Assembly (NCBI RefSeq): GCF_000250635.1
Contig: NC_016940.1
Location: 2,156,001 to 2,220,000, forward strand
Source: Saprospira grandis str. Lewin
Lineage (GTDB): Bacteria > Bacteroidota > Bacteroidia > Chitinophagales > Saprospiraceae
DNA length: 64,000 nt
Direction: 5' to 3'
Shown piece by piece: positions 1 through 64,000 of this stretch (the first letter of the stretch is position 1; every line of letters starts with the position of its first letter). The notes beneath the pieces were generated by a model. It had not been told where the DNA came from and ran no database searches. It saw nothing but the letters and a program-made list of their open reading frames with translations. A program made the position numbers and the translations under genes.

Positions 1-75
1 GCGGCTGTAGTGGGCAAGGCGCTTTATGAGGAAAAGATCAGTTTGGAAGAGCTTGCCCAGTTTTTGAGTGAATAA
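1..75 (+). CDS. hisA: HisA-like isomerase, C-terminal end only
   Basis: Only the last 24 codons lie in the window, read in frame 1 and closed by TAA at 73-75. The residues AAVVGKALYEEKISLEELA are typical of the last strand and helix of HisA, the (beta/alpha)8-barrel isomerase that converts ProFAR to PRFAR in histidine biosynthesis; the VVGKALYE segment corresponds to the phosphate-binding end of the barrel. HisF is the main alternative but usually has a different ending. A strong terminator follows about 110 bases downstream, so this is probably the last gene of its transcript. The gene start and the rest of any his operon are outside the window. Confidence 0.7.
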   Translation, partial: AAVVGKALYEEKISLEELAQFLSE

Positions 76-186
76 AATAAAATAGCGAAAGTCTTGAACA
101 AAATGGTCCATGGGCTGTTGTGCTGTGTGTGATTCAAATTTCTGGGCTTGTTCCAGGATTTTGTCGAGAAACCAAGCTTTCAACTT

Positions 187-223
187 AAAGGCCGTCCCGC
201 AATTGCGGGACGGCCTTTTTTTG
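187..223. terminator. Bidirectional-looking intrinsic terminator
   Basis: A perfect 32-base palindrome runs from 187 to 218 (arms AAAGGCCGTCCCGCAA and its complement) and is followed by a T run on the plus strand. It lies downstream of the hisA-like gene. The A run on the other side would also let it work on the minus strand. Confidence 0.85.
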
Positions 224-680
224 GTTTTGGCGAAGAAAAAAGAGATATGTAAAATATAGAATAGATATAAATTACAAATGTTTATTTATACTGTCTTGAA
301 TACTAGTAGAATAGCTGCTTGTTGTTTGCAAGGGCTATTTTTGGGTTTAGGCTCGTCGTTTACAGTAGATTACCCAATATTATAATAGAATTATATTCTA
401 TATTTTTGTACTTAATAGTTATTTAATTTGGTTAGGCTTCCTATTTAGAGTTGTTAAAAAATACTTAGCATTTGGGGGCTTTAGATTTTGTTTCCTAATA
501 AAATTTGAATAAAAAGGAGTAAAGCTTTAGTTTTATTGGGTGAAATCTGCAAAAGCATAGCTAAATAGTTGTTTGATGTTGGCCTTGGATTTAAAAAAAC
601 CTTAAAATGGTTTTGTTGGGTCAAAGACAACCGCTAGCTTTATGTTGTTAAGGATTACGTTTAACCAAAAAAAGTTTTCT
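224..680 (+). other. AT-rich leader region of the susC gene
   Basis: About 450 bases without a credible gene. It is strongly AT-rich, unlike the GC-rich repeats elsewhere. Two matches to the Bacteroidota -7 element TAnnTTTG are present (336-343 and 401-408, both TATTTTTG), but neither has a clear TTG 19-21 bases upstream, so the susC promoter is not firmly placed. The length leaves room for a long 5' leader. No riboswitch or RNA gene was recognised. Confidence 0.35.
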
Positions 681-1542
681 ATGAAGTACCTTAATCTAAT
701 TACATTAGCCTTGCTGATGACTATTAGTACCGTCTATGCCCAAACTACGGTGACAGGGGCGGTAACTACAGAAGCAGGCGACCCTATTATTGGGGCTAAC
801 GTCTTAGTCAAGGGTTCCTCCCCGATTATTGGAGCCATTACTGATTTTGACGGAAACTATCAGATCACGGTCCCTGAGGGCTATGAAGTTTTGTCTTATA
901 GCTATGTAGGCTATGCCAGTCAGGACATTGAAGTAGCGGGTCAGACGACCATCAATGTTACTTTGGTAGAGGGAGTAGAAGTCAATAAGGTGGTGGTAAC
1001 TGCTTTGGGGCTATCTAGAGAAGAGAAAGCTTTGGGTTATGCGACCCAGGAGGTTTCTGGAGATGATCTCAACAAGGCTCGTGAGGTCAATGTCGTTAAC
1101 TCTTTGCAAGGTAAAGTAGCTGGTGTGCAGATTACTGGATCATCTAACTTGGGAGGATCTTCTCGCATTGTGATTCGTGGTGCGGGTTCTATTACTGGAA
1201 ACAACCAGCCTTTGTTTGTCGTTGATGGAGTACCTTTGGACAATGCCAACCACACGGATGCCGACCAAGAGCGTGGTGCTGGTGGATATGACTACGGTAA
1301 TGCCATTCAGGATCTTAACCCCGATGACATTGAGAGCATCAACGTATTGAAGGGCCCTACTGCTGCGGCACTTTATGGTAACCGTGCTGCCAATGGTGTA
1401 GTTATCATTACGACCAAAAAGGGAAAGAACATGTCTGTAAAGAATGCCCCTATTGGTGTATCGGTCAACTCTTCTATCCAATTTAATAATGTATATGTAT
1501 TGCCCAACTACCAAAACCAATATGGTGGAGGAGCGGGTGTAG
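681..1542 (+). pseudogene. SusC/RagA-type TonB-dependent receptor, 5' part (interrupted by IS)
   Basis: This encodes the first ~287 residues of an outer-membrane SusC-like transporter that imports oligomers with its SusD partner. The ATG at 681 is preferred to 642 because it gives a clean signal peptide (MKYLNLITLALLMTISTVYA, then Q). A carboxypeptidase-D regulatory-like domain follows (VTGAV..ITDFDGNY..SYVGY), then the plug domain with GRAGSITG-like and NPDDIESINVLKGPTAAALYG motifs. At 1542 an IS3-family element breaks the gene. Joining 1542 to 2740 restores the reading AGVGYTGSSF. The chimeric reading frame runs 36 codons into the IS and stops at 1652. The intact gene would encode about 1076 residues, normal for SusC. 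Confidence 0.9.
1539..1542. repeat. Target-site duplication, left copy (GTAG)
   Basis: GTAG at 1539-1542 is repeated at 2736-2739 on the other side of the IS. Removing the IS plus one copy restores an uninterrupted susC frame. Confidence 0.8.
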
Positions 1543-1606
1543 CCTGCCCAAAAAAGCAACCATTAGTTATAGAAAATAATTATCTTAAAGAACAAAAACT
1601 AAAAGG

Positions 1607-1906
1607 ATGCGAAAAAGTAAATTCACGGAAAAGCAGAAGTTATCAATTTTAGCTGAGCACGACAGCGGCCTTAGCGTGGCAGATTTGTGTAGAAAGCACC
1701 AAATAAGCCCAGCCACTTTCTATAAATGGAAAAGATCCAAAGAGCAAGAAGTTGACGATAAAGAGCGTTTAATCAAGGGATTAGAGGCCCAAAATGCTCG
1801 TTTAAAAAAGATGTATGCAGACTTAAGCATGAATTATGAAATTTTAGAAGAGGGCTATGCAATGGCAAAAAAGCACTTAACCCCAAAAGACAAGAAAGAG
1901 TCATAG
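1607..1906 (+). CDS. IS3-family transposase OrfA
   Basis: A 99-residue DNA-binding subunit. Residues 1-45 form a helix-turn-helix of the IS3 OrfA type (FTEKQKLSILAEH...SVADLCRKHQISPATFYKWK), followed by a leucine-rich coiled coil (EERLIKGLEAQNARLKKMY-like region) used for dimerisation. Near its 3' end the run A_AAA_AAG at 1867-1873 lies exactly in the zero frame, the usual site for -1 programmed frameshifting that makes the OrfAB transposase. The OrfA product alone normally acts as a regulator of transposition. Confidence 0.92.
   Translation: MRKSKFTEKQKLSILAEHDSGLSVADLCRKHQISPATFYKWKRSKEQEVDDKERLIKGLEAQNARLKKMYADLSMNYEILEEGYAMAKKHLTPKDKKES
1867..1873 (+). promoter_or_regulatory. Programmed -1 frameshift site (A AAA AAG)
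   Basis: The heptamer AAAAAAG is phased as gcA AAA AAG in the orfA frame. A one-base backward slip continues as ALNPKRQERVIDELSKKY, which is open through to orfB. This is the standard way IS3 elements make the fused transposase. Confidence 0.8.
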
Positions 1907-1929
1907 ACGAGCTGTCCAAGAAGTACAGT

Positions 1930-2712
1930 GTGCGTCGAATCTGTGTCGTTTTGGGGTTTCGTCGTCAAACATACTATAAACGAAAGTCAGGTCATCGGCC
2001 AGAAGTAGTCGATGATCAAATCGCTAAATTACTGCATGAAGTCACGAAAGAATATTTAGCTTGGGGCTTTTGGAAAGTTTTTCATTACATTAGAAATCAA
2101 GGTGTTACCTTCAACCACAAGAAGGTGTATAGAATCTGGAAGAGAGAAAAATTAAACTTGAGACAGCGCCCAAAGCGTCAGCGTATTCGCAGAAAATTTG
2201 AACCTATCTCTTTGCCCAAGGAGGTAAATAAGGGTTGGTCTATGGATTTTTTGAGCGATTGGGTCATGAGCTCAGATAAGAAATCGGTCCGAATTATCAA
2301 CATTATGGATGAGACCTCAAGGCGAGCTTTGTGGACAGAAGCCCATCAAAGTATCTCTGCAAAAAAGCTTACTGATGTACTTGATAAAGTACTGGATTAC
2401 AGAGGTAAACCTGACTATATTCGTTGCGATAATGGGCCAGAATTCATCTCTAAAAAGTTAGCTGCTTGGGCCCAAAAACATGATATTGAATTAAAGTTCA
2501 TCCAGCCAGGAAAACCTACCCAAAATGCATTTATTGAGCGATTAAATAAAACTTTGAGAACAGAGTGTTTAAACTTATCTTGGTTCCACTCTTTAGAAGA
2601 ACTAAATGAGGAAATTCAAAATTGGTTTCAGCACTACAATTTTAATCGTCCCCACCAAAGTCTGGGAAATATTAGCCTATATGACTTTGAAAGGACGATG
2701 TTAGATGTATAG
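1930..2712 (+). CDS. IS3-family transposase OrfB (rve integrase core)
   Basis: A 260-residue catalytic part counted from a GTG at 1930, but the frame is open upstream to the slippery site, so the natural product is an OrfAB fusion. It contains the HTH_21-like region (HYIRNQGVTFNHKKVYRIWK) and an rve core with the DDE triad: D in WSMDFLSD, D in RCDNGPEF and E in NAFIERLNK, with about 35 residues between the last two. The C-terminus has the usual WFQHYNFNRPHQSLG segment. Full length and unbroken. Confidence 0.93.
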   Translation: MRRICVVLGFRRQTYYKRKSGHRPEVVDDQIAKLLHEVTKEYLAWGFWKVFHYIRNQGVTFNHKKVYRIWKREKLNLRQRPKRQRIRRKFEPISLPKEVNKGWSMDFLSDWVMSSDKKSVRIINIMDETSRRALWTEAHQSISAKKLTDVLDKVLDYRGKPDYIRCDNGPEFISKKLAAWAQKHDIELKFIQPGKPTQNAFIERLNKTLRTECLNLSWFHSLEELNEEIQNWFQHYNFNRPHQSLGNISLYDFERTMLDV

Positions 2713-2735
2713 TATTTTTTGGTTGCACCTTACGG

Positions 2736-2739
2736 GTAG
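2736..2739. repeat. Target-site duplication, right copy (GTAG)
   Basis: Direct repeat of 1539-1542; marks the right edge of the IS3-family insertion. Confidence 0.8.
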
Positions 2740-5108
2740 GCTACACGGGTTCTTCTTTTGCCAATAGCGTAATTGATACCAACCAACTAGTAGCCGATAT
2801 GGCTTATGATGGAAGCTGGGGCCCTGCCTATAATGGTCAGCAAGTTCGTCAGTGGGACTCTTATGATGAGTGGGATACTGAAAACTTTGGCCAAACTAGA
2901 GAGTGGAAAGCCAACCCTGATAACGTAAAGGATTTCTTCCGCACTGGAATTACCGCTACCAATAGCGTTTCTTTGGGTGGTGCTAGCGAAAAAGGATCTT
3001 TCCGCTTAGGATTTACCAATACACAGCAAAAAGGAACACAAGAAAACTCTAGCCTCAACCGTAATAATATCTCATTCAACTCTAGCCTCAACCTTAGCGA
3101 TAAGTTGACCGCTTCTGCCAATGTAAATATTGTTAACTCTAAGGCTAATGGCCGTCCGCTTACTGGATATGGCGAGTCAGTCATGTCTCAGTTTAATCAG
3201 TGGTTCCAGCGCCAATTGGATATGGACCGCCTACGCGATTATCAGAATCCTGATGGAACAATGCGCCCTTGGAACCGTACCTCTGAGCTAGATGGTAGCG
3301 CCAAGTACTGGGATAACCCCTTCTGGGAGCGCTATGAAAATGGCCAAAAAGATAGCCGTAACCGTGTATTCGGTAATGTAGCTCTATCTTATACCTTTAA
3401 TGACAAGTTCTCTGTAACTGGTCGCGCTATGACCGATTTCTACACGGACCGCCGTGAAGAATGGGTGGCTGTAGGTGGCGTTCGCGTACCTATGTACTCT
3501 GAAGATGTTCGCTTCTTCCAAGAAAATAACTACGACCTTATCGGTAACTATAAGGATCGCTTCGGTGATTTCTCTGTTTCTGGAATGCTGGGTATGAATT
3601 ACCGCCGCACTACCGCAGAACGCAACTATGCTTCTACTCAAGGTGGTCTTAATACCCCCGGCTTGTACAACTTGAGCAACTCTGCCTCTGAACTAACAAG
3701 CACCGACGCTACTTCTGAGTTGGCTATCTTCTCTATCTTTGAGCAAGCTACTGTAGGATACAAAGATTTTGTATACCTCGATTTGACCAACCGTACAGAT
3801 ATTAACTCTACGCTTCCTCTAGACAGAAATACTTATAACTATTATTCTGCTAGCGCAAGTTTGGTGTTCTCTGAGCTTATTCCCGCTAACGAAATCCTTT
3901 CTTTCGGTAAGTTCCGCGCAGGTTATGCTGTGGTAGGTAATGGTACTACTCCTTACAACCTACAAAATACTTATATCAGTAATGCCAACTTTAATGGCAA
4001 CGGTACAGCTACTGTACCCAACTCTTTGCTCAATGAAGATCTTAAGCCCGAGCGTACTTCTGGCTTTGAAGCAGGTCTTGACCTTCGCTTCCTTAAAGAT
4101 CGTCTAGGTGTAGATTTCACTTACTATAGCAATGTAACTAAAGACCAGATCTTTAATGTATCTCAGTCTGGCGCTACGGGCTATACTTCTCGCTCAATCA
4201 ATGCCGGTAAAGTAGCTAACCGCGGTATCGAATTGATGCTTTATGCTACTCCTGTAAAAACTAAGGACTTCAAATGGGACCTTAGCCTCAACTTGGGTAA
4301 AAACAATAACGAAGTACTCGAATTGGCTACCGGTACCGATAATATCCGCCTAACTTCGCTATTTGGTGTGGCCCTAGACGCTCGCGTTGGTGAGCCTTAT
4401 GGTACACTCATGGGTACAGATTATGTCTATGATGCCAATGGTAACAAAATCGTTGAAGATGGTGTCTATATGGTTTCTGATGTGAAGCCACTTGGCTCTG
4501 TTCTTCCCGACTTTACTGGTGGTTTCTCTTCTACCTTTAGCTATAAAGGCGTTTCTCTTTTCCTTTTGTTTGATTTCCAGAAAGGTGGTAAGCTCTTCTC
4601 TCTATCTAACCAATGGGGTAAGTACTCTGGTACGCTAGAGGAAACGGTAATCGAAACCGATGTTAATGGCGTAACCGACAATATCCGTAACCAAGGAATT
4701 ATTGTAGAAGGAACTAACGTTTTGCGCGATGGCAATGGCGATTATGTTCTAGATGCTGACGGTAACTACCAGTCTGATGGAACCGAAAACACTACTGTTC
4801 TAGACGCTCAGTCTCACTTCTTCCTCAACCAAGGCTATGTCATCAATGCCGCCGATGTATATGATGCTAGCTTTATCAAGTTCCGTGAAGCACGTATTAG
4901 CTATACCTTCTCTAACAAATTATTTGAAGGTAGCCGCTTCAGAGATCTTTCGCTCTCTCTAGTTGGCCGTAACCTCGCTATCCTACACAGAAATATTCCC
5001 AATGTTGATCCCGAAGCAGCGATCAACTCTGGTAATGTTCAAGGTTTTGAAGGTGGTCAGCTACCTACCGAGCGCTCTATCGGAGTTAACTTGAACGTGA
5101 AGTTCTAA
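2740..5108 (+). pseudogene. SusC/RagA-type TonB-dependent receptor, 3' part
   Basis: This continues the interrupted receptor in the same frame and holds the rest of the plug and the whole 22-strand barrel, ending in the aromatic-terminated strand GVNLNVKF expected for an outer-membrane protein. An internal ATG at 2799 could start a 769-residue fragment, but that fragment would lack signal peptide and plug, so it would not reach the outer membrane. Sequence quality is good with no further stops, so the interruption appears young. The susD partner follows after an 83-base gap. Confidence 0.9.
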
Positions 5109-5142
5109 GCCTTTAACTCCTAAAAAATTTCTCCCAAATCTG

Positions 5143-5162
5143 TGGGGAGCTTCGGCTCCCCA
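5143..5162 (+). promoter_or_regulatory. UUCG hairpin between susC and susD
   Basis: TGGGGAGC-TTCG-GCTCCCCA is a perfect 8-bp stem with a UUCG tetraloop in the 83-base gap between susC and susD. No T run follows, so it is not a normal terminator. Hairpins at this place may protect or process mRNA and set the susC:susD ratio; that role is inferred. Confidence 0.6.
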
Positions 5163-5191
5163 AACAGTTTGCAAATTTAAATTATCATATT

Positions 5192-6697
5192 ATGACTATA
5201 AATTGGCTAAGAAAAAATGGCTTGATGGCCGCTATGGGCCTTGGACTAGCGCTCTCGATAACTAGCTGCGATAAGCAGTTTGAAGAGCTGAATACCAACC
5301 CCAATCAGTCTTCTTCTACCGCTACTTCTTTTCTGCTCACTAATGCAGAAAAAACCATGATGGACCTCACCTGGGACGAATGGTTCAATAGCCGCCGCGG
5401 TAACCAACTCGCTCAGTATTGGGCCTCTAACCAATATTCTAATGAGTCTCGCTATCAGTTCCGCGTAGGAATTACCAACGATTATTGGAGCCTTTTCTAC
5501 GCCCGTAGCCTACAAGATCTTCAGGAAATTATTGACCTCAACTCCGGAGAGGATGCCGCCGATTATGCCGGCTTTGGTAAAAACGCAAACCAAATCGCTA
5601 TCGCCCAAATTCTCCAAACTTGGTTGTTCCAAAATATGACCGACTGCTGGGGACCCATCCCTTATTCTCAAGCCCTAAAAGGTGCCGAGTTCCCCTTGCC
5701 TAACTATGATAGCCAAGAGGATGTGTATATGGGTATGCTCGCTACCCTAGATGCCGCTATCGCCGCTATCGATGAGGCCGATAATAGCGTCCAAGGAGAT
5801 GTAATCTATAATGGCAATATGACGCAATGGAAGAAGTTTGCCAATGCGCTCAAAATGCGTGTGGCGCTCCGTATGGCCGATACCAACCGTGGCGCAGAAG
5901 CTCAAGCCGCTTTTGAGGCCGCCGCCCCCAATAGCTTTACCTCTAACGCCGATAACGCTCTCTTCCCTTACCAAGCTAGCGACCCCAATATTAACCCCCA
6001 AGCCGAGGATTATCGCACCCGTAACGATTTCGCCGCCTCTAATACTATGGTCGACGAATTGCTCCGCCTAAATGATCCCCGCGTCGCTTTCTATTATGAA
6101 CCCGCTAGCGCTACAGGTACTTTTGTCGGTGAGGTCTATGGCCTTTCCGAGTCTAATGCCGCCCTCACTACCGATGCCGAGGTGTCGCAACGTAGCCAAG
6201 ATGTTCTAGCCAATGATGCTCCCGGCATCTTCCTAGATTATGCACAGCTTCGCTTTATGATGGCCGAGGCCGCCGCTCGCGGTTGGGGCGTTTCGGGTAC
6301 TGCCGAAGATCACTATAATGCAGCGATCGAAGCGTCTATGAATTACTGGAATGATGGCTCACTAACAGCTACCGATATTAGCAATTATATCGCTCAGCCC
6401 GAGGTAGATTATAATACGCTTATCGGCAATGGCGAAAGCTGGCAGCAGGTCATCGGCCGCCAAAAATGGATCGCGCTCTATATGCAGGGCGTACAAGGTT
6501 GGGCCGAATGGAGACGCCTCGATTTTGGTATCCTCCAAGCTCCCGCCGATGGCACGCTCGATGGTACCGCTATCCCCACTCGCATGAAGTATCCCCTAGA
6601 TGAACAAACCCTCAATGCCGAAAGTTACGCCGATGGGCTAACTAAGTTGGGCGGTGCAGACAACCAAGACACTAAACTCTGGTGGGATGTAAACTAA
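5192..6697 (+). CDS. SusD/RagB-family outer-membrane lipoprotein
   Basis: A 501-residue surface nutrient-binding lipoprotein, the lid of the SusCD transporter. The N-terminus has a lipoprotein signal ending in LSITSC, with the lipidated Cys at about residue 26, followed by DKQFEELNTNPNQSS, typical of the SusD-like_2 group that often binds peptides or unknown ligands. TPR-like helical regions follow (WALFYARSLQDLQEII-like; WKKFANALKMRVALRMA), and the C-terminal part has the QKWIALYMQGVQGWAEWRR motif of the family. It is transcribed with susC; because susC is split by an IS, its partner is probably missing in this strain. Substrate cannot be inferred. Confidence 0.93.
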   Translation: MTINWLRKNGLMAAMGLGLALSITSCDKQFEELNTNPNQSSSTATSFLLTNAEKTMMDLTWDEWFNSRRGNQLAQYWASNQYSNESRYQFRVGITNDYWSLFYARSLQDLQEIIDLNSGEDAADYAGFGKNANQIAIAQILQTWLFQNMTDCWGPIPYSQALKGAEFPLPNYDSQEDVYMGMLATLDAAIAAIDEADNSVQGDVIYNGNMTQWKKFANALKMRVALRMADTNRGAEAQAAFEAAAPNSFTSNADNALFPYQASDPNINPQAEDYRTRNDFAASNTMVDELLRLNDPRVAFYYEPASATGTFVGEVYGLSESNAALTTDAEVSQRSQDVLANDAPGIFLDYAQLRFMMAEAAARGWGVSGTAEDHYNAAIEASMNYWNDGSLTATDISNYIAQPEVDYNTLIGNGESWQQVIGRQKWIALYMQGVQGWAEWRRLDFGILQAPADGTLDGTAIPTRMKYPLDEQTLNAESYADGLTKLGGADNQDTKLWWDVN

Positions 6698-6730
6698 TCC
6701 TTTCCCTTTTCTGATTTTACCCTGATCCCT

Positions 6731-6761
6731 AGGCCCGCTAGCTTGCTAGTGGGCCTTTTTT
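6731..6761 (+). terminator. Intrinsic terminator of the susCD unit
   Basis: Stem AGGCCCGCTAGC / GCTAGTGGGCCT with a TT loop and six T residues, 34 bases after the susD stop. Confidence 0.88.
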
Positions 6762-6780
6762 GCCAATAGTAAGCTGTTTT

Positions 6781-6990
6781 GGGGCCTCCGCTACGGCCTC
6801 CGGCCTTGCGGCGCTACGCTTCAGGGCTCGCAGGTCTGCTCGGCCCTGCGGGCATCACTTCGTTCTGCCCTTGGTCTGCGGCTTCGCCGCCCCCTTTCGC
6901 ATCGCTAGGCCGATCCTGTAGGTTGAAACCTACAGCAAGAATGATATTGCTTCGCAATGATTTATAAATGAGGGTTGAAACCCTCATGAA
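6781..6990 (+). repeat. Interspersed modular repeat, copy 1, with hairpin tail
   Basis: The core runs 6781-6911 from GGGGCCTCC through GGGCTCGCAGGTCTGCTCGG to CATCGCTAGGCC. The second variable hairpin here is GCGGC-TTC-GCCGC. It is followed by two perfect short palindromes with a GTTGAAAC centre (6916-6935 and 6968-6987) and, between them, ATTGC-TTC-GCAAT. Fills most of the 330-base gap between susD and queG. Confidence 0.85.
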
Positions 6991-7027
6991 GTTAAATCGT
7001 CGCTTCGCTCCTCTAGGTCCAAAAAAA

Positions 7028-7957
7028 TTACGCTTCTTCCAAAAAGGCCAAGTTGCGCATTAAGCCCTTGTATTTGGTCCGCTTTACCGCCGATTTCTTA
7101 AATACTTTCCGAAAGACTTCTTCCGTCAATTCCATCCAATCTTCCCGCCGCATTTCTAATAGGTTTTCTTTGGGCCTAAAGGCCTCCTCCTGATGAGGCC
7201 GAGAAAATCGATTCCATGGACAAACATCCTGGCAAATGTCACAGCCAAACATCCAATCCGCAAATTGCCCTTTGTATTCCGCCGGCAACTCATCCCGCAA
7301 CTCAATCGTAAAATAGGAGATGCATTTGGAGCCATCCATGATATACCCTTTTTCAGAAATGGCTTGGGTGGGACAAGCATCTATGCAGCGCCGACAACGA
7401 CCACAGTAGTCTTTGATTGGCCCATCATAGACCAAGTCTACATCTATGATCAATTCGGCCAAAAAGAAAAATGACCCCCGCTGCTTACTGATTAATAAGG
7501 TGTTTTTACCAATCCAACCCAATCCCGAATGCTTGGCCCAGTCACGCTCCAATACTGGCGCAGAGTCTACAAAGGCCCGCCCATTAATGGGCCGACCCAA
7601 TTCAGTCTCCAATAGGGCCAGTAAATGACGCAGCTTGGCCTTTAAAACATAGTGGTAGTCTTCGCCATAGGCGTACTTGGCCAGTTTGGGCGCTCCTTCT
7701 ACTTGCTGCTCTTCCGGAAAATAATTAAAGCTTAAACTCACTACCGATTTGGCCCCATCTACCAACTTCCGAGGGTCTATCCGCTTCTCAAAGTGGTTTT
7801 CTAAGTATTGCATTTTCCCCTGATAGCCTTTATTTAACCAAGCTTCTAAACGACGGCCCTCTTCGGTCAGTTCTCGGGCCTGGGCAATGCGCAAATTATC
7901 AAAACCTTCTGCTAAGGCAGCCGCTCTAAGTTTGGCCGTAAGTTCGTATTTGTCCAT
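7028..7957 (-). CDS. queG: Epoxyqueuosine reductase QueG
   Basis: A 309-residue cobalamin- and [4Fe-4S]-dependent enzyme that reduces epoxyqueuosine to queuosine in tRNA, the last step of queuosine synthesis, in the cytoplasm. It shows the QueG catalytic region with the acid in FVDSAPVLERDWA and GLGWIGKNT, then two ferredoxin-like clusters: CGRCRRCIDACPT and CDICQDVCPWN. Length is normal for the short Bacteroidota form without the C-terminal HEAT extension. It lies upstream-to-downstream after the nitroreductase/ybeY group on the minus strand, separated from them by repeat copy 2. Start at the ATG giving MDKYELTAKLR. Confidence 0.95.
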   Translation of the reverse strand: MDKYELTAKLRAAALAEGFDNLRIAQARELTEEGRRLEAWLNKGYQGKMQYLENHFEKRIDPRKLVDGAKSVVSLSFNYFPEEQQVEGAPKLAKYAYGEDYHYVLKAKLRHLLALLETELGRPINGRAFVDSAPVLERDWAKHSGLGWIGKNTLLISKQRGSFFFLAELIIDVDLVYDGPIKDYCGRCRRCIDACPTQAISEKGYIMDGSKCISYFTIELRDELPAEYKGQFADWMFGCDICQDVCPWNRFSRPHQEEAFRPKENLLEMRREDWMELTEEVFRKVFKKSAVKRTKYKGLMRNLAFLEEA

Positions 7958-8011
7958 TAATTATATTTCTTCTAAGCGTCTATGATGAGGCCTTTGAGCC
8001 AAGAAAGTATC

Positions 8012-8203
8012 GGCTGAGGGATGGTAGTGGGTGGCCGAAGGCCAGACCAAGGAGCGCAGCGACGCAGGGCCGAGCAGACCTGCGAGCCCACGAACAGCCC
8101 GACCCGCCCGATAATTCATGAGGGTTTTAACCCTCATTTTGCATAAGTTCGCAAAGCGATACCGCTTTGCGCTGGGTTTCAACCCAGCGGAAGGGGCAGC
8201 CCC
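8012..8203 (-). repeat. Interspersed modular repeat, copy 2 (GGGGCTGCCCC type)
   Basis: On the minus strand it reads GGGGCTGCCCC, GTTGAAAC-type hairpins (GCTGGGTTTCAACCCAGC, GCAAAGCG..CGCTTTGC, TGAGGGTTTTAACCCTCA on the plus strand), GGGTCGGGCTG, the GCTCGCAGGTCTGCTCGG core, GGTCTGGCC-TTC-GGCCACC and CATCCCTCAGCC. It lies between the nitroreductase and queG. Confidence 0.85.
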
Positions 8204-8217
8204 AAAAATAAAATAAA

Positions 8218-8886
8218 TTAATCCGCCTCCCAATATAAGGCCACCTCATCCAATGATTTTCGGCGCAAATCAGGCACCTCACAGCCCTCTGCAGCATAGC
8301 CGATAGGCAAAAGCAAAAAAGGCTTTTCATTTTTGGGCCGCTGCAAAATCTCCTGCAAAAAATTCATGGGACTAGGCGTATGCGTCAAGGTCACCAAACC
8401 CGCCTGATGAATGGCCGAAATCAGAAAACCCGCCGCCAAACCTACCGATTCGTTCACATAGTAGTTTTTGCTGCGGCTGCCATCGGGCAAAATATCGTAG
8501 CTCTTCTTAAAGATGACGATGAGGTAAGGCGCCCGCTCCAAAAACGGCTTTTCCCAATTGGTGCCAAAAGGTTTTAGGGCTTCTAGCCACTCCTCCGACA
8601 TTCGGTTGCTGTAGCTTTCATATTCTTCTTTTTCGGCCGCTTGGCGAATCTGCTGTTTAATTTCTGGATCAGAAATAATGCAGAAGGTCCATGGCTGCTT
8701 ATGCGCCCCCGAAGGGGCCGAGCTAGCCGTTCGGACCAAGCTTTGGACCAATTCTTTGGCCACTGGCCGCTCCGAAAATAAGCGAATCGAGCGGCGCTTT
8801 TCCATTAAGGCCTCTAGCTCAAGGGCTTTTTTTAGGCTCTCTTCTGCCGATAAGTTTTGCGCTTGAAAAGGGATAAATTTAGGCAT
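8218..8886 (-). CDS. Nitroreductase-fold flavoprotein, iodotyrosine deiodinase-like
   Basis: A 222-residue FMN-dependent protein. The start is set at the ATG at 8886 (MPKFIPFQ), overlapping the end of ybeY by 8 bases; a longer open frame to 8997 runs through ybeY and is unlikely. RRSIRLF and the SAPSGAHKQPW segment are FMN-binding features of the nitroreductase family. E88, Y92 and K113 have the same spacing (4 and 21 residues) as the Glu-Tyr-Lys triad that binds the zwitterion of halotyrosine in iodotyrosine deiodinase, and AGLVTLTHTPSPMNFL plus EKPFLLLPIGYAAE also match that subfamily. It may remove halogen from halotyrosines, which would fit a marine life; substrate is inferred. Confidence 0.85.
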   Translation of the reverse strand: MPKFIPFQAQNLSAEESLKKALELEALMEKRRSIRLFSERPVAKELVQSLVRTASSAPSGAHKQPWTFCIISDPEIKQQIRQAAEKEEYESYSNRMSEEWLEALKPFGTNWEKPFLERAPYLIVIFKKSYDILPDGSRSKNYYVNESVGLAAGFLISAIHQAGLVTLTHTPSPMNFLQEILQRPKNEKPFLLLPIGYAAEGCEVPDLRRKSLDEVALYWEAD

Positions 8887-9316
8887 CGGACTGGGCATAT
8901 TGAGCAAGCAAAGCCAAGGACTCATTCTCTTTCTGACGCATGAGCTCCGCCTCTTCCTTGCTTTTGTCTTTATAGCCCAAAAGGTGCAATAATCCATGAG
9001 CCATTACTCTATGGATTTCATTTTGGGCCGAAACTTCAAACTTCTCGGCATTTTCTCGGCAGCGTTCTACCGAAATAAAAATGTCTCCGCTCACAGGCTC
9101 TCCCTCTTCCTGATACTGAAAGGTAATCACATCAGTTAGGGTATCATGCTGCAAATACTCTTGGTTCATAGGCAGCAAATAGGCATCGGAGCAAAAAATA
9201 AAAGAAAGGGCCTCAATATCGAGACCCTCTCTTTTTGCGATCGCTTGCAGCCAGCTTTCCATTTGTTCAGCCTGCGGCAGCTTATAATCAATATCTTCCG
9301 TATAAAATTCAATCAT
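8879..9316 (-). CDS. ybeY: Endoribonuclease YbeY (rRNA maturation factor)
   Basis: A 145-residue zinc-dependent single-strand endoribonuclease for 16S rRNA 3'-end maturation and ribosome quality control. The start at 9316 (MIEFYTEDIDYK) lies 4 bases after the stop of the upstream RsbW-like gene; a longer frame to 9346 overlaps that gene. The metal site is HGLLHLLGYKD: His107 and His111 are present, while the third His of the usual HGxLHLxGYDH is replaced by Asp117. The GYKDK form is common in Bacteroidota, so activity is probably kept. It is translationally coupled to its neighbours on both sides. Confidence 0.92.
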   Translation of the reverse strand: MIEFYTEDIDYKLPQAEQMESWLQAIAKREGLDIEALSFIFCSDAYLLPMNQEYLQHDTLTDVITFQYQEEGEPVSGDIFISVERCRENAEKFEVSAQNEIHRVMAHGLLHLLGYKDKSKEEAELMRQKENESLALLAQYAQSDA

Positions 9317-9320
9317 CAAC

Positions 9321-9728
9321 TTAGTGCAAGTTAAATTGTAGTTCAATCATGCGGCCTCCTTCCTTAAAGTCTACATGATCACTGAGGTTTTGCATCAAAA
9401 AAACGCCTCGTCCACCAGGAGTCATCAGATTTTCTGGTGCGGTGGGGTCGGGCAGCTGTGAGGGGTCAAAACCAGGCCCCTCATCTTCTACGGTAAAGGT
9501 AATGCAATTTTGCTGGATAGCGCTAGCAATATGGACCTTTTTATGGGCCTTGGCCTGGTTGCCATGCAAAATAGCATTGCTCACGGCCTCCGTCAAAGTG
9601 ATGAGAATATTGCCAAAAAGCAACTCATCCAACTCATATTGCTGCAAAACCTGATTCACATAGGGTTCTACTTCTGCTATGTTTTTTGGGTGAGAATCTA
9701 GAGTAAGTTTTAGTGCAGTTCCGGTCAT
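9321..9728 (-). CDS. RsbW-like anti-sigma factor / serine kinase (HATPase)
   Basis: A 135-residue GHKL ATPase of the anti-sigma (RsbW/SpoIIAB) type. The N box is TEAVSNAILHGNQ with Glu47 and Asn51, the G1 box DEGPGF is at 82-87 and the G2 box GGRGVFLM at 105-112. Proteins of this kind bind a sigma factor or phosphorylate a STAS-domain antagonist. It heads the group RsbW-like, ybeY, nitroreductase, with 4 bases to ybeY. The six RsbR-type STAS proteins 12-20 kb away make a phosphorelay partner plausible, but no sigma factor or RsbS/RsbT gene is in the window, so the circuit is unproved. Confidence 0.88.
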   Translation of the reverse strand: MTGTALKLTLDSHPKNIAEVEPYVNQVLQQYELDELLFGNILITLTEAVSNAILHGNQAKAHKKVHIASAIQQNCITFTVEDEGPGFDPSQLPDPTAPENLMTPGGRGVFLMQNLSDHVDFKEGGRMIELQFNLH

Positions 9729-10058
9729 CAGCCATCGTTTTGCGAGTGATAAAATTGTTGTCTTTGAGCTAGTTATATAGCTACATATTTATAGTGTGTG
9801 TGCCCAGGAAGCGGGGAAGTAGAGGGAAGGGATGCTTCCGAGGGCCTTTCAAGCTGTCCATTTACGGAACTTTCCCGCAAAGGGTTTCATTTTATGGGGT
9901 TTATCTCAAATCTTTTTTCCTTTCGGTCCAATTTTGCTGCTTTTGAGCCCAAAAAGGGGATAAAAAGCCTAATTTTGAGCTGCTTACAGTTCTAAAACCT
10001 CTCTTTTTACGTTAAATATATAGATAGGTTTTACCGGCATTTTTTTGAACCGAAAACA
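9729..10058. other. Intergenic region between divergent rsbW-like and porV-like genes
   Basis: About 330 bases that should hold both divergent promoters. No full TAnnTTTG promoter could be placed with confidence. There is a GGAAGC...GCTTCC stem near 9810-9842 and an inverted repeat AAAACCT/AGGTTTT around 9995-10033. No gene or interspersed repeat was recognised. Confidence 0.3.
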
Positions 10059-11186
10059 ATGATTATGCAGCGATTAATCTGGGGAGCCCTCATTTTATGC
10101 TTCTTTGGCCCAACTTTAACGGCCCAAAAATACAGTAACGAATTTTTATCTATTGGCCTGGGCGCCCGCGCCCAAGCGATGGGCGGGGCCATGGTGGCCC
10201 ATGTCAATGATGCAAGCAGCAGCTTTTGGAACCCCGCAGGTTTGCAGGGCATAGAAACGGATTTGCAAGTCGGCTTATTGCATGCCGAATGGTTTGGCGG
10301 CATCGGCAAATATGATTATGCCGGCTTTGGTATGCCGATTAAAGGCCAAAATAAGTACTTGGGCTTTTCTTTTATCCGCTTTGGTATTGACGGAATCCCC
10401 AACACCCTTTCGCTCTATGAGGATGATGGCAGCATTAACTACAATAACGTTACCGAGTTTTCGGCGGCCGATTATGCCTTTATCTTTAATTATGCCCAAA
10501 AGTTTGGCAAATTGGCGGTTGGGGCCAGCCCAAAAGTGGTCCGAAGAGTGGTGGGTCCTTTTGCCTCTTCTTGGGGCTTTGGCGTAGATTTGGGGGCCCA
10601 ATATCAATATTCTAAAAACTGGGCCTTTGGCGCTCAACTCAAAGATATTACGACCACTTTTAATGCCTGGCAATTTAGCTTTACCGAAGAGGAAAAACAG
10701 ACGCTGGGCCTCACGGGCAACGAGATCCCTATCCAGTCGTTTGAAATTACCAAACCCCAAATTATCCTTGGGGCGGCCTACAAAAAAACTTTTAACCTCC
10801 CTACGCCCGAAGGCAAAAAAGCCCGCAGTATTGGCCTTTTGGCCGAGCTAGATATGGTGGCCACCACCGACGGGCAGCGCAATACCCTAATTTCTGCTAG
10901 CCCTTTTAGCATTGACCCCGCCCTGGGCCTAGAGCTCAACTATAACCGCATTGCCTATTTGCGGATGGGCCTCAATAATTTTCAGCGATTTGAGAATTTT
11001 TCTGGCGAAAAAGAACTGACCCTCCAACCCAACTTTGGTCTGGGCTTCCGCATTTCTCGTTTCTATATTGATTATGCCTTGGCCAATTTGAGCGCTAGCG
11101 CGGGCGGCTTGCGTTCTCATATTATCTCGATCAAACTGGATATTGATTACGATTACATTAAACAAGCAATTCAAAAAGAGATTTAA
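10059..11186 (+). CDS. porV2: PorV/PorQ-family outer-membrane protein (PorV2-like)
   Basis: A 375-residue outer-membrane beta-barrel of the type IX secretion PorV/PorQ family. A signal peptide (LIWGALILCFFGPTLTAQ) is followed by KYSNEFLSIGLGARAQAMGG and HVNDASSSFWNPAGL, the FadL-like hatch region that marks the family. PorV carries folded cargo from the translocon SprA to the PorU sortase. The following gene across the IS is a PorU-type sortase, so this is probably the dedicated PorV partner, the pair called PorV2/PorU2 in some annotations. Two ATGs (10059 and 10065) could start it; the signal peptide suits both. Confidence 0.82.
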   Translation: MIMQRLIWGALILCFFGPTLTAQKYSNEFLSIGLGARAQAMGGAMVAHVNDASSSFWNPAGLQGIETDLQVGLLHAEWFGGIGKYDYAGFGMPIKGQNKYLGFSFIRFGIDGIPNTLSLYEDDGSINYNNVTEFSAADYAFIFNYAQKFGKLAVGASPKVVRRVVGPFASSWGFGVDLGAQYQYSKNWAFGAQLKDITTTFNAWQFSFTEEEKQTLGLTGNEIPIQSFEITKPQIILGAAYKKTFNLPTPEGKKARSIGLLAELDMVATTDGQRNTLISASPFSIDPALGLELNYNRIAYLRMGLNNFQRFENFSGEKELTLQPNFGLGFRISRFYIDYALANLSASAGGLRSHIISIKLDIDYDYIKQAIQKEI

Positions 11187-11194
11187 TTGTTTTT

Positions 11195-11348
11195 GGGGCT
11201 TGCCGCCTTTGGCGGCCGTTCCCTTTCGGGGCTCGCAGGTCTGCTCGGCCCTGCAGCCCTGCGGGCTTTGGTCGGCGGCTGCGCCGCCCCCCTACAGGCA
11301 ACTAAGCCTGCGGCGGCTAAAGCCGCCTGTAGGACGCCCTATTGGTCC
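11195..11348 (+). repeat. Interspersed modular repeat, copy 3
   Basis: Starts GGGGCTTGCCGCC-TTT-GGCGG, then the conserved GGGCTCGCAGGTCTGCTCGG core and a further hairpin CTACAGGC...GCCTGTAG. The right-hand end differs from the consensus. It directly follows the porV-like stop codon. Confidence 0.75.
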
Positions 11349-11521
11349 AGAAAAGCGAGCGCAGCGAGCTTGGCTTAGGGATGGATAGTGGTGGCCGTAG
11401 GCCAGACCCAGGGCTTTGAAGCCTAGCGAAAAGCCCGCAGGGCCGAGCGAATAGCGAGCCACGACACAGCCCGACCCGCCCGATAACTCATGAGGGTGTT
11501 AACCCTCATTTTGTATAAGTT

Positions 11522-13380
11522 GGGGCTGTTGAGGAAGTCAAAAGTCATTTTTAGGACTAAAAAAATAAAAAATGTTAATAAGTGTCCATTTTTTTACAAA
11601 AAGGCAATACTTGCCCCTTAATTACCCTCTTTTTGCGGCAATACTTTTGTTATTTCTGTTAAAAAGAGTCGTTTTTGATGTTTTTGGACAGACTTCGTCC
11701 ATAGTTCGAGCTTTATGCTTTGCTAGTTTGGCAATATTCATACTCATAGCAAGCAAGCCGACCTCTATATTCACCTTCTTTAATCCTCGAAGCATCAGTC
11801 GCCGAAAGCCTTTGTTTTGTTTTAGCTCTCCAAAACAGCCTTCAACATCTACTGATCTTTGTTTTCGTTTTCTAATCCCCTCTTCACTTAAAAGTAATTT
11901 TCTTGCTTTGGCTCTTAATCGCTCTAGATTAGGCGTTCTATGGATTCTTCGATTTGTAGAGGTTTTTTTATTTGAGTTCTGTTTTAAGCAGGGCTCCATC
12001 AGCGCACAGCCCTTACAGTCTGCTGCTTCATATATATTTGTTTCTTTAATGTAGCCTGACCGAAGTGTCTTTTTAGTCTCTCCTATTCGGTTTATTTTTT
12101 TCCCAACAGGACAAATATAAAAGTCACCTTTTTCATCATAGTGAAGGTTTCTAGCATTCGCAAACTCTTTTGTTTTAAAATTTCTTCGATGCTCTCTGTA
12201 AAAAGAGCCATACTTTACAAAACCCTCTATTCCTTTTTCTTCTAAAAAAAGATAATTTTCTTCGCTTCCATAGCCAGCATCTGCGGTGACTTGCTTGGGA
12301 TAAAAATTATAACGCTCTTTAAATCCCTCTAAATGACGGATATAGGTGGCCATATCAGAAGATGTTCGCTCTACTGAATAATGAGTAATTACTCTATTGG
12401 ATGTCGAAAATTGAATATTGTAATTTGCTTTAAGCTGGCCATTTTTTAAATGATCATCCTTAGTTTGCATAAAGGTGGCATCATGATCCGTTTTACTATA
12501 ACTTCCACGGCCATCTATAATAGCTTCCTGATCTTCATAACGTTTATAGCGATCTGCAAATTTATTTATCGCCCTTAAGTTTTTTTTTTCTTCCTTGGCG
12601 ATCTTTGCTTTTATTTCCTTATCTGACACTAACTGATTGATTCTATCAACAGTCTCTTGTATCTTTTCTGAGCTAGCCTTTTTTCCTAAATTTAAGGGCT
12701 CAATCTCTTGTTCCTCAGACTTATAAAGGCCTTCTAAATAAGCCCAGAAACCTTCCAGGCGCTCTCTGATTTTTTCTTTACTACTAGATAAACGATTCGC
12801 CCAAACATAAGTATAGCGATTTGCATTAGCCTCTAATTTTGTCCCATCTGTATAAACATCTTGCAAATCAACTAGACCTGCTTCTGCAAGTAGCAAAACG
12901 ATATCTGTAAAAATATCTTTAAACATCTCTCCCTCAAATCCTTGTAGGCGCTTTGAGCGAAATATACTAATCGTAGAATGATCTGGAGTAGAACGGCCAC
13001 TCAACCAAATAAAAGGAATACTCTCTTTTAAGGCTTTTTCTATTTTTCGAGAAGAGTAAGTGTTGTCTAAATACGCATAAATCAACACTTTAATCATCAT
13101 TTTCGGGTCGTAAGATGAGCTTCCTCCACCTTTATAACTATCATATAGGCGTTTCAAGTTGACTTGTTCAATCACTTGATTGACAACTCGAACAGGGTGA
13201 TCTGCTGGAATCCATGCTCCTAAATCCTCAGGAAACATGCTCATCTGATTTTGTTGGCTATTGCGAAATACAGCTTTTCTTTTCATCCTTAAATTTACAA
13301 AAAATAGACAACTTATACAACTATATACCTATATAGTTTTTCGGTAAAAGTAATTAGCTAATGTCTTTTTCAACAGCCCC
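11522..13380 (-). mobile_element. IS1182-family insertion sequence
   Basis: A 1859-bp element with terminal inverted repeats GGGGCTGTTGAGGAAGTCA (left) and GGGGCTGTTGAAAAAGACA (complement of right). One transposase gene lies on the minus strand. The only direct repeat seen at the edges is TT (11520-11521 and 13381-13382). It sits inside copy 4 of the interspersed repeat, in the space between the PorV-like and PorU-like genes, and breaks neither. Confidence 0.88.
11622..13286 (-). CDS. IS1182-family transposase
   Basis: A complete 554-residue DDE transposase. It opens with the family start (VFRNSQQNQMSMFPEDLGAW, IPADHPVR), then KMMIKVLIYAYLDNTYSSRKIEKAL and WLSGRSTPDHSTISIFRS; the catalytic domain includes DGTKLEANANRYTYVW with the first acid and DAGYGSEENYLFLEEKGI with the second, and the C-terminus has RKQRSVDVEGCFGELKQNKGFRR with the third Glu. 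Coiled-coil sequence separates the first two parts. No frameshift or stop was seen, so the element may be active. It is antisense to the flanking type IX genes. Confidence 0.94.
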   Translation of the reverse strand: MKRKAVFRNSQQNQMSMFPEDLGAWIPADHPVRVVNQVIEQVNLKRLYDSYKGGGSSSYDPKMMIKVLIYAYLDNTYSSRKIEKALKESIPFIWLSGRSTPDHSTISIFRSKRLQGFEGEMFKDIFTDIVLLLAEAGLVDLQDVYTDGTKLEANANRYTYVWANRLSSSKEKIRERLEGFWAYLEGLYKSEEQEIEPLNLGKKASSEKIQETVDRINQLVSDKEIKAKIAKEEKKNLRAINKFADRYKRYEDQEAIIDGRGSYSKTDHDATFMQTKDDHLKNGQLKANYNIQFSTSNRVITHYSVERTSSDMATYIRHLEGFKERYNFYPKQVTADAGYGSEENYLFLEEKGIEGFVKYGSFYREHRRNFKTKEFANARNLHYDEKGDFYICPVGKKINRIGETKKTLRSGYIKETNIYEAADCKGCALMEPCLKQNSNKKTSTNRRIHRTPNLERLRAKARKLLLSEEGIRKRKQRSVDVEGCFGELKQNKGFRRLMLRGLKKVNIEVGLLAMSMNIAKLAKHKARTMDEVCPKTSKTTLFNRNNKSIAAKRG

Positions 13381-13449
13381 TTGGGTTTCAACCCAGCGGA
13401 AGGGGAAGCCCCAAAAAAATCCCCATATTAACCTTTGAAAAATAAGATT

Positions 13450-16400
13450 ATGCGATACCTCTACTTCTTATTCCTACTTTTTGCTGTTGGCGCTTTGCAG
13501 GCCCAAATGCATGACGGAAATTTTGGTCCAGAATGGATCAATTACAACCAATCCTATTATAAAATGAAAGTGGCCCAAGATGGCCTCTACCGACTTAGTG
13601 CGCAGGCTTTGCAAAATGCAGGCATCAATACGGCTAGTTTGCCCCTCAATGGCCTTTCGGTTTATCATATGGGCCAAGAAGTGCCGATTCAGGTAGAAAG
13701 TAGTGGTGGTCAACTGCAGTATATTCAGTTTTATGGCGAAAAACATCGGGGCGAACTGGATAAGGAGCTGTATAACAACCCCAACCATCATTTTAACCCC
13801 ACTTATAGTGTTATTACTGATACCTCGGCCTATTTTCTGACCTGGAGCAATACGGGCCAAGGGCGCCGCTATGCCGATCAGGCGGCCAACCTCTCTAATT
13901 TGCCGGCTAAGGAGGATTACTTTATGTACAAAAGCGTTCGGCCCATTACTACGGCTTGGCAAAAAGGGAAAAGCTACAGCATTGCCAGCGAAGAACTGAG
14001 CAAATCGAGCTTTGAATTTGGCGAAGGTTGGGGCGGAAACCCCTTCTTGGACCAAAGTCATGCCGTGGGGATTTCTAACCTCTACGCTTCGGGCCCCGCC
14101 GCTCAAGGAGAAGTTCGTCTTTATGCTTCGGGGGCTGTCAATCACAATATTGAGGTGCAAGTGGGCGGCCAAAGTCGTTTTAATACGACTTTTGCTGGCG
14201 ACAGTGTAGGGACGCACAGTTTTTCAGTGCCCTTGAGCAATCTTTTGCCCACTACTATTATGCGGATTCGGGGTTTGGCTAGTAGCAGCGACTACCTTTC
14301 GGCCAGTTATGTAGCTATTAGCTACCCTAGGACCTTTGATTTTGGTGGAGCCAATAACTTTGCCTTTGAGTTGGCGGCTAGTAATAGCCGGCAGTACTTA
14401 GAAATTACCAACTTTGATGGGGGGAGTGGTCAGAATATTTACCTCTATGATTTGACCAACGGCTTGCGCATTCGCTGCTTTTGGGATGGGAGCCGGGTCT
14501 TGACTGATCTGCCCGCCTCGGCTGTAGACCGCAAGCTGCTGCTGATCAATGAAGGCAGTACCGCTATTCAAACTATGGGCCGCTTGGAAGAGGCCAATTT
14601 TGTAGACTATAGCAACCTCAATGCAGATTATATTATTGTTACGCATGCTAGCTTGCGTCAAAATAGCCTAGGCAATGACCCCGTTTTGGAGTATGCCGCC
14701 TATCGGGCCAGTACGGGCTATAATCCCGTGATTATTGAGGTGGATGACATCTTTGACCAGTTTGGTTATGGGATCAATAAGCATCCTGTGGCCCTACGCA
14801 ACTTGGCCAACTACTGCAAGCAAAATTGGAGCGATCCACAATATATATTTCTCATTGGGAAGGGCCGAACCTACACCCAAATGCGAAACTTTCATACCTA
14901 CGACCATCTGATTCCCACCTTTGGCTATCCCCCTTCCGATAATTTGCTGATGGCGCCAATTGGTAGCGATGTGCCCGCTATTCCCGTAGGCCGCTTGGCC
15001 GCATTGACGGGGGACCAAGTGAGTCTTTATTTGAACAAAGTTAGAGATTATGAAAATGAACGTTTAAATGCAACTTCTGACCTCCTTGGCCGAGGCTGGA
15101 CCAAAAATGTCATTCACTTAGGTGGGGGCCAAAATAGCACGGAGCAAAACATTATCCGACAGAACTTGAATAATATGGGGACCACCATTTCTGCTAGCCG
15201 ATTTGGCGGAAATGTCACTTCTTTTTTCAAAACTTCTACCAACCCCATTCAGGCCGCTCAGTCAGCCTACCTAGATTCTTTGATCAATAGTGGGGTGAGT
15301 TTGATTACCTTCTTTGGCCACTCTTCAGCCAATAGTTTTGACTTTAACCTAGACCGGCCCGAAAACTACAGCAATGCCCGCCGCTATCCTATGTTTATGT
15401 CTTTGGGTTGTTATGCTGGAACTGTCTTTGAAGACGGAGCCCGAATTAGTGAGTCTTTTATTTTTGAGGAAAATGCGGGAGCTAGTGTCTTTCTTGCCTC
15501 TGTAGGGGCAGCTTCGCTCTCGGCCCTCAATGTGTTTGCTGGCCAGTACTATTATCAGGCGAGCCAAAACCAATACGGCCAAGGAGGAGCTAAGATTACT
15601 CAAAAAACGATTGAGGCTTTAGAGAATGGGACCTTTTACTCCACTACGGTTCAAATGGCTAGCCATTATATGGTCTATCATGGCGACCCCGCTATCCCCC
15701 TGAGCATCTCGGAGCGGCCTGATTATTATGTCGATAATAACTTAGTCAGCCACAGCCCCAATACGGTCACTACACAAATGGCAGACTTTGAGTTGGTGGT
15801 GGACCTCTATAATCTAGGAACTGCCATTGATACCTCTTTCTGGATCGAGATTAACCGGGAATATCCCAATGGCAACCGGGCCTTTGTGAGTCGAGAGTAT
15901 ATCACGGCCCCCAATTTTTATAAGGAGTTGCGCCTGACGGTTCCCGTAGAAGGGCAGCCCGCTTTAGGCATCAACTATTTTGATATTAGTATAGATGTAG
16001 ATAGTGAAATTGATGAGCGACCACAACCCAGCGCAGAACAAAATAACCAGGTCCTACGCTATCCGGTCCAAATTCTTTCCGATGCCATTCTCCCCGTTTA
16101 CCCTAGGGAGTTTGCTATTGTGCCGCAGCAAAATATTAGTCTAAAGGCCTCTACGGGAAATACCATGGCCCAACGCCAGACTTATGTCCTGCAAATAGAT
16201 ACTACCGCCTATTTTAATAGCCCTTTGATGCAGCAAACAAGTATCAGTCAGGGCGGAGGGCTTGTGGAGTGGCAGCCCAATATGAGCTATACCGATAGCA
16301 GCGTTTATTATTGGCGAGTGAGCCCCGATTCTATTGATCCGACTATTGGCTACAGCTGGGCGACTAGCTCTTTCATTTATATGGATGGTAGTTATCCGGG

Positions 16401-18417
16401 CTGGAACCAATCGCATTTTTTTCAGTTCAAAAGAGATCAGTTTAATAACTTAGAGCTAGAGGAACCCCAAAGAAATTTTGAGTTCATTACTTCTTTGCAG
16501 GAAATTACCCTAGCCAATGGCTTTACGCCCTCACCCCTACACCCTGAACAACTAGCCACTTACCTCAATGGTAATTTGGTCGATAAATGCCGCTGCCATA
16601 ATAATAGAGGGGTTTATGTGCAGGTCATTGATTCTTCTGACCTGACGATTTGGACCCTAGGCGGTGGCCAAAGCCAATATGGGGCGGTTAACTGTGATGG
16701 GGCTGGACGAACGGCCTCGGTATTCTTATTTGAAACCCAGCAAACTAGCGCAGCCCTAGACCTAGAGCGCTTTTTGGCCGATTCTATTCCAGATGGCTAT
16801 TATGTATTAGTCTATACCTTGAATGATGCTAATGCCGATAACTGGCCCGCTAGCCTAATTGGCGAGTTGCAAAACCAAGGCGCCCAACAATTGCCTGGCC
16901 TGACGGCTGCCGTAGGTGGCCTACCTTGGGCCTTTTTCTACCAGAAAAATAATGCAAGTTTTCCCTACCGAAGCGAAGCCCTAGGGGCCAGCCAAAACGA
17001 TATTATTGGCCTCTCTTGCCTGATGCCTGGCAACTGGGATAAAGGTAGTTTGCTCTCTACCCAAATTGGGCCCGCCCAAAATTGGTATTCTTTCCATTGG
17101 GAGCCGGCCAATCTCGACAGTAATGATGTAGTAGGGGTAGACCTCTATGGCATTGAGGCCAACGGAAGCCGCCAATTGCTCCTGTCCAATATTGTGGCCC
17201 AAAATACTAGCCTGAATAGTATTGATGCCAATCAGTATCCCAAATTGGAGTTGGTCTGGAAAACCGAGGACGAACTAAGCCGAAGCTCTGGCCAGCTCGC
17301 CTATTGGCGCATTTTGGCCGATTTGGTGCCAGAGGCCGCTCTGCGACCCGAACGCTTTAGTGTTATTCAATATGATACGGTGGACCAAGGGCAGCCTTTT
17401 GACTTTAATGTCCAAATGGAGAATATTAGCCCGCTAGATATGGATAGCATTTTGGTCAAATACCAGCTGCTAGAAAATGGCAGTACGATCAATTATAAAC
17501 GCTTGGCCCCCTTGCCCGCCGGCGATAGCCTGCGCACGGGCCTACTTACGGTCTCTACCGATAATCTATCGGGGCCCCAGCAATTGTTGGTCGAAATCAA
17601 TCCCGATAATGATCAAGCCGAGCAATATCACTTTAATAATTTGGCCCTGGTCAATTTCTTTGTGCGCCAAGACCGCATCAACCCGCTACTAGATGTGACC
17701 TTTGATGGGCTGCGCATCATGAATGGCGATCTCGTTTCAGGCAAATCTCAGGTGGTGGTTTCTTTGTCTGATGAAAATAAATGGTTGGGCCTAGATGAGG
17801 TGGAGGACTTCCAGCTTACGCTGCGCCACCCTAGCCTGCCCAATGGCGAAACCCAACTCACGCTCAACAGTCCCTTGGTCCAAAACCTAGAGTTTCTGCC
17901 CGCCGATGCCCAAAATTTAGTAGTCGAAAATAAGGCGCAGCTCGTTCTGGACCTCGATCTAGAGTTTGATGGAACCTACACGCTCTTTGTTTCGGCTGCC
18001 GACCGCAGCGGAAATAATTCTGGAGAGCTAGATTACAGTATTGATTTTGAGGTGGTCAACCGCCCCATGATTTCCGATTTCCTCAATTATCCCAATCCTT
18101 TTACCTCGCAAACGCAGTTTGTCTTTACCCTCACGGGCCGAGAATTGCCTTCTTACCTCAAGATCCAAATCATGACGGTAACGGGCAAGATTGTCCGCGA
18201 AATTAGTATGGATGAGCTCGGCCCCTTGCATATTGGTGTCAATAGAACCGAATTTGCCTGGGATGGCACCGACCAATTTGGCGACCGCCTAGCTAATGGG
18301 GTCTATCTTTACCGCATTTTGGCCAAAACTGCCGATGGCGAATCTTATGAACGTTACCTTAATAAGGCCAGTAGCTTTACAGAACAGGGCTTTGGCAAAA
18401 TGTACCTGATGCGATAA
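13450..18417 (+). CDS. porU2: PorU-type C25 sortase (PorU2-like), very long
   Basis: A 1655-residue secreted protein of the gingipain/PorU peptidase C25 family. The ATG at 13450 is chosen because it gives a clean signal peptide (MRYLYFLFLLFAVGALQAQ); a TTG five codons earlier is less likely. The catalytic dyad is visible as His624 in FFGHSSANSFDF and Cys654 in FMSLGCYAGTVF. A CARDB-like/Ig-like region and a FlgD-like C-terminal domain (NYPNPFTSQTQFVF..AWDGTDQFGDRLANGVYLYRI) follow. PorU removes C-terminal signals of type IX cargo and attaches cargo to lipid at the surface. The PorV-like gene upstream is its likely partner, separated by repeats and an IS. Confidence 0.85.
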   Translation: MRYLYFLFLLFAVGALQAQMHDGNFGPEWINYNQSYYKMKVAQDGLYRLSAQALQNAGINTASLPLNGLSVYHMGQEVPIQVESSGGQLQYIQFYGEKHRGELDKELYNNPNHHFNPTYSVITDTSAYFLTWSNTGQGRRYADQAANLSNLPAKEDYFMYKSVRPITTAWQKGKSYSIASEELSKSSFEFGEGWGGNPFLDQSHAVGISNLYASGPAAQGEVRLYASGAVNHNIEVQVGGQSRFNTTFAGDSVGTHSFSVPLSNLLPTTIMRIRGLASSSDYLSASYVAISYPRTFDFGGANNFAFELAASNSRQYLEITNFDGGSGQNIYLYDLTNGLRIRCFWDGSRVLTDLPASAVDRKLLLINEGSTAIQTMGRLEEANFVDYSNLNADYIIVTHASLRQNSLGNDPVLEYAAYRASTGYNPVIIEVDDIFDQFGYGINKHPVALRNLANYCKQNWSDPQYIFLIGKGRTYTQMRNFHTYDHLIPTFGYPPSDNLLMAPIGSDVPAIPVGRLAALTGDQVSLYLNKVRDYENERLNATSDLLGRGWTKNVIHLGGGQNSTEQNIIRQNLNNMGTTISASRFGGNVTSFFKTSTNPIQAAQSAYLDSLINSGVSLITFFGHSSANSFDFNLDRPENYSNARRYPMFMSLGCYAGTVFEDGARISESFIFEENAGASVFLASVGAASLSALNVFAGQYYYQASQNQYGQGGAKITQKTIEALENGTFYSTTVQMASHYMVYHGDPAIPLSISERPDYYVDNNLVSHSPNTVTTQMADFELVVDLYNLGTAIDTSFWIEINREYPNGNRAFVSREYITAPNFYKELRLTVPVEGQPALGINYFDISIDVDSEIDERPQPSAEQNNQVLRYPVQILSDAILPVYPREFAIVPQQNISLKASTGNTMAQRQTYVLQIDTTAYFNSPLMQQTSISQGGGLVEWQPNMSYTDSSVYYWRVSPDSIDPTIGYSWATSSFIYMDGSYPGWNQSHFFQFKRDQFNNLELEEPQRNFEFITSLQEITLANGFTPSPLHPEQLATYLNGNLVDKCRCHNNRGVYVQVIDSSDLTIWTLGGGQSQYGAVNCDGAGRTASVFLFETQQTSAALDLERFLADSIPDGYYVLVYTLNDANADNWPASLIGELQNQGAQQLPGLTAAVGGLPWAFFYQKNNASFPYRSEALGASQNDIIGLSCLMPGNWDKGSLLSTQIGPAQNWYSFHWEPANLDSNDVVGVDLYGIEANGSRQLLLSNIVAQNTSLNSIDANQYPKLELVWKTEDELSRSSGQLAYWRILADLVPEAALRPERFSVIQYDTVDQGQPFDFNVQMENISPLDMDSILVKYQLLENGSTINYKRLAPLPAGDSLRTGLLTVSTDNLSGPQQLLVEINPDNDQAEQYHFNNLALVNFFVRQDRINPLLDVTFDGLRIMNGDLVSGKSQVVVSLSDENKWLGLDEVEDFQLTLRHPSLPNGETQLTLNSPLVQNLEFLPADAQNLVVENKAQLVLDLDLEFDGTYTLFVSAADRSGNNSGELDYSIDFEVVNRPMISDFLNYPNPFTSQTQFVFTLTGRELPSYLKIQIMTVTGKIVREISMDELGPLHIGVNRTEFAWDGTDQFGDRLANGVYLYRILAKTADGESYERYLNKASSFTEQGFGKMYLMR

Positions 18418-18437
18418 GCCTTTTTTTATTTTCTTTA

Positions 18438-18472
18438 GGGTCTCTAGCCTGATGGCTAGGGGCCTTTTTTTA
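18438..18472 (+). terminator. Intrinsic terminator after the PorU-like gene
   Basis: GGTCTCTAGCC-TGAT-GGCTAGGGGCC followed by seven T residues, 20 bases after the stop. Confidence 0.85.
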
Positions 18473-18524
18473 TGGTTTTGGGGCCCGCGGCCGGCTAGGC
18501 TTCGCCTAGCTCGGCCGCCGCTAT

Positions 18525-18533
18525 GCTGCGCCG
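18525..18533. repeat. 9-bp target-site duplication, left copy (GCTGCGCCG)
   Basis: GCTGCGCCG at 18525-18533 recurs at 20092-20100, directly outside the IS4-family element. Confidence 0.82.
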
Positions 18534-20091
18534 CTTGGGTTGACCCACTTTTAAAAATAAGCTTAACTTAGCTCTAAATCAAGATTTATATGGACAGTAC
18601 AAAGGTATCTTCATTTATGCTAAATAAGCAATCAGTGAGAGTATGTTATAGATTAGCAGAGAGTCTAAAAAATAATCCTAACCCACATTTAACAAATGTA
18701 GCAAAAACTGATGCAGACCGTAAGGCTTTCATGAGGTTGTTATCAAACAAAAATCTTACTGAGGAATACATTCAATTTGAGTTTATTGGCAAAAGTAGGG
18801 AGTCTATGAAGGTGGTTGAAGAAAAGCTTCTGGCCTTTCACGACACCTCTGAAGTTGTACTGAATAAGCAAAGAAATAGACTAACGGACAAAGAGGGTTT
18901 AGGCCCTGGAGGTCGGGAAACAAATTTGTCTGTATTTCTTCACATGGCTCTACTATATGGTCGAGAAAGCTTTCATTATCATGGCTTAGGAGGTGTTCAG
19001 CTTTATAATCGATATAAAAATAGAGTAACTTGTAAGGAGGCTGAAAATAGAAATACGGGTCATTTTAGAGGTGAAATTACGAGATGGAAAGTAAATGTAG
19101 AAGAGACAGAATCTGCGTTAAAAGTAATTAACGACCTAATTGATATTTTACATGTTTGTGATCGAGAAGGAGATGTTTATCCCATGATGGAAAGTTTTTT
19201 CAGACAGCATATTAAGTTCTTGATTCGGTCTCGAACAGATAGACGAGCAACGATTTGGGAGGATGGCAAAAAGATTCCATTATGTGATGTCTTTGAACAT
19301 TATCCAGCAGACTTTGAGACGACAGAAACGGTCAAGAGTAGCCGTAAAAAACTTAACGGGAAGAAGCTAGTTGTTCGATCTAAAAAAGTGACTTTTGCCG
19401 TTCCCAAATCTTGTAAGTATGTTCTTGGCGAACCAAGGCCTAAACCAATGACAATCAATGTTATTGAGGTCTTTGAAAAGGGCAAAGGTTTTTCAAAATC
19501 TGCCGCTAGAAAAAGAAGCCGAACAAAAAAAGATCATGATGATGAAACCATCAGTTGGCGCTTACTCACAAATGAAGAAATCAACAGCGAAGAAGAGCTC
19601 TTAGAGCTTGTTCTTTGCTACCGCAAGAGGTGGTTAATTGAAACATACTTTAAATATTTAAAATCAGATGGCTTTGATATTGAAAACATATGTTTAAAAA
19701 CAGGTAAAGCTATCCGCAAAATGATACTTATGGCAATCAGTGCATCTGACAAGGTCCTTAAGCTTAAAGAAGCTGGACTTAACCAAGATAATGAGACTCC
19801 AGCAACCTCTATTTTCACAGAAGATGAAGTAGAAGTCTTAGATCTTATATTTAAACAATATCTAAAAGGCGAAAGCCAAAGCCCTTCTTTGCGTAACCCA
19901 TTTACCTCTAAATCAATAGCTTGGGCCTATTGGATCATAGCAAGGTTGGGCGGATTTAATGGCGCAGTGAAGAAAACTAGGCATGCCGTATCCGTCAAGA
20001 AAATAGGACTAGGGTTAGAGAGATTCATATTTATGTATGATGGATATCGATCCCTAAATTGACACCGCTATAAAAAGTGGGTCAACCCAAG
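18534..20091 (+). mobile_element. IS4-family insertion sequence
   Basis: A 1558-bp element with near-perfect terminal inverted repeats CTTGGGTTGACCCACTTTT at both ends and a 9-bp target duplication, a size usual for the IS4 family. It holds one full transposase gene on the plus strand. It landed inside copy 5 of the interspersed repeat just after the PorU-like gene. Confidence 0.92.
18590..20062 (+). CDS. IS4-family transposase
   Basis: A complete 490-residue DDE transposase. The N-terminal region is of the Tn5/IS50-like plan (ESLKNNPNPHLTNVAKTDADRKAFMRLL; AFHDTSEVVL with the first Asp). The middle has DILHVCDREGDVYPMMESF with the second Asp. The C1 signature Y-(2)-R-(3)-E-(6)-K of IS4 elements is exact in YRKRWLIETYFKYLK. 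No stop or frameshift was found. Codon choice and lower GC differ from the GC-rich repeat around it, consistent with recent arrival. Confidence 0.93.
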   Translation: MDSTKVSSFMLNKQSVRVCYRLAESLKNNPNPHLTNVAKTDADRKAFMRLLSNKNLTEEYIQFEFIGKSRESMKVVEEKLLAFHDTSEVVLNKQRNRLTDKEGLGPGGRETNLSVFLHMALLYGRESFHYHGLGGVQLYNRYKNRVTCKEAENRNTGHFRGEITRWKVNVEETESALKVINDLIDILHVCDREGDVYPMMESFFRQHIKFLIRSRTDRRATIWEDGKKIPLCDVFEHYPADFETTETVKSSRKKLNGKKLVVRSKKVTFAVPKSCKYVLGEPRPKPMTINVIEVFEKGKGFSKSAARKRSRTKKDHDDETISWRLLTNEEINSEEELLELVLCYRKRWLIETYFKYLKSDGFDIENICLKTGKAIRKMILMAISASDKVLKLKEAGLNQDNETPATSIFTEDEVEVLDLIFKQYLKGESQSPSLRNPFTSKSIAWAYWIIARLGGFNGAVKKTRHAVSVKKIGLGLERFIFMYDGYRSLN

Positions 20092-20100
20092 GCTGCGCCG
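20092..20100. repeat. 9-bp target-site duplication, right copy (GCTGCGCCG)
   Basis: Matches 18525-18533 exactly and marks the right edge of the IS4-family element. Confidence 0.82.
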
Positions 20101-20187
20101 CTCGCAGGTCTGCTCGGCCCTGCGTCGCTTCGCTCCTGGGTCTGGCCCTGCGGGCCACGGCTGCGCAGCGCTGGGCCGCTCAGCGGT

Positions 20188-20343
20188 CTTTTTTCTTTTG
20201 GCGGTTTTCTTCGGCGGTGGGGCGCTTCTTGGTTTTTGCTGCTTTTGAGTTTGCCGCTAAAGCCTTCAATTAACGCAGACCCTCGGAAGGGGTAGCGCAC
20301 ACCCTCGGAGCAATTGGCTAAACCCTCTGGGAGACAGAAAACA
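20188..20343. other. Spacer with short direct repeats
   Basis: Between copy 5 and the terminator of the next gene lies non-coding sequence containing three near copies of ACCCTCgGa/ACCCTCtGG around 20280-20332. No gene is supported here; open frames are by-products of the GC-rich repeat. Confidence 0.3.
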
Positions 20344-20375
20344 AAGGCCCAAAACCAGCTTAGTTTTGGGCCTTA
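20344..20375 (-). terminator. Intrinsic terminator for the minus-strand gene 20384-21052
   Basis: AAAGGCCCAAAAC / GTTTTGGGCCTT stem with a 7-base loop; on the minus strand it is followed by a T-rich tract. It lies 9 bases past the gene's stop. Confidence 0.8.
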
Positions 20376-20383
20376 TTGCTTCT

Positions 20384-21052
20384 TTATTCTTTTTGGGCTT
20401 CCTTTTGGGCTCGTTCGTAGAGGCGTTGGAGTCGTCTTTGGATTTCGGGAACAGCTCGGCGGAGGCGGGGGAGGCTTTGGTTGTGCACCCAAGACTTTCG
20501 GATAATAGTTTGGCTAGGGAAGGGGGGGCGCAATTGGCCCTTGAGGGGGCGAAGTTGGAGCGAATTAAAGGTATTGGCTCCTCCTGCGGGTTCATAGTAG
20601 AGCCAATAAATAGCGAGCGAGTCGGGCATGCTTATACTAGGGTCTTTTTCTCCTTGGGCATTGAGCAAGACCTGGCTGCGGCCGCCCTTACGGATATATT
20701 GGGCAGAGGTATCGTAGCAAAAATAGAGGGGACAAAAATCAAAAGTATCTTGAAGGGCTCGAATAATGGTTTGGTTAATGGCTTGAGTTTCCGCTTGCAT
20801 ATTTTGGAGCAGGCGTTCTACTTTTTTGCGTTTTTTGGCCTTGAGGTTTTTATTGGCCAAGAGTTTTTGGTAGTGCGCTGTTTTGAGGTGGTTACTTTCT
20901 AGGCGGAAAACAAGCAGGCCATTTTCTTTTAGTTCTTGGCTAGCTTGGAGGGCCGCCTGAAAATCGGCTTTGCTGTTGATGAGCTGGGCCGAAAGGCCAG
21001 CGGGGCCAAGCAGCAGGCCCAAACAAATAAAAAGACGAAATAGATAAGACAT
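20384..21052 (-). CDS. Secreted protein of unknown function
   Basis: A 222-residue protein with a signal peptide (FRLFICLGLLLGPAGLSAQ) and no recognised domain. The mature part is rich in Gln, Lys and Arg; a basic helix-forming stretch (KNLKAKKRKKVERLLQNMQ) and a C-terminal charged tail (RLQRLYERAQKEAQKE) frame a central region with two Cys (FCPLYFCYDTSAQYIRKGG) that could form a disulfide. It stands alone between repeat copies 5 and 6 with its own terminator. Export to the periplasm or cell surface is likely; function cannot be inferred. Confidence 0.7.
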   Translation of the reverse strand: MSYLFRLFICLGLLLGPAGLSAQLINSKADFQAALQASQELKENGLLVFRLESNHLKTAHYQKLLANKNLKAKKRKKVERLLQNMQAETQAINQTIIRALQDTFDFCPLYFCYDTSAQYIRKGGRSQVLLNAQGEKDPSISMPDSLAIYWLYYEPAGGANTFNSLQLRPLKGQLRPPFPSQTIIRKSWVHNQSLPRLRRAVPEIQRRLQRLYERAQKEAQKE

Positions 21053-21121
21053 ATAGTAAATAAATTTTGCTCCAAGATAAGGAGAATTTGGCGTATGCCT
21101 GCTGCGGTTGCTGGCCCGTTA

Positions 21122-21361
21122 GAAGGGCGAAGCCCTTGGCCTAGCGATGTGCAGCAGTGGCCCGCAGGGCCAGACCAAAGCGCGAAGCGCTGCAGGGCCG
21201 AGCGAAGAGCGAGCTGCGAAACGTAGCGCCGACGACCGAAGGGAGGCGGAGGCCCCAAAAAAACAGCAGCGAGCTGCGACAACAAGGACTTTAGTCCGCA
21301 GTTCGACGACCGAAGGGAGTAAACGTAGCGCCGACGACCGAAGGGAGGCGGAGGCCCCAAA
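21122..21361 (-). repeat. Interspersed modular repeat, copy 6 (with TCGTCGA submodule)
   Basis: On the plus strand it reads GGCCTAGCGATGTG, GGCCCGCAGGGCCAGACC, GCAGGGCCGAGCGAAGAGCG, GTAGCGCC and GGAGGCCCC. A second GGAGGCCCC end and an inserted piece GACAACAAGGACTTTAGTCC / TTCGACGACCGAAGGGAGTA follow, so part of the unit is duplicated. Confidence 0.82.
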
Positions 21362-21414
21362 ACAGCAGTGAATAGATAAATTAACTAACAGTTCATTCTA
21401 TTTTAAGCTATAAA

Positions 21415-21446
21415 TTGTGAAAAGCGCTAAGGATCAGCTACTTTTG
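21415..21446 (+). promoter_or_regulatory. Promoter of the first RsbR-type block
   Basis: TTG at 21415-21417 and TACTTTTG at 21439-21446 are separated by 21 bases, close to the Bacteroidota -33 TTTG / -7 TAnnTTTG consensus. It lies 30 bases ahead of the ATG at 21476 and rules against the earlier GTG at 21446. Confidence 0.65.
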
Positions 21447-21475
21447 TGGGCATTTTAGGGGATCAAAAAAACAAT

Positions 21476-22345
21476 ATGCAAGAAAGAGTTGTTTGGACCA
21501 AAGATGCAGACTACTACAAAGAGCAATATTTAATTTCGGCAGAAGAACTGGCGGTATTGCGGGCGGCTGGCGAGCAAATTTCGGCAGAGCGGCGGCTGGT
21601 ATACGATGCCCTTTATGACTGGATGCGGAAATCGGAGCGCTATGCGGCATGCTTTAATGAGGAGTTGATTAGAGCTATTTCTTTGGATGAAGAGGTTTTT
21701 TGGGATGATGTGGTATTGGGGCGTTTGACCGATACCTATGTGAATACACAGCGGAATTATGGGGAACATTTTTCGATGGCGGGCTTGAGTTTAGAGTCTT
21801 TCATTGGCATATTGACCTGTTTTCATGAGCATATTCGTTTTGCTTTTATGCGCAATGGTTTGGCGACTTTTGAGCTAATGACGGCCTTTAAGAAATTTGC
21901 TCAGGTGGCGGTAGACATTGTGACGGAGGTCTATAATCATAAAATGGCCTGCACCTTACAGGAGCAGAATGACAGCTTGCGAGAATTATCGACCCCTGTA
22001 GCTCAGATTTGGGAAGGCGTTCTTCTATTGCCTTTGGTGGGGTTTATAGATTCTAAGCGGGCCCAAGACATTATGCAAAGGATGTTGGCTGAAGTAGGAG
22101 AAACTCAGTCGAAATTTTTTATCTTGGATATCAGTGGGGTAGCGATAGTAGACACTGCTGTAGCCAATCACTTAATCAAGATGAGCAAGGCGGCCAAACT
22201 GATGGGATGTAATTGTATTATCTCTGGAATATCGGGGCCTATTGCGCAAACCATTGTAGAGCTAGGGATAGACATTGATGAAATACGGACGACAAGCAGT
22301 ATGCGAGATGCCTTGCGCCTAGCAATTCAAGAGCAGAAAGAATAA
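21476..22345 (+). CDS. RsbR-type stressosome protein 1 (globin-like sensor + STAS)
   Basis: A 289-residue protein. The ATG at 21476 is used because the upstream GTG lies in the promoter. Residues ~15-155 form an all-helical RsbR-like globin-fold sensor; at the place of the haem-ligating His of the IGxxHxxxGL pattern there is Phe (YGEHFSMAGL), so haem is not expected. A linker (LQEQNDSLRELSTPV) leads to a STAS domain. Ser193 (FIDSKRAQ) and Thr227 (GVAIVDTAVAN) fall at the positions of the two phosphorylated Thr of B. subtilis RsbR (T171, T205). It should build a stressosome with RsbS/RsbT-like partners, none of which are nearby. First gene of a block of three, 4 bases before the next. Confidence 0.88.
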   Translation: MQERVVWTKDADYYKEQYLISAEELAVLRAAGEQISAERRLVYDALYDWMRKSERYAACFNEELIRAISLDEEVFWDDVVLGRLTDTYVNTQRNYGEHFSMAGLSLESFIGILTCFHEHIRFAFMRNGLATFELMTAFKKFAQVAVDIVTEVYNHKMACTLQEQNDSLRELSTPVAQIWEGVLLLPLVGFIDSKRAQDIMQRMLAEVGETQSKFFILDISGVAIVDTAVANHLIKMSKAAKLMGCNCIISGISGPIAQTIVELGIDIDEIRTTSSMRDALRLAIQEQKE

Positions 22346-22349
22346 ATAT

Positions 22350-23204
22350 ATGGCCATAGTAAAAATTAACAAACAGCGGTATTGGAGCATCTTTATGCTA
22401 GAGGAAGAGGATCTATTGCTTGTTCGGCGGGCGGGAGAAGCGATTATGTCTCGGCAAGAAGCTGTTTTTGAGGAATTTTATGCTTGGTTGGAGTTTCAGC
22501 CAGAGTATAGCGCAGACTATACCGAAGAAATTATTGAGCGCTTTGATCAGCAGTCGGCAATATTCTGGAAGCATATTTTATCGGCTCAGGTCGATGAGGA
22601 GTCGGTCCATTATCGGGAGCGTCTGGTGCAGGACCTGCTTAAATTGGGTTTGCCTTTTGAGGCTTATTTGTCGGCTACTTTTGCCTTTCATGAGCTGATT
22701 GAAAAAGCCTTTGTGCAAGAGGGGGTGGCTAGCTTTGAGCTAATGCAAGCCTTTAAGAAAGTGAGTAGTGTGGGGGTCTTTATTGCCATAGACACCTTTA
22801 ATAATGAGATGAACAAACAGCTGCAAGAGCAAAATGATATGCTGATGCAGCTCTCTACTCCAGTGACCCCAATTTGGGAGCAAATTTTACTTTTGCCCGT
22901 GGTGGGGATTGTCGATTCTTTTCGGGCGCAGAACATTATGACCGCCGTCCTGCAGGAGATTGCCGACTATCAGGCCAAGGTCTTTATTTTAGACATTTCT
23001 GGAGTGGGCGTAGTGGATACTGCCGTTGCCAACTACTTTATCAAAGTGAGCAAAGCGGCGAATTTGATGGGCTGTGAATGTATTATTTCGGGGGTAACGC
23101 CAGCCGTGGCCCAAACCCTAGTGGAGTTAGGGATAGATATAGAAAACATACAGACCAATGTAAATATTAAGGAGGCCCTTAAGACGGCAATTGGACAAAT
23201 ATAA
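22350..23204 (+). CDS. RsbR-type stressosome protein 2
   Basis: A 284-residue paralogue of the gene before it, starting 4 bases after its stop. The sensor half (about 1-155) is helical with FAFHELIEKAF, where His114 is the conserved FHE histidine shared by five of the six paralogues, and a GLPFEAY turn. The STAS half follows LSTPVTPIWEQILLLPVVG; the phospho-acceptor positions are Ser190 (IVDSFRAQN) and Thr224 (GVVDTAVANYF). The linker LQEQNDMLMQLSTPVTPIW is closest to protein 3, so proteins 2 and 3 are a subpair. It acts in the cytoplasm; its signal is unknown. Confidence 0.88.
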   Translation: MAIVKINKQRYWSIFMLEEEDLLLVRRAGEAIMSRQEAVFEEFYAWLEFQPEYSADYTEEIIERFDQQSAIFWKHILSAQVDEESVHYRERLVQDLLKLGLPFEAYLSATFAFHELIEKAFVQEGVASFELMQAFKKVSSVGVFIAIDTFNNEMNKQLQEQNDMLMQLSTPVTPIWEQILLLPVVGIVDSFRAQNIMTAVLQEIADYQAKVFILDISGVGVVDTAVANYFIKVSKAANLMGCECIISGVTPAVAQTLVELGIDIENIQTNVNIKEALKTAIGQI

Positions 23205-23222
23205 TTTTTTTCACTATCTTGT
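23191..23222 (+). promoter_or_regulatory. Possible promoter of RsbR-type gene 3
   Basis: TTG at 23191-23193, 21 bases, then TATCTTGT (23215-23222), a weak match to TAnnTTTG, 33 bases before the ATG at 23256. It overlaps the end of gene 2. Confidence 0.4.
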
Positions 23223-23255
23223 TTGCCCATAAATTTCCCGAAAATTGTTTGATAT

Positions 23256-24146
23256 ATGAAGAAAGGCGAAATTTCCTATAGCCGCTATGCTCCTATGTAT
23301 ATGTTTACGGAAGAGCGCTTGGAGCTAATTCGTCAGGCCGGGCGGGAAATTGCAGAAGCAAAGGAAGAAATCTTTGAGCTTTTTTATGACTCCTTGCGCC
23401 TACACCCTACCTTTTCTGAGCAGTATAACGAAATTGTTATTGAGCGATTTGCTCAGGACCAAGAGGGCTTATGGCAGCACATTTTAGAGGCCAAGATGGA
23501 TGATGAGTTTGTGCGTTATCGCAGTCAGTTGGTTCGTGACTTACTACAGATAGGTTTGGCTTTTGAGGCTTGCTTTACGGCCATTTTTGCTTTGCATGAG
23601 TTTATTGAATTGAAGTTCATGGAGTACAATTTGGCTAGCCTAGATTTGCTCCAAACCTTTAAGCGAATTTGTAGCCTAGGAGCATTAATTGCCATTGACA
23701 CCTTCAACCAAGAAATCAATCAGCAGCTAGCAGATCAAAATGAGATGTTGATGCAGCTGTCTACTCCCGTAACGCCAATCTGGGAAGATATTTTGCTCTT
23801 GCCCATTGTGGGGATCGTGGATTCTATTCGGGCCCAAACCATCATGTCGGCGGTGCTTCAAGAAATTGCCGAGCGGCAGGCCAAGGTCTTTATTCTTGAT
23901 ATTTCTGGAGTGGCCATTGTAGACACAGCCGTGGCCAATTACTTTATTCGGGTGAGCAAGGCGGCCTGGCTAATGGGCTGCAAAACGATTCTATCGGGTA
24001 TTTCGCCAGCCATTGCCCAAACATTGGTAGAGCTAGGCGTAGATACGGGCCGCCTGAGCACCAGAAGCAATATGCAGGATGCTCTAGAACGGGCCTTTAG
24101 TTGGACGGGCCGGGCGGTTCTGGAAAAAAGAAAGCAAAAAGGCTAG
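23256..24146 (+). CDS. RsbR-type stressosome protein 3
   Basis: A 296-residue paralogue, closest to protein 2. It has a helical sensor half with His114 in FALHEFIELKF and Leu at the usual haem-His place (VRDLLQIGL), then LSTPVTPIWEDILLLPIVG and a STAS domain with Ser190 (IVDSIRAQT) and Thr224 (AIVDTAVANYF) at the RsbR phosphorylation positions. The C-terminus carries an extra basic tail (RAVLEKRKQKG) not found in the others. The 51-base gap before it may hold its own promoter. Its output half is well kept, its sensor half is more varied, as expected when paralogues read different signals. Confidence 0.88.
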   Translation: MKKGEISYSRYAPMYMFTEERLELIRQAGREIAEAKEEIFELFYDSLRLHPTFSEQYNEIVIERFAQDQEGLWQHILEAKMDDEFVRYRSQLVRDLLQIGLAFEACFTAIFALHEFIELKFMEYNLASLDLLQTFKRICSLGALIAIDTFNQEINQQLADQNEMLMQLSTPVTPIWEDILLLPIVGIVDSIRAQTIMSAVLQEIAERQAKVFILDISGVAIVDTAVANYFIRVSKAAWLMGCKTILSGISPAIAQTLVELGVDTGRLSTRSNMQDALERAFSWTGRAVLEKRKQKG

Positions 24147-24205
24147 GGCTTTAATTCTTTTTAAGTAATTTAAACTATCCCCTCAAACTACTTAATTGGA
24201 ATATT

Positions 24206-24793
24206 ATGGCAGAATTTAAAGCTTTTACAGAGCATATCGAAGTGAATGCGACCACCGTACTCTCTTTTATTTATTCTATGAAAAGAGGGCAAGACAAACG
24301 TTTGGCCTTACTAGAAAAGCATGGGATCAAGCCCGAAGAAGGCGGCTGGTACCCACAGCAAAAATGGCTAGATGCTTTTGAGGAGCTCAGCCAAACGGTG
24401 GGCGATATGAATCTCCTCTTAATCGGAATGGCCATTATCGAAAATGCCAACTTCCCCCCCTTCAACTCGCTAAAAGAAGGCCTAGAGGTTATTGATGTGG
24501 CTTATCATATGAACCACAGAGACCAAAACGGTCAGCCGCTTTTTAATCCAGAGACTGGCCAAAAAACGGAGGGTATTGGCTGCTATGATTTGCAATACTA
24601 TAACGAAGAAGAGCAAACAGCTATCATGTATTGCCGCAATCCCTACCCCAGTAAATTTGATCAAGGCATTATCACGGCCCTTTGTCGTCGTGTTCGCCCC
24701 GACAGCATCAAAACAATTGATGTCCGTCCAGATTTGGATAAGGAAAGAAGACCTAAAGGGGGCGATTCTTGCACCTTTATTATCAACTGGTGA
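24206..24793 (+). CDS. Uncharacterised protein next to the RsbR-type genes
   Basis: A 195-residue soluble protein. I recognise a conserved family pattern but no proven function: an N-terminal IEVNATTVLSFIYSM and EKHGIKPEEGGWYPQQKWLDAF, a middle AIIENANFPP and DVAYHMNHR, and a C-terminal YCRNPYPSKFDQGIITAL plus KGGDSCTFIINW. The Cys-containing end resembles the ends of V4R/H-NOX-associated small-ligand domains, so a sensor role is possible; that is inference. It follows RsbR-type gene 3 by 59 bases on the same strand and may belong to that block. Confidence 0.65.
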   Translation: MAEFKAFTEHIEVNATTVLSFIYSMKRGQDKRLALLEKHGIKPEEGGWYPQQKWLDAFEELSQTVGDMNLLLIGMAIIENANFPPFNSLKEGLEVIDVAYHMNHRDQNGQPLFNPETGQKTEGIGCYDLQYYNEEEQTAIMYCRNPYPSKFDQGIITALCRRVRPDSIKTIDVRPDLDKERRPKGGDSCTFIINW

Positions 24794-24800
24794 TTAATTT

Positions 24801-24921
24801 GGGGCTGCCCCGCCCTGCGGGCGGGTCGGGCTGTCTCGCAGCTCGCTGTTCGCTCGGCCCTGCAGCGGCAAAGCCGCTTTGGTCTGCCGCCTTCGGCGGC
24901 CCTGCTGCCCATCCCTCAGCC
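24801..24921 (+). repeat. Interspersed modular repeat, copy 7 (GGGGCTGCCCC type)
   Basis: GGGGCTGCCCCGCC-CTGC-GGGCGG, GTCGGGCTG, CAGCTCGCTGTTCGCTCGGC, GGTCTGCCGCC-TTC-GGCGGCC and CATCCCTCAGCC. It directly follows the stop of 24206-24793. Confidence 0.84.
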
Positions 24922-25077
24922 AGATTTAATTGCACTGCTTTGGCCATAGTTTGCTATGAATTTTTGGCTAGGCTAGCTATTTTTTAAGAGCATAGCCTTC
25001 GCTATGGTCGAGAAAAATAGGGACGACTAGCAGGAAATTGCTGCAAACTATAAAAGTGAGTGCGTTTAAATCTGGCT
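24918..25077. repeat. Long imperfect inverted repeat (160-base hairpin)
   Basis: The left arm (24918-24954, AGCCAGATTTAATTGCACT... to ...ATAGTTTGC) pairs with the right arm (25043-25077, GCAAACTATAAAAGTGAGTG... to ...AATCTGGCT) with few mismatches. Inner arms GCTATTTTTT / AAAAATAG extend the pairing. It begins in the last bases of repeat copy 7. It may be a MITE-like insertion or a structured RNA; no coding frame is supported. Confidence 0.6.
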
Positions 25078-25132
25078 ATTGCCGAGGCGCTGCGCGCCTT
25101 TGCGGGCGACTTGGCCGCCCTGCCTAACGCAA

Positions 25133-26131
25133 TTAGGGCCAGTAATTCACCTCCGGAACCAAGTTAACCCCAAATTTTTGAGCAATATCTTGCTGCACCG
25201 CTTCCGCCAACTGAACAATTTCTTGGCCCCTAGCCTCGGCATATTTGACCAAAACCAAGGCTTGCCGCTCATGTACGCCTACGGCTCCCATTCGCTTGCC
25301 TTTCCAACCCGCCTGATCAATCAACCAGCCCGCTGCCAGCTTTAGCCGTCCATCCGCCTGCAGATAATGGGGCATCTTCGGATATTGGGCCAACAGTTGC
25401 TCTAGCTTTTCTGCAGCCACCAAAGGATTTTTGAAAAAAGAACCCGCATTGGGCAGCTCTTTAGGATCTGGCAATTTAGATCTCCGAATCCGCATTACAG
25501 CCTCCGCCACCGCCCGAATACTCAAAGGCTGATCGCCTATCTCTTCCCGAATATTGCCATAGTCTAAACGATAGGAGGGCTGCCTGCGCAGCTTCAAGAC
25601 CAAAGAACAGATGATAAACCGCCCCGGATAAAGCGATTTGAAGATGCTGTCTCTGTAGGCAAATTGACAGTCTGTAGACTCAAATTTGCAAAAGCGCTGC
25701 TGCTGCATATCCCAGGCTTGTATCAAATGACAAACTTCCGAAAATTCTACCCCATAAGCCCCAATGTTTTGCACAGGGGCCGCCCCTACAGAACCCGGAA
25801 TCAAGGCTAGGTTTTCTAGGCCCGCCCAATTGTTGGCCAAAGAATATAAAACCAACTCCTGCCAGTTCTCTCCAGCAGCTACTTCTAGGTAAACAAACTC
25901 TTGGTCTTGCCCCACTAAACGCTTCCCCTTGAGCTGGTTGTGAATAACTAGACCCGGCAAATCTCCAGCTAGCAAAATATTAGAACCCCCACCCAAAATG
26001 TAGTTGGGCCGATTCCGCCAATCAGATAATAAGGCCAATTGGTCCAAACGCTCAAGGGCCAAATAGGCCTCGGCCTTGGCCGAAATCCTAAAGCTATTGA
26101 GCTCCTCTAAGGAATGTTGATACTGAATCAT
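25133..26131 (-). CDS. murB: UDP-N-acetylenolpyruvoylglucosamine reductase MurB
   Basis: A 332-residue FAD enzyme that reduces UDP-GlcNAc-enolpyruvate to UDP-MurNAc with NADPH in peptidoglycan synthesis, in the cytoplasm. The FAD-binding part has NYILGGGSNILLAGDLPG and ENLALIPGSVGAAPVQNIGAYG; the substrate part has CQFAYRDSIFK and the catalytic Ser in NAGSFFKNP, then AGWLIDQAGWKGKRMGAVGV and the last-strand VPEVNYW with the conserved Glu. It is the longer E. coli-like type. It starts 4 bases after the stop of the small membrane protein gene, so the two are co-transcribed. Confidence 0.96.
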   Translation of the reverse strand: MIQYQHSLEELNSFRISAKAEAYLALERLDQLALLSDWRNRPNYILGGGSNILLAGDLPGLVIHNQLKGKRLVGQDQEFVYLEVAAGENWQELVLYSLANNWAGLENLALIPGSVGAAPVQNIGAYGVEFSEVCHLIQAWDMQQQRFCKFESTDCQFAYRDSIFKSLYPGRFIICSLVLKLRRQPSYRLDYGNIREEIGDQPLSIRAVAEAVMRIRRSKLPDPKELPNAGSFFKNPLVAAEKLEQLLAQYPKMPHYLQADGRLKLAAGWLIDQAGWKGKRMGAVGVHERQALVLVKYAEARGQEIVQLAEAVQQDIAQKFGVNLVPEVNYWP

Positions 26132-26135
26132 CGCT

Positions 26136-26432
26136 TTAGGTATACATTAAGATAAGTACGCAAATTGTCGCAATAGTCGTCAATACTGTCGACATGCGAA
26201 CCGTGAATCGAATCCCCCCGCAAAATTGCCGAATCGCCTTTTCTTGCTCCGGATACTTAGGAATAATTTCCTCCTCTAGCTTTTTTACACTAAAAATATG
26301 ACTAGCCCCAAACTCTACCCGGTTTTTAACCAATACCCCATAGGCCTTCACAACCTTAACCCTCGAGTAAATCACCAAGGTCAAAATGGCAAAAAAGCAA
26401 ATGATCGTAATACTGATGAGTATATTCTCCAT
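26136..26432 (-). CDS. Small two-helix membrane protein, unknown function
   Basis: About 98 residues from the ATG at 26432 (MENILISITI). The upstream ATG at 26459 is less likely because a -7-like element overlaps it. There is an N-terminal membrane helix (ILISITIICFFAILTLVIY) and a C-terminal one (MSTVLTTIATICVLILMY) around a basic cytoplasmic or periplasmic loop with KLEEEIIPKYPEQEKAIRQF. No family was recognised. It precedes murB with a 4-base gap, hinting at an envelope role, but nothing more can be said. Confidence 0.65.
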   Translation of the reverse strand: MENILISITIICFFAILTLVIYSRVKVVKAYGVLVKNRVEFGASHIFSVKKLEEEIIPKYPEQEKAIRQFCGGIRFTVRMSTVLTTIATICVLILMYT

Positions 26433-26456
26433 TTTGTAATTCTCTGTTTTAAGGGC

Positions 26457-26464
26457 CAAATATA
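26457..26464 (-). promoter_or_regulatory. -7 element ahead of the small membrane protein / murB pair
   Basis: On the minus strand TATATTTG matches TAnnTTTG, 24 bases before the ATG at 26432. No TTG was found at the usual -33 distance. Confidence 0.4.
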
Positions 26465-26637
26465 CATATATTCTGAAAGCTAAAAGGACTTAAGCACCCT
26501 CTAAAGCTGCTCGCCAAAGACAAAATAAAAACAGAGGCTCCCCTTTTTTATTTTAGCAAAAAAAAGCGAAAAGAATCAATACCATTCTTCTTTCTTATTT
26601 TAAGTAAATAACTTAGACCAATAAATCCCCTCAAGAA

Positions 26638-27498
26638 ATGCTAGCTATAAAACGAGATCTACTATACTACAAACGACAGTACTTTATTACTGCCCTAGAT
26701 TTGGCCCATCTTGCCAATGCCGCAGAACAAATGCAGGCAGAACGCCGCAAAGTCTTTGATGAACTCTATGACTGGATGCGCAAACATGAAGATTTTGCCC
26801 CTTATTACCCAGAAGACCTCATTGCCGCCCTAGCCGCCAATGAAAAACTGTTTTGGGATAATACGATTGAAGGCCGATTCAATGAAGACTATATCGCTAC
26901 CGAAAAAGCCTACGGACAAAAGTTTGCCCAAACAGGTATTCCCCTAGAAGCCTATATCGCAGTCCTCTTAGCCTTTCATGAGTTCCTCTATCAAGCTTAT
27001 CAGCGACAAGGCCTAGCCTCTGTAGAACGAATGATGGCTTTCAAAAAGTTGTCGCAGGCTTCTATCGAGATTATTACTAGCCTCTACTCAGATACTAACT
27101 TAAAACAACTGGAAGAACAAAATGAAGCCCTCAGAGAACTCTCTACTCCCGTAGCCGAAATCTGGAACGGAATCCTCCTGCTCCCTCTTGTCGGCTTTAT
27201 CGACTCTAAACGAGCTAAGGATATGATGGAGTCTATGCTCTCCAATGTCTCCGAAAAACAAGCTAAGGTTTTTATTCTCGATATCTCCGGTGTCGCTATT
27301 ATCGATACCGCAGTAGCTAACCACCTCATCAAAATGACTAAGGCCAGCCGCCTAATGGGCTGCAATTGTATTATTTCAGGAATCTCAGGCTCTATCGCCC
27401 AAACTATTGTCGAACTAGGTATCCAAATTGACGAAATCCAAACTACTGGCAGTATGCGCGACGCCCTAGCATTGGCCATGAAACAAACCCAATCCTAA
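26638..27498 (+). CDS. RsbR-type stressosome protein 4
   Basis: A 286-residue paralogue opening the second block. The sensor half has the YDWMRKHEDFAPYYPEDLI region shared with proteins 1 and 5, Phe at the haem-His position (YGQKFAQTGI) and His114 in LAFHEFLYQAY. The linker LEEQNEALRELSTPV leads to the STAS half, with Ser190 (FIDSKRAKDM) and Thr224 (AIIDTAVANHL) at the RsbR phosphorylation positions. Its codon style is more C-rich than block one. A 124-base gap separates it from protein 5. Its signal is unknown. Confidence 0.88.
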   Translation: MLAIKRDLLYYKRQYFITALDLAHLANAAEQMQAERRKVFDELYDWMRKHEDFAPYYPEDLIAALAANEKLFWDNTIEGRFNEDYIATEKAYGQKFAQTGIPLEAYIAVLLAFHEFLYQAYQRQGLASVERMMAFKKLSQASIEIITSLYSDTNLKQLEEQNEALRELSTPVAEIWNGILLLPLVGFIDSKRAKDMMESMLSNVSEKQAKVFILDISGVAIIDTAVANHLIKMTKASRLMGCNCIISGISGSIAQTIVELGIQIDEIQTTGSMRDALALAMKQTQS

Positions 27499-27622
27499 AT
27501 AATTCGCCCTACCCACACTTTTTATTTTTCCTACTGAGCTGTTTTTAAGCCTTTTACTAGAAAAAAAGAAGAGAATATTTTACATTAAATGTAAATATAA
27601 ATAATGCTAAGAGTAGAAAGTT

Positions 27623-28495
27623 ATGGAACTGAAAAAATGGGAGAAATCAGTAGACTTTTATAAGCAACAGTACTTCATCTCAGATGAAGACTTAAATTGC
27701 ATCCGCCAAGCCGGAGAACAGATTATGGACCAGATGCGCTGGGCCTATGATCAGCTCTACCATTGGATGCGCCAACATAAACGCTACGAAAAGTATTATA
27801 CTGAAGAGCTCATTAGCTTACTCGCCGAAGAAGAGGAACTCTTCTGGACCGATATCGTCCTTGGTCGCCTCTCCGATGAGTATATTCATACCGAAGCAGT
27901 CTATGGCCTAGAGTTCGCCAAAATGAATATTCCCCTAGAAGGCTATGTGGGCACTCTGGTGGCTTTCCATGAGTTTATCCGACAAGCCTATGTCCGAAAA
28001 GGTATCCAGAGCTTTGAACTGATGTCGGCCTTCAAAAAGTTTACGCAGGTGTCTATTGATGTGGTGACCGAGGTCTACCAAGATATTATTAGCCACCAAC
28101 TCGAAGAACAAAATGAAGCCCTCCGAGAACTCTCTACTCCCGTAGCCCAAATTGCCGAAAATGTGCTGCTGCTTCCCCTAGTCGGTTTTATCGATTCTAA
28201 ACGGGCCAAGGATATGATGGAGTCTATGCTCTCCAATATTGCCGAACAACAAGCCAAGGTCTTTATTCTCGATATCTCCGGGGTGGCTATTGTCGATACC
28301 GCCGTGGCCAATCACCTGATCAAAATGACCAAGGCTAGCCGCCTGATGGGCTGCCATTGTATTATCTCTGGCGTTTCTGGCCCCATCGCCCAAACGATTG
28401 TCGAACTGGGCATCCAAATTGACGAAATTGATACCCGAGGCAGTATGCGCGACGCCCTAGCCGCCGCCCTTAAACAATTACAATCTGCAAATTAA
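27623..28495 (+). CDS. RsbR-type stressosome protein 5
   Basis: A 290-residue paralogue. The sensor half contains YHWMRQHKRYEKYYTEELI, His116 in VAFHEFIRQAY and Phe at the haem-His place (YGLEFAKMNI). The STAS half has Ser192 (FIDSKRAKDM) and Thr226 (AIVDTAVANHL). From residue ~159 to the end the DNA (28097-28473) is almost identical to that of protein 6, while the sensor halves differ strongly. It ends 2 bases before the ATG of protein 6, so the two are translated from one message. Confidence 0.9.
   Translation: MELKKWEKSVDFYKQQYFISDEDLNCIRQAGEQIMDQMRWAYDQLYHWMRQHKRYEKYYTEELISLLAEEEELFWTDIVLGRLSDEYIHTEAVYGLEFAKMNIPLEGYVGTLVAFHEFIRQAYVRKGIQSFELMSAFKKFTQVSIDVVTEVYQDIISHQLEEQNEALRELSTPVAQIAENVLLLPLVGFIDSKRAKDMMESMLSNIAEQQAKVFILDISGVAIVDTAVANHLIKMTKASRLMGCHCIISGVSGPIAQTIVELGIQIDEIDTRGSMRDALAAALKQLQSAN
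28097..28473 (+). repeat. Near-identical STAS-half direct repeat, copy A
   Basis: 377 bases inside RsbR-type gene 5 repeat at 28960-29336 in gene 6 with an offset of exactly 863. Only a few silent changes are visible (for example CTTCCCCTA against CTCCCTCTA). Confidence 0.9.
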
Positions 28496-28497
28496 AA

Positions 28498-29349
28498 ATG
28501 AAGGAAATTAATATCCAGCACTATAAAAAAAAGTACTTTATTAAAGAGGAGGACCTAGAAGACCTTAGAGCTGTAGGCTCTCAACTCGAAACAGAGTTTA
28601 GAACTACTTTTGATAGTTTTTATGCCTATGTAGATGAGGCAATTCCTCTAGATTTAGGCTATAAGAACCAAACGATGGGCCTTATTCGCCAAGTAGAAAA
28701 AGAGCTCTGGCTGGATATCGTAGCCGCTAGATATAATGAGCAGTTTATTAGTTCTTCCTATAATTTTGGACACTACTTTGCCCAAACTGGAGTCCCCCTA
28801 GAGGTTCACAATGAACTCCTGTTTAGGTTATTTGAAGCCTTTTATCAAGCTTACAAACGAAAAGGACTAAACACTGGAGCTAGAGTGCAAACAATCAGTC
28901 GGATGTCTCGAACTGTCCTCGATATTATTTCTGAGGTCCATAATAGTTTTATGCAGTCTCAACTCGAAGAACAAAATGAAGCCCTCCGAGAACTCTCTAC
29001 TCCCGTAGCCCAAATTGCCGAAAATGTGCTGCTGCTCCCTCTAGTCGGTTTTATCGATTCTAAACGGGCCAAGGATATGATGGAGTCTATGCTCTCCAAT
29101 ATTGCCGAACAACAAGCCAAGGTCTTTATTCTCGATATCTCCGGGGTGGCTATTGTCGATACCGCCGTGGCCAATCACCTGATCAAAATGACCAAGGCTA
29201 GCCGCCTGATGGGCTGCCATTGTATTATCTCTGGCGTTTCTGGCCCCATCGCCCAAACGATTGTCGAACTGGGCATCCAAATTGACGAAATTGATACCCG
29301 AGGCAGTATGCGCGACGCCCTAGCCGCCGCCCTTAATCGCAATCTTTAA
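28498..29349 (+). CDS. RsbR-type stressosome protein 6 (divergent sensor)
   Basis: A 283-residue paralogue whose sensor half (about 1-155) is the most divergent of the six. The conserved FHE histidine is replaced by Phe112 (FRLFEAFYQAY), and the Tyr of the preceding turn is His104 (GVPLEVHNEL). The STAS half is the same as that of protein 5 at the protein level, with Ser188 and Thr222 at the RsbR phosphorylation positions. This looks like a sensor swap or gene conversion. Its 3' end overlaps the convergent pterin dehydratase gene by 17 bases. Confidence 0.9.
   Translation: MKEINIQHYKKKYFIKEEDLEDLRAVGSQLETEFRTTFDSFYAYVDEAIPLDLGYKNQTMGLIRQVEKELWLDIVAARYNEQFISSSYNFGHYFAQTGVPLEVHNELLFRLFEAFYQAYKRKGLNTGARVQTISRMSRTVLDIISEVHNSFMQSQLEEQNEALRELSTPVAQIAENVLLLPLVGFIDSKRAKDMMESMLSNIAEQQAKVFILDISGVAIVDTAVANHLIKMTKASRLMGCHCIISGVSGPIAQTIVELGIQIDEIDTRGSMRDALAAALNRNL
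28960..29336 (+). repeat. Near-identical STAS-half direct repeat, copy B
   Basis: Second copy of 28097-28473, starting at CAACTCGAAGAAC and ending at CCCTTAA; sequence differs completely right after both edges. Confidence 0.9.
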
Positions 29350-29596
29350 ATTGGGCATAAAGAGCCTCTATTTTAGCCGCCAAACGATGGTCCCGCTCTG
29401 TAATCGTATTGCCCGCATCATGGCTGCATAAACGAATCTCCAAACGGTTGTAGACATTGTACCAGTTCGGATGATGATCCCATTTTTCAGCCCAAAAAGC
29501 TACCTGCGTCATAAAACCAAAGGCCGCTACAAAGTCCTCAAATATAAATTCAGCCACTAGCTGCTGCTGCTCTTCTCTAAAGTGTTGGTAGTCCAT
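29333..29596 (-). CDS. Pterin-4a-carbinolamine dehydratase
   Basis: An 87-residue enzyme that dehydrates 4a-hydroxytetrahydropterin, recycling the cofactor of aromatic amino-acid hydroxylases. The signature WDHHPNWYNVYNRLEIRL holds the paired catalytic His, and SHDAGNTITERDHRLA the downstream Asp/His region. Length is typical (about 85-110). No phenylalanine hydroxylase gene is next to it. Its end overlaps the end of RsbR-type gene 6 by 17 bases, and repeat copy 8 begins 15 bases upstream of its start. Confidence 0.92.
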   Translation of the reverse strand: MDYQHFREEQQQLVAEFIFEDFVAAFGFMTQVAFWAEKWDHHPNWYNVYNRLEIRLCSHDAGNTITERDHRLAAKIEALYAQFKDCD

Positions 29597-29611
29597 TTTT
29601 TTGTTTTTTTT

Positions 29612-29877
29612 GGGGCCTCCCGCCTTCGGCGGGCGCTACGTTTCAGGGCTCGCAGGCTTGCTCGGCCCTTCAGCCGCCAAAGGCGGCTTCGGTCTGGCCT
29701 TCGGCCACCCTTTCACATCGCTAGGCCACTCAACAGACTTCTTTGCGCCTATTGTTTTTCTTCGGCCGCATTGCTGCACATCGGTTACTCCCTTTGGTCG
29801 TCGAAGACGCCCTGAAGGGCTTGTTGTGGCCGCTGAATAAAGGTTTTTGCGCCCATTGTTTTTCTTCGGCCCCAAAA
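29612..29877 (+). repeat. Interspersed modular repeat, copy 8
   Basis: GGGGCCTCCCGCC-TTC-GGCGG, GCTACG, GGGCTCGCAGGCTTGCTCGG, GGTCTGGCC-TTC-GGCCACC and CATCGCTAGGCC (to 29727). The tail to 29877 has the TTACTCCCTTTGGTCGTCGA submodule and two direct copies of GCGCCYATTGTTTTTCTTCG. Confidence 0.84.
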
Positions 29878-29930
29878 TAATAAAGCCCAGTTTGTTTTAA
29901 TAGAAATAGCAGAACAAGATAGGTCCAATA

Positions 29931-30081
29931 GGCGGCAAAGCCGCGCAGCGCGATTAAATCTGGCTGAGGGATGGAAAGTGGTGCGGCAAAGCCGCAGACC
30001 CAGGCGCTGAAAGCGCCGCAGGGCCGAGCAGACCTGCGAGCCACGATACAGCCCGACCCGCCCGCAGGGCGGGGCAGCCCC
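29931..30081 (-). repeat. Interspersed modular repeat, copy 9 (GGGGCTGCCCC type)
   Basis: On the plus strand: GGCGGC-AAA-GCCGC, GATTAAATCTGGCTGAGGG, GCGGCAAAGCCGCAGACCC, GGGCCGAGCAGACCTGCGAG, CAGCCCGACCCGCC and GGGGCAGCCCC. It faces copy 8 and lies upstream of the tape-measure gene. Confidence 0.84.
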
Positions 30082-30207
30082 AAAAAAGAAGCAGCAACAC
30101 TCATTTTTTCCTCCTCTCCAAATGACTGCAAAAATTAAAATCTCTTCTGTATCTTTAGAGGCTCAACGGCAAAAGAGCGCTTTAACGAAAATCTGAAAAA
30201 GAGAGCC

Positions 30208-33200
30208 TTGAAAAATCGCGAACAGCAACATATTATCGAAACCCAAAACCTCAATATTGAGGTGAAGGGCTACTTGGACGACTATCAACTTCGATTGGTG
30301 CAAACAACGCTCATTCATCTGTTTAAGAATGAGTTGGGGAATTATTTGGACCGCCTTTTTAGCGAGATGGTCCCCCCAGATGTGCATCTGGTCATTGATC
30401 GTTTAGATATTGATTTACCCCCCATTGATTTGCGTGGAGCCGAGGCCGTTAAGGATTTTCGACCTGCCGTAGAACGCTATTTTAAAAAAGTGGCCCGAGA
30501 AACGGTCCAAAAAACAATTATTAAAAGCTCAGGCGGCCGATTTGAACAAGAAGGAACTCGTGTTCGAGTCAGTAAATGGACTCTCTTTAAGGATTTTTTG
30601 GAAAAAGGCCATTATCCCAGTTGGGCCGGCCCCAAAAACCTGCCCATTAGCTCGGTGATTGAGGAGCTCATGAGAAAGTCGCCCAGCAAAATGGCCGAAC
30701 TGCTCTTGGATATTGGCCGCAGAAATCCCCAATTGGCCAACCGCCTGATTTTTCAGTTTAGCCCCCGACAACTAGAGCAAATGCTCCAACTCATTTATCA
30801 GCAGTCGGGCCCCAATATGCTTCGCCAACTTCAGCTTATCCTAAAGCGATTGGGCCAAAGATATCGAGCCCTGCGCGGACAGCGATCGGTCCAAAAAGCC
30901 GCCTATACCGTCGCCTTTGAGTACATTTTTGAAAAAGTGCGCTCTGGGCGGAAATTTGTGTATAAGGAGCAAGAATTGGTGCAAAAAATTGTGGAACGCA
31001 TCCAGAAAAATTATCAACATGTCTCGGCCCAAGAGTTGGGCGAACTGGATAGTGGGGTGCGCCAAGAACATAGCCAAAATTATGGCGATTTGGACCTACT
31101 AGAGTATTTTCTGCAGTATGGTTCTATTCCCTATTGGGCCAAAACCGATAGTCTGGCTTCTATGCGCCAACTCTTTGATCGCCTGATCCATAAACGACTT
31201 AGCGCCCTACAACGACTGATTATTCGCCAAAAAGATGCCCCCAATTTTTGGCAACGCCTCTTTTTGCAGTTTGAAGAAGAACAACTCTTGCAGTTGCTAG
31301 AACCACTAACAGAGGACCGTATGCGAATGGTCCGCAGCCTGCTAGAACAGTTTCATCATTGGGGCCAAAAGGAGGGCATTAGCCGCCACCGCCTAGCTCC
31401 AGCCCTTATGGGCCAACTCTTTGAACAGCTCTTGCTGAACCGCTCGAGCTTCTCGGAAAAAACATTGATTGAAGCCTTTCTGAAGGAGGCAAGCCAACTC
31501 TCTACAAAAACAAAGAATAAGGAAGATTTGGCCCAAGCACTTTTTAAGGTGTTGGAGCAGGAAAATAATGAGCGCTTCGATCTCTCTCGCCAAGAGTTGC
31601 TCAAGCAGCTCGGGCAAATGCTGCCCAAAACACAGGCTGCTGCCCATAGCGAATTGCTCAAAGAGGAACAATTAAAGCGTAGAAGTTTGGCCGTAGAATT
31701 AGCCCTACAGGCCCTAGAGGAAGAGTTGGCTCAGGAGGATCTAGACCAAGAGCAAATGGCCCGCCTCCAAAAGAAAAAAGGCCGCTTGCAACGCCAAGAA
31801 CGACAGTTGCAAAGAGAACTGCAAGCCATTTCTGGCCTGGCCCCTAGCTCTATTCGTGCCCTTTTGGACCGAAAAAAATGGCTGAAAAAACGCCTCATCC
31901 AATTAGAAAAAGAACTAAAGGCCGAGGATAAACGCATTAAGGCCGAGGATAAAGCAGCCGAAAAAGAACGTAAGGCCAAACAAGATGAGGCCCGCCAACT
32001 TCGCCGTATTATTCGCAATATGCGCCGAGAAACAAAGGCGATTGCCCGAGAGTTGGGCAAATCTTATAAAAAGGTGGATAAAGAAGACCGCTCGGCCCTT
32101 CGAGAGCTAAAATTAGAGTATGCCGCAGCGGTTTCAGACCTCTATAATGAGCGCTCAGAATTGCAACTGCAGTTGGGCCAATTGGAAGAGCTTTTTGCCT
32201 TAGGCGAACTGAGTAGAGCCGAAAAAAATCAATTGCAAAGCCAAATTCGCCTGCTCAACCGCCAGCTCAAGCAGCTCGACCGAGAGCTGCAGCAACTGGA
32301 CCAAATGCTGGCCCGAGTCAATGCCGATTTGCGCAAGCTCGAACAAGATGAAACAGCCGAAGAACCTAGCGCTAGCTCCCAAATCGATTTTCTGGTTTTT
32401 TTCCTTCAGTATGGCTCTATTCCTTGGTGGGCCGAAGAATACCGAGACTACTCGATTGAGGCGATCTTTAAGCAGTTTGCCGAAAAAGAGGCAGATAAAT
32501 TGCGCAAGGCGGTGGCGCGCCTGGGCAAAAACCCCATCGTTTGGCAACGGATGGTCAACCAACTTTCAGAGGAAGTCTTGGAGCTGGTCCTGATTGCGCT
32601 CTTTCCCCGCTTTGCGGGTTTTGCCATTTCTACGGCCATTATGCTAGAGAAAATTAAGGCGGCTCAGGTCTTTGATAAAATTAAGTCGATTTCGCTTAAG
32701 GACTTTAAGTGGAATAAAATTCTGGAGTATCTGTTTCTCCACCCTAGCCAAAGCAATCCCCAGCAATTTCTTAAGGATTTGGCCCTAGAACTTGGCCGAA
32801 GTTATGAGATTTCGCCCCGAGAGTTATTGATGTACATGACCAATCTCTCGCATAATAATCCCGAAACTCGCTTGGCCTATTTTGCCGATGTAATTGGCGA
32901 TTTAGGGGAGGACCCCAGCATTTTGGCCGCCGAAGAAGCATTGGTCCAAGAGCTATTGCTTCGCCAGCGCCAAGCCGATGGCCTCATCCTGAGCCTAGAG
33001 AAGAAAAAAGAGGCCTTAGAGCAGTATTTGCTCAAAGGCTTGTTTACCGAAGCCGCTATTCGGGCCAAAACAGATACCCTAGCGGGAATGGAGGCGATCA
33101 TCAAAGAACTATTGGTCCAGGATCGGCAGTTTTTGCGCAAACTCTTGTTCGATGCCATTGGCCGAGCGCCCGCTAGAGAGCGTCTAGTGACCAATTTTGA

Positions 33201-35364
33201 CAATAAAATATTTTGGGAGTTGGTCCTTTTGCTGAACAAATCAGCCATGCCGCTCACTCAAAATTATGTGCAGGAGCTAGGCCGTGCCCTCAATGACCAA
33301 AAACTGTTTATGGTTAAGGATACGGTATATCGCTATCTGCTAGAGCTGAGCCAAGGCGGACAGTTCTCGGTCCGCAGTCTGGTCCAACAACTGCTCAAGG
33401 CCATTAGCCGAAATACCCAGCGAGACCCCATGCTCTTGCTCAATGATTGGAAGGCCAAATTGCGGAACTTGCCCGCTCAACGCTCGGGCTTAGTTTTGCA
33501 GCTTTTGGAAACCGAAATTGCGCTTTTACGGGCGCAAAGACGCTCGACTGAAGACCCGAGTTTGTTAGAAAGTTTGGCCCAGCAATTAGGAAGTTTAGAG
33601 CTAGAACAACAGCATTTTAGCCGCCAGCTTTTGCAGGTCCTCAACCGAGAAAGATTAGAAAAAGAAGGCCTAGAAATCGTTCCAGAGGATCTAGAAGAGC
33701 TGTATAGCCGCCTAGATGCCATCGAAAAGGAAATTGAGGAGCTGAAAAGCGATATCGATGAGGCCCAAGCCATGCAGAAGATTTTGCGCTGGCGCCGCAT
33801 TGCCGAGCTAGAGGCCCAACGCAATTTGTTGAGGCAAGAAGAGCCCTTTGCTATCCGTCAGCTACAACAAGATATGCTGAACCTCAAGGCCGAAATGGAG
33901 CGCTTAGATGCCCGCATAAATCGACTCGGAGATTATGCTAAACAAGGCCTTTCTGCAGAGGAGATCAGAGCTGAAATTGCTCAGTTAGAGCAGCAGCGCC
34001 GCGCTTTGCAAGAACGCTTTAAGGAGCTGCAAGACCAAGGTAAAGATGCCACCAAAGAGGAGCTGGACCTGATTCGCCTGCGCCAAGAATTAGAGCGACT
34101 CCAAAGAGATTTGGAGAGTGAATTAGAGGCTTTGCCCGAGCCAGAATTACTCGAAAGGATGTTGGTGGATGAATGGGAACAACCCCATCTCCCCATAGAG
34201 GAAATTCGCCAAGCGCCAGAGGTGCAGGAGTTTTTGAGCTATTTGATGGAGCTGCCCTGGAAACAGGCCGAGGCCGACCGGATTCGCCAGCGCTATTTGC
34301 AAGAACTTCAAGACCATTGGGAGGATTTGGCCCAAGGCTTTCAGGCTAATCGAGAATTATTGGAGCTTTTGCGCTCTAAAATGCGGCAGCTCTTGCTGCC
34401 TAGCTTGCAGCGAATGAGCCAAAAACGCCTAGATTGGCGCCGAGAAATTGAGGCCTTGCCCGATATGGATAGCGCCAAAAAATGGGAACAACGCCTGAGC
34501 GGAAGAGAGGAAGAACAAATTGAGTGGTTGGAACGCCTAGAAGCCGAGCAATGGGATGACCAAATGGCCAAGGAATTGGCCAGCCTACGCAAAAAGGTTC
34601 GCATTTATTTCCGGAAAATGCGCCTGATGTTCCGCCGCCAATTACGCAAACTCGCCCAGGCCGAAGCCGCCCGCCTAAAAGAAATACAAAGGGCCCAAGA
34701 GGAGGAAGAAAAACGCCTAGAAGCCGAGCGCATCAAGCGAATCAATGAGTTGAAACGCTTGGAAAAAGCACCAGAGCTGGAAGCCGCAGAGGAGGAAACA
34801 AAGGTTAAACCCAAAAAGGAACAACCCAAGCCCGCCGATCCCCCCGTAGATGAACCTCTTTATATCCGAAATGCCGGATTGGTCCTTTTACAGCCCTATT
34901 ATACCCGCCTTTTTATGGCCCTAAAAATGGTCAGTAAAGGCAAGTTTGTCAATGAGGAAGCCCAAATTAGGGCGACGCATATGCTACAATATATTGCTAC
35001 TCGGCAAACGGAAACCCCTGAAAATGAACTGGTCCTGAATAAAATTATGTGCGGCCTGCCGCTCTCCACCCCAGTCCCTATGGATGTGGGCCTGACGGAG
35101 CAAGAGCTGGGCACCTGTGATAGCCTTTTGCAAGGGGCAATCAATAACTGGAGCCGCATGCGGACCATGACGCCAGACGCTCTGCGGGGTACCTTCCTCA
35201 TCCGAGATGGAAATATCAAGGAGGAGGCCGACCGCTGGAAACTCAAGGTGGAAAAAGGCTCTTTTGATATGCTTTTGCGCACCCTGCCCTGGGGCTTTAC
35301 TTTTGTCCGTTATGGCTGGTTGCCCAAGTTTATTGCCGTAGAATGGGATATTCCGGGTACCTAA
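30208..35364 (+). CDS. Contractile injection system tape-measure protein (CIS_TMP-like), 1718 aa
   Basis: A giant, mostly helical protein. The N-terminus (HIIETQNLNIEVKGYLDDYQ ... VIDRLDIDLPPIDL) and C-terminus (YIRNAGLVLLQPYYTRLF, NKIMCGLPLSTPVP, LTEQELGTCDSLLQGAINNW, GTFLIRDGNI, LLRTLPWGFTFVRYGWLPKF) are typical of tape-measure proteins of phage-tail-like injection systems in Bacteroidota. Three copies of an [F/Y]xxFL..G..PxWA module occur near residues 129, 300 and 731. Long coiled coils lie around 500-720 and 1080-1530. The start is TTG at 30208; no in-frame ATG exists nearby. Such proteins set tube length. No sheath, tube, baseplate or AAA gene is in the window, so it stands apart from its system. 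Confidence 0.88.
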   Translation: MKNREQQHIIETQNLNIEVKGYLDDYQLRLVQTTLIHLFKNELGNYLDRLFSEMVPPDVHLVIDRLDIDLPPIDLRGAEAVKDFRPAVERYFKKVARETVQKTIIKSSGGRFEQEGTRVRVSKWTLFKDFLEKGHYPSWAGPKNLPISSVIEELMRKSPSKMAELLLDIGRRNPQLANRLIFQFSPRQLEQMLQLIYQQSGPNMLRQLQLILKRLGQRYRALRGQRSVQKAAYTVAFEYIFEKVRSGRKFVYKEQELVQKIVERIQKNYQHVSAQELGELDSGVRQEHSQNYGDLDLLEYFLQYGSIPYWAKTDSLASMRQLFDRLIHKRLSALQRLIIRQKDAPNFWQRLFLQFEEEQLLQLLEPLTEDRMRMVRSLLEQFHHWGQKEGISRHRLAPALMGQLFEQLLLNRSSFSEKTLIEAFLKEASQLSTKTKNKEDLAQALFKVLEQENNERFDLSRQELLKQLGQMLPKTQAAAHSELLKEEQLKRRSLAVELALQALEEELAQEDLDQEQMARLQKKKGRLQRQERQLQRELQAISGLAPSSIRALLDRKKWLKKRLIQLEKELKAEDKRIKAEDKAAEKERKAKQDEARQLRRIIRNMRRETKAIARELGKSYKKVDKEDRSALRELKLEYAAAVSDLYNERSELQLQLGQLEELFALGELSRAEKNQLQSQIRLLNRQLKQLDRELQQLDQMLARVNADLRKLEQDETAEEPSASSQIDFLVFFLQYGSIPWWAEEYRDYSIEAIFKQFAEKEADKLRKAVARLGKNPIVWQRMVNQLSEEVLELVLIALFPRFAGFAISTAIMLEKIKAAQVFDKIKSISLKDFKWNKILEYLFLHPSQSNPQQFLKDLALELGRSYEISPRELLMYMTNLSHNNPETRLAYFADVIGDLGEDPSILAAEEALVQELLLRQRQADGLILSLEKKKEALEQYLLKGLFTEAAIRAKTDTLAGMEAIIKELLVQDRQFLRKLLFDAIGRAPARERLVTNFDNKIFWELVLLLNKSAMPLTQNYVQELGRALNDQKLFMVKDTVYRYLLELSQGGQFSVRSLVQQLLKAISRNTQRDPMLLLNDWKAKLRNLPAQRSGLVLQLLETEIALLRAQRRSTEDPSLLESLAQQLGSLELEQQHFSRQLLQVLNRERLEKEGLEIVPEDLEELYSRLDAIEKEIEELKSDIDEAQAMQKILRWRRIAELEAQRNLLRQEEPFAIRQLQQDMLNLKAEMERLDARINRLGDYAKQGLSAEEIRAEIAQLEQQRRALQERFKELQDQGKDATKEELDLIRLRQELERLQRDLESELEALPEPELLERMLVDEWEQPHLPIEEIRQAPEVQEFLSYLMELPWKQAEADRIRQRYLQELQDHWEDLAQGFQANRELLELLRSKMRQLLLPSLQRMSQKRLDWRREIEALPDMDSAKKWEQRLSGREEEQIEWLERLEAEQWDDQMAKELASLRKKVRIYFRKMRLMFRRQLRKLAQAEAARLKEIQRAQEEEEKRLEAERIKRINELKRLEKAPELEAAEEETKVKPKKEQPKPADPPVDEPLYIRNAGLVLLQPYYTRLFMALKMVSKGKFVNEEAQIRATHMLQYIATRQTETPENELVLNKIMCGLPLSTPVPMDVGLTEQELGTCDSLLQGAINNWSRMRTMTPDALRGTFLIRDGNIKEEADRWKLKVEKGSFDMLLRTLPWGFTFVRYGWLPKFIAVEWDIPGT

Positions 35365-35368
35365 TATT

Positions 35369-35545
35369 GGGGGCTTCCCGCAGCCCTTTTATTTGGGGCT
35401 GCGGGCGCTATGCTGCGGGGCTCGCAGGTCTGCTCGGCCCTTCATTTTTTTCGCTGCGCTCAAAAAACTCGGTCTGGCCTGACGGCCACCCGCTCCGCAG
35501 CGCTAAGCCATTTTGGCCCAAGGGCCAAGGCGGCTTCGCCGCCCC
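35369..35545 (+). repeat. Interspersed modular repeat, copy 10
   Basis: Begins 5 bases after the tape-measure stop: GGGGCTTCCCGCAGCCC hairpin, GCTATGCTGCGGGGCTCGCA core, GGTCTGGCC-TGAC-GGCCACC and CGCAGCGCTAAGCC, then GGCGGC-TTC-GCCGCC. Confidence 0.8.
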
Positions 35546-35605
35546 AACTAGCCGCATTTATTTGGGCCAAAGGCCCTTTCTCTGCCCGATTAGGGCAGCT
35601 TTTTT

Positions 35606-35830
35606 GGCCTAGCGATGTGGAGCAGTGGCCCAGAGGGCCAGACCAAGGCGGCTTTGCCGCCGCAGGGCCGAGCGAGTAGCGAGCTGCGCAACGTAGCGCC
35701 GACGAGCGAAGCGAGGCGGAGGCCCCAAAATAGCAGCGAGCTGCGGAACGACAACAAGAACTTTAGTTCGCAGTTCGACGACCGAAGGGAGTAACCGCCG
35801 CAAGGCGAAGCCGCAGCGGAGGCCCCAAAA
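35606..35830 (-). repeat. Interspersed modular repeat, copy 11 (with TCGTCGA submodule)
   Basis: Plus-strand reading: GGCCTAGCGATGTGG, GGCCCAGAGGGCCAGACC, GGCGGC-TTT-GCCGCC, GGGCCGAGCGAGTAGCGAGC, GTAGCGCC, GGAGGCCCC, then AACTTTAGTTCGCAG, TTCGACGACCGAAGGGAGTA and a second GGAGGCCCC. It faces copy 10. Confidence 0.84.
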
Positions 35831-35833
35831 AAC

Positions 35834-35870
35834 AAAATGCCCATTCCACAAAAGCGGGAATAGGCATTTT
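35834..35870 (-). terminator. Terminator of the gldE-gldD-rlmB unit
   Basis: On the minus strand AAAATGCCTATTCC and GGAATGGGCATTTT form a stem (with G-T pairs) followed by GTTTTTT, 20 bases past the rlmB stop. Confidence 0.78.
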
Positions 35871-35890
35871 AGGTATAGTGCAAAACGAGA

Positions 35891-36649
35891 TTACTTTTGT
35901 TGGCGCATGATTTCGTAGAGCGTAATGCCCGTGGCCACCGAAACATTAAAAGAGTCGGTTTGGCCACGCATAGGCAAAAGGAAATGCTCATCAACCTTCT
36001 CGAGCAAAACGCGATTGACGCCCTTATGCTCATCGCCCATAATGAGGGCTAGGGGGAGATTGAGTTCTAGATCATAAAGCATTTTTTTGCCCTCTAGGTC
36101 GGCGGCAATCAGTTGCAGGCCATTCATTTGAAGGTATTCGGCCGTTTGGATCAGGCTATTTACTCGGCAGACGGGCAAATGATTGAGTGCGCCAGCAGAG
36201 CTCTTCATGGCCGAATCGTTAATTTGGGCCGAGCCTTTTTTTGGAATAATCAGGGCATCGGCTCCGGCGGCTTCTGCAGAGCGGGCGATAGCGCCAATAT
36301 TGCGGACATCCGTCACGCCATCTAGCAAAACAAAAAGCGGGTGCTTGCCTTTTTCATAGGCCAATAAGAGCAAATCTTCTACCTGATAATAGGGGATAGG
36401 AGAGAGCAGGGCCACCACCCCTTGGTGGTTTTTGCGTGTATAATTATTGAGGCGTTCTTTGGGGACCGTTTGCAGGGGGACGTCTAGTTCCTTACAAGCC
36501 TTGCGCAAATCCTTTTCGAAAGGGCCACGGACATTAGCGGCCAGGATAATTTTTTCAAAATTGCGTTTAGCTTCAAGGGCGTCCATTACAGGATGACGGC
36601 CGAAAATCATTTCTTGATCGGGCGTCTTTTTTGGTCTGCGGTGCTGCAT
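35891..36649 (-). CDS. rlmB: 23S rRNA (guanosine-2'-O-)-methyltransferase RlmB-like (SpoU/TrmH)
   Basis: A 252-residue SPOUT methyltransferase. It has an N-terminal substrate-binding domain (EMIFGRHPVMDALEAKRNFEKI) and a C-terminal SpoU domain with motif 1 DVRNIGAIARSAEAAGAD, motif 2 ALIMGDEHKGVNR and motif 3 LPMRGQTDSFNVSVATGITL, which form the knotted SAM site. It should methylate G2251-type positions in 23S rRNA (or a tRNA guanosine, as other SpoU members do). It is the last gene of an operon, 14 bases after gldD. Confidence 0.92.
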   Translation of the reverse strand: MQHRRPKKTPDQEMIFGRHPVMDALEAKRNFEKIILAANVRGPFEKDLRKACKELDVPLQTVPKERLNNYTRKNHQGVVALLSPIPYYQVEDLLLLAYEKGKHPLFVLLDGVTDVRNIGAIARSAEAAGADALIIPKKGSAQINDSAMKSSAGALNHLPVCRVNSLIQTAEYLQMNGLQLIAADLEGKKMLYDLELNLPLALIMGDEHKGVNRVLLEKVDEHFLLPMRGQTDSFNVSVATGITLYEIMRQQK

Positions 36650-36663
36650 GAAAAGCGATTAGA

Positions 36664-37281
36664 TTATTGAGAATTGGCCCATTTAAAGCTATTGATCATT
36701 CCCATAACATCCGTTTTGACAAAGTCAATAACAGGGGCCATAGAGTCAGCTTCTGGGCGGGTATTAAAATAGAGAGAGGCCCGAACAGCATGTTGGCTAC
36801 TATCGGTGAGTAGGAGCTGAAAGGGCGAGGCCACATGGCCTTCAATGTTAAATAAAACGCCATAGACCTTATCTTCTGGGCGGTTGATGACATAATCATC
36901 GAGGCTAGCGGCCTTGGCAGTATGCTCTTCGGCTAGGCGATAAGCATCGCTATACATTTTATAGAGTTCCTCTTCAATAGGGCCTTTAGAAAGGTCGGTA
37001 TAGGTGAAGTGTAGGCGGCCATTTAGGCTTTTAAAATTGAGGTCGAACCAGCAGGGGTGAAGTGCTTGGCGGTTGCCCAAGGTAGTATCTTGGACAAACT
37101 CCATATAGTCGGGATAATCAAAATGGAAGGCACAGAAATTTGTATCTAATGCCTGGTAGTTGCGCTCTGGATAAACGACCTTAGGGTAAATGCGTTTTTT
37201 GGGAATATACACCTCTTCTTCTTGGCAAGAAAGCAAAGAAAGACAGAGACCCAAAAAGAGCCAAAAGAAAGAAGTCTTCAT
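36664..37281 (-). CDS. gldD: Gliding motility lipoprotein GldD
   Basis: A 205-residue lipoprotein needed for gliding and type IX secretion in Flavobacterium. The signal FLGLCLSLLSC ends at a lipid-attachment Cys, then EEEVYIPKKRIYPKVVYPER, the conserved start of mature GldD (proline-rich, with YPRI-like elements). NFCAFHFDYPDYMEF, HPCWFDLNFKSLNGRLHFTY and VYGVLFNIEGHVASPFQ are further family segments. It lies directly after gldE (15-base gap) as in other Bacteroidota. Its molecular role is still unclear; it sits in the inner or outer membrane facing the periplasm. Confidence 0.94.
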   Translation of the reverse strand: MKTSFFWLFLGLCLSLLSCQEEEVYIPKKRIYPKVVYPERNYQALDTNFCAFHFDYPDYMEFVQDTTLGNRQALHPCWFDLNFKSLNGRLHFTYTDLSKGPIEEELYKMYSDAYRLAEEHTAKAASLDDYVINRPEDKVYGVLFNIEGHVASPFQLLLTDSSQHAVRASLYFNTRPEADSMAPVIDFVKTDVMGMINSFKWANSQ

Positions 37282-37296
37282 AAAGAATAGTCATTT

Positions 37297-38721
37297 TTAG
37301 GCCAAAACCTGCTCGCCGGCACTCTCTGCCAAAGTGACCTTAATGGTCTCTATACGGCGTTTTGTGGTGCTAAGGACCTGAAACTTGATCCCTTGAAAGA
37401 GCAGTTGGCTATTTTTCTTGGGCATACTTCCATGAATCATCAAAAGTAGGCCAGCTAGCGTTTCTGCAGAAGAGCGAGCTTCTTCAAAAAGTTCGGGCTC
37501 AATATCCATAATTTTGCAAGCTTCTTGGATAGAAGTCTTGGCCTCAAAAATATAGATATGCTCGCTTATTTTGGTGTAACCTTGCGATTCGGGCTCGTCA
37601 AATTCATCATTGATTTCGCCCACAATTTCTTCTAGAACATCCTCTAAGGTAACAATTCCCGAGCTGCCCCCATATTCATCAACCACAATGGCCATATGCG
37701 TCCGACGATGCTGAAACTCATTAAATAAGTCGTCGATTTTTTTGTTCTCTGGGATAAAAAAAGCCGGGCGGATCAAGCTGTGCCAGTCAAAGCTGTCATC
37801 TTTATCAAAGTGCTCTATCAAGTCTTTTGTATGCACAATCCCCAACACCTTATCAAAGGTTTCTTCATAAACGGGAATTCTAGAGTAGTTGGAGTTTTGC
37901 AAAACGGCCAAGAGCTCACTAAAGTTGATGCTGCTATCTACAGCTTCTACATCTACTCGGGCACACATAATGTTTTTGACCGTCGTATTGCCAAATTTAA
38001 CAATCCCCTTGAGAATGTCAATGTCTTGCTCGGCATATTTGGTATCGCCTACGGTAAGCTCAATGGCTTGTTCAATGTCTTTATCGGTCACGACATTCAT
38101 GCCCGAATGCTTGGCCAAACGGCGCTCAATAATGCGGGTGGCATTAACCAAAACCCAACTTAGCGGCCAAAATAAACGACGCAAGAGGAGTAGGGGCTGG
38201 GCCATCAATTTGCTTAGCCGCATGTTGTTGCTGGTCGCATAAACCTTGGGCGCTACCTCTCCAAATAAAACCAATAAAAAGGTAACAAGCACCACGGTTA
38301 CCAAAAAAGATAACCAAGCTGGAGTGCTTTCTGGAAGCAACTGCGCAAAAAGAAAATTGGAGGTGAGAATAATGCCAATATTGACAAAATTATTGCTGAT
38401 CAGAATCGTAGACAATAAATAATGAGGCTTCTCCAAAAGACGTAGAATACGCCCTCTTGGTCCACCCTTATTTACCGCCTGCTTCTGCAATTCTTCAATA
38501 TCATTATGCGTAATAGAAAAAAAAGCGACTTCCGAGCCAGATAGCAAGGCCGAACAGGCTAAAAGAAGAATAATGCTGCCGAGAGAAATCCATGTGGCGG
38601 GCCCCAAATCAGTTAAAAATAAAAAGCTGAGGCCCAGTTCGGATGGAATAAGGTCTGTGTCCAAAATAATACGCTTAGATGAAGAATATAAGGGCGCTGC
38701 CCCCAAAGAGCAACTACTCAA
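37297..38721 (-). CDS. gldE: Gliding motility-associated CBS-domain membrane protein GldE
   Basis: A 474-residue protein of the CNNM/CorC-hemolysin type. It has four membrane helices (DUF21, GSIILLLACSALLSGSEVAFFS through LVTFLLVLFGEVAPKVYA), two CBS domains (NIMCARVDVEAVDSSINFSE; IRPAFFIPENKKIDDLFNEF with DEYGGSSGIVTLEDVLEEIV) and a C-terminal CorC_HlyC domain (EHIYIFEAKTSIQEACKIM). The start drawn is a TTG at 38721; another TTG at 38664 (LDTDLIPSELG) fits other GldE starts better. It is co-transcribed with gldD; ssb has its own terminator before it. It aids GldD in gliding and may move divalent cations. Confidence 0.93.
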   Translation of the reverse strand: MSSCSLGAAPLYSSSKRIILDTDLIPSELGLSFLFLTDLGPATWISLGSIILLLACSALLSGSEVAFFSITHNDIEELQKQAVNKGGPRGRILRLLEKPHYLLSTILISNNFVNIGIILTSNFLFAQLLPESTPAWLSFLVTVVLVTFLLVLFGEVAPKVYATSNNMRLSKLMAQPLLLLRRLFWPLSWVLVNATRIIERRLAKHSGMNVVTDKDIEQAIELTVGDTKYAEQDIDILKGIVKFGNTTVKNIMCARVDVEAVDSSINFSELLAVLQNSNYSRIPVYEETFDKVLGIVHTKDLIEHFDKDDSFDWHSLIRPAFFIPENKKIDDLFNEFQHRRTHMAIVVDEYGGSSGIVTLEDVLEEIVGEINDEFDEPESQGYTKISEHIYIFEAKTSIQEACKIMDIEPELFEEARSSAETLAGLLLMIHGSMPKKNSQLLFQGIKFQVLSTTKRRIETIKVTLAESAGEQVLA

Positions 38722-38858
38722 AACCCTCTTTTAGAATGCTATTCTACTAGAGGCTTTAGCCAATATACTAAGTAGTTAGCTAATATAGAACTATCTGCTA
38801 TTTATTTCAAGAGCAGATAAATAAATGAAGGCCAAGAAGAAAAAAAAGCCCCAAAAAG

Positions 38859-38891
38859 AAAGGACCAATAGCCCGCAGGCTATTGGTCCTT
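38859..38891. terminator. Intrinsic terminator between ssb and gldE
   Basis: AAGGACCAATAGCC-CGCA-GGCTATTGGTCCTT, a perfect 14-bp stem. T-rich sequence follows on both strands; on the minus strand it ends the ssb transcript 22 bases after its stop. Confidence 0.88.
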
Positions 38892-38912
38892 TTAAACTCC
38901 AAAAACTAAGGT

Positions 38913-39401
38913 CTAGAAGGGAAGATCATCTGCATCACCTTCACTATCATAGCTTTCTTTTTGTGTCGTATCTCCTCCAGAGTTAGTTGAGCCGCTAGCT
39001 GTGGGCTGCTGCTTTTCTCCATTCATATCTACAGGCTCTTCAGGGGGAGGGGGGCTGGTATATCCTCCTCCGCTGTTCTCGCGTTTTTCTAAAGAACGGA
39101 AAAGATTAGCCGCAATTTCTGTCATATAACGAGTATTTCCATTTTCATCCTCCCAGCTACGGCTTGTAATTTTGCCTTCCACATAAACGAGGCTTCCTTT
39201 TTTGAGCTGCTGAGCCGCACGCTCGGCCGCTTGGCGCCAAATAATGATATTGTGCCATTCCGTTTTGGTCTGCCACTCCCCATTCACTTGGTAGTTTTCA
39301 TTGGTGGCCATCGTAAAACGAGTGTAAACAGCGCCACTAGGCAATGTTTTCATTTCTGGGTCCTTCCCCAGATTTCCAATTAAGGTCACTTTGTTGATCA
39401 T
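38913..39401 (-). CDS. ssb: Single-stranded DNA-binding protein
   Basis: A 162-residue SSB for replication, repair and recombination. The OB fold is MINKVTLIGNLGKDPEMKTL..., with WHNIIIWRQAAERAAQQLKKG and EGKITSRSWEDENGNTRYMT, then a Pro/Gly/Ser-rich flexible linker and the acidic C-terminal tip DADDLPF that binds partner proteins. A well-placed promoter lies just upstream and a terminator downstream, so it can be made alone, although the mutY-ssb-gldE-gldD order is conserved in the phylum. Confidence 0.97.
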   Translation of the reverse strand: MINKVTLIGNLGKDPEMKTLPSGAVYTRFTMATNENYQVNGEWQTKTEWHNIIIWRQAAERAAQQLKKGSLVYVEGKITSRSWEDENGNTRYMTEIAANLFRSLEKRENSGGGYTSPPPPEEPVDMNGEKQQPTASGSTNSGGDTTQKESYDSEGDADDLPF

Positions 39402-39433
39402 AGTCTATAAATATTTAGTATATCTAAGTTTTA

Positions 39434-39464
39434 CAAATGTAGGCCTAATTTTTTGGATTCGCAA
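39434..39464 (-). promoter_or_regulatory. Promoter of ssb
   Basis: On the minus strand TTG (39464-39462), 20 bases, then TACATTTG (39441-39434), a full match to the Bacteroidota consensus, 33 bases before the ATG. Confidence 0.75.
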
Positions 39465-39482
39465 CTGTTATTAAAGTTTTTA

Positions 39483-40550
39483 TTAAAAAAAGGCCAATTG
39501 TTTTTTCTCCCAATATTGGGCAATGAGCCGAGGCAGGGGGTAGTTGGGCCAGCTTTGGGCATCTACTAGCTCCCAATCTGCCGCTAGGGCCTGAGCTAAA
39601 GGCTGTTTGGGCCAAAGAAAACGAGCAATAATTTTCTGATGAGAGAGCTGCTGTTGTTCTTGGCCAGAAATTAAGGCCCAGTCTTGCTCTTCTAGCTCCC
39701 AATGCGCCCAAAGTGTTTTTAGTTCGCTGGTTTTTAGGGGCTTGTCGAGCTCTATCATCGGAAATTCATATAAGCCCTGCCAAATGTCTTTTTCTTGCCG
39801 CTTCCTGAGGTAGTAGGCCCCGCTAGGGCTCTGCCAAATGAAGTAGTAAAAATAACGCTTTTTGATCTTTAGTTTTTTGCCTTTTTTGGGCAGTTCTAGC
39901 TGCTGTTTGTTGGCTTTGGCTTGGCAGTTTTTGGCCAAGGGACAGTCTCCACAACTAGGGTTCTTGGGCCGACAATGCAGGGCCCCAAAATCCATCATGG
40001 CTTGGTTGTAATTGGCCGGATCGTCTTCCCATAAAAGGGCCTGCGCTTTGGCCTTAAACCACTTTTTGCCCGCACTGCTGTCTATGGGCAATGCTTGCCC
40101 AAAATACCGACTCAATACCCGATATACATTGCCATCCACTACTGCATAGGGCAAGTCATAGGCAAAAGAGGCTATGGCCGCCGCCGTGTATTCGCCCACG
40201 CCTTTTAGGTCCAAAATAGCCTTGTAGTTGTCTGGAAAAACACCGCCATATTCTGCCACTATTCGCTTTGCCGTCGCCTGAAGGTTTCTGGCCCGAGCAT
40301 AATAACCCAAGCCCTGCCAAAGTTTCATCAGCTTCTGCTCTTCAGTCTCCGCCAGTTCTTTTATGCTCGGATAGGCCGCTATAAATCGCTCATAATAGGG
40401 TAGGCCCTGCTCCAAACGAGTTTGCTGCATGATGATTTCCGCCAACCAGATTTTATAGGGATCTTGGCCCTCTTTCCAAGGCAAATAACGCCCCTCCCGC
40501 TGCTCAAACCATTGCCTCAGCTGCTTTGAAAAGTAAAGGTCTATATCCAT
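39483..40550 (-). CDS. mutY: Adenine DNA glycosylase MutY
   Basis: A 355-residue enzyme that removes adenine opposite 8-oxoguanine. The start at 40550 (MDIDLYFSKQ) is chosen because the longer frame to 40706 only reads through repeat copy 12. The HhH region is LWQGLGYYARARNL..LKGVGEYTAAAIASF, with the catalytic Asp in YAVVDGNVYRV and Glu in WLAEIIMQQTRLEQ. The [4Fe-4S] loop has four Cys (CRPKNPSCGDCPLAKNC), and a C-terminal NUDIX-like domain reads the 8-oxoG. First gene of the mutY-ssb-gldE-gldD neighbourhood. Confidence 0.95.
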   Translation of the reverse strand: MDIDLYFSKQLRQWFEQREGRYLPWKEGQDPYKIWLAEIIMQQTRLEQGLPYYERFIAAYPSIKELAETEEQKLMKLWQGLGYYARARNLQATAKRIVAEYGGVFPDNYKAILDLKGVGEYTAAAIASFAYDLPYAVVDGNVYRVLSRYFGQALPIDSSAGKKWFKAKAQALLWEDDPANYNQAMMDFGALHCRPKNPSCGDCPLAKNCQAKANKQQLELPKKGKKLKIKKRYFYYFIWQSPSGAYYLRKRQEKDIWQGLYEFPMIELDKPLKTSELKTLWAHWELEEQDWALISGQEQQQLSHQKIIARFLWPKQPLAQALAADWELVDAQSWPNYPLPRLIAQYWEKKQLAFF

Positions 40551-40586
40551 TTTGCTTTCCTTTTTTTCAAAGGTACAATTTTTTTT

Positions 40587-40700
40587 GGGGGCCTCCTGCC
40601 TGCGGCAGGCGCTACGTTTCGCAGCTCGCAAGTCTGCTCGGCCCTGCGGCCTGACGGCCTTGGTCTGCGGCTGCGCCGCACTGCTCCACATCGCTAGGCC
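40587..40700 (+). repeat. Interspersed modular repeat, copy 12
   Basis: GGGGGCCTCCTGCC-TGC-GGCAGGCG, CTACG, CAGCTCGCAAGTCTGCTCGG, GGTCTGCGGC-TGC-GCCGCA and CACATCGCTAGGCC. It lies right upstream of mutY. Confidence 0.84.
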
Positions 40701-40819
40701 GCTCAACAGTTATCTTTTAGCTAAACTTCCCGCTTCGGCCCCTTAAAAAGGTCCAATTGTTACCAATAAGTTAAAGTACTGACTTAATGAACTTGTTTCT
40801 AAAGGCTAATGAGCTAGCT

Positions 40820-41134
40820 TTTTGTTAGCTCGAGCTAGGACTTAAGTAGCTCGACCTAAGGTTTTGTTAGCTCGAGCTAGGACTTTATTAGCTCGACCTA
40901 AGGTTTTGTTAGCTCGAGCTAGGACTTAAGTAGCTCGACCTAAGGTTTTGTTAGCTCGAGCTAGGACTTAAGTAGCTCGACCTAAGGTTTTGTTAGCTCG
41001 AGCTAGGACTTGAGTAGCTCGACCTAGGGTTTTGCTTGCTCGAGCTAGGACTTAAGTAGCTCGACCTAAGGTTTTGTTAGCTCAAGCTAGGACTTGAGTA
41101 GCTCGACCTAAGGTTTTGCTTGCTCAAGCTAGGG
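40820..41134. repeat. 42-bp tandem repeat array, about 7.5 units
   Basis: The unit is TTTTGTTAGCTCGAGCTAGG followed by ACTTAAGTAGCTCGACCTAAGG. Units begin at 40820, 40862, 40904, 40946, 40988, 41030 and 41072, with a partial one at 41114. Each unit is itself two diverged 21-bp halves sharing TAGCTCGA-CTA. Stops occur in every plus-strand frame, so it is not coding. The units carry the palindrome AGCTCGAGCT. A few units hold point changes (for example GACTTTATTAG, TTGCTTGCTC). Confidence 0.92.
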
Positions 41135-41150
41135 TTTTATGCGTCTAGAG

Positions 41151-41289
41151 GCGGCGAAGCCGCCGGCTGAGGGATGGATAAGGGTGGCCCGAAGGGCCAG
41201 ACCAAGGGCGAAATAAAATGAGCCCGCAGGGCCGAGCAGCCCTGCGAGCCCTGACACAGCCCGACCCGGCCAAAGGCCGGGGCAGCCCC
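41151..41289 (-). repeat. Interspersed modular repeat, copy 13 (GGGGCTGCCCC type)
   Basis: Plus-strand reading: GCGGC-GAA-GCCGC, GGCTGAGGGATGG, GGCC-CGAA-GGGCCAGACC, GGGCCGAGCAGCCCTGCGAG, CAGCCCGACCCGGCC-AAA-GGCCGGGGCAGCCCC. It follows the tandem array and precedes the end of the next minus-strand gene. Confidence 0.84.
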
Positions 41290-41295
41290 AAATCA

Positions 41296-42774
41296 TTATA
41301 ATTTTACTACAGGAAGAAGTTGGTAAACTCCATTTTCCCCCTCAATCAATAGGCGATATTGCCCCGCAGGCCAGGGACTCAAATCATATTCTAACCTTTG
41401 ATTTTGGCTGAACTCTAGCTTATTTTGCTCTAGCAATTGGCCCAAATTATTGTAGAGTTTGAGCGTATAGCGGCCAGCCGGCCATGCCGCCTGAATAGAG
41501 ATATTTGCAGGGCTAGGGTTGGGCCAGCACTGAATGTTGCCCCAGACTAGCTCCGCTTTTTGTTGGACCAAAATAGGCGAGTAGTACCATTGGCCATTTC
41601 TGCTTTGCCAAGCCAAACGGAAGTAGCGCTCTCCTTGAACATTGGGCGAAAATTGCTGGGGAAAATCTGGAGCAGCCCATTGGGCCAAGGGGCTAAAATC
41701 TATCCCATTAGGACTAATTTCTAGTTGTAAATTAGCCAGCTCATCTAAACTAGAAAAAGCCCAGACGAGCTGCTGCTCCTCCCAGCGGAAAAAGCGAAGT
41801 TGATCTTCAGAAAGGAGGGTCTCTTCTAGGGTGTAACTGGGTTCTAGTTCAATAAACTGCCCCACCGCCATATAATCAAAAAAGTAATCTCGACCCCCAC
41901 GAAGGGCAATGCGGTCCACGCCACAATAGGTATTATCAATGCGGTCTTCTAGGCCAATACTGACCTTATCATTATTAAAAAGCTCGGCTTGAATACGGCC
42001 AGTGCTACAATCTCTACGGATTTCTGTGCGGTACCAAACCCCTCTAGGTTGGTTTAGTGTGGGACCAGTGGCATTGGAGGCCGTTCCTGCATTTCTGCGT
42101 TCAATACCAAACTCAGAAGAGCCCGTTACATCGGCATTTCGGCGGAGGCTATAGCCATTGAAGCTGGCATTTTCTAGGCCGTAGCGGTTCCAGTTGCAAT
42201 CGGGGAAATTGCTGGCTCGAATTTCTCGGCCAATAAAGCGATAATTATTGAGGCTACTGCCAATAGCCTTCCAGCCTCCCTGAGGGTCACAGGCGGCTGT
42301 TTTTCGGAGAACGACATTGGGGGCAAAAGTGCTTGCATCCTGCTGGATCTGCCCGCCCGAAATGCTGTTCCAGCCCGAAAAGCTGCTAAAGTCATCAAAG
42401 AAAATAAAGGTGGCTGCTCCATTACTCGCTGAACTAGCACTAGGGTTATCGTAGTAGGCATAAATATCTGTGCTGCCATTGGCGGCCAAGTTGGGCAATT
42501 CTACCCAGACCACCGCGCCAGAGGCATTCTGAAAGGTTTCTATCCAAAAATCAATAAGCGTAGTCCCATCTTGAGTAGTAAAACGAAGGTCGTTAAACTG
42601 TGGATCCATGCCCGTTTGATAGAGCAGGTCGATACGGATTTGGTAACTGTTAAGAGCATTGCCTGAGTTTTCTTGGATAGCAATGCGCTGCCGCTGGTTC
42701 CAGCCTGTTAGCCATTGGGCCGATAAAGAAGAACTGAATAAAAGGAGTAGTAGGGTAAATGGAATAAATCGCAT
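41296..42774 (-). CDS. DUF2341-domain protein with type IX sorting domain
   Basis: A 492-residue secreted protein. The signal peptide is FTLLLLLFSSSLSAQ. The DUF2341 domain covers about 20-110 (WNQRQRIAIQENSGNALNSY, DLRFTTQDGTTLIDFWIE, YAYYDNPSA). A concanavalin-like region follows (FFDDFSSFSGW ... VDRIALRGGRDYFFDYMAVG). The last ~80 residues (CWPNPSPANISIQAAWPAGR ... LYNNLGQLLEQ ... WPAGQYRLLIEGENG) are a type A sorting domain, so it should pass through the type IX system and be anchored or released at the surface. It may bind glycans or act as an adhesin; the ligand is unknown. Confidence 0.88.
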   Translation of the reverse strand: MRFIPFTLLLLLFSSSLSAQWLTGWNQRQRIAIQENSGNALNSYQIRIDLLYQTGMDPQFNDLRFTTQDGTTLIDFWIETFQNASGAVVWVELPNLAANGSTDIYAYYDNPSASSASNGAATFIFFDDFSSFSGWNSISGGQIQQDASTFAPNVVLRKTAACDPQGGWKAIGSSLNNYRFIGREIRASNFPDCNWNRYGLENASFNGYSLRRNADVTGSSEFGIERRNAGTASNATGPTLNQPRGVWYRTEIRRDCSTGRIQAELFNNDKVSIGLEDRIDNTYCGVDRIALRGGRDYFFDYMAVGQFIELEPSYTLEETLLSEDQLRFFRWEEQQLVWAFSSLDELANLQLEISPNGIDFSPLAQWAAPDFPQQFSPNVQGERYFRLAWQSRNGQWYYSPILVQQKAELVWGNIQCWPNPSPANISIQAAWPAGRYTLKLYNNLGQLLEQNKLEFSQNQRLEYDLSPWPAGQYRLLIEGENGVYQLLPVVKL

Positions 42775-42882
42775 ACATTTTAGGTTTGTGATAAAGAAAA
42801 TCGTACTTGTCTTGTCACAAAGCTATAAAAATGTGTGGATTATATTTAGTGGCTTAAAGTAAATTAAGGTTTAGTTTAAATC

Positions 42883-43887
42883 TTAAAAGTCCCAAATAAC
42901 CTCCTCTATTGTTCCTATTGCGGCCTGGATTTTAGCCTGCCATTGTTGTTCGTCATGGGGTTGGATGCCCGTACCAAATAGGGACAGCGCCCGCAGATTT
43001 TTCCAGCCCGCCAAGTTTTTAGGCAAGCCGTTTAGGGGCGTATCATTGAGGTTGAGGGCCTGTAGTTGGGGGAGCTCGCAAAGAAATTCGGGCAGTTGGC
43101 CAAGACGATAGAGCCCCACCAAATGTAGGCTATGCAGTTGGGGCAATTGGCCCAAACTGGGCGGTAGTTCTTCTAGAGGCGCCTCTCTGAGGGCCAGAAA
43201 ATGAAGGTTTTGGAGTTGGCCAATCTCTTGGGGCAAGAGCTGCAAGCCTGCCCCCTGTAAAATGAGGCGCTCCAAATTGCGCAGCTCAAAAATGACCATG
43301 GGAAAGCCATCGAGGCTATCCAACTGAATAAATAGGCCCTTGAGCGCTTGTAGTTGGGCCAAACTAGCGGGAAGTTTAGAGGCCCGCTGAAAAGAAATAG
43401 ATAGCTCTTCTAGTTGGCTCAGCCGCTCTATGCGCTCGGGCAAGCGGATGAGGAGGTTGTTTTCTAGATGAAGAGCCTTAATTTGTTTGAGCGACCAAAA
43501 ATGCTCGGGTAGTTGGACCAATTGATTATGGGCCAAGTTAAAGGTTTCGGCTTGCTGAAAATGCAGCAAAAAGAGCGGGAACTTCCGCAACTTATTGCGG
43601 CTAATATCTACCGATTTGGCCAAAGGGGCCAGGGCCAGTAAGCAATCGGGCAGCTCAAAGAGGCCCAAACCCGATAATTGCAGGCCCTTTTCTCGAATCT
43701 GATCAAAGAGCTTGGGAAAACTATAGAGGGCCCGATATTGCTCTTCATAAAAGGCAAGGCAATCTTGCAGTTGCTGAAAACGGGGCCGAAGGTCTTTGCC
43801 TTCTCCCTTGGCTAGCAAAAGGGCCAATTCCATGTTTTCGGCCTGCCCCGAATACAAGAGGGCTTCTATGTTTTCCCAATCACTCAT
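42883..43887 (-). CDS. Leucine-rich repeat protein
   Basis: A 334-residue protein with about ten LRRs of the LxxLxLxxNxLxxLP plan between residues ~60 and 320 (for example VDISRNKLRKFPLFLL, FNLAHNQLVQLPEHFW, LHLENNLLIRLPERIE). No signal peptide or membrane helix is present, so it is probably cytoplasmic and acts in protein-protein contacts. An N-terminal helical region (MELALLLAKGEGKDLRPRFQ) is of the kind found in WGR/LRR-like Bacteroidota proteins. It starts 8 bases after the stop of the lipoprotein gene and is probably co-transcribed with it. Confidence 0.85.
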   Translation of the reverse strand: MSDWENIEALLYSGQAENMELALLLAKGEGKDLRPRFQQLQDCLAFYEEQYRALYSFPKLFDQIREKGLQLSGLGLFELPDCLLALAPLAKSVDISRNKLRKFPLFLLHFQQAETFNLAHNQLVQLPEHFWSLKQIKALHLENNLLIRLPERIERLSQLEELSISFQRASKLPASLAQLQALKGLFIQLDSLDGFPMVIFELRNLERLILQGAGLQLLPQEIGQLQNLHFLALREAPLEELPPSLGQLPQLHSLHLVGLYRLGQLPEFLCELPQLQALNLNDTPLNGLPKNLAGWKNLRALSLFGTGIQPHDEQQWQAKIQAAIGTIEEVIWDF

Positions 43888-43895
43888 CTCATTCT

Positions 43896-44411
43896 CTATT
43901 TTTCTGCGCTAGGGCGCTGTTCAATGGCTTTGTACATGTCCATAATGGCCTCTTGGCTATATTGGGTAACGGTGCTAGAGGTCATGCGAAACTGTTGGTC
44001 GCCTTGAATATATAGGTACTCAAAGTTGTAGAATTTGGTGCTGTCGCCTTCGTATTGCATACTAAAGACGTAGCCGTTATCGTCTTCGCTGATGATTTCA
44101 AAGCCTTTTTTGCTGGCCTTGGTCTCTTCTTTTTGTTCTTCCTTTAGGGTTTTCACATCTTCGGTTTCGGCCCCTTGGCCATAGAGATAGACCTGAAACT
44201 CTTCTCCTTGCATCGTAATTTCATGGGGCAAAATTCCACCCGTCACTTTATTGATCTTGAGGCCTTCTGGTCCACGCACTTTGAGCATGACGCCAAAAGG
44301 AGCCAAATCATATTCTTTGGTAAATTTTTCTTCTGGGGCAGTTTCTCCACCACAGGCTGTCAGTACCGCTAGGCCTAAAAAAAGGAGGGCGGCATAAAGG
44401 CTATTTTTCAT
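43896..44411 (-). CDS. Lipoprotein of unknown function
   Basis: A 171-residue lipoprotein from the ATG at 44411 (MKNSLYAALLFLGLAVLTAC, lipid Cys at 20); a longer frame would put extra residues before the signal and overlaps a terminator. The mature part has KEYDLAPFGVMLKVRGPEG, GILPHEITMQGEEFQVYLYG and FRMTSSTVTQYSQEAIMDMY; no named domain was recognised. A Lys/Glu-rich linker (KEEQKEETKASKKG) sits in the middle. It lies 8 bases ahead of the LRR gene. Confidence 0.75.
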   Translation of the reverse strand: MKNSLYAALLFLGLAVLTACGGETAPEEKFTKEYDLAPFGVMLKVRGPEGLKINKVTGGILPHEITMQGEEFQVYLYGQGAETEDVKTLKEEQKEETKASKKGFEIISEDDNGYVFSMQYEGDSTKFYNFEYLYIQGDQQFRMTSSTVTQYSQEAIMDMYKAIEQRPSAEK

Positions 44412-44466
44412 TGAGATTTTATGTTTGTTTCTAATAAATAAAAGGACCTTTAAAGGTAGAAAAAAA

Positions 44467-44493
44467 GCCGCTCTTAGTAAACCTAAGAACGGC
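44467..44493 (-). terminator. Intrinsic terminator of the DUF3570 gene
   Basis: On the minus strand GCCGTTCTTAG / CTAAGAGCGGC with a 5-base loop, followed by seven T; about 70 bases past the DUF3570 stop. Confidence 0.82.
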
Positions 44494-44563
44494 ATAATTA
44501 GATCACGGCCTTTAGTCGTCTAGCATAGAAGAGGCTTCCTCTTTTATGAGGCTAAATTATTTT

Positions 44564-45763
44564 TTATTCTAAACTAAAGGCAAGATGCAAGGAAGCAATA
44601 AAGGCTTCTAGGCCCGTGCTTCTTTGGTAGTAGGCCAATCTGGCCGAAATAGATTTGAAGAGGACCACTCTTTTGCTTTTCAAAAAGCTCTTACTACGCA
44701 GTAGTCCAAAAGCAGGCGCATAACGAAATCCCAAACCAAATTGCTGAGAATGAAAGGCCGATAGATCATAATCAGAGGTGTAGAAGCTCGAGTTGACGCT
44801 ATGCTCGGCAAAGGGCGCAAAATAATCGGAGGCCGTTTGCTGATGGTAGCGATAAAAGGCTTGTACATTAAAGTTGGGATGCAGCTGAATGGGCAATTCT
44901 AGCTCTGCCGTATGCCCTTCTACCCCAAAGTCATCCCAGTAGTAGCGGTAAAAGCTGCGCAGAATGAAGTAGTCGTTGAGGTAGTAATGCAGACGAATAC
45001 TCGCCGGGATTTTGCTCCGCATTTCAGGCAAACGCTCAATGTCCAAACTCAAATCATCAAAAAATACTCGATGAAAAGGTGTAGACAGTAGGCCCGCCAT
45101 CCGAATGTATTCTACATTAGCAATGGCCTGCAAACTGGGCGTGATCATCTGGCTGTAGGCCAAAGAAAAACTCAAACTCTGCCGGTCCGAGCGTCCCGCA
45201 TCTACAAATCCCCGAAGCTCTCGGGGGTAAATTAACTTCCAGTTATCCTGAAAAAGCCCAAAGTTGAAGGCCAGCTGGCTGTTGCCCGCATAAAAGTCTT
45301 TTTTGATGCCCAAATTGGCCGAAACTGACTGGTAGTCGTACTCTGTCGAAAAGCCCCCACCAACAGAGAGTTCTACTCCCTGCCGCAACAATTTATGCTG
45401 ATAACTCAATTGCCCATAGGCCCGAAGATCCTGGGCCGAAGCCGAAGAGGGGTTGTTGTCAATTTCATCCGTAGAGGCCGAGCTATAGCTATCTGCCCCA
45501 GCCTGTAACTGAATCGCCTTATTTTTATCTAAAGGGACATATAATTGCACTTTATTGGCCACATCTTGCAGCTTTTCGGTCCCCTGACCGCCCTGCACGG
45601 CCCCATTTTGCCCATCTTGCTGGTAGTAGCTGCTGAGCAAATCAGCGGTAATGGCTCGACTATTCGCCGGGATTTTATAGCTGCTGTCTTGTGCCGCTTG
45701 CTGCGCCCAACTACTAGCCGCTATGGACCAAAATACTAGGCCCAATAGGTATGTTTTTTTCAT
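44564..45763 (-). CDS. DUF3570 outer-membrane barrel-like protein
   Basis: A 399-residue exported protein. The start at 45763 gives the signal peptide MKKTYLLGLVFWSIAASSWA; the longer frame reads through repeat copy 14. The mature part begins with ITADLLSSYYQQDGQNGAVQ-like and KLQDVANKVQLYVPLDKN and continues as alternating amphipathic strands (GADSYSSASTDEIDNNPSSA, RAYGQLSYQHKLLRQGVELS, LHYYLNDYFILRSFYRYYW) to a final strand ending in Glu. This is the DUF3570 family, probably a beta barrel in the outer membrane. It belongs to the Rieske/thioredoxin/ApbE/DUF4266 cluster and is its last gene. Confidence 0.88.
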   Translation of the reverse strand: MKKTYLLGLVFWSIAASSWAQQAAQDSSYKIPANSRAITADLLSSYYQQDGQNGAVQGGQGTEKLQDVANKVQLYVPLDKNKAIQLQAGADSYSSASTDEIDNNPSSASAQDLRAYGQLSYQHKLLRQGVELSVGGGFSTEYDYQSVSANLGIKKDFYAGNSQLAFNFGLFQDNWKLIYPRELRGFVDAGRSDRQSLSFSLAYSQMITPSLQAIANVEYIRMAGLLSTPFHRVFFDDLSLDIERLPEMRSKIPASIRLHYYLNDYFILRSFYRYYWDDFGVEGHTAELELPIQLHPNFNVQAFYRYHQQTASDYFAPFAEHSVNSSFYTSDYDLSAFHSQQFGLGFRYAPAFGLLRSKSFLKSKRVVLFKSISARLAYYQRSTGLEAFIASLHLAFSLE

Positions 45764-45797
45764 CTTTTCATTTTTATTCTGCCAAATATTATGATTT

Positions 45798-45968
45798 GGG
45801 GCTGCCCCTTCCTTCGGTCGGGTCGGGCTGTTTCGCAGCTCGCTATTCGCTCGGCCCTGCGCAAAATTCGCTTCGCTCATTTTGCTGGGTCTGGCGCTTC
45901 GCGCCACTGCTGTCCATCCCTCAGCCGACGGCCCTGCGGGCCTTTTCAGGCGGCTTCGCCGCCTTTTT
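45798..45968 (+). repeat. Interspersed modular repeat, copy 14 (GGGGCTGCCCC type)
   Basis: GGGGCTGCCCCTTCCTTCGG, GTCGGGCTG, CAGCTCGCTATTCGCTCGGC, GGTCTGGCGC-TTC-GCGCCAC (a covarying hairpin), CATCCCTCAGCC, then GGCGGC-TTC-GCCGCC. It lies between the DUF4266 and DUF3570 genes. Confidence 0.84.
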
Positions 45969-45972
45969 GACC

Positions 45973-46185
45973 TTAATTGCAGCCGCAGCCGCCTCCCGTT
46001 TTTCCCGAGTTGGCCCCAGAGGCCCCCTCTCGATAAGATTGGAAGTTGGTCTCAAAGCTTTGCTCTTTCTTGGGCGAAAGCTCCATCTGGGCTTGCCGCA
46101 ATCGCATTTGCTGATAAGCTTTTACCGATTGGCAGCTGCTGAAGAGCCCCGCCAAGGCCAGCAAAAGAAGAAGTTTATTTCTCAT
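45973..46185 (-). CDS. DUF4266 small lipoprotein
   Basis: A 70-residue lipoprotein from the ATG at 46185 (MRNKLLLLLALAGLFSSC, lipid Cys at 18); an in-frame ATG five codons earlier is also possible. Then SVKAYQQMRLRQAQMEL and a flexible Gly/Ser tail ending in TGGGCGCN. The double-Cys end is kept in the family and could bind metal or be a redox or attachment site. It overlaps the end of apbE by 11 bases. Its role is unknown; the fixed company of ApbE suggests an extracytoplasmic redox system. Confidence 0.85.
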   Translation of the reverse strand: MRNKLLLLLALAGLFSSCQSVKAYQQMRLRQAQMELSPKKEQSFETNFQSYREGASGANSGKTGGGCGCN

Positions 46186-47158
46186 CTCTTTTGATTTCAA
46201 TATTTTTAGAACAGCGATAGCTATTATCGCTCAACCAAATGAAGGCTTCTATTTGCTCCAGTTGGTCAATCAGCGCCAGCCCTTTGTCTGGCCCCAAAAC
46301 AAAAAGGGCAGTGGCCAAAGCATCGGCCAATTCTGCCGAGGGACAAAGGACCGAGGCCGACTGAATGCCCTGCGTGGGCAGGCCCGTTTTGGGGTTAATA
46401 ATATGCGCATAGCGCCGCCCTTGGTAATAGAAGAATTTCTCATAATCGCCAGAGCTCACTAGGGCCTGCCCATTTAGCTGAAGGTAGCCCAAGGGCGGCG
46501 CTTGTTTGTCTGGCGAAAGAATCTGAATGTTCCATCCTGCTTTTCCGGGAGGTTGCCCCCAGCAGTTGAGGTCGCCACTGGCATTGACCAAGCCGGCCGT
46601 TACTCCGGGCATCTTTTGCATTAGGGCTTTGGCCCTATCGGCTGCATAGCCCTTGCCTAGGCCCCCAAAGCCAATTTGCATGAGGGAGTCGGGCAAAAAG
46701 ACCGTTTGGGCCAGCTCATCTACTTGGATGTTTTGCCAATTGGCGGAGCTTGCTTTGGGCGGTGTTTTGGGCCATTTTTCCAAAGTTTGTCCCTCAAATT
46801 GCCAGGGCGAATTTTTTGGGGCAAAACTAATATCAAAAGCCCCATCTGTTAGGGCCGAGATCTTTTTGGCTCTTTGGATCAGGGCCAAAAGCTCTGTGGG
46901 TACCCGAACGGCCTGCTGTCCTGCCTGTGCATTGATTTGGCTAGTGGCCGAATTGGGCTGCCAAGAAGAAATCAGCGCCTCGATGCGCTGCATCTCGGCT
47001 ATGCCAGCAGCCAGGGCCGCTTGGGCCTCTTCCTCTTCTTGGGCAAAAACCTTGACCTCAAACCAGCAGCCCATCAGTTGAAATTGCTTTTGGGCCAATT
47101 TCTGGGCAGAAAGCGGCCAGCTAGCAAAAAGCAAAAAGAACAAAAAATAAAGTCGCAT
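46175..47158 (-). CDS. apbE: FAD:protein FMN transferase ApbE
   Basis: A 327-residue exported flavinyltransferase that links FMN to Thr/Ser of target redox proteins. The signal peptide is FLFFLLFASWPLSAQ. Family motifs are FQLMGCWFEVKV, ALTDGAFDISFAP, the flavin-binding IGFGGLGKGYAADRA, VNASGDLNCWG and YAHIINPKTGLPTQGI, then LADALATALFVLGPDKGL. It overlaps the DUF4266 gene and lies downstream of the Rieske and thioredoxin genes after repeat copy 15. No protein with an obvious flavinylation motif was noticed beside it, so its target is open. Confidence 0.94.
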   Translation of the reverse strand: MRLYFLFFLLFASWPLSAQKLAQKQFQLMGCWFEVKVFAQEEEEAQAALAAGIAEMQRIEALISSWQPNSATSQINAQAGQQAVRVPTELLALIQRAKKISALTDGAFDISFAPKNSPWQFEGQTLEKWPKTPPKASSANWQNIQVDELAQTVFLPDSLMQIGFGGLGKGYAADRAKALMQKMPGVTAGLVNASGDLNCWGQPPGKAGWNIQILSPDKQAPPLGYLQLNGQALVSSGDYEKFFYYQGRRYAHIINPKTGLPTQGIQSASVLCPSAELADALATALFVLGPDKGLALIDQLEQIEAFIWLSDNSYRCSKNIEIKRDEK

Positions 47159-47183
47159 AAGCAGAGTGATTTTTGCGTCTAGA

Positions 47184-47410
47184 AGCGGGCAAAGCCCGCT
47201 GGCCTAGCGATGTGAAGCAGTGGCCGTCAGGCCAGACCCAGGCGGCAAAGCCGCCGCAGGGCCGAGCGAAGAGCGAGCTGCGCAACGTAGCGCCTGCCGA
47301 AGGCAGGAGGCCCCAAAACAGCAGCGAGCTGCGGAACGACAACAAGGTCTTTAGTCCGTCTTCGACGACTGAAAGGAGTAACCGCCTGCCGAAGGCAGGA
47401 GGCCCCAAAA
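47184..47410 (-). repeat. Interspersed modular repeat, copy 15 (with TCGTCGA submodule)
   Basis: Plus-strand reading: GCGGGC-AAA-GCCCGC, GGCCTAGCGATGTG, GGCCGTCAGGCCAGACC, GGGCCGAGCGAAGAGCGAGC, GTAGCGCCTGCCGAAGGCAGG AGGCCCC, then the AACAAGGTCTTTAGTCCG piece and a second AGGCCCC end. It lies between the thioredoxin-like and apbE genes. Confidence 0.84.
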
Positions 47411-47426
47411 CAGCGGGATAGAAAAC

Positions 47427-47852
47427 TTAGGGCAGTAACTTCTTCAGTTCCTCGATAAAGAAATCGGGGCCTTCATGATGGTACTTAATCTCGCCCAAAA
47501 CATCGCCTTGAGCGGAGAGCAGGACCACGGTAGGAAACTGCGCAAAGGGGTTATACTTTTCGGCTAGGGCCTCATTTTCGGCACGGACCTCCTTGCCCTG
47601 TAGTTTTTTATTTTTTCGGCGGACCGGGAAGTCGAGATAGAGATAAGTAAACTCCTTATTGGCGAGTTGGAGAAAGGCCTCTTGGCTGAGGACCTCTTTA
47701 TGTAGGCGTTTGCAGGGGGCGCACCAATCGGAGCCAGAAAAAACCAATAAAATGGGTTGTTCTTTGGCTTTGGCTTCCTCGAAACGCTTTAATTCTTGGG
47801 CCCAGCTACTGCTTGCAAACAGCAGGGCGAGGCAAACAAATAGATACTTCAT
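47427..47852 (-). CDS. Periplasmic thioredoxin-like protein
   Basis: A 141-residue exported thioredoxin-fold protein. The start at 47852 gives the signal MKYLFVCLALLFASSSWA. The active site WCAPC is at 43-47 in LLVFSGSDWCAPCKRLHKEV, followed by FTYLYLDFPVRR and the cis-Pro loop AQFPTVVLLSAQGDVLGE. It resembles the thioredoxin_7/DsbD-gamma group and probably reduces disulfides in the periplasm. It starts 10 bases after the Rieske gene and belongs to the ApbE/DUF4266/DUF3570 cluster. Confidence 0.9.
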   Translation of the reverse strand: MKYLFVCLALLFASSSWAQELKRFEEAKAKEQPILLVFSGSDWCAPCKRLHKEVLSQEAFLQLANKEFTYLYLDFPVRRKNKKLQGKEVRAENEALAEKYNPFAQFPTVVLLSAQGDVLGEIKYHHEGPDFFIEELKKLLP

Positions 47853-47862
47853 TGGGGGGGAT

Positions 47863-48276
47863 TTAAGAGAACACCCGGAGCATTTGTCCGTTGAGTTCGG
47901 TTTGATAAATTGTGAGATTGCGGCTAGCTTCACTGTTTAGGCCTTGGCCGGAGAGGTCGAAGCGGGCGCCATGTTGGCCACAAAACCATTCATTATTTTG
48001 CAGGCTAACTTCGTAGAAGCCCTCATGGCTACAGCGTTGGGTAGCGGCCACATAATTGCCGTTATCGTCCTTGGCCACCACTACGCGATCCTTGATAATA
48101 TAGCCACCATTTTGTTGGAGATTATCATAAGTGGGATCGGAAAGGTCGATGGTAAAATCTACATCTTCGGTAGGGGCAAAGTCTTCATCATCTTTGCTAC
48201 AGCCGCCAAAGCAGCCAGCGGTAAGGGCGAAAAGGGCGCCAGCGCCTAGGGTTTTCAAAAACTCTTTACGTTGCAT
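47863..48276 (-). CDS. Rieske [2Fe-2S] lipoprotein
   Basis: A 137-residue Rieske-type electron carrier. The N-terminus is a lipoprotein-like signal (FLKTLGAGALFALTAGC, Cys22). The cluster ligands are Cys82 and His84 (RCSHEG) and Cys99 and His102 (CGQHGARFDLSG). It is small and single-domain, with no oxygenase part, so it should move electrons at the periplasmic face. It heads a cluster with thioredoxin, ApbE, DUF4266 and DUF3570 genes, which points to a shared envelope redox function. Confidence 0.92.
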   Translation of the reverse strand: MQRKEFLKTLGAGALFALTAGCFGGCSKDDEDFAPTEDVDFTIDLSDPTYDNLQQNGGYIIKDRVVVAKDDNGNYVAATQRCSHEGFYEVSLQNNEWFCGQHGARFDLSGQGLNSEASRNLTIYQTELNGQMLRVFS

Positions 48277-48736
48277 AGAAATATATTTATGGATAAGAAA
48301 ATGAATTGGGGAGTGCTATACTAAGTACGCAAAAACAGGCCTAAAGGCTTAGATTCGAGCATTTAGGGCATAAAAAACCCGCTAGCTGTTCATTTACAGT
48401 AGCGGCGATCTAGACCTAAAAAAATAGGCTTGGCAAAGGCTGGTCAGGGCCCTATTGCAGGGCTGCAGGCTTTACCTATCCATAAATAGGGGGAGCTCGG
48501 CCAGCTTGAGGGCTAGCGAGCAGGCGCATTAGAGTAAAGGCGCAATTGGGCCAAAAACTTGGCTAAGAGGGCCTGTTGTACTGTAGTGGGAGCGACAAAA
48601 AGCGGTTATTGTTGTTGCTTTTTTGCTAGATAGTAAACTACATAAAGCATTTTAGGCGTCCTAATAGCCACTAATAAACAGTTTTCCTCGAAAAGAATAG
48701 TGATTGATGGACAAAGCTTAAAAAGCTAACAGATTT
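48277..48736 (-). other. 460-base intergenic region, possible untranslated RNA
   Basis: No convincing protein gene; the longest minus-strand frame in a good position encodes only 14 residues. It holds a minus-strand terminator at 48372-48405 more than 330 bases past the TPR gene stop, so either a very long 3' tail or a separate RNA of up to ~300 bases ends there. None of RNase P, tmRNA or 6S RNA was recognised. The interspersed repeat is absent here. Confidence 0.35.
48372..48405 (-). terminator. Intrinsic terminator in the 48.3-48.7 kb gap
   Basis: Minus-strand stem CCGCTACTGT / ACAGCTAGCGG followed by GTTTTTTA. Confidence 0.75.
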
Positions 48737-50005
48737 TTAAAAATCGCTAGCGGCGCCACCGGCAGAAAAGTCATCATCATCATCTTCTTCCTCTGTTTCC
48801 TCAAAATTTTCTGGATGATTATAATAATCTAGAAAATGTTCATCCATATCATCTAGATGTTCATGATCGGAGGGGGGATTGAGTCTTTCGATTTCTTCTT
48901 CTAGTTGGAAGAGGCGTTCGCTGGGGCTTTCCTCCCAATCTAGGCGATAGATATACTCTTGTAGGCGGAGTTTTGGGGCGTAGAGGAGGCGGTTTTGGCC
49001 TTTTTGGAGTAGTTCGATAGCTTGGGGCAGGGTTTGCAGTTCGTCGGCTAGGAGTTGGGCAAAATAGAGGATATGTTGTTCTGCGTTTAGGCCATTATCC
49101 CAGGCGCCTTGAAAATAGTCTTTGGCTAGTTGGGGGTCGCCAAGATATTGCCAGACGATCCTTGCTTTTTCGGCTAAAAGGAGGGGCGACTCCCAATTTT
49201 CGGGGCTCAGGAATTGCATAGCTTCTTGGACCTCCTCTTTTTCTAGGGCCATTTGGGCCATTAGAAAATGGGCTGCTTCATTTTGGGATTGCATAGAAAG
49301 GGCGATATCGATAAACTGCTTGGCGCGTTCTTTTTCTCCTGATTGCGCATAATTTTGGGCCAGGGCCACATAATATTCGGCTTCATAGGGAGATTCCTCA
49401 ACGCATTGGTTGAGGCTATCAATAGCGCCTTGAAAATCTTCTAATTGATATTGCAATTGGGCCAGGTTTCTCCAGAGCAGCAATGACTTAGGAAAATGCT
49501 TAAGGCCCTCTTCATAGCATTCTAGGGCTTGTTCTTCACTTTCTATTTGCGCATAGCGTTTGGCTTGAAGCAGAACCGCCGTTTCATTTTCATAGAGTTG
49601 AGCGCCTAGTAATTGCAGGAGCTCCTCGGCTAGGTCGGGTTGCTTAAGGAGCAGAAAAAGCTCTTGGGCTTTTTGGACCAGTTGTTTGCGAAAGTTGGGC
49701 AACTCTTGAAAAAAGGGGGTAAAGAGCTCTTGATTTTGCATAAAGCGCTCAAAGAGGGGCAATAGTTGTTCGTTTTCATTGAGCTCTTGCTCAAAAAAGG
49801 CTAGGGCCTGCCAGTAGAGTTGAGCTTCGGCAGAGCTATGTATCAGCTCTTCAATTTGCTCTTCTTCTTCATGGCTCAGTTTATAAAGGGCCAAAAAAGC
49901 CATAAAGTAAGGACTTTGGCTGTTGGGCCAGGGGGCAGTTTGGTCTTGCAGTAGGGCCTGAGCATAGAGACGTTCGTCTTGGCTAAGGCGGCTCCAGATG
50001 GACAT
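48737..50005 (-). CDS. TPR-repeat protein
   Basis: A 422-residue, acidic, soluble helical-repeat protein. At least five TPRs are visible between ~150 and 340 (ALECYEEGLKHFPKSLLLWR; AIDSLNQCVEESPYEAEYYV; AKQFIDIALSMQSQNEAAHF; LAKDYFQGAWDNGLNAEQHI). The C-terminus is extremely acidic (FEETEEEDDDDDFSAGG). No signal peptide or enzyme domain. It probably acts as a scaffold in the cytoplasm. It stands alone on the minus strand between the DksA-like gene and the unassigned gap. Confidence 0.85.
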   Translation of the reverse strand: MSIWSRLSQDERLYAQALLQDQTAPWPNSQSPYFMAFLALYKLSHEEEEQIEELIHSSAEAQLYWQALAFFEQELNENEQLLPLFERFMQNQELFTPFFQELPNFRKQLVQKAQELFLLLKQPDLAEELLQLLGAQLYENETAVLLQAKRYAQIESEEQALECYEEGLKHFPKSLLLWRNLAQLQYQLEDFQGAIDSLNQCVEESPYEAEYYVALAQNYAQSGEKERAKQFIDIALSMQSQNEAAHFLMAQMALEKEEVQEAMQFLSPENWESPLLLAEKARIVWQYLGDPQLAKDYFQGAWDNGLNAEQHILYFAQLLADELQTLPQAIELLQKGQNRLLYAPKLRLQEYIYRLDWEESPSERLFQLEEEIERLNPPSDHEHLDDMDEHFLDYYNHPENFEETEEEDDDDDFSAGGAASDF

Positions 50006-50090
50006 ATAGAATAGTTTAAAAAGGCTAAAGGCCTTTATTAGCGGTAGGAGGACAAATTTACGCTTTTCAAAGCAAACAATAGGGAATAAA

Positions 50091-50124
50091 AAAGCGCTAG
50101 TTCCTTTTTCAAGAAAACTAGCGC
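50091..50124 (-). terminator. Intrinsic terminator of the DksA-like gene
   Basis: GCGCTAGTT / AACTAGCGC stem; minus strand continues TTTTTTATT. 24 bases past the stop. Confidence 0.85.
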
Positions 50125-50147
50125 AACAGTCGAAACAAAACGGCTAT

Positions 50148-50564
50148 CTAAGAGCGGCGAATCACCTTGCGGGGCTTGTCGCCTTTTTCTTTTTGCTTAC
50201 CCTCTACCGTTTTGGTAGCATGAGGCACTAGCGCCAAGCGCTCTTTGCTAATGAGTTTGCCCGTAATGGTACAAACGCCATAGGTTTTGTTATTGATACG
50301 GATGAGCGCATGCTCTAAGTCGCGAACAAAACGTTGCTGTCTAGCCGCCAACTTATTGAGATGCTCTCTTTGCCAATTCGAGGCGCCATCGTCAAAGGTG
50401 CCCGCTCGGTTTTCATCGCCGCTGTTGTTGAGTTCAGTTAACTGAACTTTCAGCTCCTCGAGTTGCTGTTTAGCTTCCTCGAGCTTTTTTTCAATGACCA
50501 CCTTAAATTCAGCGAGGTCCTCATCGCTATAGCGATTCTTGGCTACATTTTCTTGTTTGCTCAT
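50148..50564 (-). CDS. DksA/TraR-family protein lacking the zinc finger
   Basis: A 138-residue protein with the DksA plan: an N-terminal coiled coil (DLAEFKVVIEKKLEEAKQQL ... LEELKVQL, tip region GDENRAGTFDDGASN) and a C-terminal YGVCTITGKLISKERLALVP. Only one Cys (C98) remains of the usual four, so no zinc is bound; the TGKLI..ERL..VPHAT form is common in Bacteroidota. The basic tail (KQKEKGDKPRKVIRRS) is lineage-specific. It may bind the RNA polymerase secondary channel and tune transcription, perhaps with ppGpp; that is inferred from the family. Confidence 0.88.
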   Translation of the reverse strand: MSKQENVAKNRYSDEDLAEFKVVIEKKLEEAKQQLEELKVQLTELNNSGDENRAGTFDDGASNWQREHLNKLAARQQRFVRDLEHALIRINNKTYGVCTITGKLISKERLALVPHATKTVEGKQKEKGDKPRKVIRRS

Positions 50565-50830
50565 AAGCGCAGGATTTAATAACGTAAATTTGGGATATGG
50601 GATAGTTTGGGGGATTGGGTTCTTAACTTATATTAAGTCCCAAAAGTTTAACTAAATACGCCTTTATAGGACTAAAAGTTGGATTTTTGCCGCATTTTTT
50701 AGCTTTTGCCGCATATACTCCTTTAACTTTTGCGAAATTTAATGCTTTTAAGTTATAACTGCCAGCTTTAGCCATTAAAAATTTTGTTTCTTTTTAAGGT
50801 GTTAAGCTTAATCTTCTCTTTACAAAAAAA

Positions 50831-50858
50831 GCGTTAGCTGCAGGCAGCTAACGCTTTT
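50831..50858 (-). terminator. Intrinsic terminator of gltX
   Basis: GCGTTAGCTGC / GCAGCTAACGC with a 2-base loop, T run on the minus strand, a few bases past the gltX stop. Confidence 0.85.
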
Positions 50859-50860
50859 CT

Positions 50861-52393
50861 CTATTGAGCGTCACAAAAAGCCATAAAGGCCTGAATGCGA
50901 TTTTTGTTTTCTTCGGCGCCTAATAGGGCGGCCATTTCAAATACGTCTGGGCCTTTCATCGTTCCCGATAGGGCAAAACGAAGGAAGGGCAGTAGGTCGC
51001 CAAAGCCTAGGCTGTTGGCTTCCATAAAGCTCGTAATTGCAGTTTTGATGCCAGCCGCATCAGAGGCTGTAAGCAGTTCGGGCAATTGAGCAAATAACTC
51101 GGCCCGCTCTGCGGTCCATTTTTTAAGGACCTTTTTCTTGAGGTTTTTGGCCTCATTGGCCAAGGTCTCTTCATAGTTGGGGGCCGCAAAAAAGTATTGC
51201 CCCACTACAGGCATTTCACTAAGGAAATATACCCGCTCTTTGAGCATGCCCGCTACGGCTTCCAAATAGGCTAGACTATAGTCTTTTCCCTGACTGGATA
51301 GGATGCGCTGTAGTTCTTCGGCAAGGACTTTATTTTCTGTTGCTATTAGGTATTGTTGGCTAAACCAACGGGCTTTCTCAAAATCAAAACGAGCTCCACT
51401 TTTACTAACTTTCTCAATATCAAAGGCTTCTACTAGCTCTTCCAAACTGAACATCTCGCGATCTCCCTCAGGGTGCCAACCCAATAAGGCCAAAAAGTTG
51501 AGCACAGGAGCAGGCGCAAAGCCCCACTCTCTAAATCCTTTGATTTTTTCTTGGCCCTCTTGCTCAAAGTCAAGGGGAAAAACGGGCATCTCAAATTTAG
51601 CCGCATCCCGCTTGCTGAGCTTTCCATTGCCCTTGGGCTTGAGAATTAACGGAAGATGCGCAAAGGCCGGGCGACTCTCCTCCCAACCCAAATAACGATA
51701 GAGCATAACGTGCAAGGGCGTGCTGGGCAACCACTCTTCTCCCCGAACAACATGGCTGATTTTCATCAAGTAATCATCCACAATGTTGGCCAAATGATAG
51801 GTGGGCATTTGCTCGCTCCCTTTATACAAGACTTTATCATCCATGTCGCGGCTGTTGTAACGCACAACGCCCCGAATCATATCTTCAAAAACGATTTCTT
51901 CTTCCGCAGGCAACAAAATCCGAACAACATAGTCGCCACTAGCCACAAGTTGGTCCACTTCTTCTTGCGATAGGGTCAAAGAGTTGCGCAGTTTCATCCG
52001 ACTCTCTGCCCCGTATTTAAAGTTTGGCTCTTCTTTGCGAATGGCATCCAGCTCTTCTGCCGTATCAAAGGCATAATAGGCATAGCCGCTGTCCAACAGT
52101 TGCTGCGCATATTTTGCATAGATCGCTTTGCGGTCAGATTGGCGATAAGGACCATATTCTCCACCTTCCACAACTCCCTCATCGGGCGTCAAACCCAACC
52201 AAGCCAAGGCTTCATTGATGTAGTCTTCAGCTTCGGCCACAAAACGCTTGCGGTCGGTGTCCTCAATCCGCAAAATGAATGTTCCACCCATTTTTTTGGC
52301 AAAGAGATAATTGTATAAGGCGGTGCGCACGCCCCCAATATGAAGGGCTCCGGTGGGACTAGGTGCAAAACGCAGTCGTACTTGCTGAGACAT
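50861..52393 (-). CDS. gltX: Glutamate--tRNA ligase
   Basis: A 510-residue class I aminoacyl-tRNA synthetase charging tRNA-Glu. The catalytic core has RFAPSPTGALHIGGVRTALY with the HIGG motif, ILRIEDTDRKRF, HVVRGEEWLPSTPLHVMLY and the KMSKS-like KLSKRDAAK. The C-terminal anticodon-binding domain is helical. Bacterial discriminating-type length. The start MSQQVRLRF at 52393 is taken; an ATG one codon earlier exists. Nothing in the sequence suggests special regulation. Confidence 0.97.
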   Translation of the reverse strand: MSQQVRLRFAPSPTGALHIGGVRTALYNYLFAKKMGGTFILRIEDTDRKRFVAEAEDYINEALAWLGLTPDEGVVEGGEYGPYRQSDRKAIYAKYAQQLLDSGYAYYAFDTAEELDAIRKEEPNFKYGAESRMKLRNSLTLSQEEVDQLVASGDYVVRILLPAEEEIVFEDMIRGVVRYNSRDMDDKVLYKGSEQMPTYHLANIVDDYLMKISHVVRGEEWLPSTPLHVMLYRYLGWEESRPAFAHLPLILKPKGNGKLSKRDAAKFEMPVFPLDFEQEGQEKIKGFREWGFAPAPVLNFLALLGWHPEGDREMFSLEELVEAFDIEKVSKSGARFDFEKARWFSQQYLIATENKVLAEELQRILSSQGKDYSLAYLEAVAGMLKERVYFLSEMPVVGQYFFAAPNYEETLANEAKNLKKKVLKKWTAERAELFAQLPELLTASDAAGIKTAITSFMEANSLGFGDLLPFLRFALSGTMKGPDVFEMAALLGAEENKNRIQAFMAFCDAQ

Positions 52394-52439
52394 CATGGCT
52401 TTTTTACTATTTTGCTAAATCTGAAAAGACTATTGTTTT

Positions 52440-52671
52440 GGGGCCTCCCGTAATTGTTGCGGGCGCTTACTCCCTTCGGTCGTCGAACGGCGGCCTAAAG
52501 GCCTTGTTGTCGTTCGGCAGTTCGCTATCAAGGGGCCTCCCGCCTTCGGCGGGCGCTACGTTCGGCAGCTCGCTGTTCGCTCGGCCCTGCGGCGGCTTTG
52601 CCGCCTGGGTCTGGCCTTCGGCCACTGCCTTCCATCGCTAGGCCGTTGCTGGCTTCGCCAGCTTAGGGCCG
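52440..52671 (+). repeat. Interspersed modular repeat, copy 16 (with TCGTCGA submodule)
   Basis: GGGGCCTCCCGTAATTGTTGCGGG, TTACTCCCTTCGGTCGTCGA, GGCC-TAAA-GGCC, TTGTTGTCGTTCGGCAG, a second GGGGCCTCCCGCC-TTC-GGCGG, GCTACG, CAGCTCGCTGTTCGCTCGGC, GGTCTGGCC-TTC-GGCCAC, CATCGCTAGGCC and GCTGGC-TTC-GCCAGC. It lies upstream of gltX. Confidence 0.84.
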
Positions 52672-52870
52672 TTCCTTTTGCTTTTCGGGGGCAAAGATAG
52701 GCTTTTTCAAAAACTTCTCTCTCTTCCTCAAACTTTTATCTCCCTATGCTTCAAGATTCTTCCAATTTTTTTGTTTGGCCTATTTTAAATAGTGGTCACA
52801 AATAAGCTGAGTAGCCCTTTCGTTCAGCCTTAAAAAAGTTTGTTATGATCTCTTTGATATTTCTGCTAAG

Positions 52871-53965
52871 ATGAAAATCGTTCGCTATTTGCGGGCCTTA
52901 TCGGTCCGTCTTTTATTGTTGCTAAATTTGCCTTTTAGTTTGCTGCTTTTGCTTTCTTATTTAGCCCCAATTATTCCCCCTACTAGCAATAGTTATTTGG
53001 CTATTTTGGCCTTGGGGTTTCCTTTTTTGCTCTTGGCTAATTTTGTTTGGGCGCTCTTTTGGCTTTTTCGGCGAAAGCGCTTGTTTTATTTGCCTGCCAT
53101 TTGCATGTTGTTGGGCTTTCCTTATTTCTCTCAGACTTATGGGCTGCGTTTTTCGGCCCAGCGGGCTGCGCCCGCCGGCTTTCGGATGATGAGCTATAAT
53201 ATGCGTTATTTTAACACGGGTTTATACCGAAAGGATGCGGATTTACTGCGGGAGCAAAATCGCTTTTTGGCCTATCTCAAAAAGGAGAATCCGCATATTT
53301 TAGCGGCTCAGGAGTGCTCGGGTAGGGGAGTGGCTTCTACGCAGCGGTTTAAGGATAGTTTGCTTCAAATGGGCCTGTCTTATCAGCATTTGGGAGGCGG
53401 AAGCAGCCTGGGCATTTTTAGCCGTTATCCCTTAATCAATTTGGGCCAAATACGTTTTGAGGGCTCGCATAATGGGGCCATTTTCGCCGATGTTGTTGGT
53501 CCAAAAGATACCTTTAGGTTGTATGCCGTGCATTTGCAGTCTACCCGTTTGGGCCAAGATGCGGGAGAGGTCCTAAAAAAAGAGAACCTAAAATCATTAA
53601 ACGATAAGAAGACCCAAGATACTTATTATCGCATTGGCTCTAAGTTGAGCAATGCCTTTGAGTTGAGAGCTATTCAGGCCCAAGCCATTGTGAAGCATGC
53701 TACTGCTTCGCCGCATCCTGTTTTTATTATGGGCGATTTTAATGACACGCCTCTTTCTTATAGTTATCGTTTGTTGGCCAAGGGAAGAAAAGACAGTTTT
53801 ATAGAGCAGGGCAGTGGTTTGGGGGCCAGTTATGCGGGGGGCTTGCCTGGCTTGCGGATCGACTATATTTTATTGCCCAAAAGCTGTAAGGCCTATAATC
53901 ATCGTTTGCAGGCCGAGGCGATATCTGATCATCGGGCAGTGATTTCGGATTGTGAGTGCCCCTAG
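52871..53965 (+). CDS. Membrane-anchored endonuclease/exonuclease/phosphatase-family protein
   Basis: A 364-residue protein with two or three N-terminal membrane helices (LLLLLNLPFSLLLLLSYLAP; YLAILALGFPFLLLANFVWA; LFYLPAICMLLGFPYF), then an EEP catalytic domain from ~105: MMSYNMRYFN, ILAAQECSGRG, AVHLQSTRLG, FIMGDFNDTPLSYSY, LRIDYILL and AISDHRAVISD, which carry the conserved Asn, Glu, Asp and His. It faces the periplasm. It may act on nucleic acid, sugar phosphate or lipid headgroups; the substrate is not visible. Similar proteins often lie near rhomboid genes in this phylum. Confidence 0.88.
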   Translation: MKIVRYLRALSVRLLLLLNLPFSLLLLLSYLAPIIPPTSNSYLAILALGFPFLLLANFVWALFWLFRRKRLFYLPAICMLLGFPYFSQTYGLRFSAQRAAPAGFRMMSYNMRYFNTGLYRKDADLLREQNRFLAYLKKENPHILAAQECSGRGVASTQRFKDSLLQMGLSYQHLGGGSSLGIFSRYPLINLGQIRFEGSHNGAIFADVVGPKDTFRLYAVHLQSTRLGQDAGEVLKKENLKSLNDKKTQDTYYRIGSKLSNAFELRAIQAQAIVKHATASPHPVFIMGDFNDTPLSYSYRLLAKGRKDSFIEQGSGLGASYAGGLPGLRIDYILLPKSCKAYNHRLQAEAISDHRAVISDCECP

Positions 53966-53983
53966 CTGCTTTTTGGTCCAGCA

Positions 53984-54193
53984 AGGCGGCGAAGCCGCCG
54001 CAAGGCGCGCAGCGCCTCGGCTGAGGGATGGACAGCAGTGGCCGCAGGCCAGACCCAGTTTTTTTGAGCGCAGCGAAAAAAAACGCAGGGCCGAGCAGAC
54101 CTGCGAGCTGCGACAACCAGCCCCTATAGGGGCGCCAGTTCGACGACCAACGGGAGTACACAGCCCGACCCGCCTGAAGGGCGGGGCAGCCCC
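53984..54193 (-). repeat. Interspersed modular repeat, copy 17 (GGGGCTGCCCC type, mosaic)
   Basis: Plus-strand reading: GGCGGC-GAA-GCCGCC, GGCTGAGGGATGG, GGCCGCAGGCCAGACCC, GGGCCGAGCAGACCTGCGAG, CAACCAGCCCCTATAGGGGC, AGTTCGACGACCAACGGGAG, CAGCCCGACCCGCC and GGGGCAGCCCC. It carries the TCGTCGA submodule inside the other end type. Confidence 0.84.
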
Positions 54194-54326
54194 AAAAAAT
54201 AAAAAAGAGAAGCATTATGCCGGCCCAACCCTTCTGTTTTAGGGCTTGTTTAGAAAGCTATAGGAGATAAGCCAAAGGGATTCTCCTTAAAACTGTATTT
54301 TGCGACTTCATTTTAAAAAAAGCTAA

Positions 54327-56111
54327 ATGTCAAAAATCTATCAATTATTTGCAGCTGCTTTTCTGCTGTCATCATCGGTCCTTACGGCCCAAAATATTGT
54401 ATCTACCACGGCTCAGCCGCAGACCCATTTGCTAGAGGGGATCACGGGGGTAAATTGTTATTATTGTGCGGAAGAATTGGTGGAAATTAGGAGTTTGGAG
54501 CCAAATTATCGCTTTGTATATAGTCAATTGCATACATCGGCCTTTGCTCAGCCTCAGAATGGGCAGCTTGATTTTCGGAATGCTACGGCAGATGCCTTAG
54601 GGAGTTTGGCGGCTTATAATCAGTTGCCGGCGGCCATGATTAACCGTAAAAATATGGGGAATTTGGCCCAATCTGCGGGAAGTTTGGCGCTTAGTTTGGG
54701 CAATTGGGAGGCTGCGCTTAGCCAGTTGGATACCGTGACTGCGGTGGTCAATTTGGGTTTGGCTGCCGATTTGGACCTCAGTAGCCGTGAGCTCAATATT
54801 GTGGCAGAAAGCTACTATACGGCGGATAGTCCGAGAGATACCAACTATTTGCAGCTATATATTTTGCAAGATAGCGTTTTGAGTAGTCAGGCTGGGGCAG
54901 CGGATTTGGACCCTAGCAACCTCAATGCGGCTGGAGAGTATTGGCAGCGGAACGTTTTGCGGATGGAGTTGCCCCTTTTGACCCTTAGCCAAACCTCGGC
55001 CAGCAGCTTTCGGGCAGATAGTTTTCAGCTCAATTTGCCAGATTCTTTTCAGGGCGTTGCTTTAGATTTTTCTCAAGTTCGCATTTTGGGAGTATTGACC
55101 GAATCGGAGCAGGGGGCAGCCTTGAATGCGGCGCAGATTCGGCCCAGCTTTAGCTCGCCCGATCCATTATCTACGGAGATTGTGATGGGGCAATGGGCGG
55201 AGTCCTTTGCTAGTCTTTGTGGAACGACTACAAGTTATGAGTTGGAGATAGAAAATCTGGGGAGTACGCCTATTGACAGTCTAGAAATTAGTTATGACTT
55301 GAATTTGGGCCAAAATTCGGGCAGCCAGCAACTGTATTTTCAGCCTAGTTTGGCGCCGGGCTACAGCCAAAGGGTTGTGGTAGCGGATATTCCTGATTTT
55401 TTGCAGGCCAACAATAATATAGAATTAAGCATTAGCCAGATTAACGGGCAGGCCAACCCCAATGTGGATTATGTCAATGATGTGATTAGTCAGGCGCCAA
55501 CTTTCCAATCGGATAGTGCGCAGGGCCAATTGCGAATTGTATTTGATAATTATCCGGAGGATGTGAGTTGGTCGCTGCGAGATTTGAGCATAGACAGTTT
55601 AATTTTGTATGGGGATAGCATTGATGCGGCAACTGTTAGTGTTGAGCAAAACTTTGAGGCTGTATCGGGACATTGCTATGAGTTTATGATTCAGGATGCT
55701 TTTGGCGATGGAATTTGCTGCGGTTATGGTTTGGGCTATTCTACCTTAGAAATTGGTGGATTGACCATTGATAGCAGTGGTAGTTTTGGCGCTCAGGGCG
55801 GTCTGCGTTTTCGCTGGCAGATGGGCCCCACTGCGGTAGAGCAGCTACTGACCTTGGAGGGGAAAATCTACCCCAATCCTTCTGCGGGTTTTCTACAATT
55901 GGAGCTCAACAGCCAAGAGGCTGGGCCTGCTCAGCTAGAGGTGTATAATGTTTTGGGCCAGAAAGCTCGCCCAAGCCAAAGCGTTGATCTCTTTGGGGGT
56001 AATCAAATTTTGCCACTAGAGCTAAGCGACCTACCCAATGGAAGTTACCAACTAGTTTTGCGGACGGCCAATGCTCAATTTAGCAAAATGCTTTTGATTC
56101 AGCAGCCCTAG
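54327..56111 (+). CDS. Omp28-like secreted protein with type IX sorting domain
   Basis: A 594-residue exported protein. The signal peptide is FAAAFLLSSSVLTAQ. An Omp28/thioredoxin-like domain follows, with a CxxC pair in GVNCYYCAEELVEI, then AYNQLPAAMINRKNMG. The middle is a long beta-rich region, with a Cys pair in HCYEFMIQDAFGDGICCGYG that resembles calcium-binding surface repeats. The last ~75 residues (IYPNPSAGFLQLELNSQEAG, VYNVLGQKA, LPNGSYQLVLRTANAQFSKM) are a type A sorting domain. It should be a surface or released cargo protein of the type IX system. Its role is unknown. Confidence 0.88.
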   Translation: MSKIYQLFAAAFLLSSSVLTAQNIVSTTAQPQTHLLEGITGVNCYYCAEELVEIRSLEPNYRFVYSQLHTSAFAQPQNGQLDFRNATADALGSLAAYNQLPAAMINRKNMGNLAQSAGSLALSLGNWEAALSQLDTVTAVVNLGLAADLDLSSRELNIVAESYYTADSPRDTNYLQLYILQDSVLSSQAGAADLDPSNLNAAGEYWQRNVLRMELPLLTLSQTSASSFRADSFQLNLPDSFQGVALDFSQVRILGVLTESEQGAALNAAQIRPSFSSPDPLSTEIVMGQWAESFASLCGTTTSYELEIENLGSTPIDSLEISYDLNLGQNSGSQQLYFQPSLAPGYSQRVVVADIPDFLQANNNIELSISQINGQANPNVDYVNDVISQAPTFQSDSAQGQLRIVFDNYPEDVSWSLRDLSIDSLILYGDSIDAATVSVEQNFEAVSGHCYEFMIQDAFGDGICCGYGLGYSTLEIGGLTIDSSGSFGAQGGLRFRWQMGPTAVEQLLTLEGKIYPNPSAGFLQLELNSQEAGPAQLEVYNVLGQKARPSQSVDLFGGNQILPLELSDLPNGSYQLVLRTANAQFSKMLLIQQP

Positions 56112-56127
56112 CGTTTACAGCTAGCCT

Positions 56128-56152
56128 ATGGCCACAAACAGCCATAGGCCTG
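56128..56152 (+). terminator. Hairpin after the Omp28-like gene
   Basis: CCTATGGC-CACAAACA-GCCATAGG, 16 bases past the stop, with only a weak T tract after it. Confidence 0.55.
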
Positions 56153-56164
56153 CTCTTTCGAGAC

Positions 56165-56338
56165 AGACCCATGGTACTAACCAAAACAAAACAAACATTA
56201 AAACCACTAAAAAACCATTAAAAGCCCCATCAAAACCCTCCTCCTATTAGATAGGATCTACGTATAGAGGAGGTAACAGGCAGCAATAGGTAGAAATTCT
56301 TGGAGAGCAGTGCGCATTGGCGGGCTGCTCTTTTTTAT
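56165..56338 (+). ncRNA. Possible small RNA ending in an intrinsic terminator
   Basis: Non-coding sequence with CCTCCT...AGGAGG (about 56239-56271) able to fold, and then AGAGCAG/CTGCTCT at 56304-56331 followed by six T on the plus strand. The next gene is on the minus strand, so the terminator ends either a long Omp28 mRNA tail or a separate ~150-base RNA. No RNA family was recognised. Confidence 0.3.
56304..56336 (+). terminator. Intrinsic terminator, plus strand
   Basis: Stem AGAGCAG / CTGCTCT, 14-base loop, then TTTTT. Confidence 0.7.
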
Positions 56339-56704
56339 CTAATTGGCAGCGCTTTGTTTGCGCAAATGTTTTACGAGGCCATAAAGAACGGCAGCGGCCT
56401 CATTAGCCTTAGCTTCTAGTTCTTCTTGGATATTGGGCCCAAGCAACTGCAGTTCTAGCCCTAGGGCCAGCATACTGCGGCATTCGCTCAGGCTTTGTCG
56501 AGCATCTAAGAGGTATTGTTCTTGGGCCATTTTATGAAATTGTTCTTGGCCCAGGGCAACTTGATTGACCGCTCGGCTGGCGGTGAGCAAAAGGCTGTCT
56601 TTATACCAGCTTTGCTCGCAACTGTTTAGGCCTAGCTGTAGGGCTTTACAGAAGCCTGCTGTTTTTTGCCAGACCAAACTCTGTTTGAAATTGGGGTAAG
56701 CCAT
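56339..56704 (-). CDS. Four-helix-bundle protein (S23/IVP-like)
   Basis: A 121-residue helical protein. The N-terminal FKQSLVWQKTAGFCKALQLG and the later QYLLDARQSLSECRSMLALGL fit the four-helix-bundle family first found in 23S rRNA intervening sequences; free-standing copies are common in Bacteroidota. The match is divergent: the usual RAA-SI-NIAEG segment is only partly kept (SRAVNQVALGQ). Function unknown. It precedes radC on the opposite order (minus strand, 67 bases after radC start side). Confidence 0.65.
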   Translation of the reverse strand: MAYPNFKQSLVWQKTAGFCKALQLGLNSCEQSWYKDSLLLTASRAVNQVALGQEQFHKMAQEQYLLDARQSLSECRSMLALGLELQLLGPNIQEELEAKANEAAAVLYGLVKHLRKQSAAN

Positions 56705-56771
56705 AAATTAAATTTAATTGGGGTGAGCAATAAGGATCGCTGATTAGGGTGTTTCTTTTCTGTGGGTCTCG

Positions 56772-57500
56772 CTAAGAGGGCATATAGCCATCATCGGCAA
56801 AACTGCAATAGTCGGTAGCTGCAACAATAATATGGTCCAAAACCTGCAGGTCTAAAATGCGGGCGCCTTGGCAGAGCTTTTCGGTAAGCTGAATATCTGC
56901 TTGGCTAGGCAGTTTATTGCCAGAGGGATGATTATGGACCAAAATCAGGGCACAGGCGCGTTCATACTCCAAGACTCGGCGGAAGATCTTTTTGGGGTCT
57001 ACAGCCGTGCTGGCCAAGCCGCCTTCACTCAATTGTAATTTGGCCAACACTCGATTGGCCCGATTGAGCAAAAGCACCCAAAACTCTTCATGCGGAAGGT
57101 CCATCAGCAAGGGGGCCGCTAGGCGGTAGGCCTCTGCTGAAGACCGAATAATAGGCCGAGCTGGAAGTGCCGCTAATTGGCGCCTTCGCCCTAATTCCAA
57201 AGCCGCCGCAATGCGTATGGCTTTGGCCTGGCCCACCCCCGCAAATCCCTTTAGTTCTCGATGAGATAGTTCGCCTAAAACCTGCAAATTATTCTCTACC
57301 TTTTTGAGAATTTCGCGGGCTAATTCTACAGCCGTTTTGCCACTGCAACCAGAACTTAGTAAAATGGCAATGAGCTCGGCATCAGTCAATTGAGCCCCTC
57401 CTTTTTCCAAAAACTTTTCTCTTGGTCGCTCCGTAACCGCCCATTCTTTTATCGGCCGATGCCGATAGCTGCGTTCTTGGGCTACAGTAGGTTTATCCAT
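56772..57500 (-). CDS. radC: DNA repair-associated protein RadC (JAB/MPN domain)
   Basis: A 242-residue protein. An N-terminal helix-hairpin-helix UPF0758 domain (REKFLEKGGAQLTDAELIAI, GCSGKTAVELAREIL, GFAGVGQAKAIRIAAALELG) is followed by a JAMM metal-binding domain with HNHPSGNKLPSQAD and an upstream Glu in EFWVLLLNRANRVL. Despite the name, its role in repair is not settled; a metalloprotease or nuclease-like function has been proposed. It has a strong promoter just upstream (57531-57561). Confidence 0.94.
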   Translation of the reverse strand: MDKPTVAQERSYRHRPIKEWAVTERPREKFLEKGGAQLTDAELIAILLSSGCSGKTAVELAREILKKVENNLQVLGELSHRELKGFAGVGQAKAIRIAAALELGRRRQLAALPARPIIRSSAEAYRLAAPLLMDLPHEEFWVLLLNRANRVLAKLQLSEGGLASTAVDPKKIFRRVLEYERACALILVHNHPSGNKLPSQADIQLTEKLCQGARILDLQVLDHIIVAATDYCSFADDGYMPS

Positions 57501-57530
57501 GCGCTAATTGTTTTTGTGTTATCGTTTACT

Positions 57531-57561
57531 CAAATGTAAGGCGACTTTTTTAAATACGCAA
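57531..57561 (-). promoter_or_regulatory. Promoter of radC
   Basis: On the minus strand TTG (57561-57559), 20 bases, TACATTTG (57538-57531), the same -7 octamer as ssb, 31 bases before the start. Confidence 0.75.
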
Positions 57562-57644
57562 GAGATATCTAACTTTTTTTCGTAAATATTTTTGAGTTAC
57601 ACTAGTTCGCTCTAAATTTTAGGTTGATATAAAATGGTTAATGC

Positions 57645-57780
57645 TAGGGGCGCGAAGCGCCTTGGCCTAGCGATGTGGAGCAGTGGCCCATAGGGCCAGA
57701 CCGAGCCGCTGAAAGCGGCGAAGGGCCGAGCGAACAGCGAGCTGCGAAACGTAGCGCCCGCCGAAGGCGGGAGGCCCCAA
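57645..57780 (-). repeat. Interspersed modular repeat, copy 18
   Basis: Plus-strand reading: GGCGC-GAA-GCGCC, GGCCTAGCGATGTGG, GGCCCATAGGGCCAGACC, GGGCCGAGCGAACAGCGAGC, GTAGCGCCCGCC-GAA-GGCGGGAGGCCCC. Fills the gap between radC and the rhomboid pair. Confidence 0.85.
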
Positions 57781-57821
57781 ATCAGTAAGACAGATTTTAT
57801 CTTGATGGATGTTTGATAGGC

Positions 57822-57849
57822 AAAAAAAAGCCTCCTAAAAAAAGGAGGC
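57822..57849 (-). terminator. Intrinsic terminator of the rhomboid gene 57858-58820
   Basis: GCCTCCT / AGGAGGC with an A/T loop; T8 on the minus strand, 8 bases past the stop. Confidence 0.82.
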
Positions 57850-57857
57850 TTTTGGTT

Positions 57858-58820
57858 TTATTTCTTCTGGCTGCTTTCGTCCAGATAGGTTTTTTCATCT
57901 TTGGTCAGGCTGTCATAGCCCGAGCTTCGTATCTTATCCAAAATGGCATCTACGCATTCCTGATGACTGAGATGTCGGTATTTTTGGGCAAAACTGCGAC
58001 TATAGCCGCCATAGTTATTATTGCTGGTTTGGCTTTGGGCCGAGGCTTGCATGCTGCTGCTTTCCGTTTTGCGGTAGGCCATTTTGGGTCGAGGGCGACT
58101 TTTGGGCGTCACTTTAGCTTGGCGGCCCTCAAAAAGTGGATTGAGGGGAAGAGAAAGGTCGCGCCCTCTTCGGAGGAGGTAAATAAAGAGCCAACCCATG
58201 GCCGCTCCACCTAAATGCGCTAGATGTCCCCCCGAGTTATTGAGTGAAACCGAAACGAGGTCAATCAAAACAAAGGCTAGGGCCACATATTGCAATTGGA
58301 CATTCCCAATCAGAATAAATCGCATGCTGGCCTTGGGCGTTAGGGCGGCAGCTGCCAAAACAACGCCCATTACTCCTGCCGAGGCCCCAACAATAACTGC
58401 TGTTGAACTTTGCCCATAAAAGGCCGGAAAAAGATTGTAGGACAATAAGAAGAAGAGCCCTCCACTAAGGCCCGACGATAAATAAATGCCCCAAATTTGC
58501 CGATCCTTAAGCAGGTTGTTGAGCAAACGACCAAACCAGTATAACACCAGCATATTCATGAGCAAATGCCAAATGCCGCTATGCAAAAACATATAGCTAA
58601 ATAAGGTCCAAGGACGAATCAGCAGTTTGCTAGCATCAGCCGGCAGGTAGAGCCAGTTTTGTACTTCTGCCCAATAGGTTTCGGCCGAAATGCCAAACAA
58701 AAAGAATGGCAGTAGCAAAATATTGAGGCCCAAATGTGCCGCAACATTCAACATGATAAGCCGAATAACAGAGTTGCCCCGCTGATAATTATATTTTAAG
58801 TCTTGCCAAAGAGTGGTCAT
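57858..58820 (-). CDS. Rhomboid-family intramembrane protease 2
   Basis: A 320-residue membrane protein with six predicted helices and a long hydrophilic C-terminal tail (from ~230, rich in Ser, Lys, Gln). The catalytic Ser lies in VIVGASAGVMG and the His in GGHLAHLGGAAMGW; SYMFLHSGIWHLLMNMLVLYWFGR is the conserved helix-2 region. It should cut substrates in the inner membrane. The cytoplasmic tail ends in a segment (HLSHQECVDAILDKIRSSGY, SLTKDEKTYLDESSQ) typical of Bacteroidota rhomboids. It is downstream of the other rhomboid gene by 99 bases on the same strand. Confidence 0.93.
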   Translation of the reverse strand: MTTLWQDLKYNYQRGNSVIRLIMLNVAAHLGLNILLLPFFLFGISAETYWAEVQNWLYLPADASKLLIRPWTLFSYMFLHSGIWHLLMNMLVLYWFGRLLNNLLKDRQIWGIYLSSGLSGGLFFLLSYNLFPAFYGQSSTAVIVGASAGVMGVVLAAAALTPKASMRFILIGNVQLQYVALAFVLIDLVSVSLNNSGGHLAHLGGAAMGWLFIYLLRRGRDLSLPLNPLFEGRQAKVTPKSRPRPKMAYRKTESSSMQASAQSQTSNNNYGGYSRSFAQKYRHLSHQECVDAILDKIRSSGYDSLTKDEKTYLDESSQKK

Positions 58821-58919
58821 ATTTTAATGTGATTGGGGAGTGTGACAAATGAATTTGATCGAATAAGTTGCTGTTTATTAAATAGAAAGAGGGATAATCA
58901 GTTTCAAAAAATACAAAAT

Positions 58920-59642
58920 TTAATAGAGCTTTCCCGCTTTTTTCCAATACCAAATCATCAAATAACCAAAAAGAGCCCCGCCCAGATGCGCAAAATGCGC
59001 TACTCCAGCTTGCTGTCCAGAAAATCCCATGTATAAAGCTAATCCACCCATAATCAATACAAAGTATTTGGCTTTCATCGGAATCGGGGGAATCAATAAC
59101 ATGATCATCCGATTCGGAAATAAGGCCCCAAAGGCCGCCAATACCCCATAAATAGCCCCAGAAGCTCCCACCGCTGGCACATTCATAATGTCATAGGCGT
59201 ACTGTAGTTGGTCCCGAACATCAGGAGATATGTTCCGATTGTAGGTCCCCTCTTCCAAAAATTGATCTCTAACCGCAGGATCTAAACCCTCTAAGGCATA
59301 CTGAAATTCTATGTAGCCCGCCAATTGATGAAGAAAAACAGCTCCCAAGCCCGTAATGATGTAAAAAAGCAAAAAACGCTTGGCCCCCATCCGCCACTCT
59401 ACATCTCGCCCAAACATATAAAGGGCAAACATGTTGAAAAAGATATGCGTAATGCTATACTGCGAGTGCATAAACATATGCGTCACAATCTGATAGGGCC
59501 GAAAATGCTCACTCATTATAGGATACATGGCAAACATATTATTCATCTCCGGAAAAATCATGGCCACAATGTACATGATCACATTGATGATAATTAAGTT
59601 CTTGACTACCTCCGGTAGCCGCATGCCGCTCTGTCCAATCAT
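58920..59642 (-). CDS. Rhomboid-family intramembrane protease 1
   Basis: A 240-residue minimal rhomboid with six helices. The catalytic Ser is in VPAVGASGAIYGVLAAFGAL and the His in AGVAHFAHLGGALFGY; THMFMHSQYSITHIFFNMFA and RDVEWRMGAKRFLLFYIITG are family segments. An unusual acidic insertion (EFQYALEGLDPAVRDQFLEE ... NISPDVRDQLQYAYDIMN) sits in the loop before the catalytic Ser, as in other Bacteroidota. Paired with rhomboid 2, the two may cut different targets or one may be regulatory. Confidence 0.93.
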   Translation of the reverse strand: MIGQSGMRLPEVVKNLIIINVIMYIVAMIFPEMNNMFAMYPIMSEHFRPYQIVTHMFMHSQYSITHIFFNMFALYMFGRDVEWRMGAKRFLLFYIITGLGAVFLHQLAGYIEFQYALEGLDPAVRDQFLEEGTYNRNISPDVRDQLQYAYDIMNVPAVGASGAIYGVLAAFGALFPNRMIMLLIPPIPMKAKYFVLIMGGLALYMGFSGQQAGVAHFAHLGGALFGYLMIWYWKKAGKLY

Positions 59643-59663
59643 TCTTTCTATTTATTTGACCAT

Positions 59664-59708
59664 AAAAAAAGGTTGCTCGATAAGGCCGAAACCCCTCCGA
59701 ACAACCTT
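59664..59708 (-). terminator. Intrinsic terminator of the Nfu-type gene
   Basis: Minus-strand AAGGTTGTTCGG / CGAGCAACCTT followed by TTTTTTA, 35 bases past the stop. Confidence 0.75.
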
Positions 59709-59742
59709 AAAAGTACAAAATTATATCTTTATTAACGCTAGG

Positions 59743-60366
59743 CTAACCCATAATTGCATTAACTTCTTTTACCTGAGGAATCATCCGCTTGAGCATGCCC
59801 TCAATTCCCGTTTTTAAGGTCACCGAAGAAGACGGACAACCACTACACGCTCCCTGCATCACTACACTCACTATCCCATCTTTGTAGGCCTTAAATTCAA
59901 TGTTCCCGCCATCCATTTCTACGGCCGGACGAACATAGGTCTCCAAGATGTTCTTGATCTTGACCACAATCTCAGCCTCTTCTCCCTCATAATGCTCCTC
60001 TTCTTCAGCCTTCTGTGCCGCCTGAACCTCGTCAAAGCCATCCTTAACAACTGCCTTGCCTTCTTGCAAGTAGTTCTTAATGAAGCTCTTAAGTTCCAAC
60101 ATGATGTCGGCCCACTCAAAGTTGTGCCCCTTCGTAATGGTCACAAAATTGTTGCAAATATACACCCCATTTACTCCCGTTTGAGCAAATAAAGCCGCCG
60201 CCAAAGGCGACCATTCTTCCGCCAATTCACGGTCCTCATCCTTAAAATCAGCCGTGCGCTTGGGGTACAACATTTGGTTGGTTACAAACTTTAATGTCTC
60301 CGGATTGGGCGTTTGCTCAGTATACAGCATCACAGGCGGACGCTTGTTTTCTACGGTATTTTCCAT
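59743..60366 (-). CDS. Nfu-type iron-sulphur scaffold/carrier
   Basis: A 207-residue two-domain protein. The N-terminal Nfu_N domain has YTEQTPNPETLKFVTNQML and SPLAAALFAQTGVNGVYICN; an acidic linker (EEEEHYEGEE) leads to the NifU C-terminal domain with ILETYVRPAVEMDGGNIEF and the cluster-binding GACSGCPSS (Cys174, Cys177). Such proteins deliver [4Fe-4S] clusters to apo-enzymes in the cytoplasm; QueG and MutY in this window are possible clients. A -7-like TAACTTTG lies at 60425-60418 on the minus strand, but no TTG at -33 was found. Confidence 0.93.
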   Translation of the reverse strand: MENTVENKRPPVMLYTEQTPNPETLKFVTNQMLYPKRTADFKDEDRELAEEWSPLAAALFAQTGVNGVYICNNFVTITKGHNFEWADIMLELKSFIKNYLQEGKAVVKDGFDEVQAAQKAEEEEHYEGEEAEIVVKIKNILETYVRPAVEMDGGNIEFKAYKDGIVSVVMQGACSGCPSSSVTLKTGIEGMLKRMIPQVKEVNAIMG

Positions 60367-60497
60367 AGTTGTATTCAGTGTTTTTGGCCTTTCTTGGCCC
60401 TTTAATTAGATCAGTTACAAAGTTAACAAAAAGTCTTCAGATTAGTTTGTGATTTAATAACTTGAGCTGTTAAGGGCTGTTTAAATCCTCTTTTTTT

Positions 60498-60762
60498 GGG
60501 GCCTCCGACGAGCGTAGCGAGGCGGCGGTTACTCCCTTCGGTCGTCGAAGACGAACTAAAGTTCTTGTTGTCGTTTATTCCCTTTGGTCATCGAACTGGC
60601 GCCCCTATAGGGGCTGGTTGTCACAGCTCGCTGTTATTTTGGGGCCTCCGCTGCGGCTTCGCCTTGCGGCGCTACGTTGCAGGGCTCGCAGGTCTGCTCG
60701 GCCCTGCGGCGGCTTTGCCGCCTTGGTCTGGCCTGACGGCCACCCTTCCACATCGCTAGGCC
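60498..60762 (+). repeat. Interspersed modular repeat, copy 19 (with TCGTCGA submodule)
   Basis: GGGGCCTCCGACGAGCG, TTACTCCCTTCGGTCGTCGA, AACTAAAGTTCTTGTTGTCG, ATTCCCTTTGGTCATCGAAC, GCCCCTATAGGGGC, a second GGGGCCTCCGC, GGGCTCGCAGGTCTGCTCGG, GGTCTGGCC-TGAC-GGCCACC and CATCGCTAGGCC. Two TCGTCGA-type pieces stand in tandem. Confidence 0.84.
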
Positions 60763-60860
60763 AAATGGACCGCCCTGCGCTTGGCGCCCTCTGCCACCCC
60801 CAAAATAAGACCTCCCCCTAGATTATATTCTGTATCTTAGATCCGCTAATCGCTTCCCTT

Positions 60861-63122
60861 ATGCGCCTATGGATTTTTCTGCTTTTTTGGGCCAATCTAC
60901 TCTCCGCCCAAGTTCCGCCTTCGGCTTATTATGCCAAAGAGCTGCCCATTCATTTGACCGATAGCCAAAGTCTTCAACTTTTTTCTCCGCCCCAATTTCT
61001 CCAAGGACCATTAGATAGCCTGCTCCAAAGGCCCCAATTTGCCATCTGGCAAACTGGCGATAGCCTGAGCTATCGCAGCTATTTGGTCCAAGAGGCCCCC
61101 AGCCAATTAATTACGGTCAGCCTTTTTGTCCAACCCAAACTCCTCTGGGATGACAATAAAGGAATTTATAGCAAAGGCCCCCGCGCTTGGCCCATCTTCC
61201 CCTATAAGGGCGCCAATTTCTACCAAAAGAAAGAGGTCCCTGCTCAGTTGGCATTAATAGATAGTAGTGGCCTACTCTGGGAAGGTCCCGTTGGCCTCAG
61301 CATTTTTGGCGGCAGTAGCCGAGCCTATGAACAAAAGTCTCTAGCCATTTATGCCCGCTCTTCTTATGGGGCCAAATGGATCCGCTACCCCATTTTTCCA
61401 GATTTACCTTATAAGAAGTATAAACGCCTGGTCCTCCGAAATTCGGGCAGTGGCTTTAAAGGCAGCCACCTCCGAGATGCTTTTATTGGCCAATTGGGCC
61501 GTGAATTGGGCCTGGGCGTTCAAGCCTACCGCCCCGCTAGGGTCTACATTAATGGCCAATATTGGGGCATCCTCAATATCCGAGAGAAATTGACGGCCCG
61601 CTATCTCGAACAGCATTATGGGGTAGATAAAGATAGTCTGGACCTGATGGAGTATAGTGTGAATGTTAATGCAGGTAGCTCCGCTCACTATTTGCGCCTG
61701 CGCAAGTATATGCAGCAACATAATTTGGCCGATAGCCAACATTATGCGCAAGTTGGCCGCTGGATGGATATCCAAAATTTTATGGATTATCAAATTATGC
61801 AAATCTATGTCGATAATCAGGACGCTGGCGGAAATATTAAGTTTTGGCGACCAAAAACAGCCAATGGCCGCTGGCAATGGCTGCTCTATGATACCGATTA
61901 TGGCTTTGGCTTTTATAGTAAAGGCGGCTACGATTTTAATAGCCTGAAGTTTCATACGGAAGCCAATGGCCCCCGCTGGCCCAATCCGCCCTGGTCCACG
62001 TTTTTGCTCCGCCAATTGCTCAAAAATCAAGATTTTCGCCAAGCGTTTTTAGAACGTTTTTGCGACCGAATTAATGGCCACTTTCAAGCAGAACGGCTCT
62101 GCAACCGCCTAGATAGTATGGGCCAAGTTCTCCGTCCCGAACTTTGGCGCCACCAATTGCGCTGGCAATTGCACCACAGCCTCTGGACCAACCGCATGCA
62201 GGAGATGGCCGAGTTTGCCCACAAACGCCCAGCCTATATGGCCCAATTCTTAGCCGAGTTTTTTCCAGAGTTTGGTCCCCAACAAAGCCTTGTTCTGCAA
62301 ACCCAAGGAGATGGCTTTGTCCGTGTCAATGATCTATATAATACAGAAGGCCTAGCCCAGGGCCTCTATTTTCAGGGACTAGGGCTGCGCCTAAAGGCGC
62401 AGCCCTATCTGGACCAAAGGTTCTCGCATTGGATCATCAATGGCCAACGCTATGAGGGCCAAAGTCTAGCATTGCCTCCCCAAGCTAGAGATAGCCTTTA
62501 TATTACCGCCGTTTTTGAGCTGGCCCCAAAACGAGACCTGATCATTAATGAGTTTAGCTGCCGAGATACTCTTGCGGGCGATTGGATTGAGTTTTTTAAT
62601 GCCAGCGCCCAAGCACTGCAGCTAGAAAAATATGCCCTAGAAGATGAAAAAGGCCATCGCTACCAATTTGCAGCGGGCCAATTGCCCGCTGGGGCCTATT
62701 TGGTCCTTTGTCGAGATAGCCTAGGCTTCAAAAAGCGCTTTCCAGATTTCTCGGGCCAGCTTTGGAGCGGCCTTAATTTTGGCCTAGGCGCCAAAAGCGA
62801 TCAGCTTCTGCTCTATGCCCAAAATGAGTTGGTAGATAGCCTAAGCTACAAGCTGGGAAAGTCAAAAGATTCTTTATTTTTGTCCTTGGCCCTAAGGCAT
62901 CCCTATCTGCAAAGAAGCAACTTTGCCCTCAACTGGAAAAAGGAGCGCAATGCAGGTAGCCCCGGCCAAGAAAATCCCATATACAGCAAAAAACGAAAAG
63001 AACGCAGCTTGTCCAAAAACTGGAAAGCCGCAAATTTTGCCCCCTATCTATGGGGATTAGCCCTTTTTCTGGCCCTGCTCTTGGCGGCCTATGGTTTGGG
63101 CCAATATCGAGGCAGGGAATAA
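60861..63122 (+). CDS. CotH-kinase-family protein with lamin-tail domain and C-terminal membrane helix
   Basis: A 753-residue exported protein. The signal peptide is LWIFLLFWANLLSAQ. The CotH kinase domain spans ~130-470: RLVLRNSGSGFKGSHLRDAF, VYINGQYWGILNIREKLTA, FMDYQIMQIYVDNQDAGGNI and WQWLLYDTDYGFG, whose Asp pair is catalytic in CotH. A lamin-tail domain follows (~555-680, LIINEFSCRDTLAGDWIEFF). A last hydrophobic helix (LWGLALFLALLLAAYGLG) then RGRE anchors it, instead of a sorting domain. CotH proteins phosphorylate Ser/Thr of partner proteins; the target here is unknown. A TATCTTAG element precedes the start. Confidence 0.9.
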   Translation: MRLWIFLLFWANLLSAQVPPSAYYAKELPIHLTDSQSLQLFSPPQFLQGPLDSLLQRPQFAIWQTGDSLSYRSYLVQEAPSQLITVSLFVQPKLLWDDNKGIYSKGPRAWPIFPYKGANFYQKKEVPAQLALIDSSGLLWEGPVGLSIFGGSSRAYEQKSLAIYARSSYGAKWIRYPIFPDLPYKKYKRLVLRNSGSGFKGSHLRDAFIGQLGRELGLGVQAYRPARVYINGQYWGILNIREKLTARYLEQHYGVDKDSLDLMEYSVNVNAGSSAHYLRLRKYMQQHNLADSQHYAQVGRWMDIQNFMDYQIMQIYVDNQDAGGNIKFWRPKTANGRWQWLLYDTDYGFGFYSKGGYDFNSLKFHTEANGPRWPNPPWSTFLLRQLLKNQDFRQAFLERFCDRINGHFQAERLCNRLDSMGQVLRPELWRHQLRWQLHHSLWTNRMQEMAEFAHKRPAYMAQFLAEFFPEFGPQQSLVLQTQGDGFVRVNDLYNTEGLAQGLYFQGLGLRLKAQPYLDQRFSHWIINGQRYEGQSLALPPQARDSLYITAVFELAPKRDLIINEFSCRDTLAGDWIEFFNASAQALQLEKYALEDEKGHRYQFAAGQLPAGAYLVLCRDSLGFKKRFPDFSGQLWSGLNFGLGAKSDQLLLYAQNELVDSLSYKLGKSKDSLFLSLALRHPYLQRSNFALNWKKERNAGSPGQENPIYSKKRKERSLSKNWKAANFAPYLWGLALFLALLLAAYGLGQYRGRE

Positions 63123-63123
63123 G

Positions 63124-63264
63124 GCCAAGCCTCCTTGGCCTAGCGATGTGGAGGGGTGGCCGAAGGCCAGACCAAGCTTTTTTGAGCAAAGCGAAAAAAA
63201 GCGAAGGGCCGAGCAGACCTGCGAGCCCCGCAGCGTAGCGCCGCAGCTTTGCTGCGGAGGCCCC
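63124..63264 (-). repeat. Interspersed modular repeat, copy 20
   Basis: Plus-strand reading: GGCCAAGCCTCCTTGGCC, TAGCGATGTGG, GGCC-GAA-GGCCAGACC, GGGCCGAGCAGACCTGCGAG, GTAGCGCCGCAGCTTTGCTGCGGAGGCCCC. Lies between the CotH gene and gldA. Confidence 0.85.
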
Positions 63265-63285
63265 AAAAAAATAAAAAGAAATAGC

Positions 63286-64000
63286 ATGTCAATAGTTGTA
63301 GAAAATCTGAGCAAAGTATATGGCGAGCAAACCGCCGTCGATAACCTGAGTTTTGAACTAAAAAAAGGCGAAATTCTCGGCTTTTTGGGGCCCAATGGCG
63401 CCGGGAAAAGCAGCACGATGAAAATGCTGACCACCTTTATTCCACCTACTTCTGGGCGGGCATTTGTGGCTGGTTTTGATATCGAAAAAGAGGGGGATGA
63501 ACTGCGCAAAAGAGTGGGCTATCTGCCCCAAGATAATCCCCTTTATTTGGATATGTATGTGCGAGAATATCTGCTTTTTATTGCGGGTTTGCATCGTTTG
63601 GACCGCAAAAAAGCGCGGGTAGATCAGATGATTGAGCAAACGGGCCTGAGTCGAGAAGCGCATAAATTGATCGGGAGTTTATCGGGCGGATATCGCCAAA
63701 GGGTGGGCCTAGCGCAAGCCCTTTTGCATGATCCCGAAGTGCTGATTTTAGATGAGCCGACCTCGGGTTTGGACCCCAACCAATTGGTGGAAATTCGGGC
63801 GCTGGTGCGCCAACTAGGGGAGGAGAAAACCGTTTTATTTTCTTCTCATATTATGCAAGAAATTGAGGCCCTTTGCGATCGGGTCCTCATCCTGAACCGC
63901 GGTAAATTGGTGGCCGATGACCGCATTAGCAATTTGCAGACGAAATTGGGCCAAGAACAAAGAGTAAAAGTGCTTTTCAAAGAAAAAGTGAGCCGCCAAC
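63286..64000 (+). CDS. gldA: Gliding-associated ABC transporter ATPase GldA (partial at window end)
   Basis: The first 238 residues are present and the gene runs off the window. It is an ABC ATPase: VYGEQTAVDNLSFELKKGEI, Walker A GPNGAGKSS (35-43), Q-loop YLPQDNPLYLDMYVREYLLF, signature SLSGGYRQRVGLAQAL, Walker B VLILDEPTSGLDPNQ and SSHIMQEIEALCDRVL. The Q-loop DNPLY and VREYL segment is typical of GldA, which with GldF and GldG forms an inner-membrane transporter linked to gliding in Flavobacterium. The start MSIVVENLSK is 21 bases after repeat copy 20. Confidence 0.88.
   Translation, partial: MSIVVENLSKVYGEQTAVDNLSFELKKGEILGFLGPNGAGKSSTMKMLTTFIPPTSGRAFVAGFDIEKEGDELRKRVGYLPQDNPLYLDMYVREYLLFIAGLHRLDRKKARVDQMIEQTGLSREAHKLIGSLSGGYRQRVGLAQALLHDPEVLILDEPTSGLDPNQLVEIRALVRQLGEEKTVLFSSHIMQEIEALCDRVLILNRGKLVADDRISNLQTKLGQEQRVKVLFKEKVSRQ

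What the first reader, a model, noticed from the sequence alone, without database searches (positions are those of the whole stretch)
6781..63264. A dense, modular interspersed repeat family, about 20 copies in 64 kb
Seen: copies 1-20 (listed as features) share a core around GCTCGCAGGTCTGCTCGG, a GGTCTGGCC..GGCCAC hairpin, and one of two end pairs (GGGGCCTCC...CATCGCTAGGCC or GGGGCTGCCCC...CATCCCTCAGCC). They are always between genes, in both orientations, often right after a stop codon, and make almost every long gap GC-rich while real leaders are AT-rich. Inference: this is a lineage-specific REP/BIME-like or RNA element, perhaps moved by an external transposase, acting in mRNA 3' ends or chromosome structure.
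Basis: partly seen in the sequence, partly recalled or inferred. Interest (0 to 1): 0.8.

Follow-up and report, generated by a model that had tools for sequence, protein, structure and literature searches.

The report
Alternating folded DNA repeats between genes
About three quarters of the longer spaces between genes in this bacterium hold a branched, self-pairing DNA element, some 1,300 per genome; neighbouring copies usually point in opposite directions, and the stems inside a copy are swapped while it keeps its place and its pairing.

Summary
The repeat family is real and far larger than reported. The window holds 20 copies (17 with the GGGGC 5' end); the genome has 1,290 exact-pattern copies (control 0), two congeners 1,287 and 1,275. 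One other genus has hundreds of candidates, another dozens of matches.

Each copy is a 111-155-nt multi-branched fold: closing stems P1, P3, P4 plus hairpins HP1, P5, HP2, HP3. Stems change on both sides together: P1 pairs in 121 of 121 parsed copies, in four sequence states. Most covarying stems almost lack G.U, and loops and energies favour the complementary strand, so I read a DNA-level fold; a conserved G.T in P6 and G.U in HP2 of another genus speak against it.

No strict copy lies inside a called gene (0 of 140). Orientation ignores gene direction but alternates along the chromosome: 110 of 119 neighbours, 25 of 29 in another genus. Two strict copies in one gap are convergent (19 of 19). 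Sites are inherited (54 of 55, 54 of 57), yet interior stems are replaced in matched form.

Y1 transposase genes read here lie among other palindromes. Best reading: a BIME/REPIN-like DNA-fold element in inverted pairs, homogenised by ectopic exchange. The cause of alternation is unknown.

The parts
6781..6911 (+). copy 1, P1 type CT/AG
8012..8120 (-). copy 2, 3' type CA; 5' end replaced by a TGAGGGTT..AACCCTCA palindrome (outer limit approximate)
11195..11308 (+). copy 3, P1 type TT/AA
11372..11492 (-). copy 4, 3' type AA, 5' end replaced (outer limit approximate)
20078..20177 (+). copy 5, 3' type GG, 5' end degenerate (outer limit approximate)
21138..21256 (-). copy 6, type CT/AG
24801..24921 (+). 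copy 7, type TG/CA
29612..29727 (+). copy 8, type CT/AG; differently arranged variants with the M module at the orthologous site in G001 and G002
29962..30081 (-). copy 9, type TG/CA
35370..35509 (+). copy 10, type TT/AA with a long HP1
35606..35726 (-). copy 11, type CT/AG
40588..40700 (+). copy 12, type CT/AG
41165..41289 (-). copy 13, type TG/CA
45798..45926 (+). copy 14, type TG/CA
47201..47314 (-). copy 15, type CT/AG
52532..52644 (+). copy 16, type CT/AG
54019..54193 (-). copy 17, type TG/CA, with an M-like module inserted inside
57664..57778 (-). copy 18, type CT/AG; absent from the orthologous site in G001 and G002; breaks the alternation
60641..60762 (+). copy 19, type CT/AG
63137..63264 (-). 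copy 20, type CT/AG
21277..21310 (-). accessory module M (GTCGTCGAA-hairpin-CTTGTTGTCG), upstream of copy 6
35749..35782 (-). accessory module M, upstream of copy 11
47337..47369 (-). accessory module M, upstream of copy 15
   Evidence: longer arm 47335-47386 (I13)
52479..52512 (+). accessory module M, upstream of copy 16
60541..60573 (+). accessory module M, upstream of copy 19
   Evidence: longer arm 60524-60575 (I13)

Best explanation
This is a BIME/REPIN-like interspersed element that works as DNA. One strand (tentatively the reverse complement of the orientation used here), or an extruded cruciform of both, folds into a multi-branched structure: closing stems P1, P3 and P4 around hairpin HP1 and a junction of P5, HP2 and HP3. 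Shown: copy number, fold by covariation, extragenic location, alternating orientation with convergent doubles, inheritance of site and orientation, and replacement of interior stems mostly in matched form. Inferred: copies were spread, mostly as inverted pairs, by a trans-acting factor that recognises the folded strand. Old copies are now kept alike by ectopic gene conversion, or by annealing of single strands from other copies, which carries the P4-P5-HP2-HP3 domain as a block and leaves site and orientation unchanged. The factor is unknown. Why single ordinary genes often lie between the two members of a pair is not explained.
For: Copy number 1,290, 1,287 and 1,275 with controls of 0. Fold: 95.0% of cells paired against 79.3% in shuffles, covariation score 0.395 against 0.134 shuffled and at most 0.134 when slid (this structure was adjusted, my first one gave 89.4% and 0.371). 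RNAalifold chose P1, P3 and P4 unaided. The fold recurs in G017: 90.1% against 82.2%, 0.199 against 0.068. In A1 no pair of P1, HP1, P3, P4 or P5 has a one-sided standard-pair change. Distinct HP2 and HP3 hairpins have 1 G.T to 1,418 Watson-Crick pairs. Read on the complementary strand, C-G-closed loops in copies of this genome are GNA 269, TNC 2, of 475; outside elements the top strand has GNA 12, TNC 21 (stem cut-off 4 against 5). The complementary strand is more stable in 112 of 120 copies with DNA parameters. Alternation: 110 of 119, 156 of 194 in a contiguous 713 kb with shuffle maximum 123 in 20,000, 50/56, 56/60 and 53/58 in three syntenic regions, 25 of 29 in another genus. Strict doubles in one gap: 19 of 19 convergent. 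Sites kept: 54 of 55 in G001, 54 of 57 in G002. Interior exchange, G000 against G001 (93% identical): HP2 differs in 30 of 45, P4 5' triplet in 14 of 45, its 3' partner changed in all 14 and both states fully Watson-Crick in 13. Against G002: 22 of 44, partner unchanged in 2, fully Watson-Crick in 16.
Against: P6 keeps a G.T on the plus strand in 55 of 56 copies and 48 of 49 in G017; that is A.C on the strand I favour. In G017 the outer HP2 pair is G.U in 15 of its 41 paired cells, and HP2 as aligned is only 58.8% paired. In A1 the HP2 and HP3 columns show 4 and 6 one-sided changes, some of them perhaps misregistered rows. HP1 shows 23 G.T against 3 A.C on the plus strand (not broken down). 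The measure 'further pair types' does not exceed shuffles in A1 (34 against 35.9). The GNA loop bias is absent in G017 (4 TNC, no GNA, of 36). With RNA parameters the complementary strand is also more stable, in 84 of 120, so energy does not separate DNA from RNA. No clean empty site or target duplication; no transposase linked to it. Only 19 of 105 occupied gaps hold a pair. Exchange was inferred from sequence, not observed.
Confidence: 0.48

Rival explanations
1. A domesticated chromosome-structure or insulator element. Each polar fold binds a host protein, and oppositely oriented neighbours act together, for example as anchors of small loops or as a two-way barrier to supercoils or polymerases. 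Selection keeps sites and orientation while interior sequence is free to drift by exchange.
For: Site, orientation and copy number are kept across 86-93% identical genomes. 105 of 144 gaps of 200 bp or more are occupied regardless of gene direction. Alternation occurs in two genera and in the 56.6-kb contig of G001 (15 of 19, counted by hand from the list). The copy at 57.7 kb, which breaks alternation, is the one missing from both relatives.
Against: No bound protein and no phenotype known. Two MAGs placed in the same genus have no match. A functional site need not exchange its stems. Of the six same-orientation neighbour pairs in 184 kb of this genome only one is tied to a copy missing from both relatives.
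Confidence: 0.25
2. A structured RNA or mRNA-end element: transcribed copies fold and protect, terminate or process transcripts.
For: Strong base-pair covariation, a conserved G.U in P6 (55 of 56 and 48 of 49), and G.U in the outer HP2 pair of G017 (15 of 41 paired cells), which suit plus-strand RNA.
Against: Orientation is independent of gene direction. G.U is absent or nearly so in the other covarying stems of this genus. Alternation across genes has no RNA-level reason. No Rfam match.
Confidence: 0.15
3. A neutral relic: palindromic DNA kept perfect by mutational processes (template switching at hairpins, mismatch repair of hairpins), with alternation left over from duplication.
For: Near-perfect HP2 and HP3 stems almost without G.T, highly diverse HP2 (111 distinct of 166) and long perfect HP1 palindromes in some G017 copies.
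Against: P1, P3 and P4 pair over long distances and keep pairing across genera. Low-scoring copies are few: of 147 HMM matches 4 score under 30 bits and 7 under 45 (E up to 1e-3).
Confidence: 0.1

Closest known systems
BIME / REP elements (enterobacteria, Pseudomonas)
   Same: Extragenic, hundreds to more than a thousand copies, palindromic, mosaic, inverted and alternating arrangement (alternation within BIMEs: abstract start of PMC2817692 seen in the search listings).
   Different: REPs are 20-40 bp (abstract start of PMC3733652). This unit is 111-155 nt and multi-branched with long-range closing stems; alternation runs across genes for hundreds of kb; the Y1 transposase loci read here are among other palindromes.
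REPINs (REP doublets forming hairpins)
   Same: Inverted doublets as the unit, ssDNA hairpins, compensatory changes (passages of PMC3116915).
   Different: Each half is itself a branched fold, halves often differ in type, and the two halves often have one ordinary gene between them.
MITEs and enterobacterial RU/ERIC-like repeats
   Same: Non-coding, dispersed, of similar length (RU-1 127 bp, RU-2 168 bp: abstract start of PMC2759123).
   Different: No terminal inverted repeats bounding one unit; no target duplication or clean empty site at the one strain-specific copy examined.
Parvovirus-type branched terminal repeats (recalled only)
   Same: Branched palindromic fold at inverted positions.
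   Different: No replicating unit seen; most of the enclosed genes scanned belong to ordinary families (8 of 10).

Membership tests
REP/BIME | Extragenic, high copy number | tested here: met
   1,290 copies; 0 of 140 strict copies inside called genes
REP/BIME | 20-40 nt single palindrome | tested here: not met
   Length 111-155 nt in 121 parsed copies, branched
REP/BIME | GTAG or CGTC tag at one end | not tested
   Tags named in the title and abstract start of PMC3733652; not looked for systematically
REP/BIME | Cognate RAYT (Y1_Tnp) gene flanked by the repeat | tested here: not met
   Y1_Tnp in 6 of 6 genomes. Four loci read (L079, L080, L083, L085; L083 is the only one of the window's genome) carry other palindromes. 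The other matches were not read.
REPIN | Inverted doublets over-represented | tested here: met
   19 of 19 strict doubles in one gap convergent (20 of 23 in the loose set); alternation
REPIN | Doublet plus spacer folds into one hairpin | not tested
   Members of a pair often differ in 3' type (11 of 38 same); joint folding not computed
MITE | Target-site duplication and clean empty site | tested here: inconclusive
   One strain-specific copy (57.7 kb); flanks also replaced
Known structured RNA (Rfam 15) | Match to a covariance model | tested here: not met
   0 matches in the window at gathering score; 0 up to E=5 for one copy, window 52400-52700
Structured cis-acting RNA | Sense orientation to a host transcript | tested here: not met
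   26 sense, 18 antisense singles in same-strand gaps; bracketed genes in both orientations

The most novel reading that the evidence does not exclude
A bacterial genome partitioned by about 1,300 polar DNA-fold elements whose alternating orientation divides it into two classes of segment: short ones bounded by 3' ends (0-1 gene in 49 of 57) and longer ones bounded by 5' ends. The elements act in convergent pairs as boundary or loop anchors, and interior stems are continually exchanged without loss of the fold.
Probability: 0.2. Interest if true: 0.95.

Novelty: new variant of a known kind. Interest (0 to 1): 0.77.

Why it matters
Interspersed repeats are common, but here orientation is ordered over hundreds of kilobases independently of genes, and this recurs in a second genus. 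The element also shows compensated, multi-stem covariation, probably at the DNA level, and fast cassette-like exchange of stems at fixed, inherited sites. The genomes are a natural experiment with about 1,300 replicates per strain. What a branched DNA fold does in a bacterial chromosome, and what keeps REP-like repeats in place, become testable in a genus with sequenced strains.

Tried and rejected
Rejected: sense 3'-UTR element (no clear orientation bias). RAYT-driven REP. Mobile gene cassettes bounded by the pairs: of 29 enclosed single genes I scanned 10, and 8 hit Pfam families (QueG, ApbE, exo/endo-phosphatase, CotH, CinA, acyl-CoA dehydrogenase, Mur ligase, dicarboxylate symporter), 2 had no hit; the five bracketed genes of the window lie between the same copies in both relatives. 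Purging of direct neighbours by recombination: second neighbours are mostly in the same orientation, 126 of 193. Types paired within couples: 11 of 38 same 3' type against 34.6% expected. Avoidance of equal P4 in convergent couples: 10 of 72 (27% expected), but 8 of 27, 8 of 26, 3 of 21 and, in G017, 4 of 10; only couples under 1.2 kb show it in the genus (9 of 74, a subset chosen after seeing the data), so it is not claimed. Viral contigs: three pattern matches, not examined.

Counting limits: exact patterns miss copies, so alternation is probably a lower bound. The loose set has 158 hits, 113 of 137 neighbours alternating, 12 hits inside called genes, and in gaps of 200 bp or more 20 +-, 1 -+, 1 ++ and 1 -- doubles. 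HMM hits give 113 of 126. Of 173 loose core matches 137 pass the core filter and 121 parse at both ends; only these 121 enter the P1 count. In one search, 2 of 57 copies fell at an edge for G001. One search left 7 and 6 ortholog pairs unparsed and dropped the few sites without exactly one same-strand counterpart. The gene caller was my own simple script. Two searches scored at most 88 and 150 candidates per genome, so match counts are lower bounds. G017's 20 contigs were chosen because they carried high-scoring hits, several of them two or more. Alignment A2 was fitted to the model's structure; G013 rows in A1 are partly misregistered at P4.

Papers: searches listed no description of this repeat in the searchable library; the genome paper of strain Lewin was not in the listings and was not read. 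Read: passages of PMC3116915 and PMC6479982; otherwise listings with abstract starts only. One search was to source the stability of GNNA tetraloops in DNA and gave nothing used.

Full report
What is there. The window (64 kb, 46.6% GC) holds 20 copies of one element between 6781 and 63264. In the orientation used here a copy reads: T-run, GGGGC-xx (P1 5'), hairpin HP1, P3 5', three variable bases (P4 5'), the core GCTCGC..GCTCGGCCC (P5), hairpin HP2, GGTC, hairpin HP3, P4 3', P3 3', xx-GCC (P1 3'). Lengths of 121 parsed copies are 111-155 nt. The outer end is mostly sharp after a T-run; the inner side continues into a few shared hairpin modules and then fades. A second module, M, sits upstream of or inside some copies, with 114 exact-pattern matches genome-wide.

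How many and where. The exact pattern GCTCGGCCCTKC-N(10-40)-GGTC occurs 641+649 times in the 4.40-Mb genome, with a backwards-read control of 0. Congeners G001 and G002 have 1,287 and 1,275. G001 has a 4,422,561-bp contig, the length of the Saprospira grandis DSM 2844 scaffold named. The window's own genome has a 4,345,237-bp contig; I take it for another S. grandis strain (Lewin), from memory of its size. With covariance model R1, of 40 genomes only G000-G002, G013 and G017 have many matches; G009 and G011 have one each, and the two congeneric MAGs G003 and G004 have none. In one search G017 gave 148 matches among 150 scored of 675 first-look candidates, G013 56 among 150 scored of 329. At 1,290 copies of mean length about 123 nt the family occupies about 3.6% of the genome (arithmetic).

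The fold. In alignment A1 (52 copies from this genome and 4 from G013) the structure has 95.0% of cells paired, against 79.3% in shuffles, and a covariation score of 0.395 against 0.134; versions slid by 1-3 columns reach at most 0.134. 'Further pair types' does not exceed shuffles (34 against 35.9). My first version, before seeing RNAalifold, gave 89.4% and 0.371. RNAalifold on the same alignment chose P1, P3, P4, P5, P6 and most of HP3 by itself, not HP2. Of 173 loose core matches, 137 pass the core filter and 121 parse; P1 is paired in 121 of these 121: CT/AG 65, TG/CA 33, CC/GG 16, TT/AA 7. G013 copies use further states such as GCGTG/CACGC with P4 ACA/TGT, and P4 ATG/CAT or TGA/TCA (sequences). 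In G017 (alignment A2, 49 rows), P5 takes three states, paired in 49 of 49; P4 varies with 92.3% of cells paired (15 of 49 unpaired at one position); P1 and P3 do not vary; HP2 is 58.8% and HP3 79.9% paired as aligned.

DNA or RNA. Three observations favour DNA. First, no pair of P1, HP1, P3, P4 or P5 in A1 shows a one-sided standard-pair change, that is, G.U, and distinct HP2 and HP3 hairpins have 1 G.T to 1,418 Watson-Crick pairs (98 of 112 distinct HP2 gave a stem). RNA stems that change by compensation normally pass through G.U (general knowledge). Second, C-G-closed loops of copies in this genome, read on the complementary strand, are GNA in 269 and TNC in 2 of 475; G001+G002 give 174 and 2 of 309; hairpins outside elements give GNA 12 and TNC 21 on the top strand. 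GNA loops form very stable DNA minihairpins (passages of PMC6479982 citing Yoshizawa et al. 1997). Third, the complementary strand is more stable in 112 of 120 copies with DNA parameters. Against: P6 keeps a plus-strand G.T in 55 of 56 and 48 of 49 copies. HP1 has 23 G.T to 3 A.C. In G017 the outer HP2 pair is G.U in 15 of 41 paired cells, and the loop bias is not seen there. In A1 the HP2 and HP3 columns have 4 and 6 one-sided changes. RNA parameters give 84 of 120 the same way, and the lowest-energy fold contains P1 in only 82 (DNA) or 95 (RNA) of 120 on the complementary strand. I therefore claim a DNA-level fold as likely, not proven, and the strand only tentatively.

Order along the chromosome. 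Strict copies in 21 stretches (464 kb, 140 copies) alternate in orientation in 110 of 119 neighbouring pairs. A contiguous 713 kb gives 156 of 194, against a shuffle mean of 97.5 and maximum of 123 in 20,000, exact-pattern copies only. Three syntenic regions give 50 of 56, 56 of 60 and 53 of 58. G017 gives 25 of 29, reached by 3 of 20,000 shuffles. Convergent neighbours are closer (median 1,573 bp) than divergent ones (3,934 bp). Between convergent neighbours there are 0 genes (20), 1 gene (29) or more (8); between divergent neighbours always at least one (53 of 53). When a gap of 200 bp or more holds two strict copies they are convergent in 19 of 19. In G017 convergent neighbours are not tight (564-10,504 bp), so tight pairing alone does not make the alternation there. 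Gene direction plays no clear part: 105 of 144 such gaps are occupied (23 of 33, 28 of 37, 29 of 35, 25 of 39 for ++, --, convergent and divergent gene pairs), and singles in same-strand gaps are 26 sense to 18 antisense.

How it changes. Over 184 kb, 54 of 55 mappable copies have a counterpart in G001 (93.3% identity) at the same place and orientation, and 54 of 57 in G002 (86.0%). Interiors are replaced faster than flanks diverge. Between G000 and G001, HP2 differs in 30 of 45, the core loop in 25, HP3 in 24, the P4 5' triplet in 14; the 3' partner changed in all 14, and in 13 both genomes' P4 are fully Watson-Crick. Between G000 and G002, HP2 differs in 37 of 44, the P4 triplet in 22, with the partner unchanged in 2 and full pairing in both genomes in 16 of 22. 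Thirteen site comparisons failed to parse and are not counted. The P1 type is kept more often: by best HMM in 52 of 54 and 44 of 54; by letters it differs in 7 of 45 and 7 of 44. At the 29.6-kb site the three genomes carry three different arrangements. The only copy of the window absent from both relatives, at 57.7 kb, also breaks the alternation, and its surroundings differ as well, so it is no clean insertion.

What moves it. Y1_Tnp genes occur in all six genomes tested, with and without the element. Four of these loci were read and lie among other palindromes. The five bracketed genes of the window stay between the same copies in G001 and G002, and of ten bracketed proteins scanned (of 29) eight belong to known families, most of them ordinary metabolic ones. 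So neither a RAYT nor cargo transposition is supported. The simplest account is old spread by an unknown factor, mostly as inverted pairs, followed by ectopic exchange that keeps copies alike. A host function in chromosome structure would explain the kept sites and orientation and is the main rival.

Known or new. It works like a BIME/REPIN but fails two features tested here (unit size, linked RAYT), so it is not filed as a member. Searches of the open-access library listed nothing on it; subscription papers and preprints were not covered.

Noticed in passing
window 8090-8137, 11462-11520, 6911-7000; L079: Short GGGTT(G)AAACCC-type palindromes are scattered and in two window copies stand in place of the 5' half of the element. 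Palindromes of this kind cluster around one of the RAYT genes of G002 (L079), so they look like true REPs of these genomes.
   Followed up: partly
window 40769-41175: Tandem array with a 21-nt unit (13 registers reported) between copies 12 and 13.
   Followed up: no
window 21446-29349: Cluster of related genes (300-nt repeats at about 22.0, 22.8, 23.7, 27.1, 28.1 and 29.0 kb), next to one of the rare same-orientation neighbour pairs.
   Followed up: no
L038 11203 and 14915 (-): Two direct neighbours show identical HP2, HP3 and 24-nt 3' flank, so at least one exception to alternation looks like a recent duplication.
   Followed up: partly
G001:C1 (56.6-kb contig, probably a plasmid): 20 copies, alternating 15 of 19, at chromosome-like density (hand count from the list).
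   Followed up: partly
L259, L260, L261: Three viral contigs match the core pattern; not examined.
   Followed up: no
inner flanks of many copies, e.g. window 47160-47200: Shared downstream hairpin modules (TGCGGC..GCCTG, AAGTCGCTTCGCTCC.., GCTCAACGGTCTTTTTT..) occur behind different copies.
   Followed up: partly
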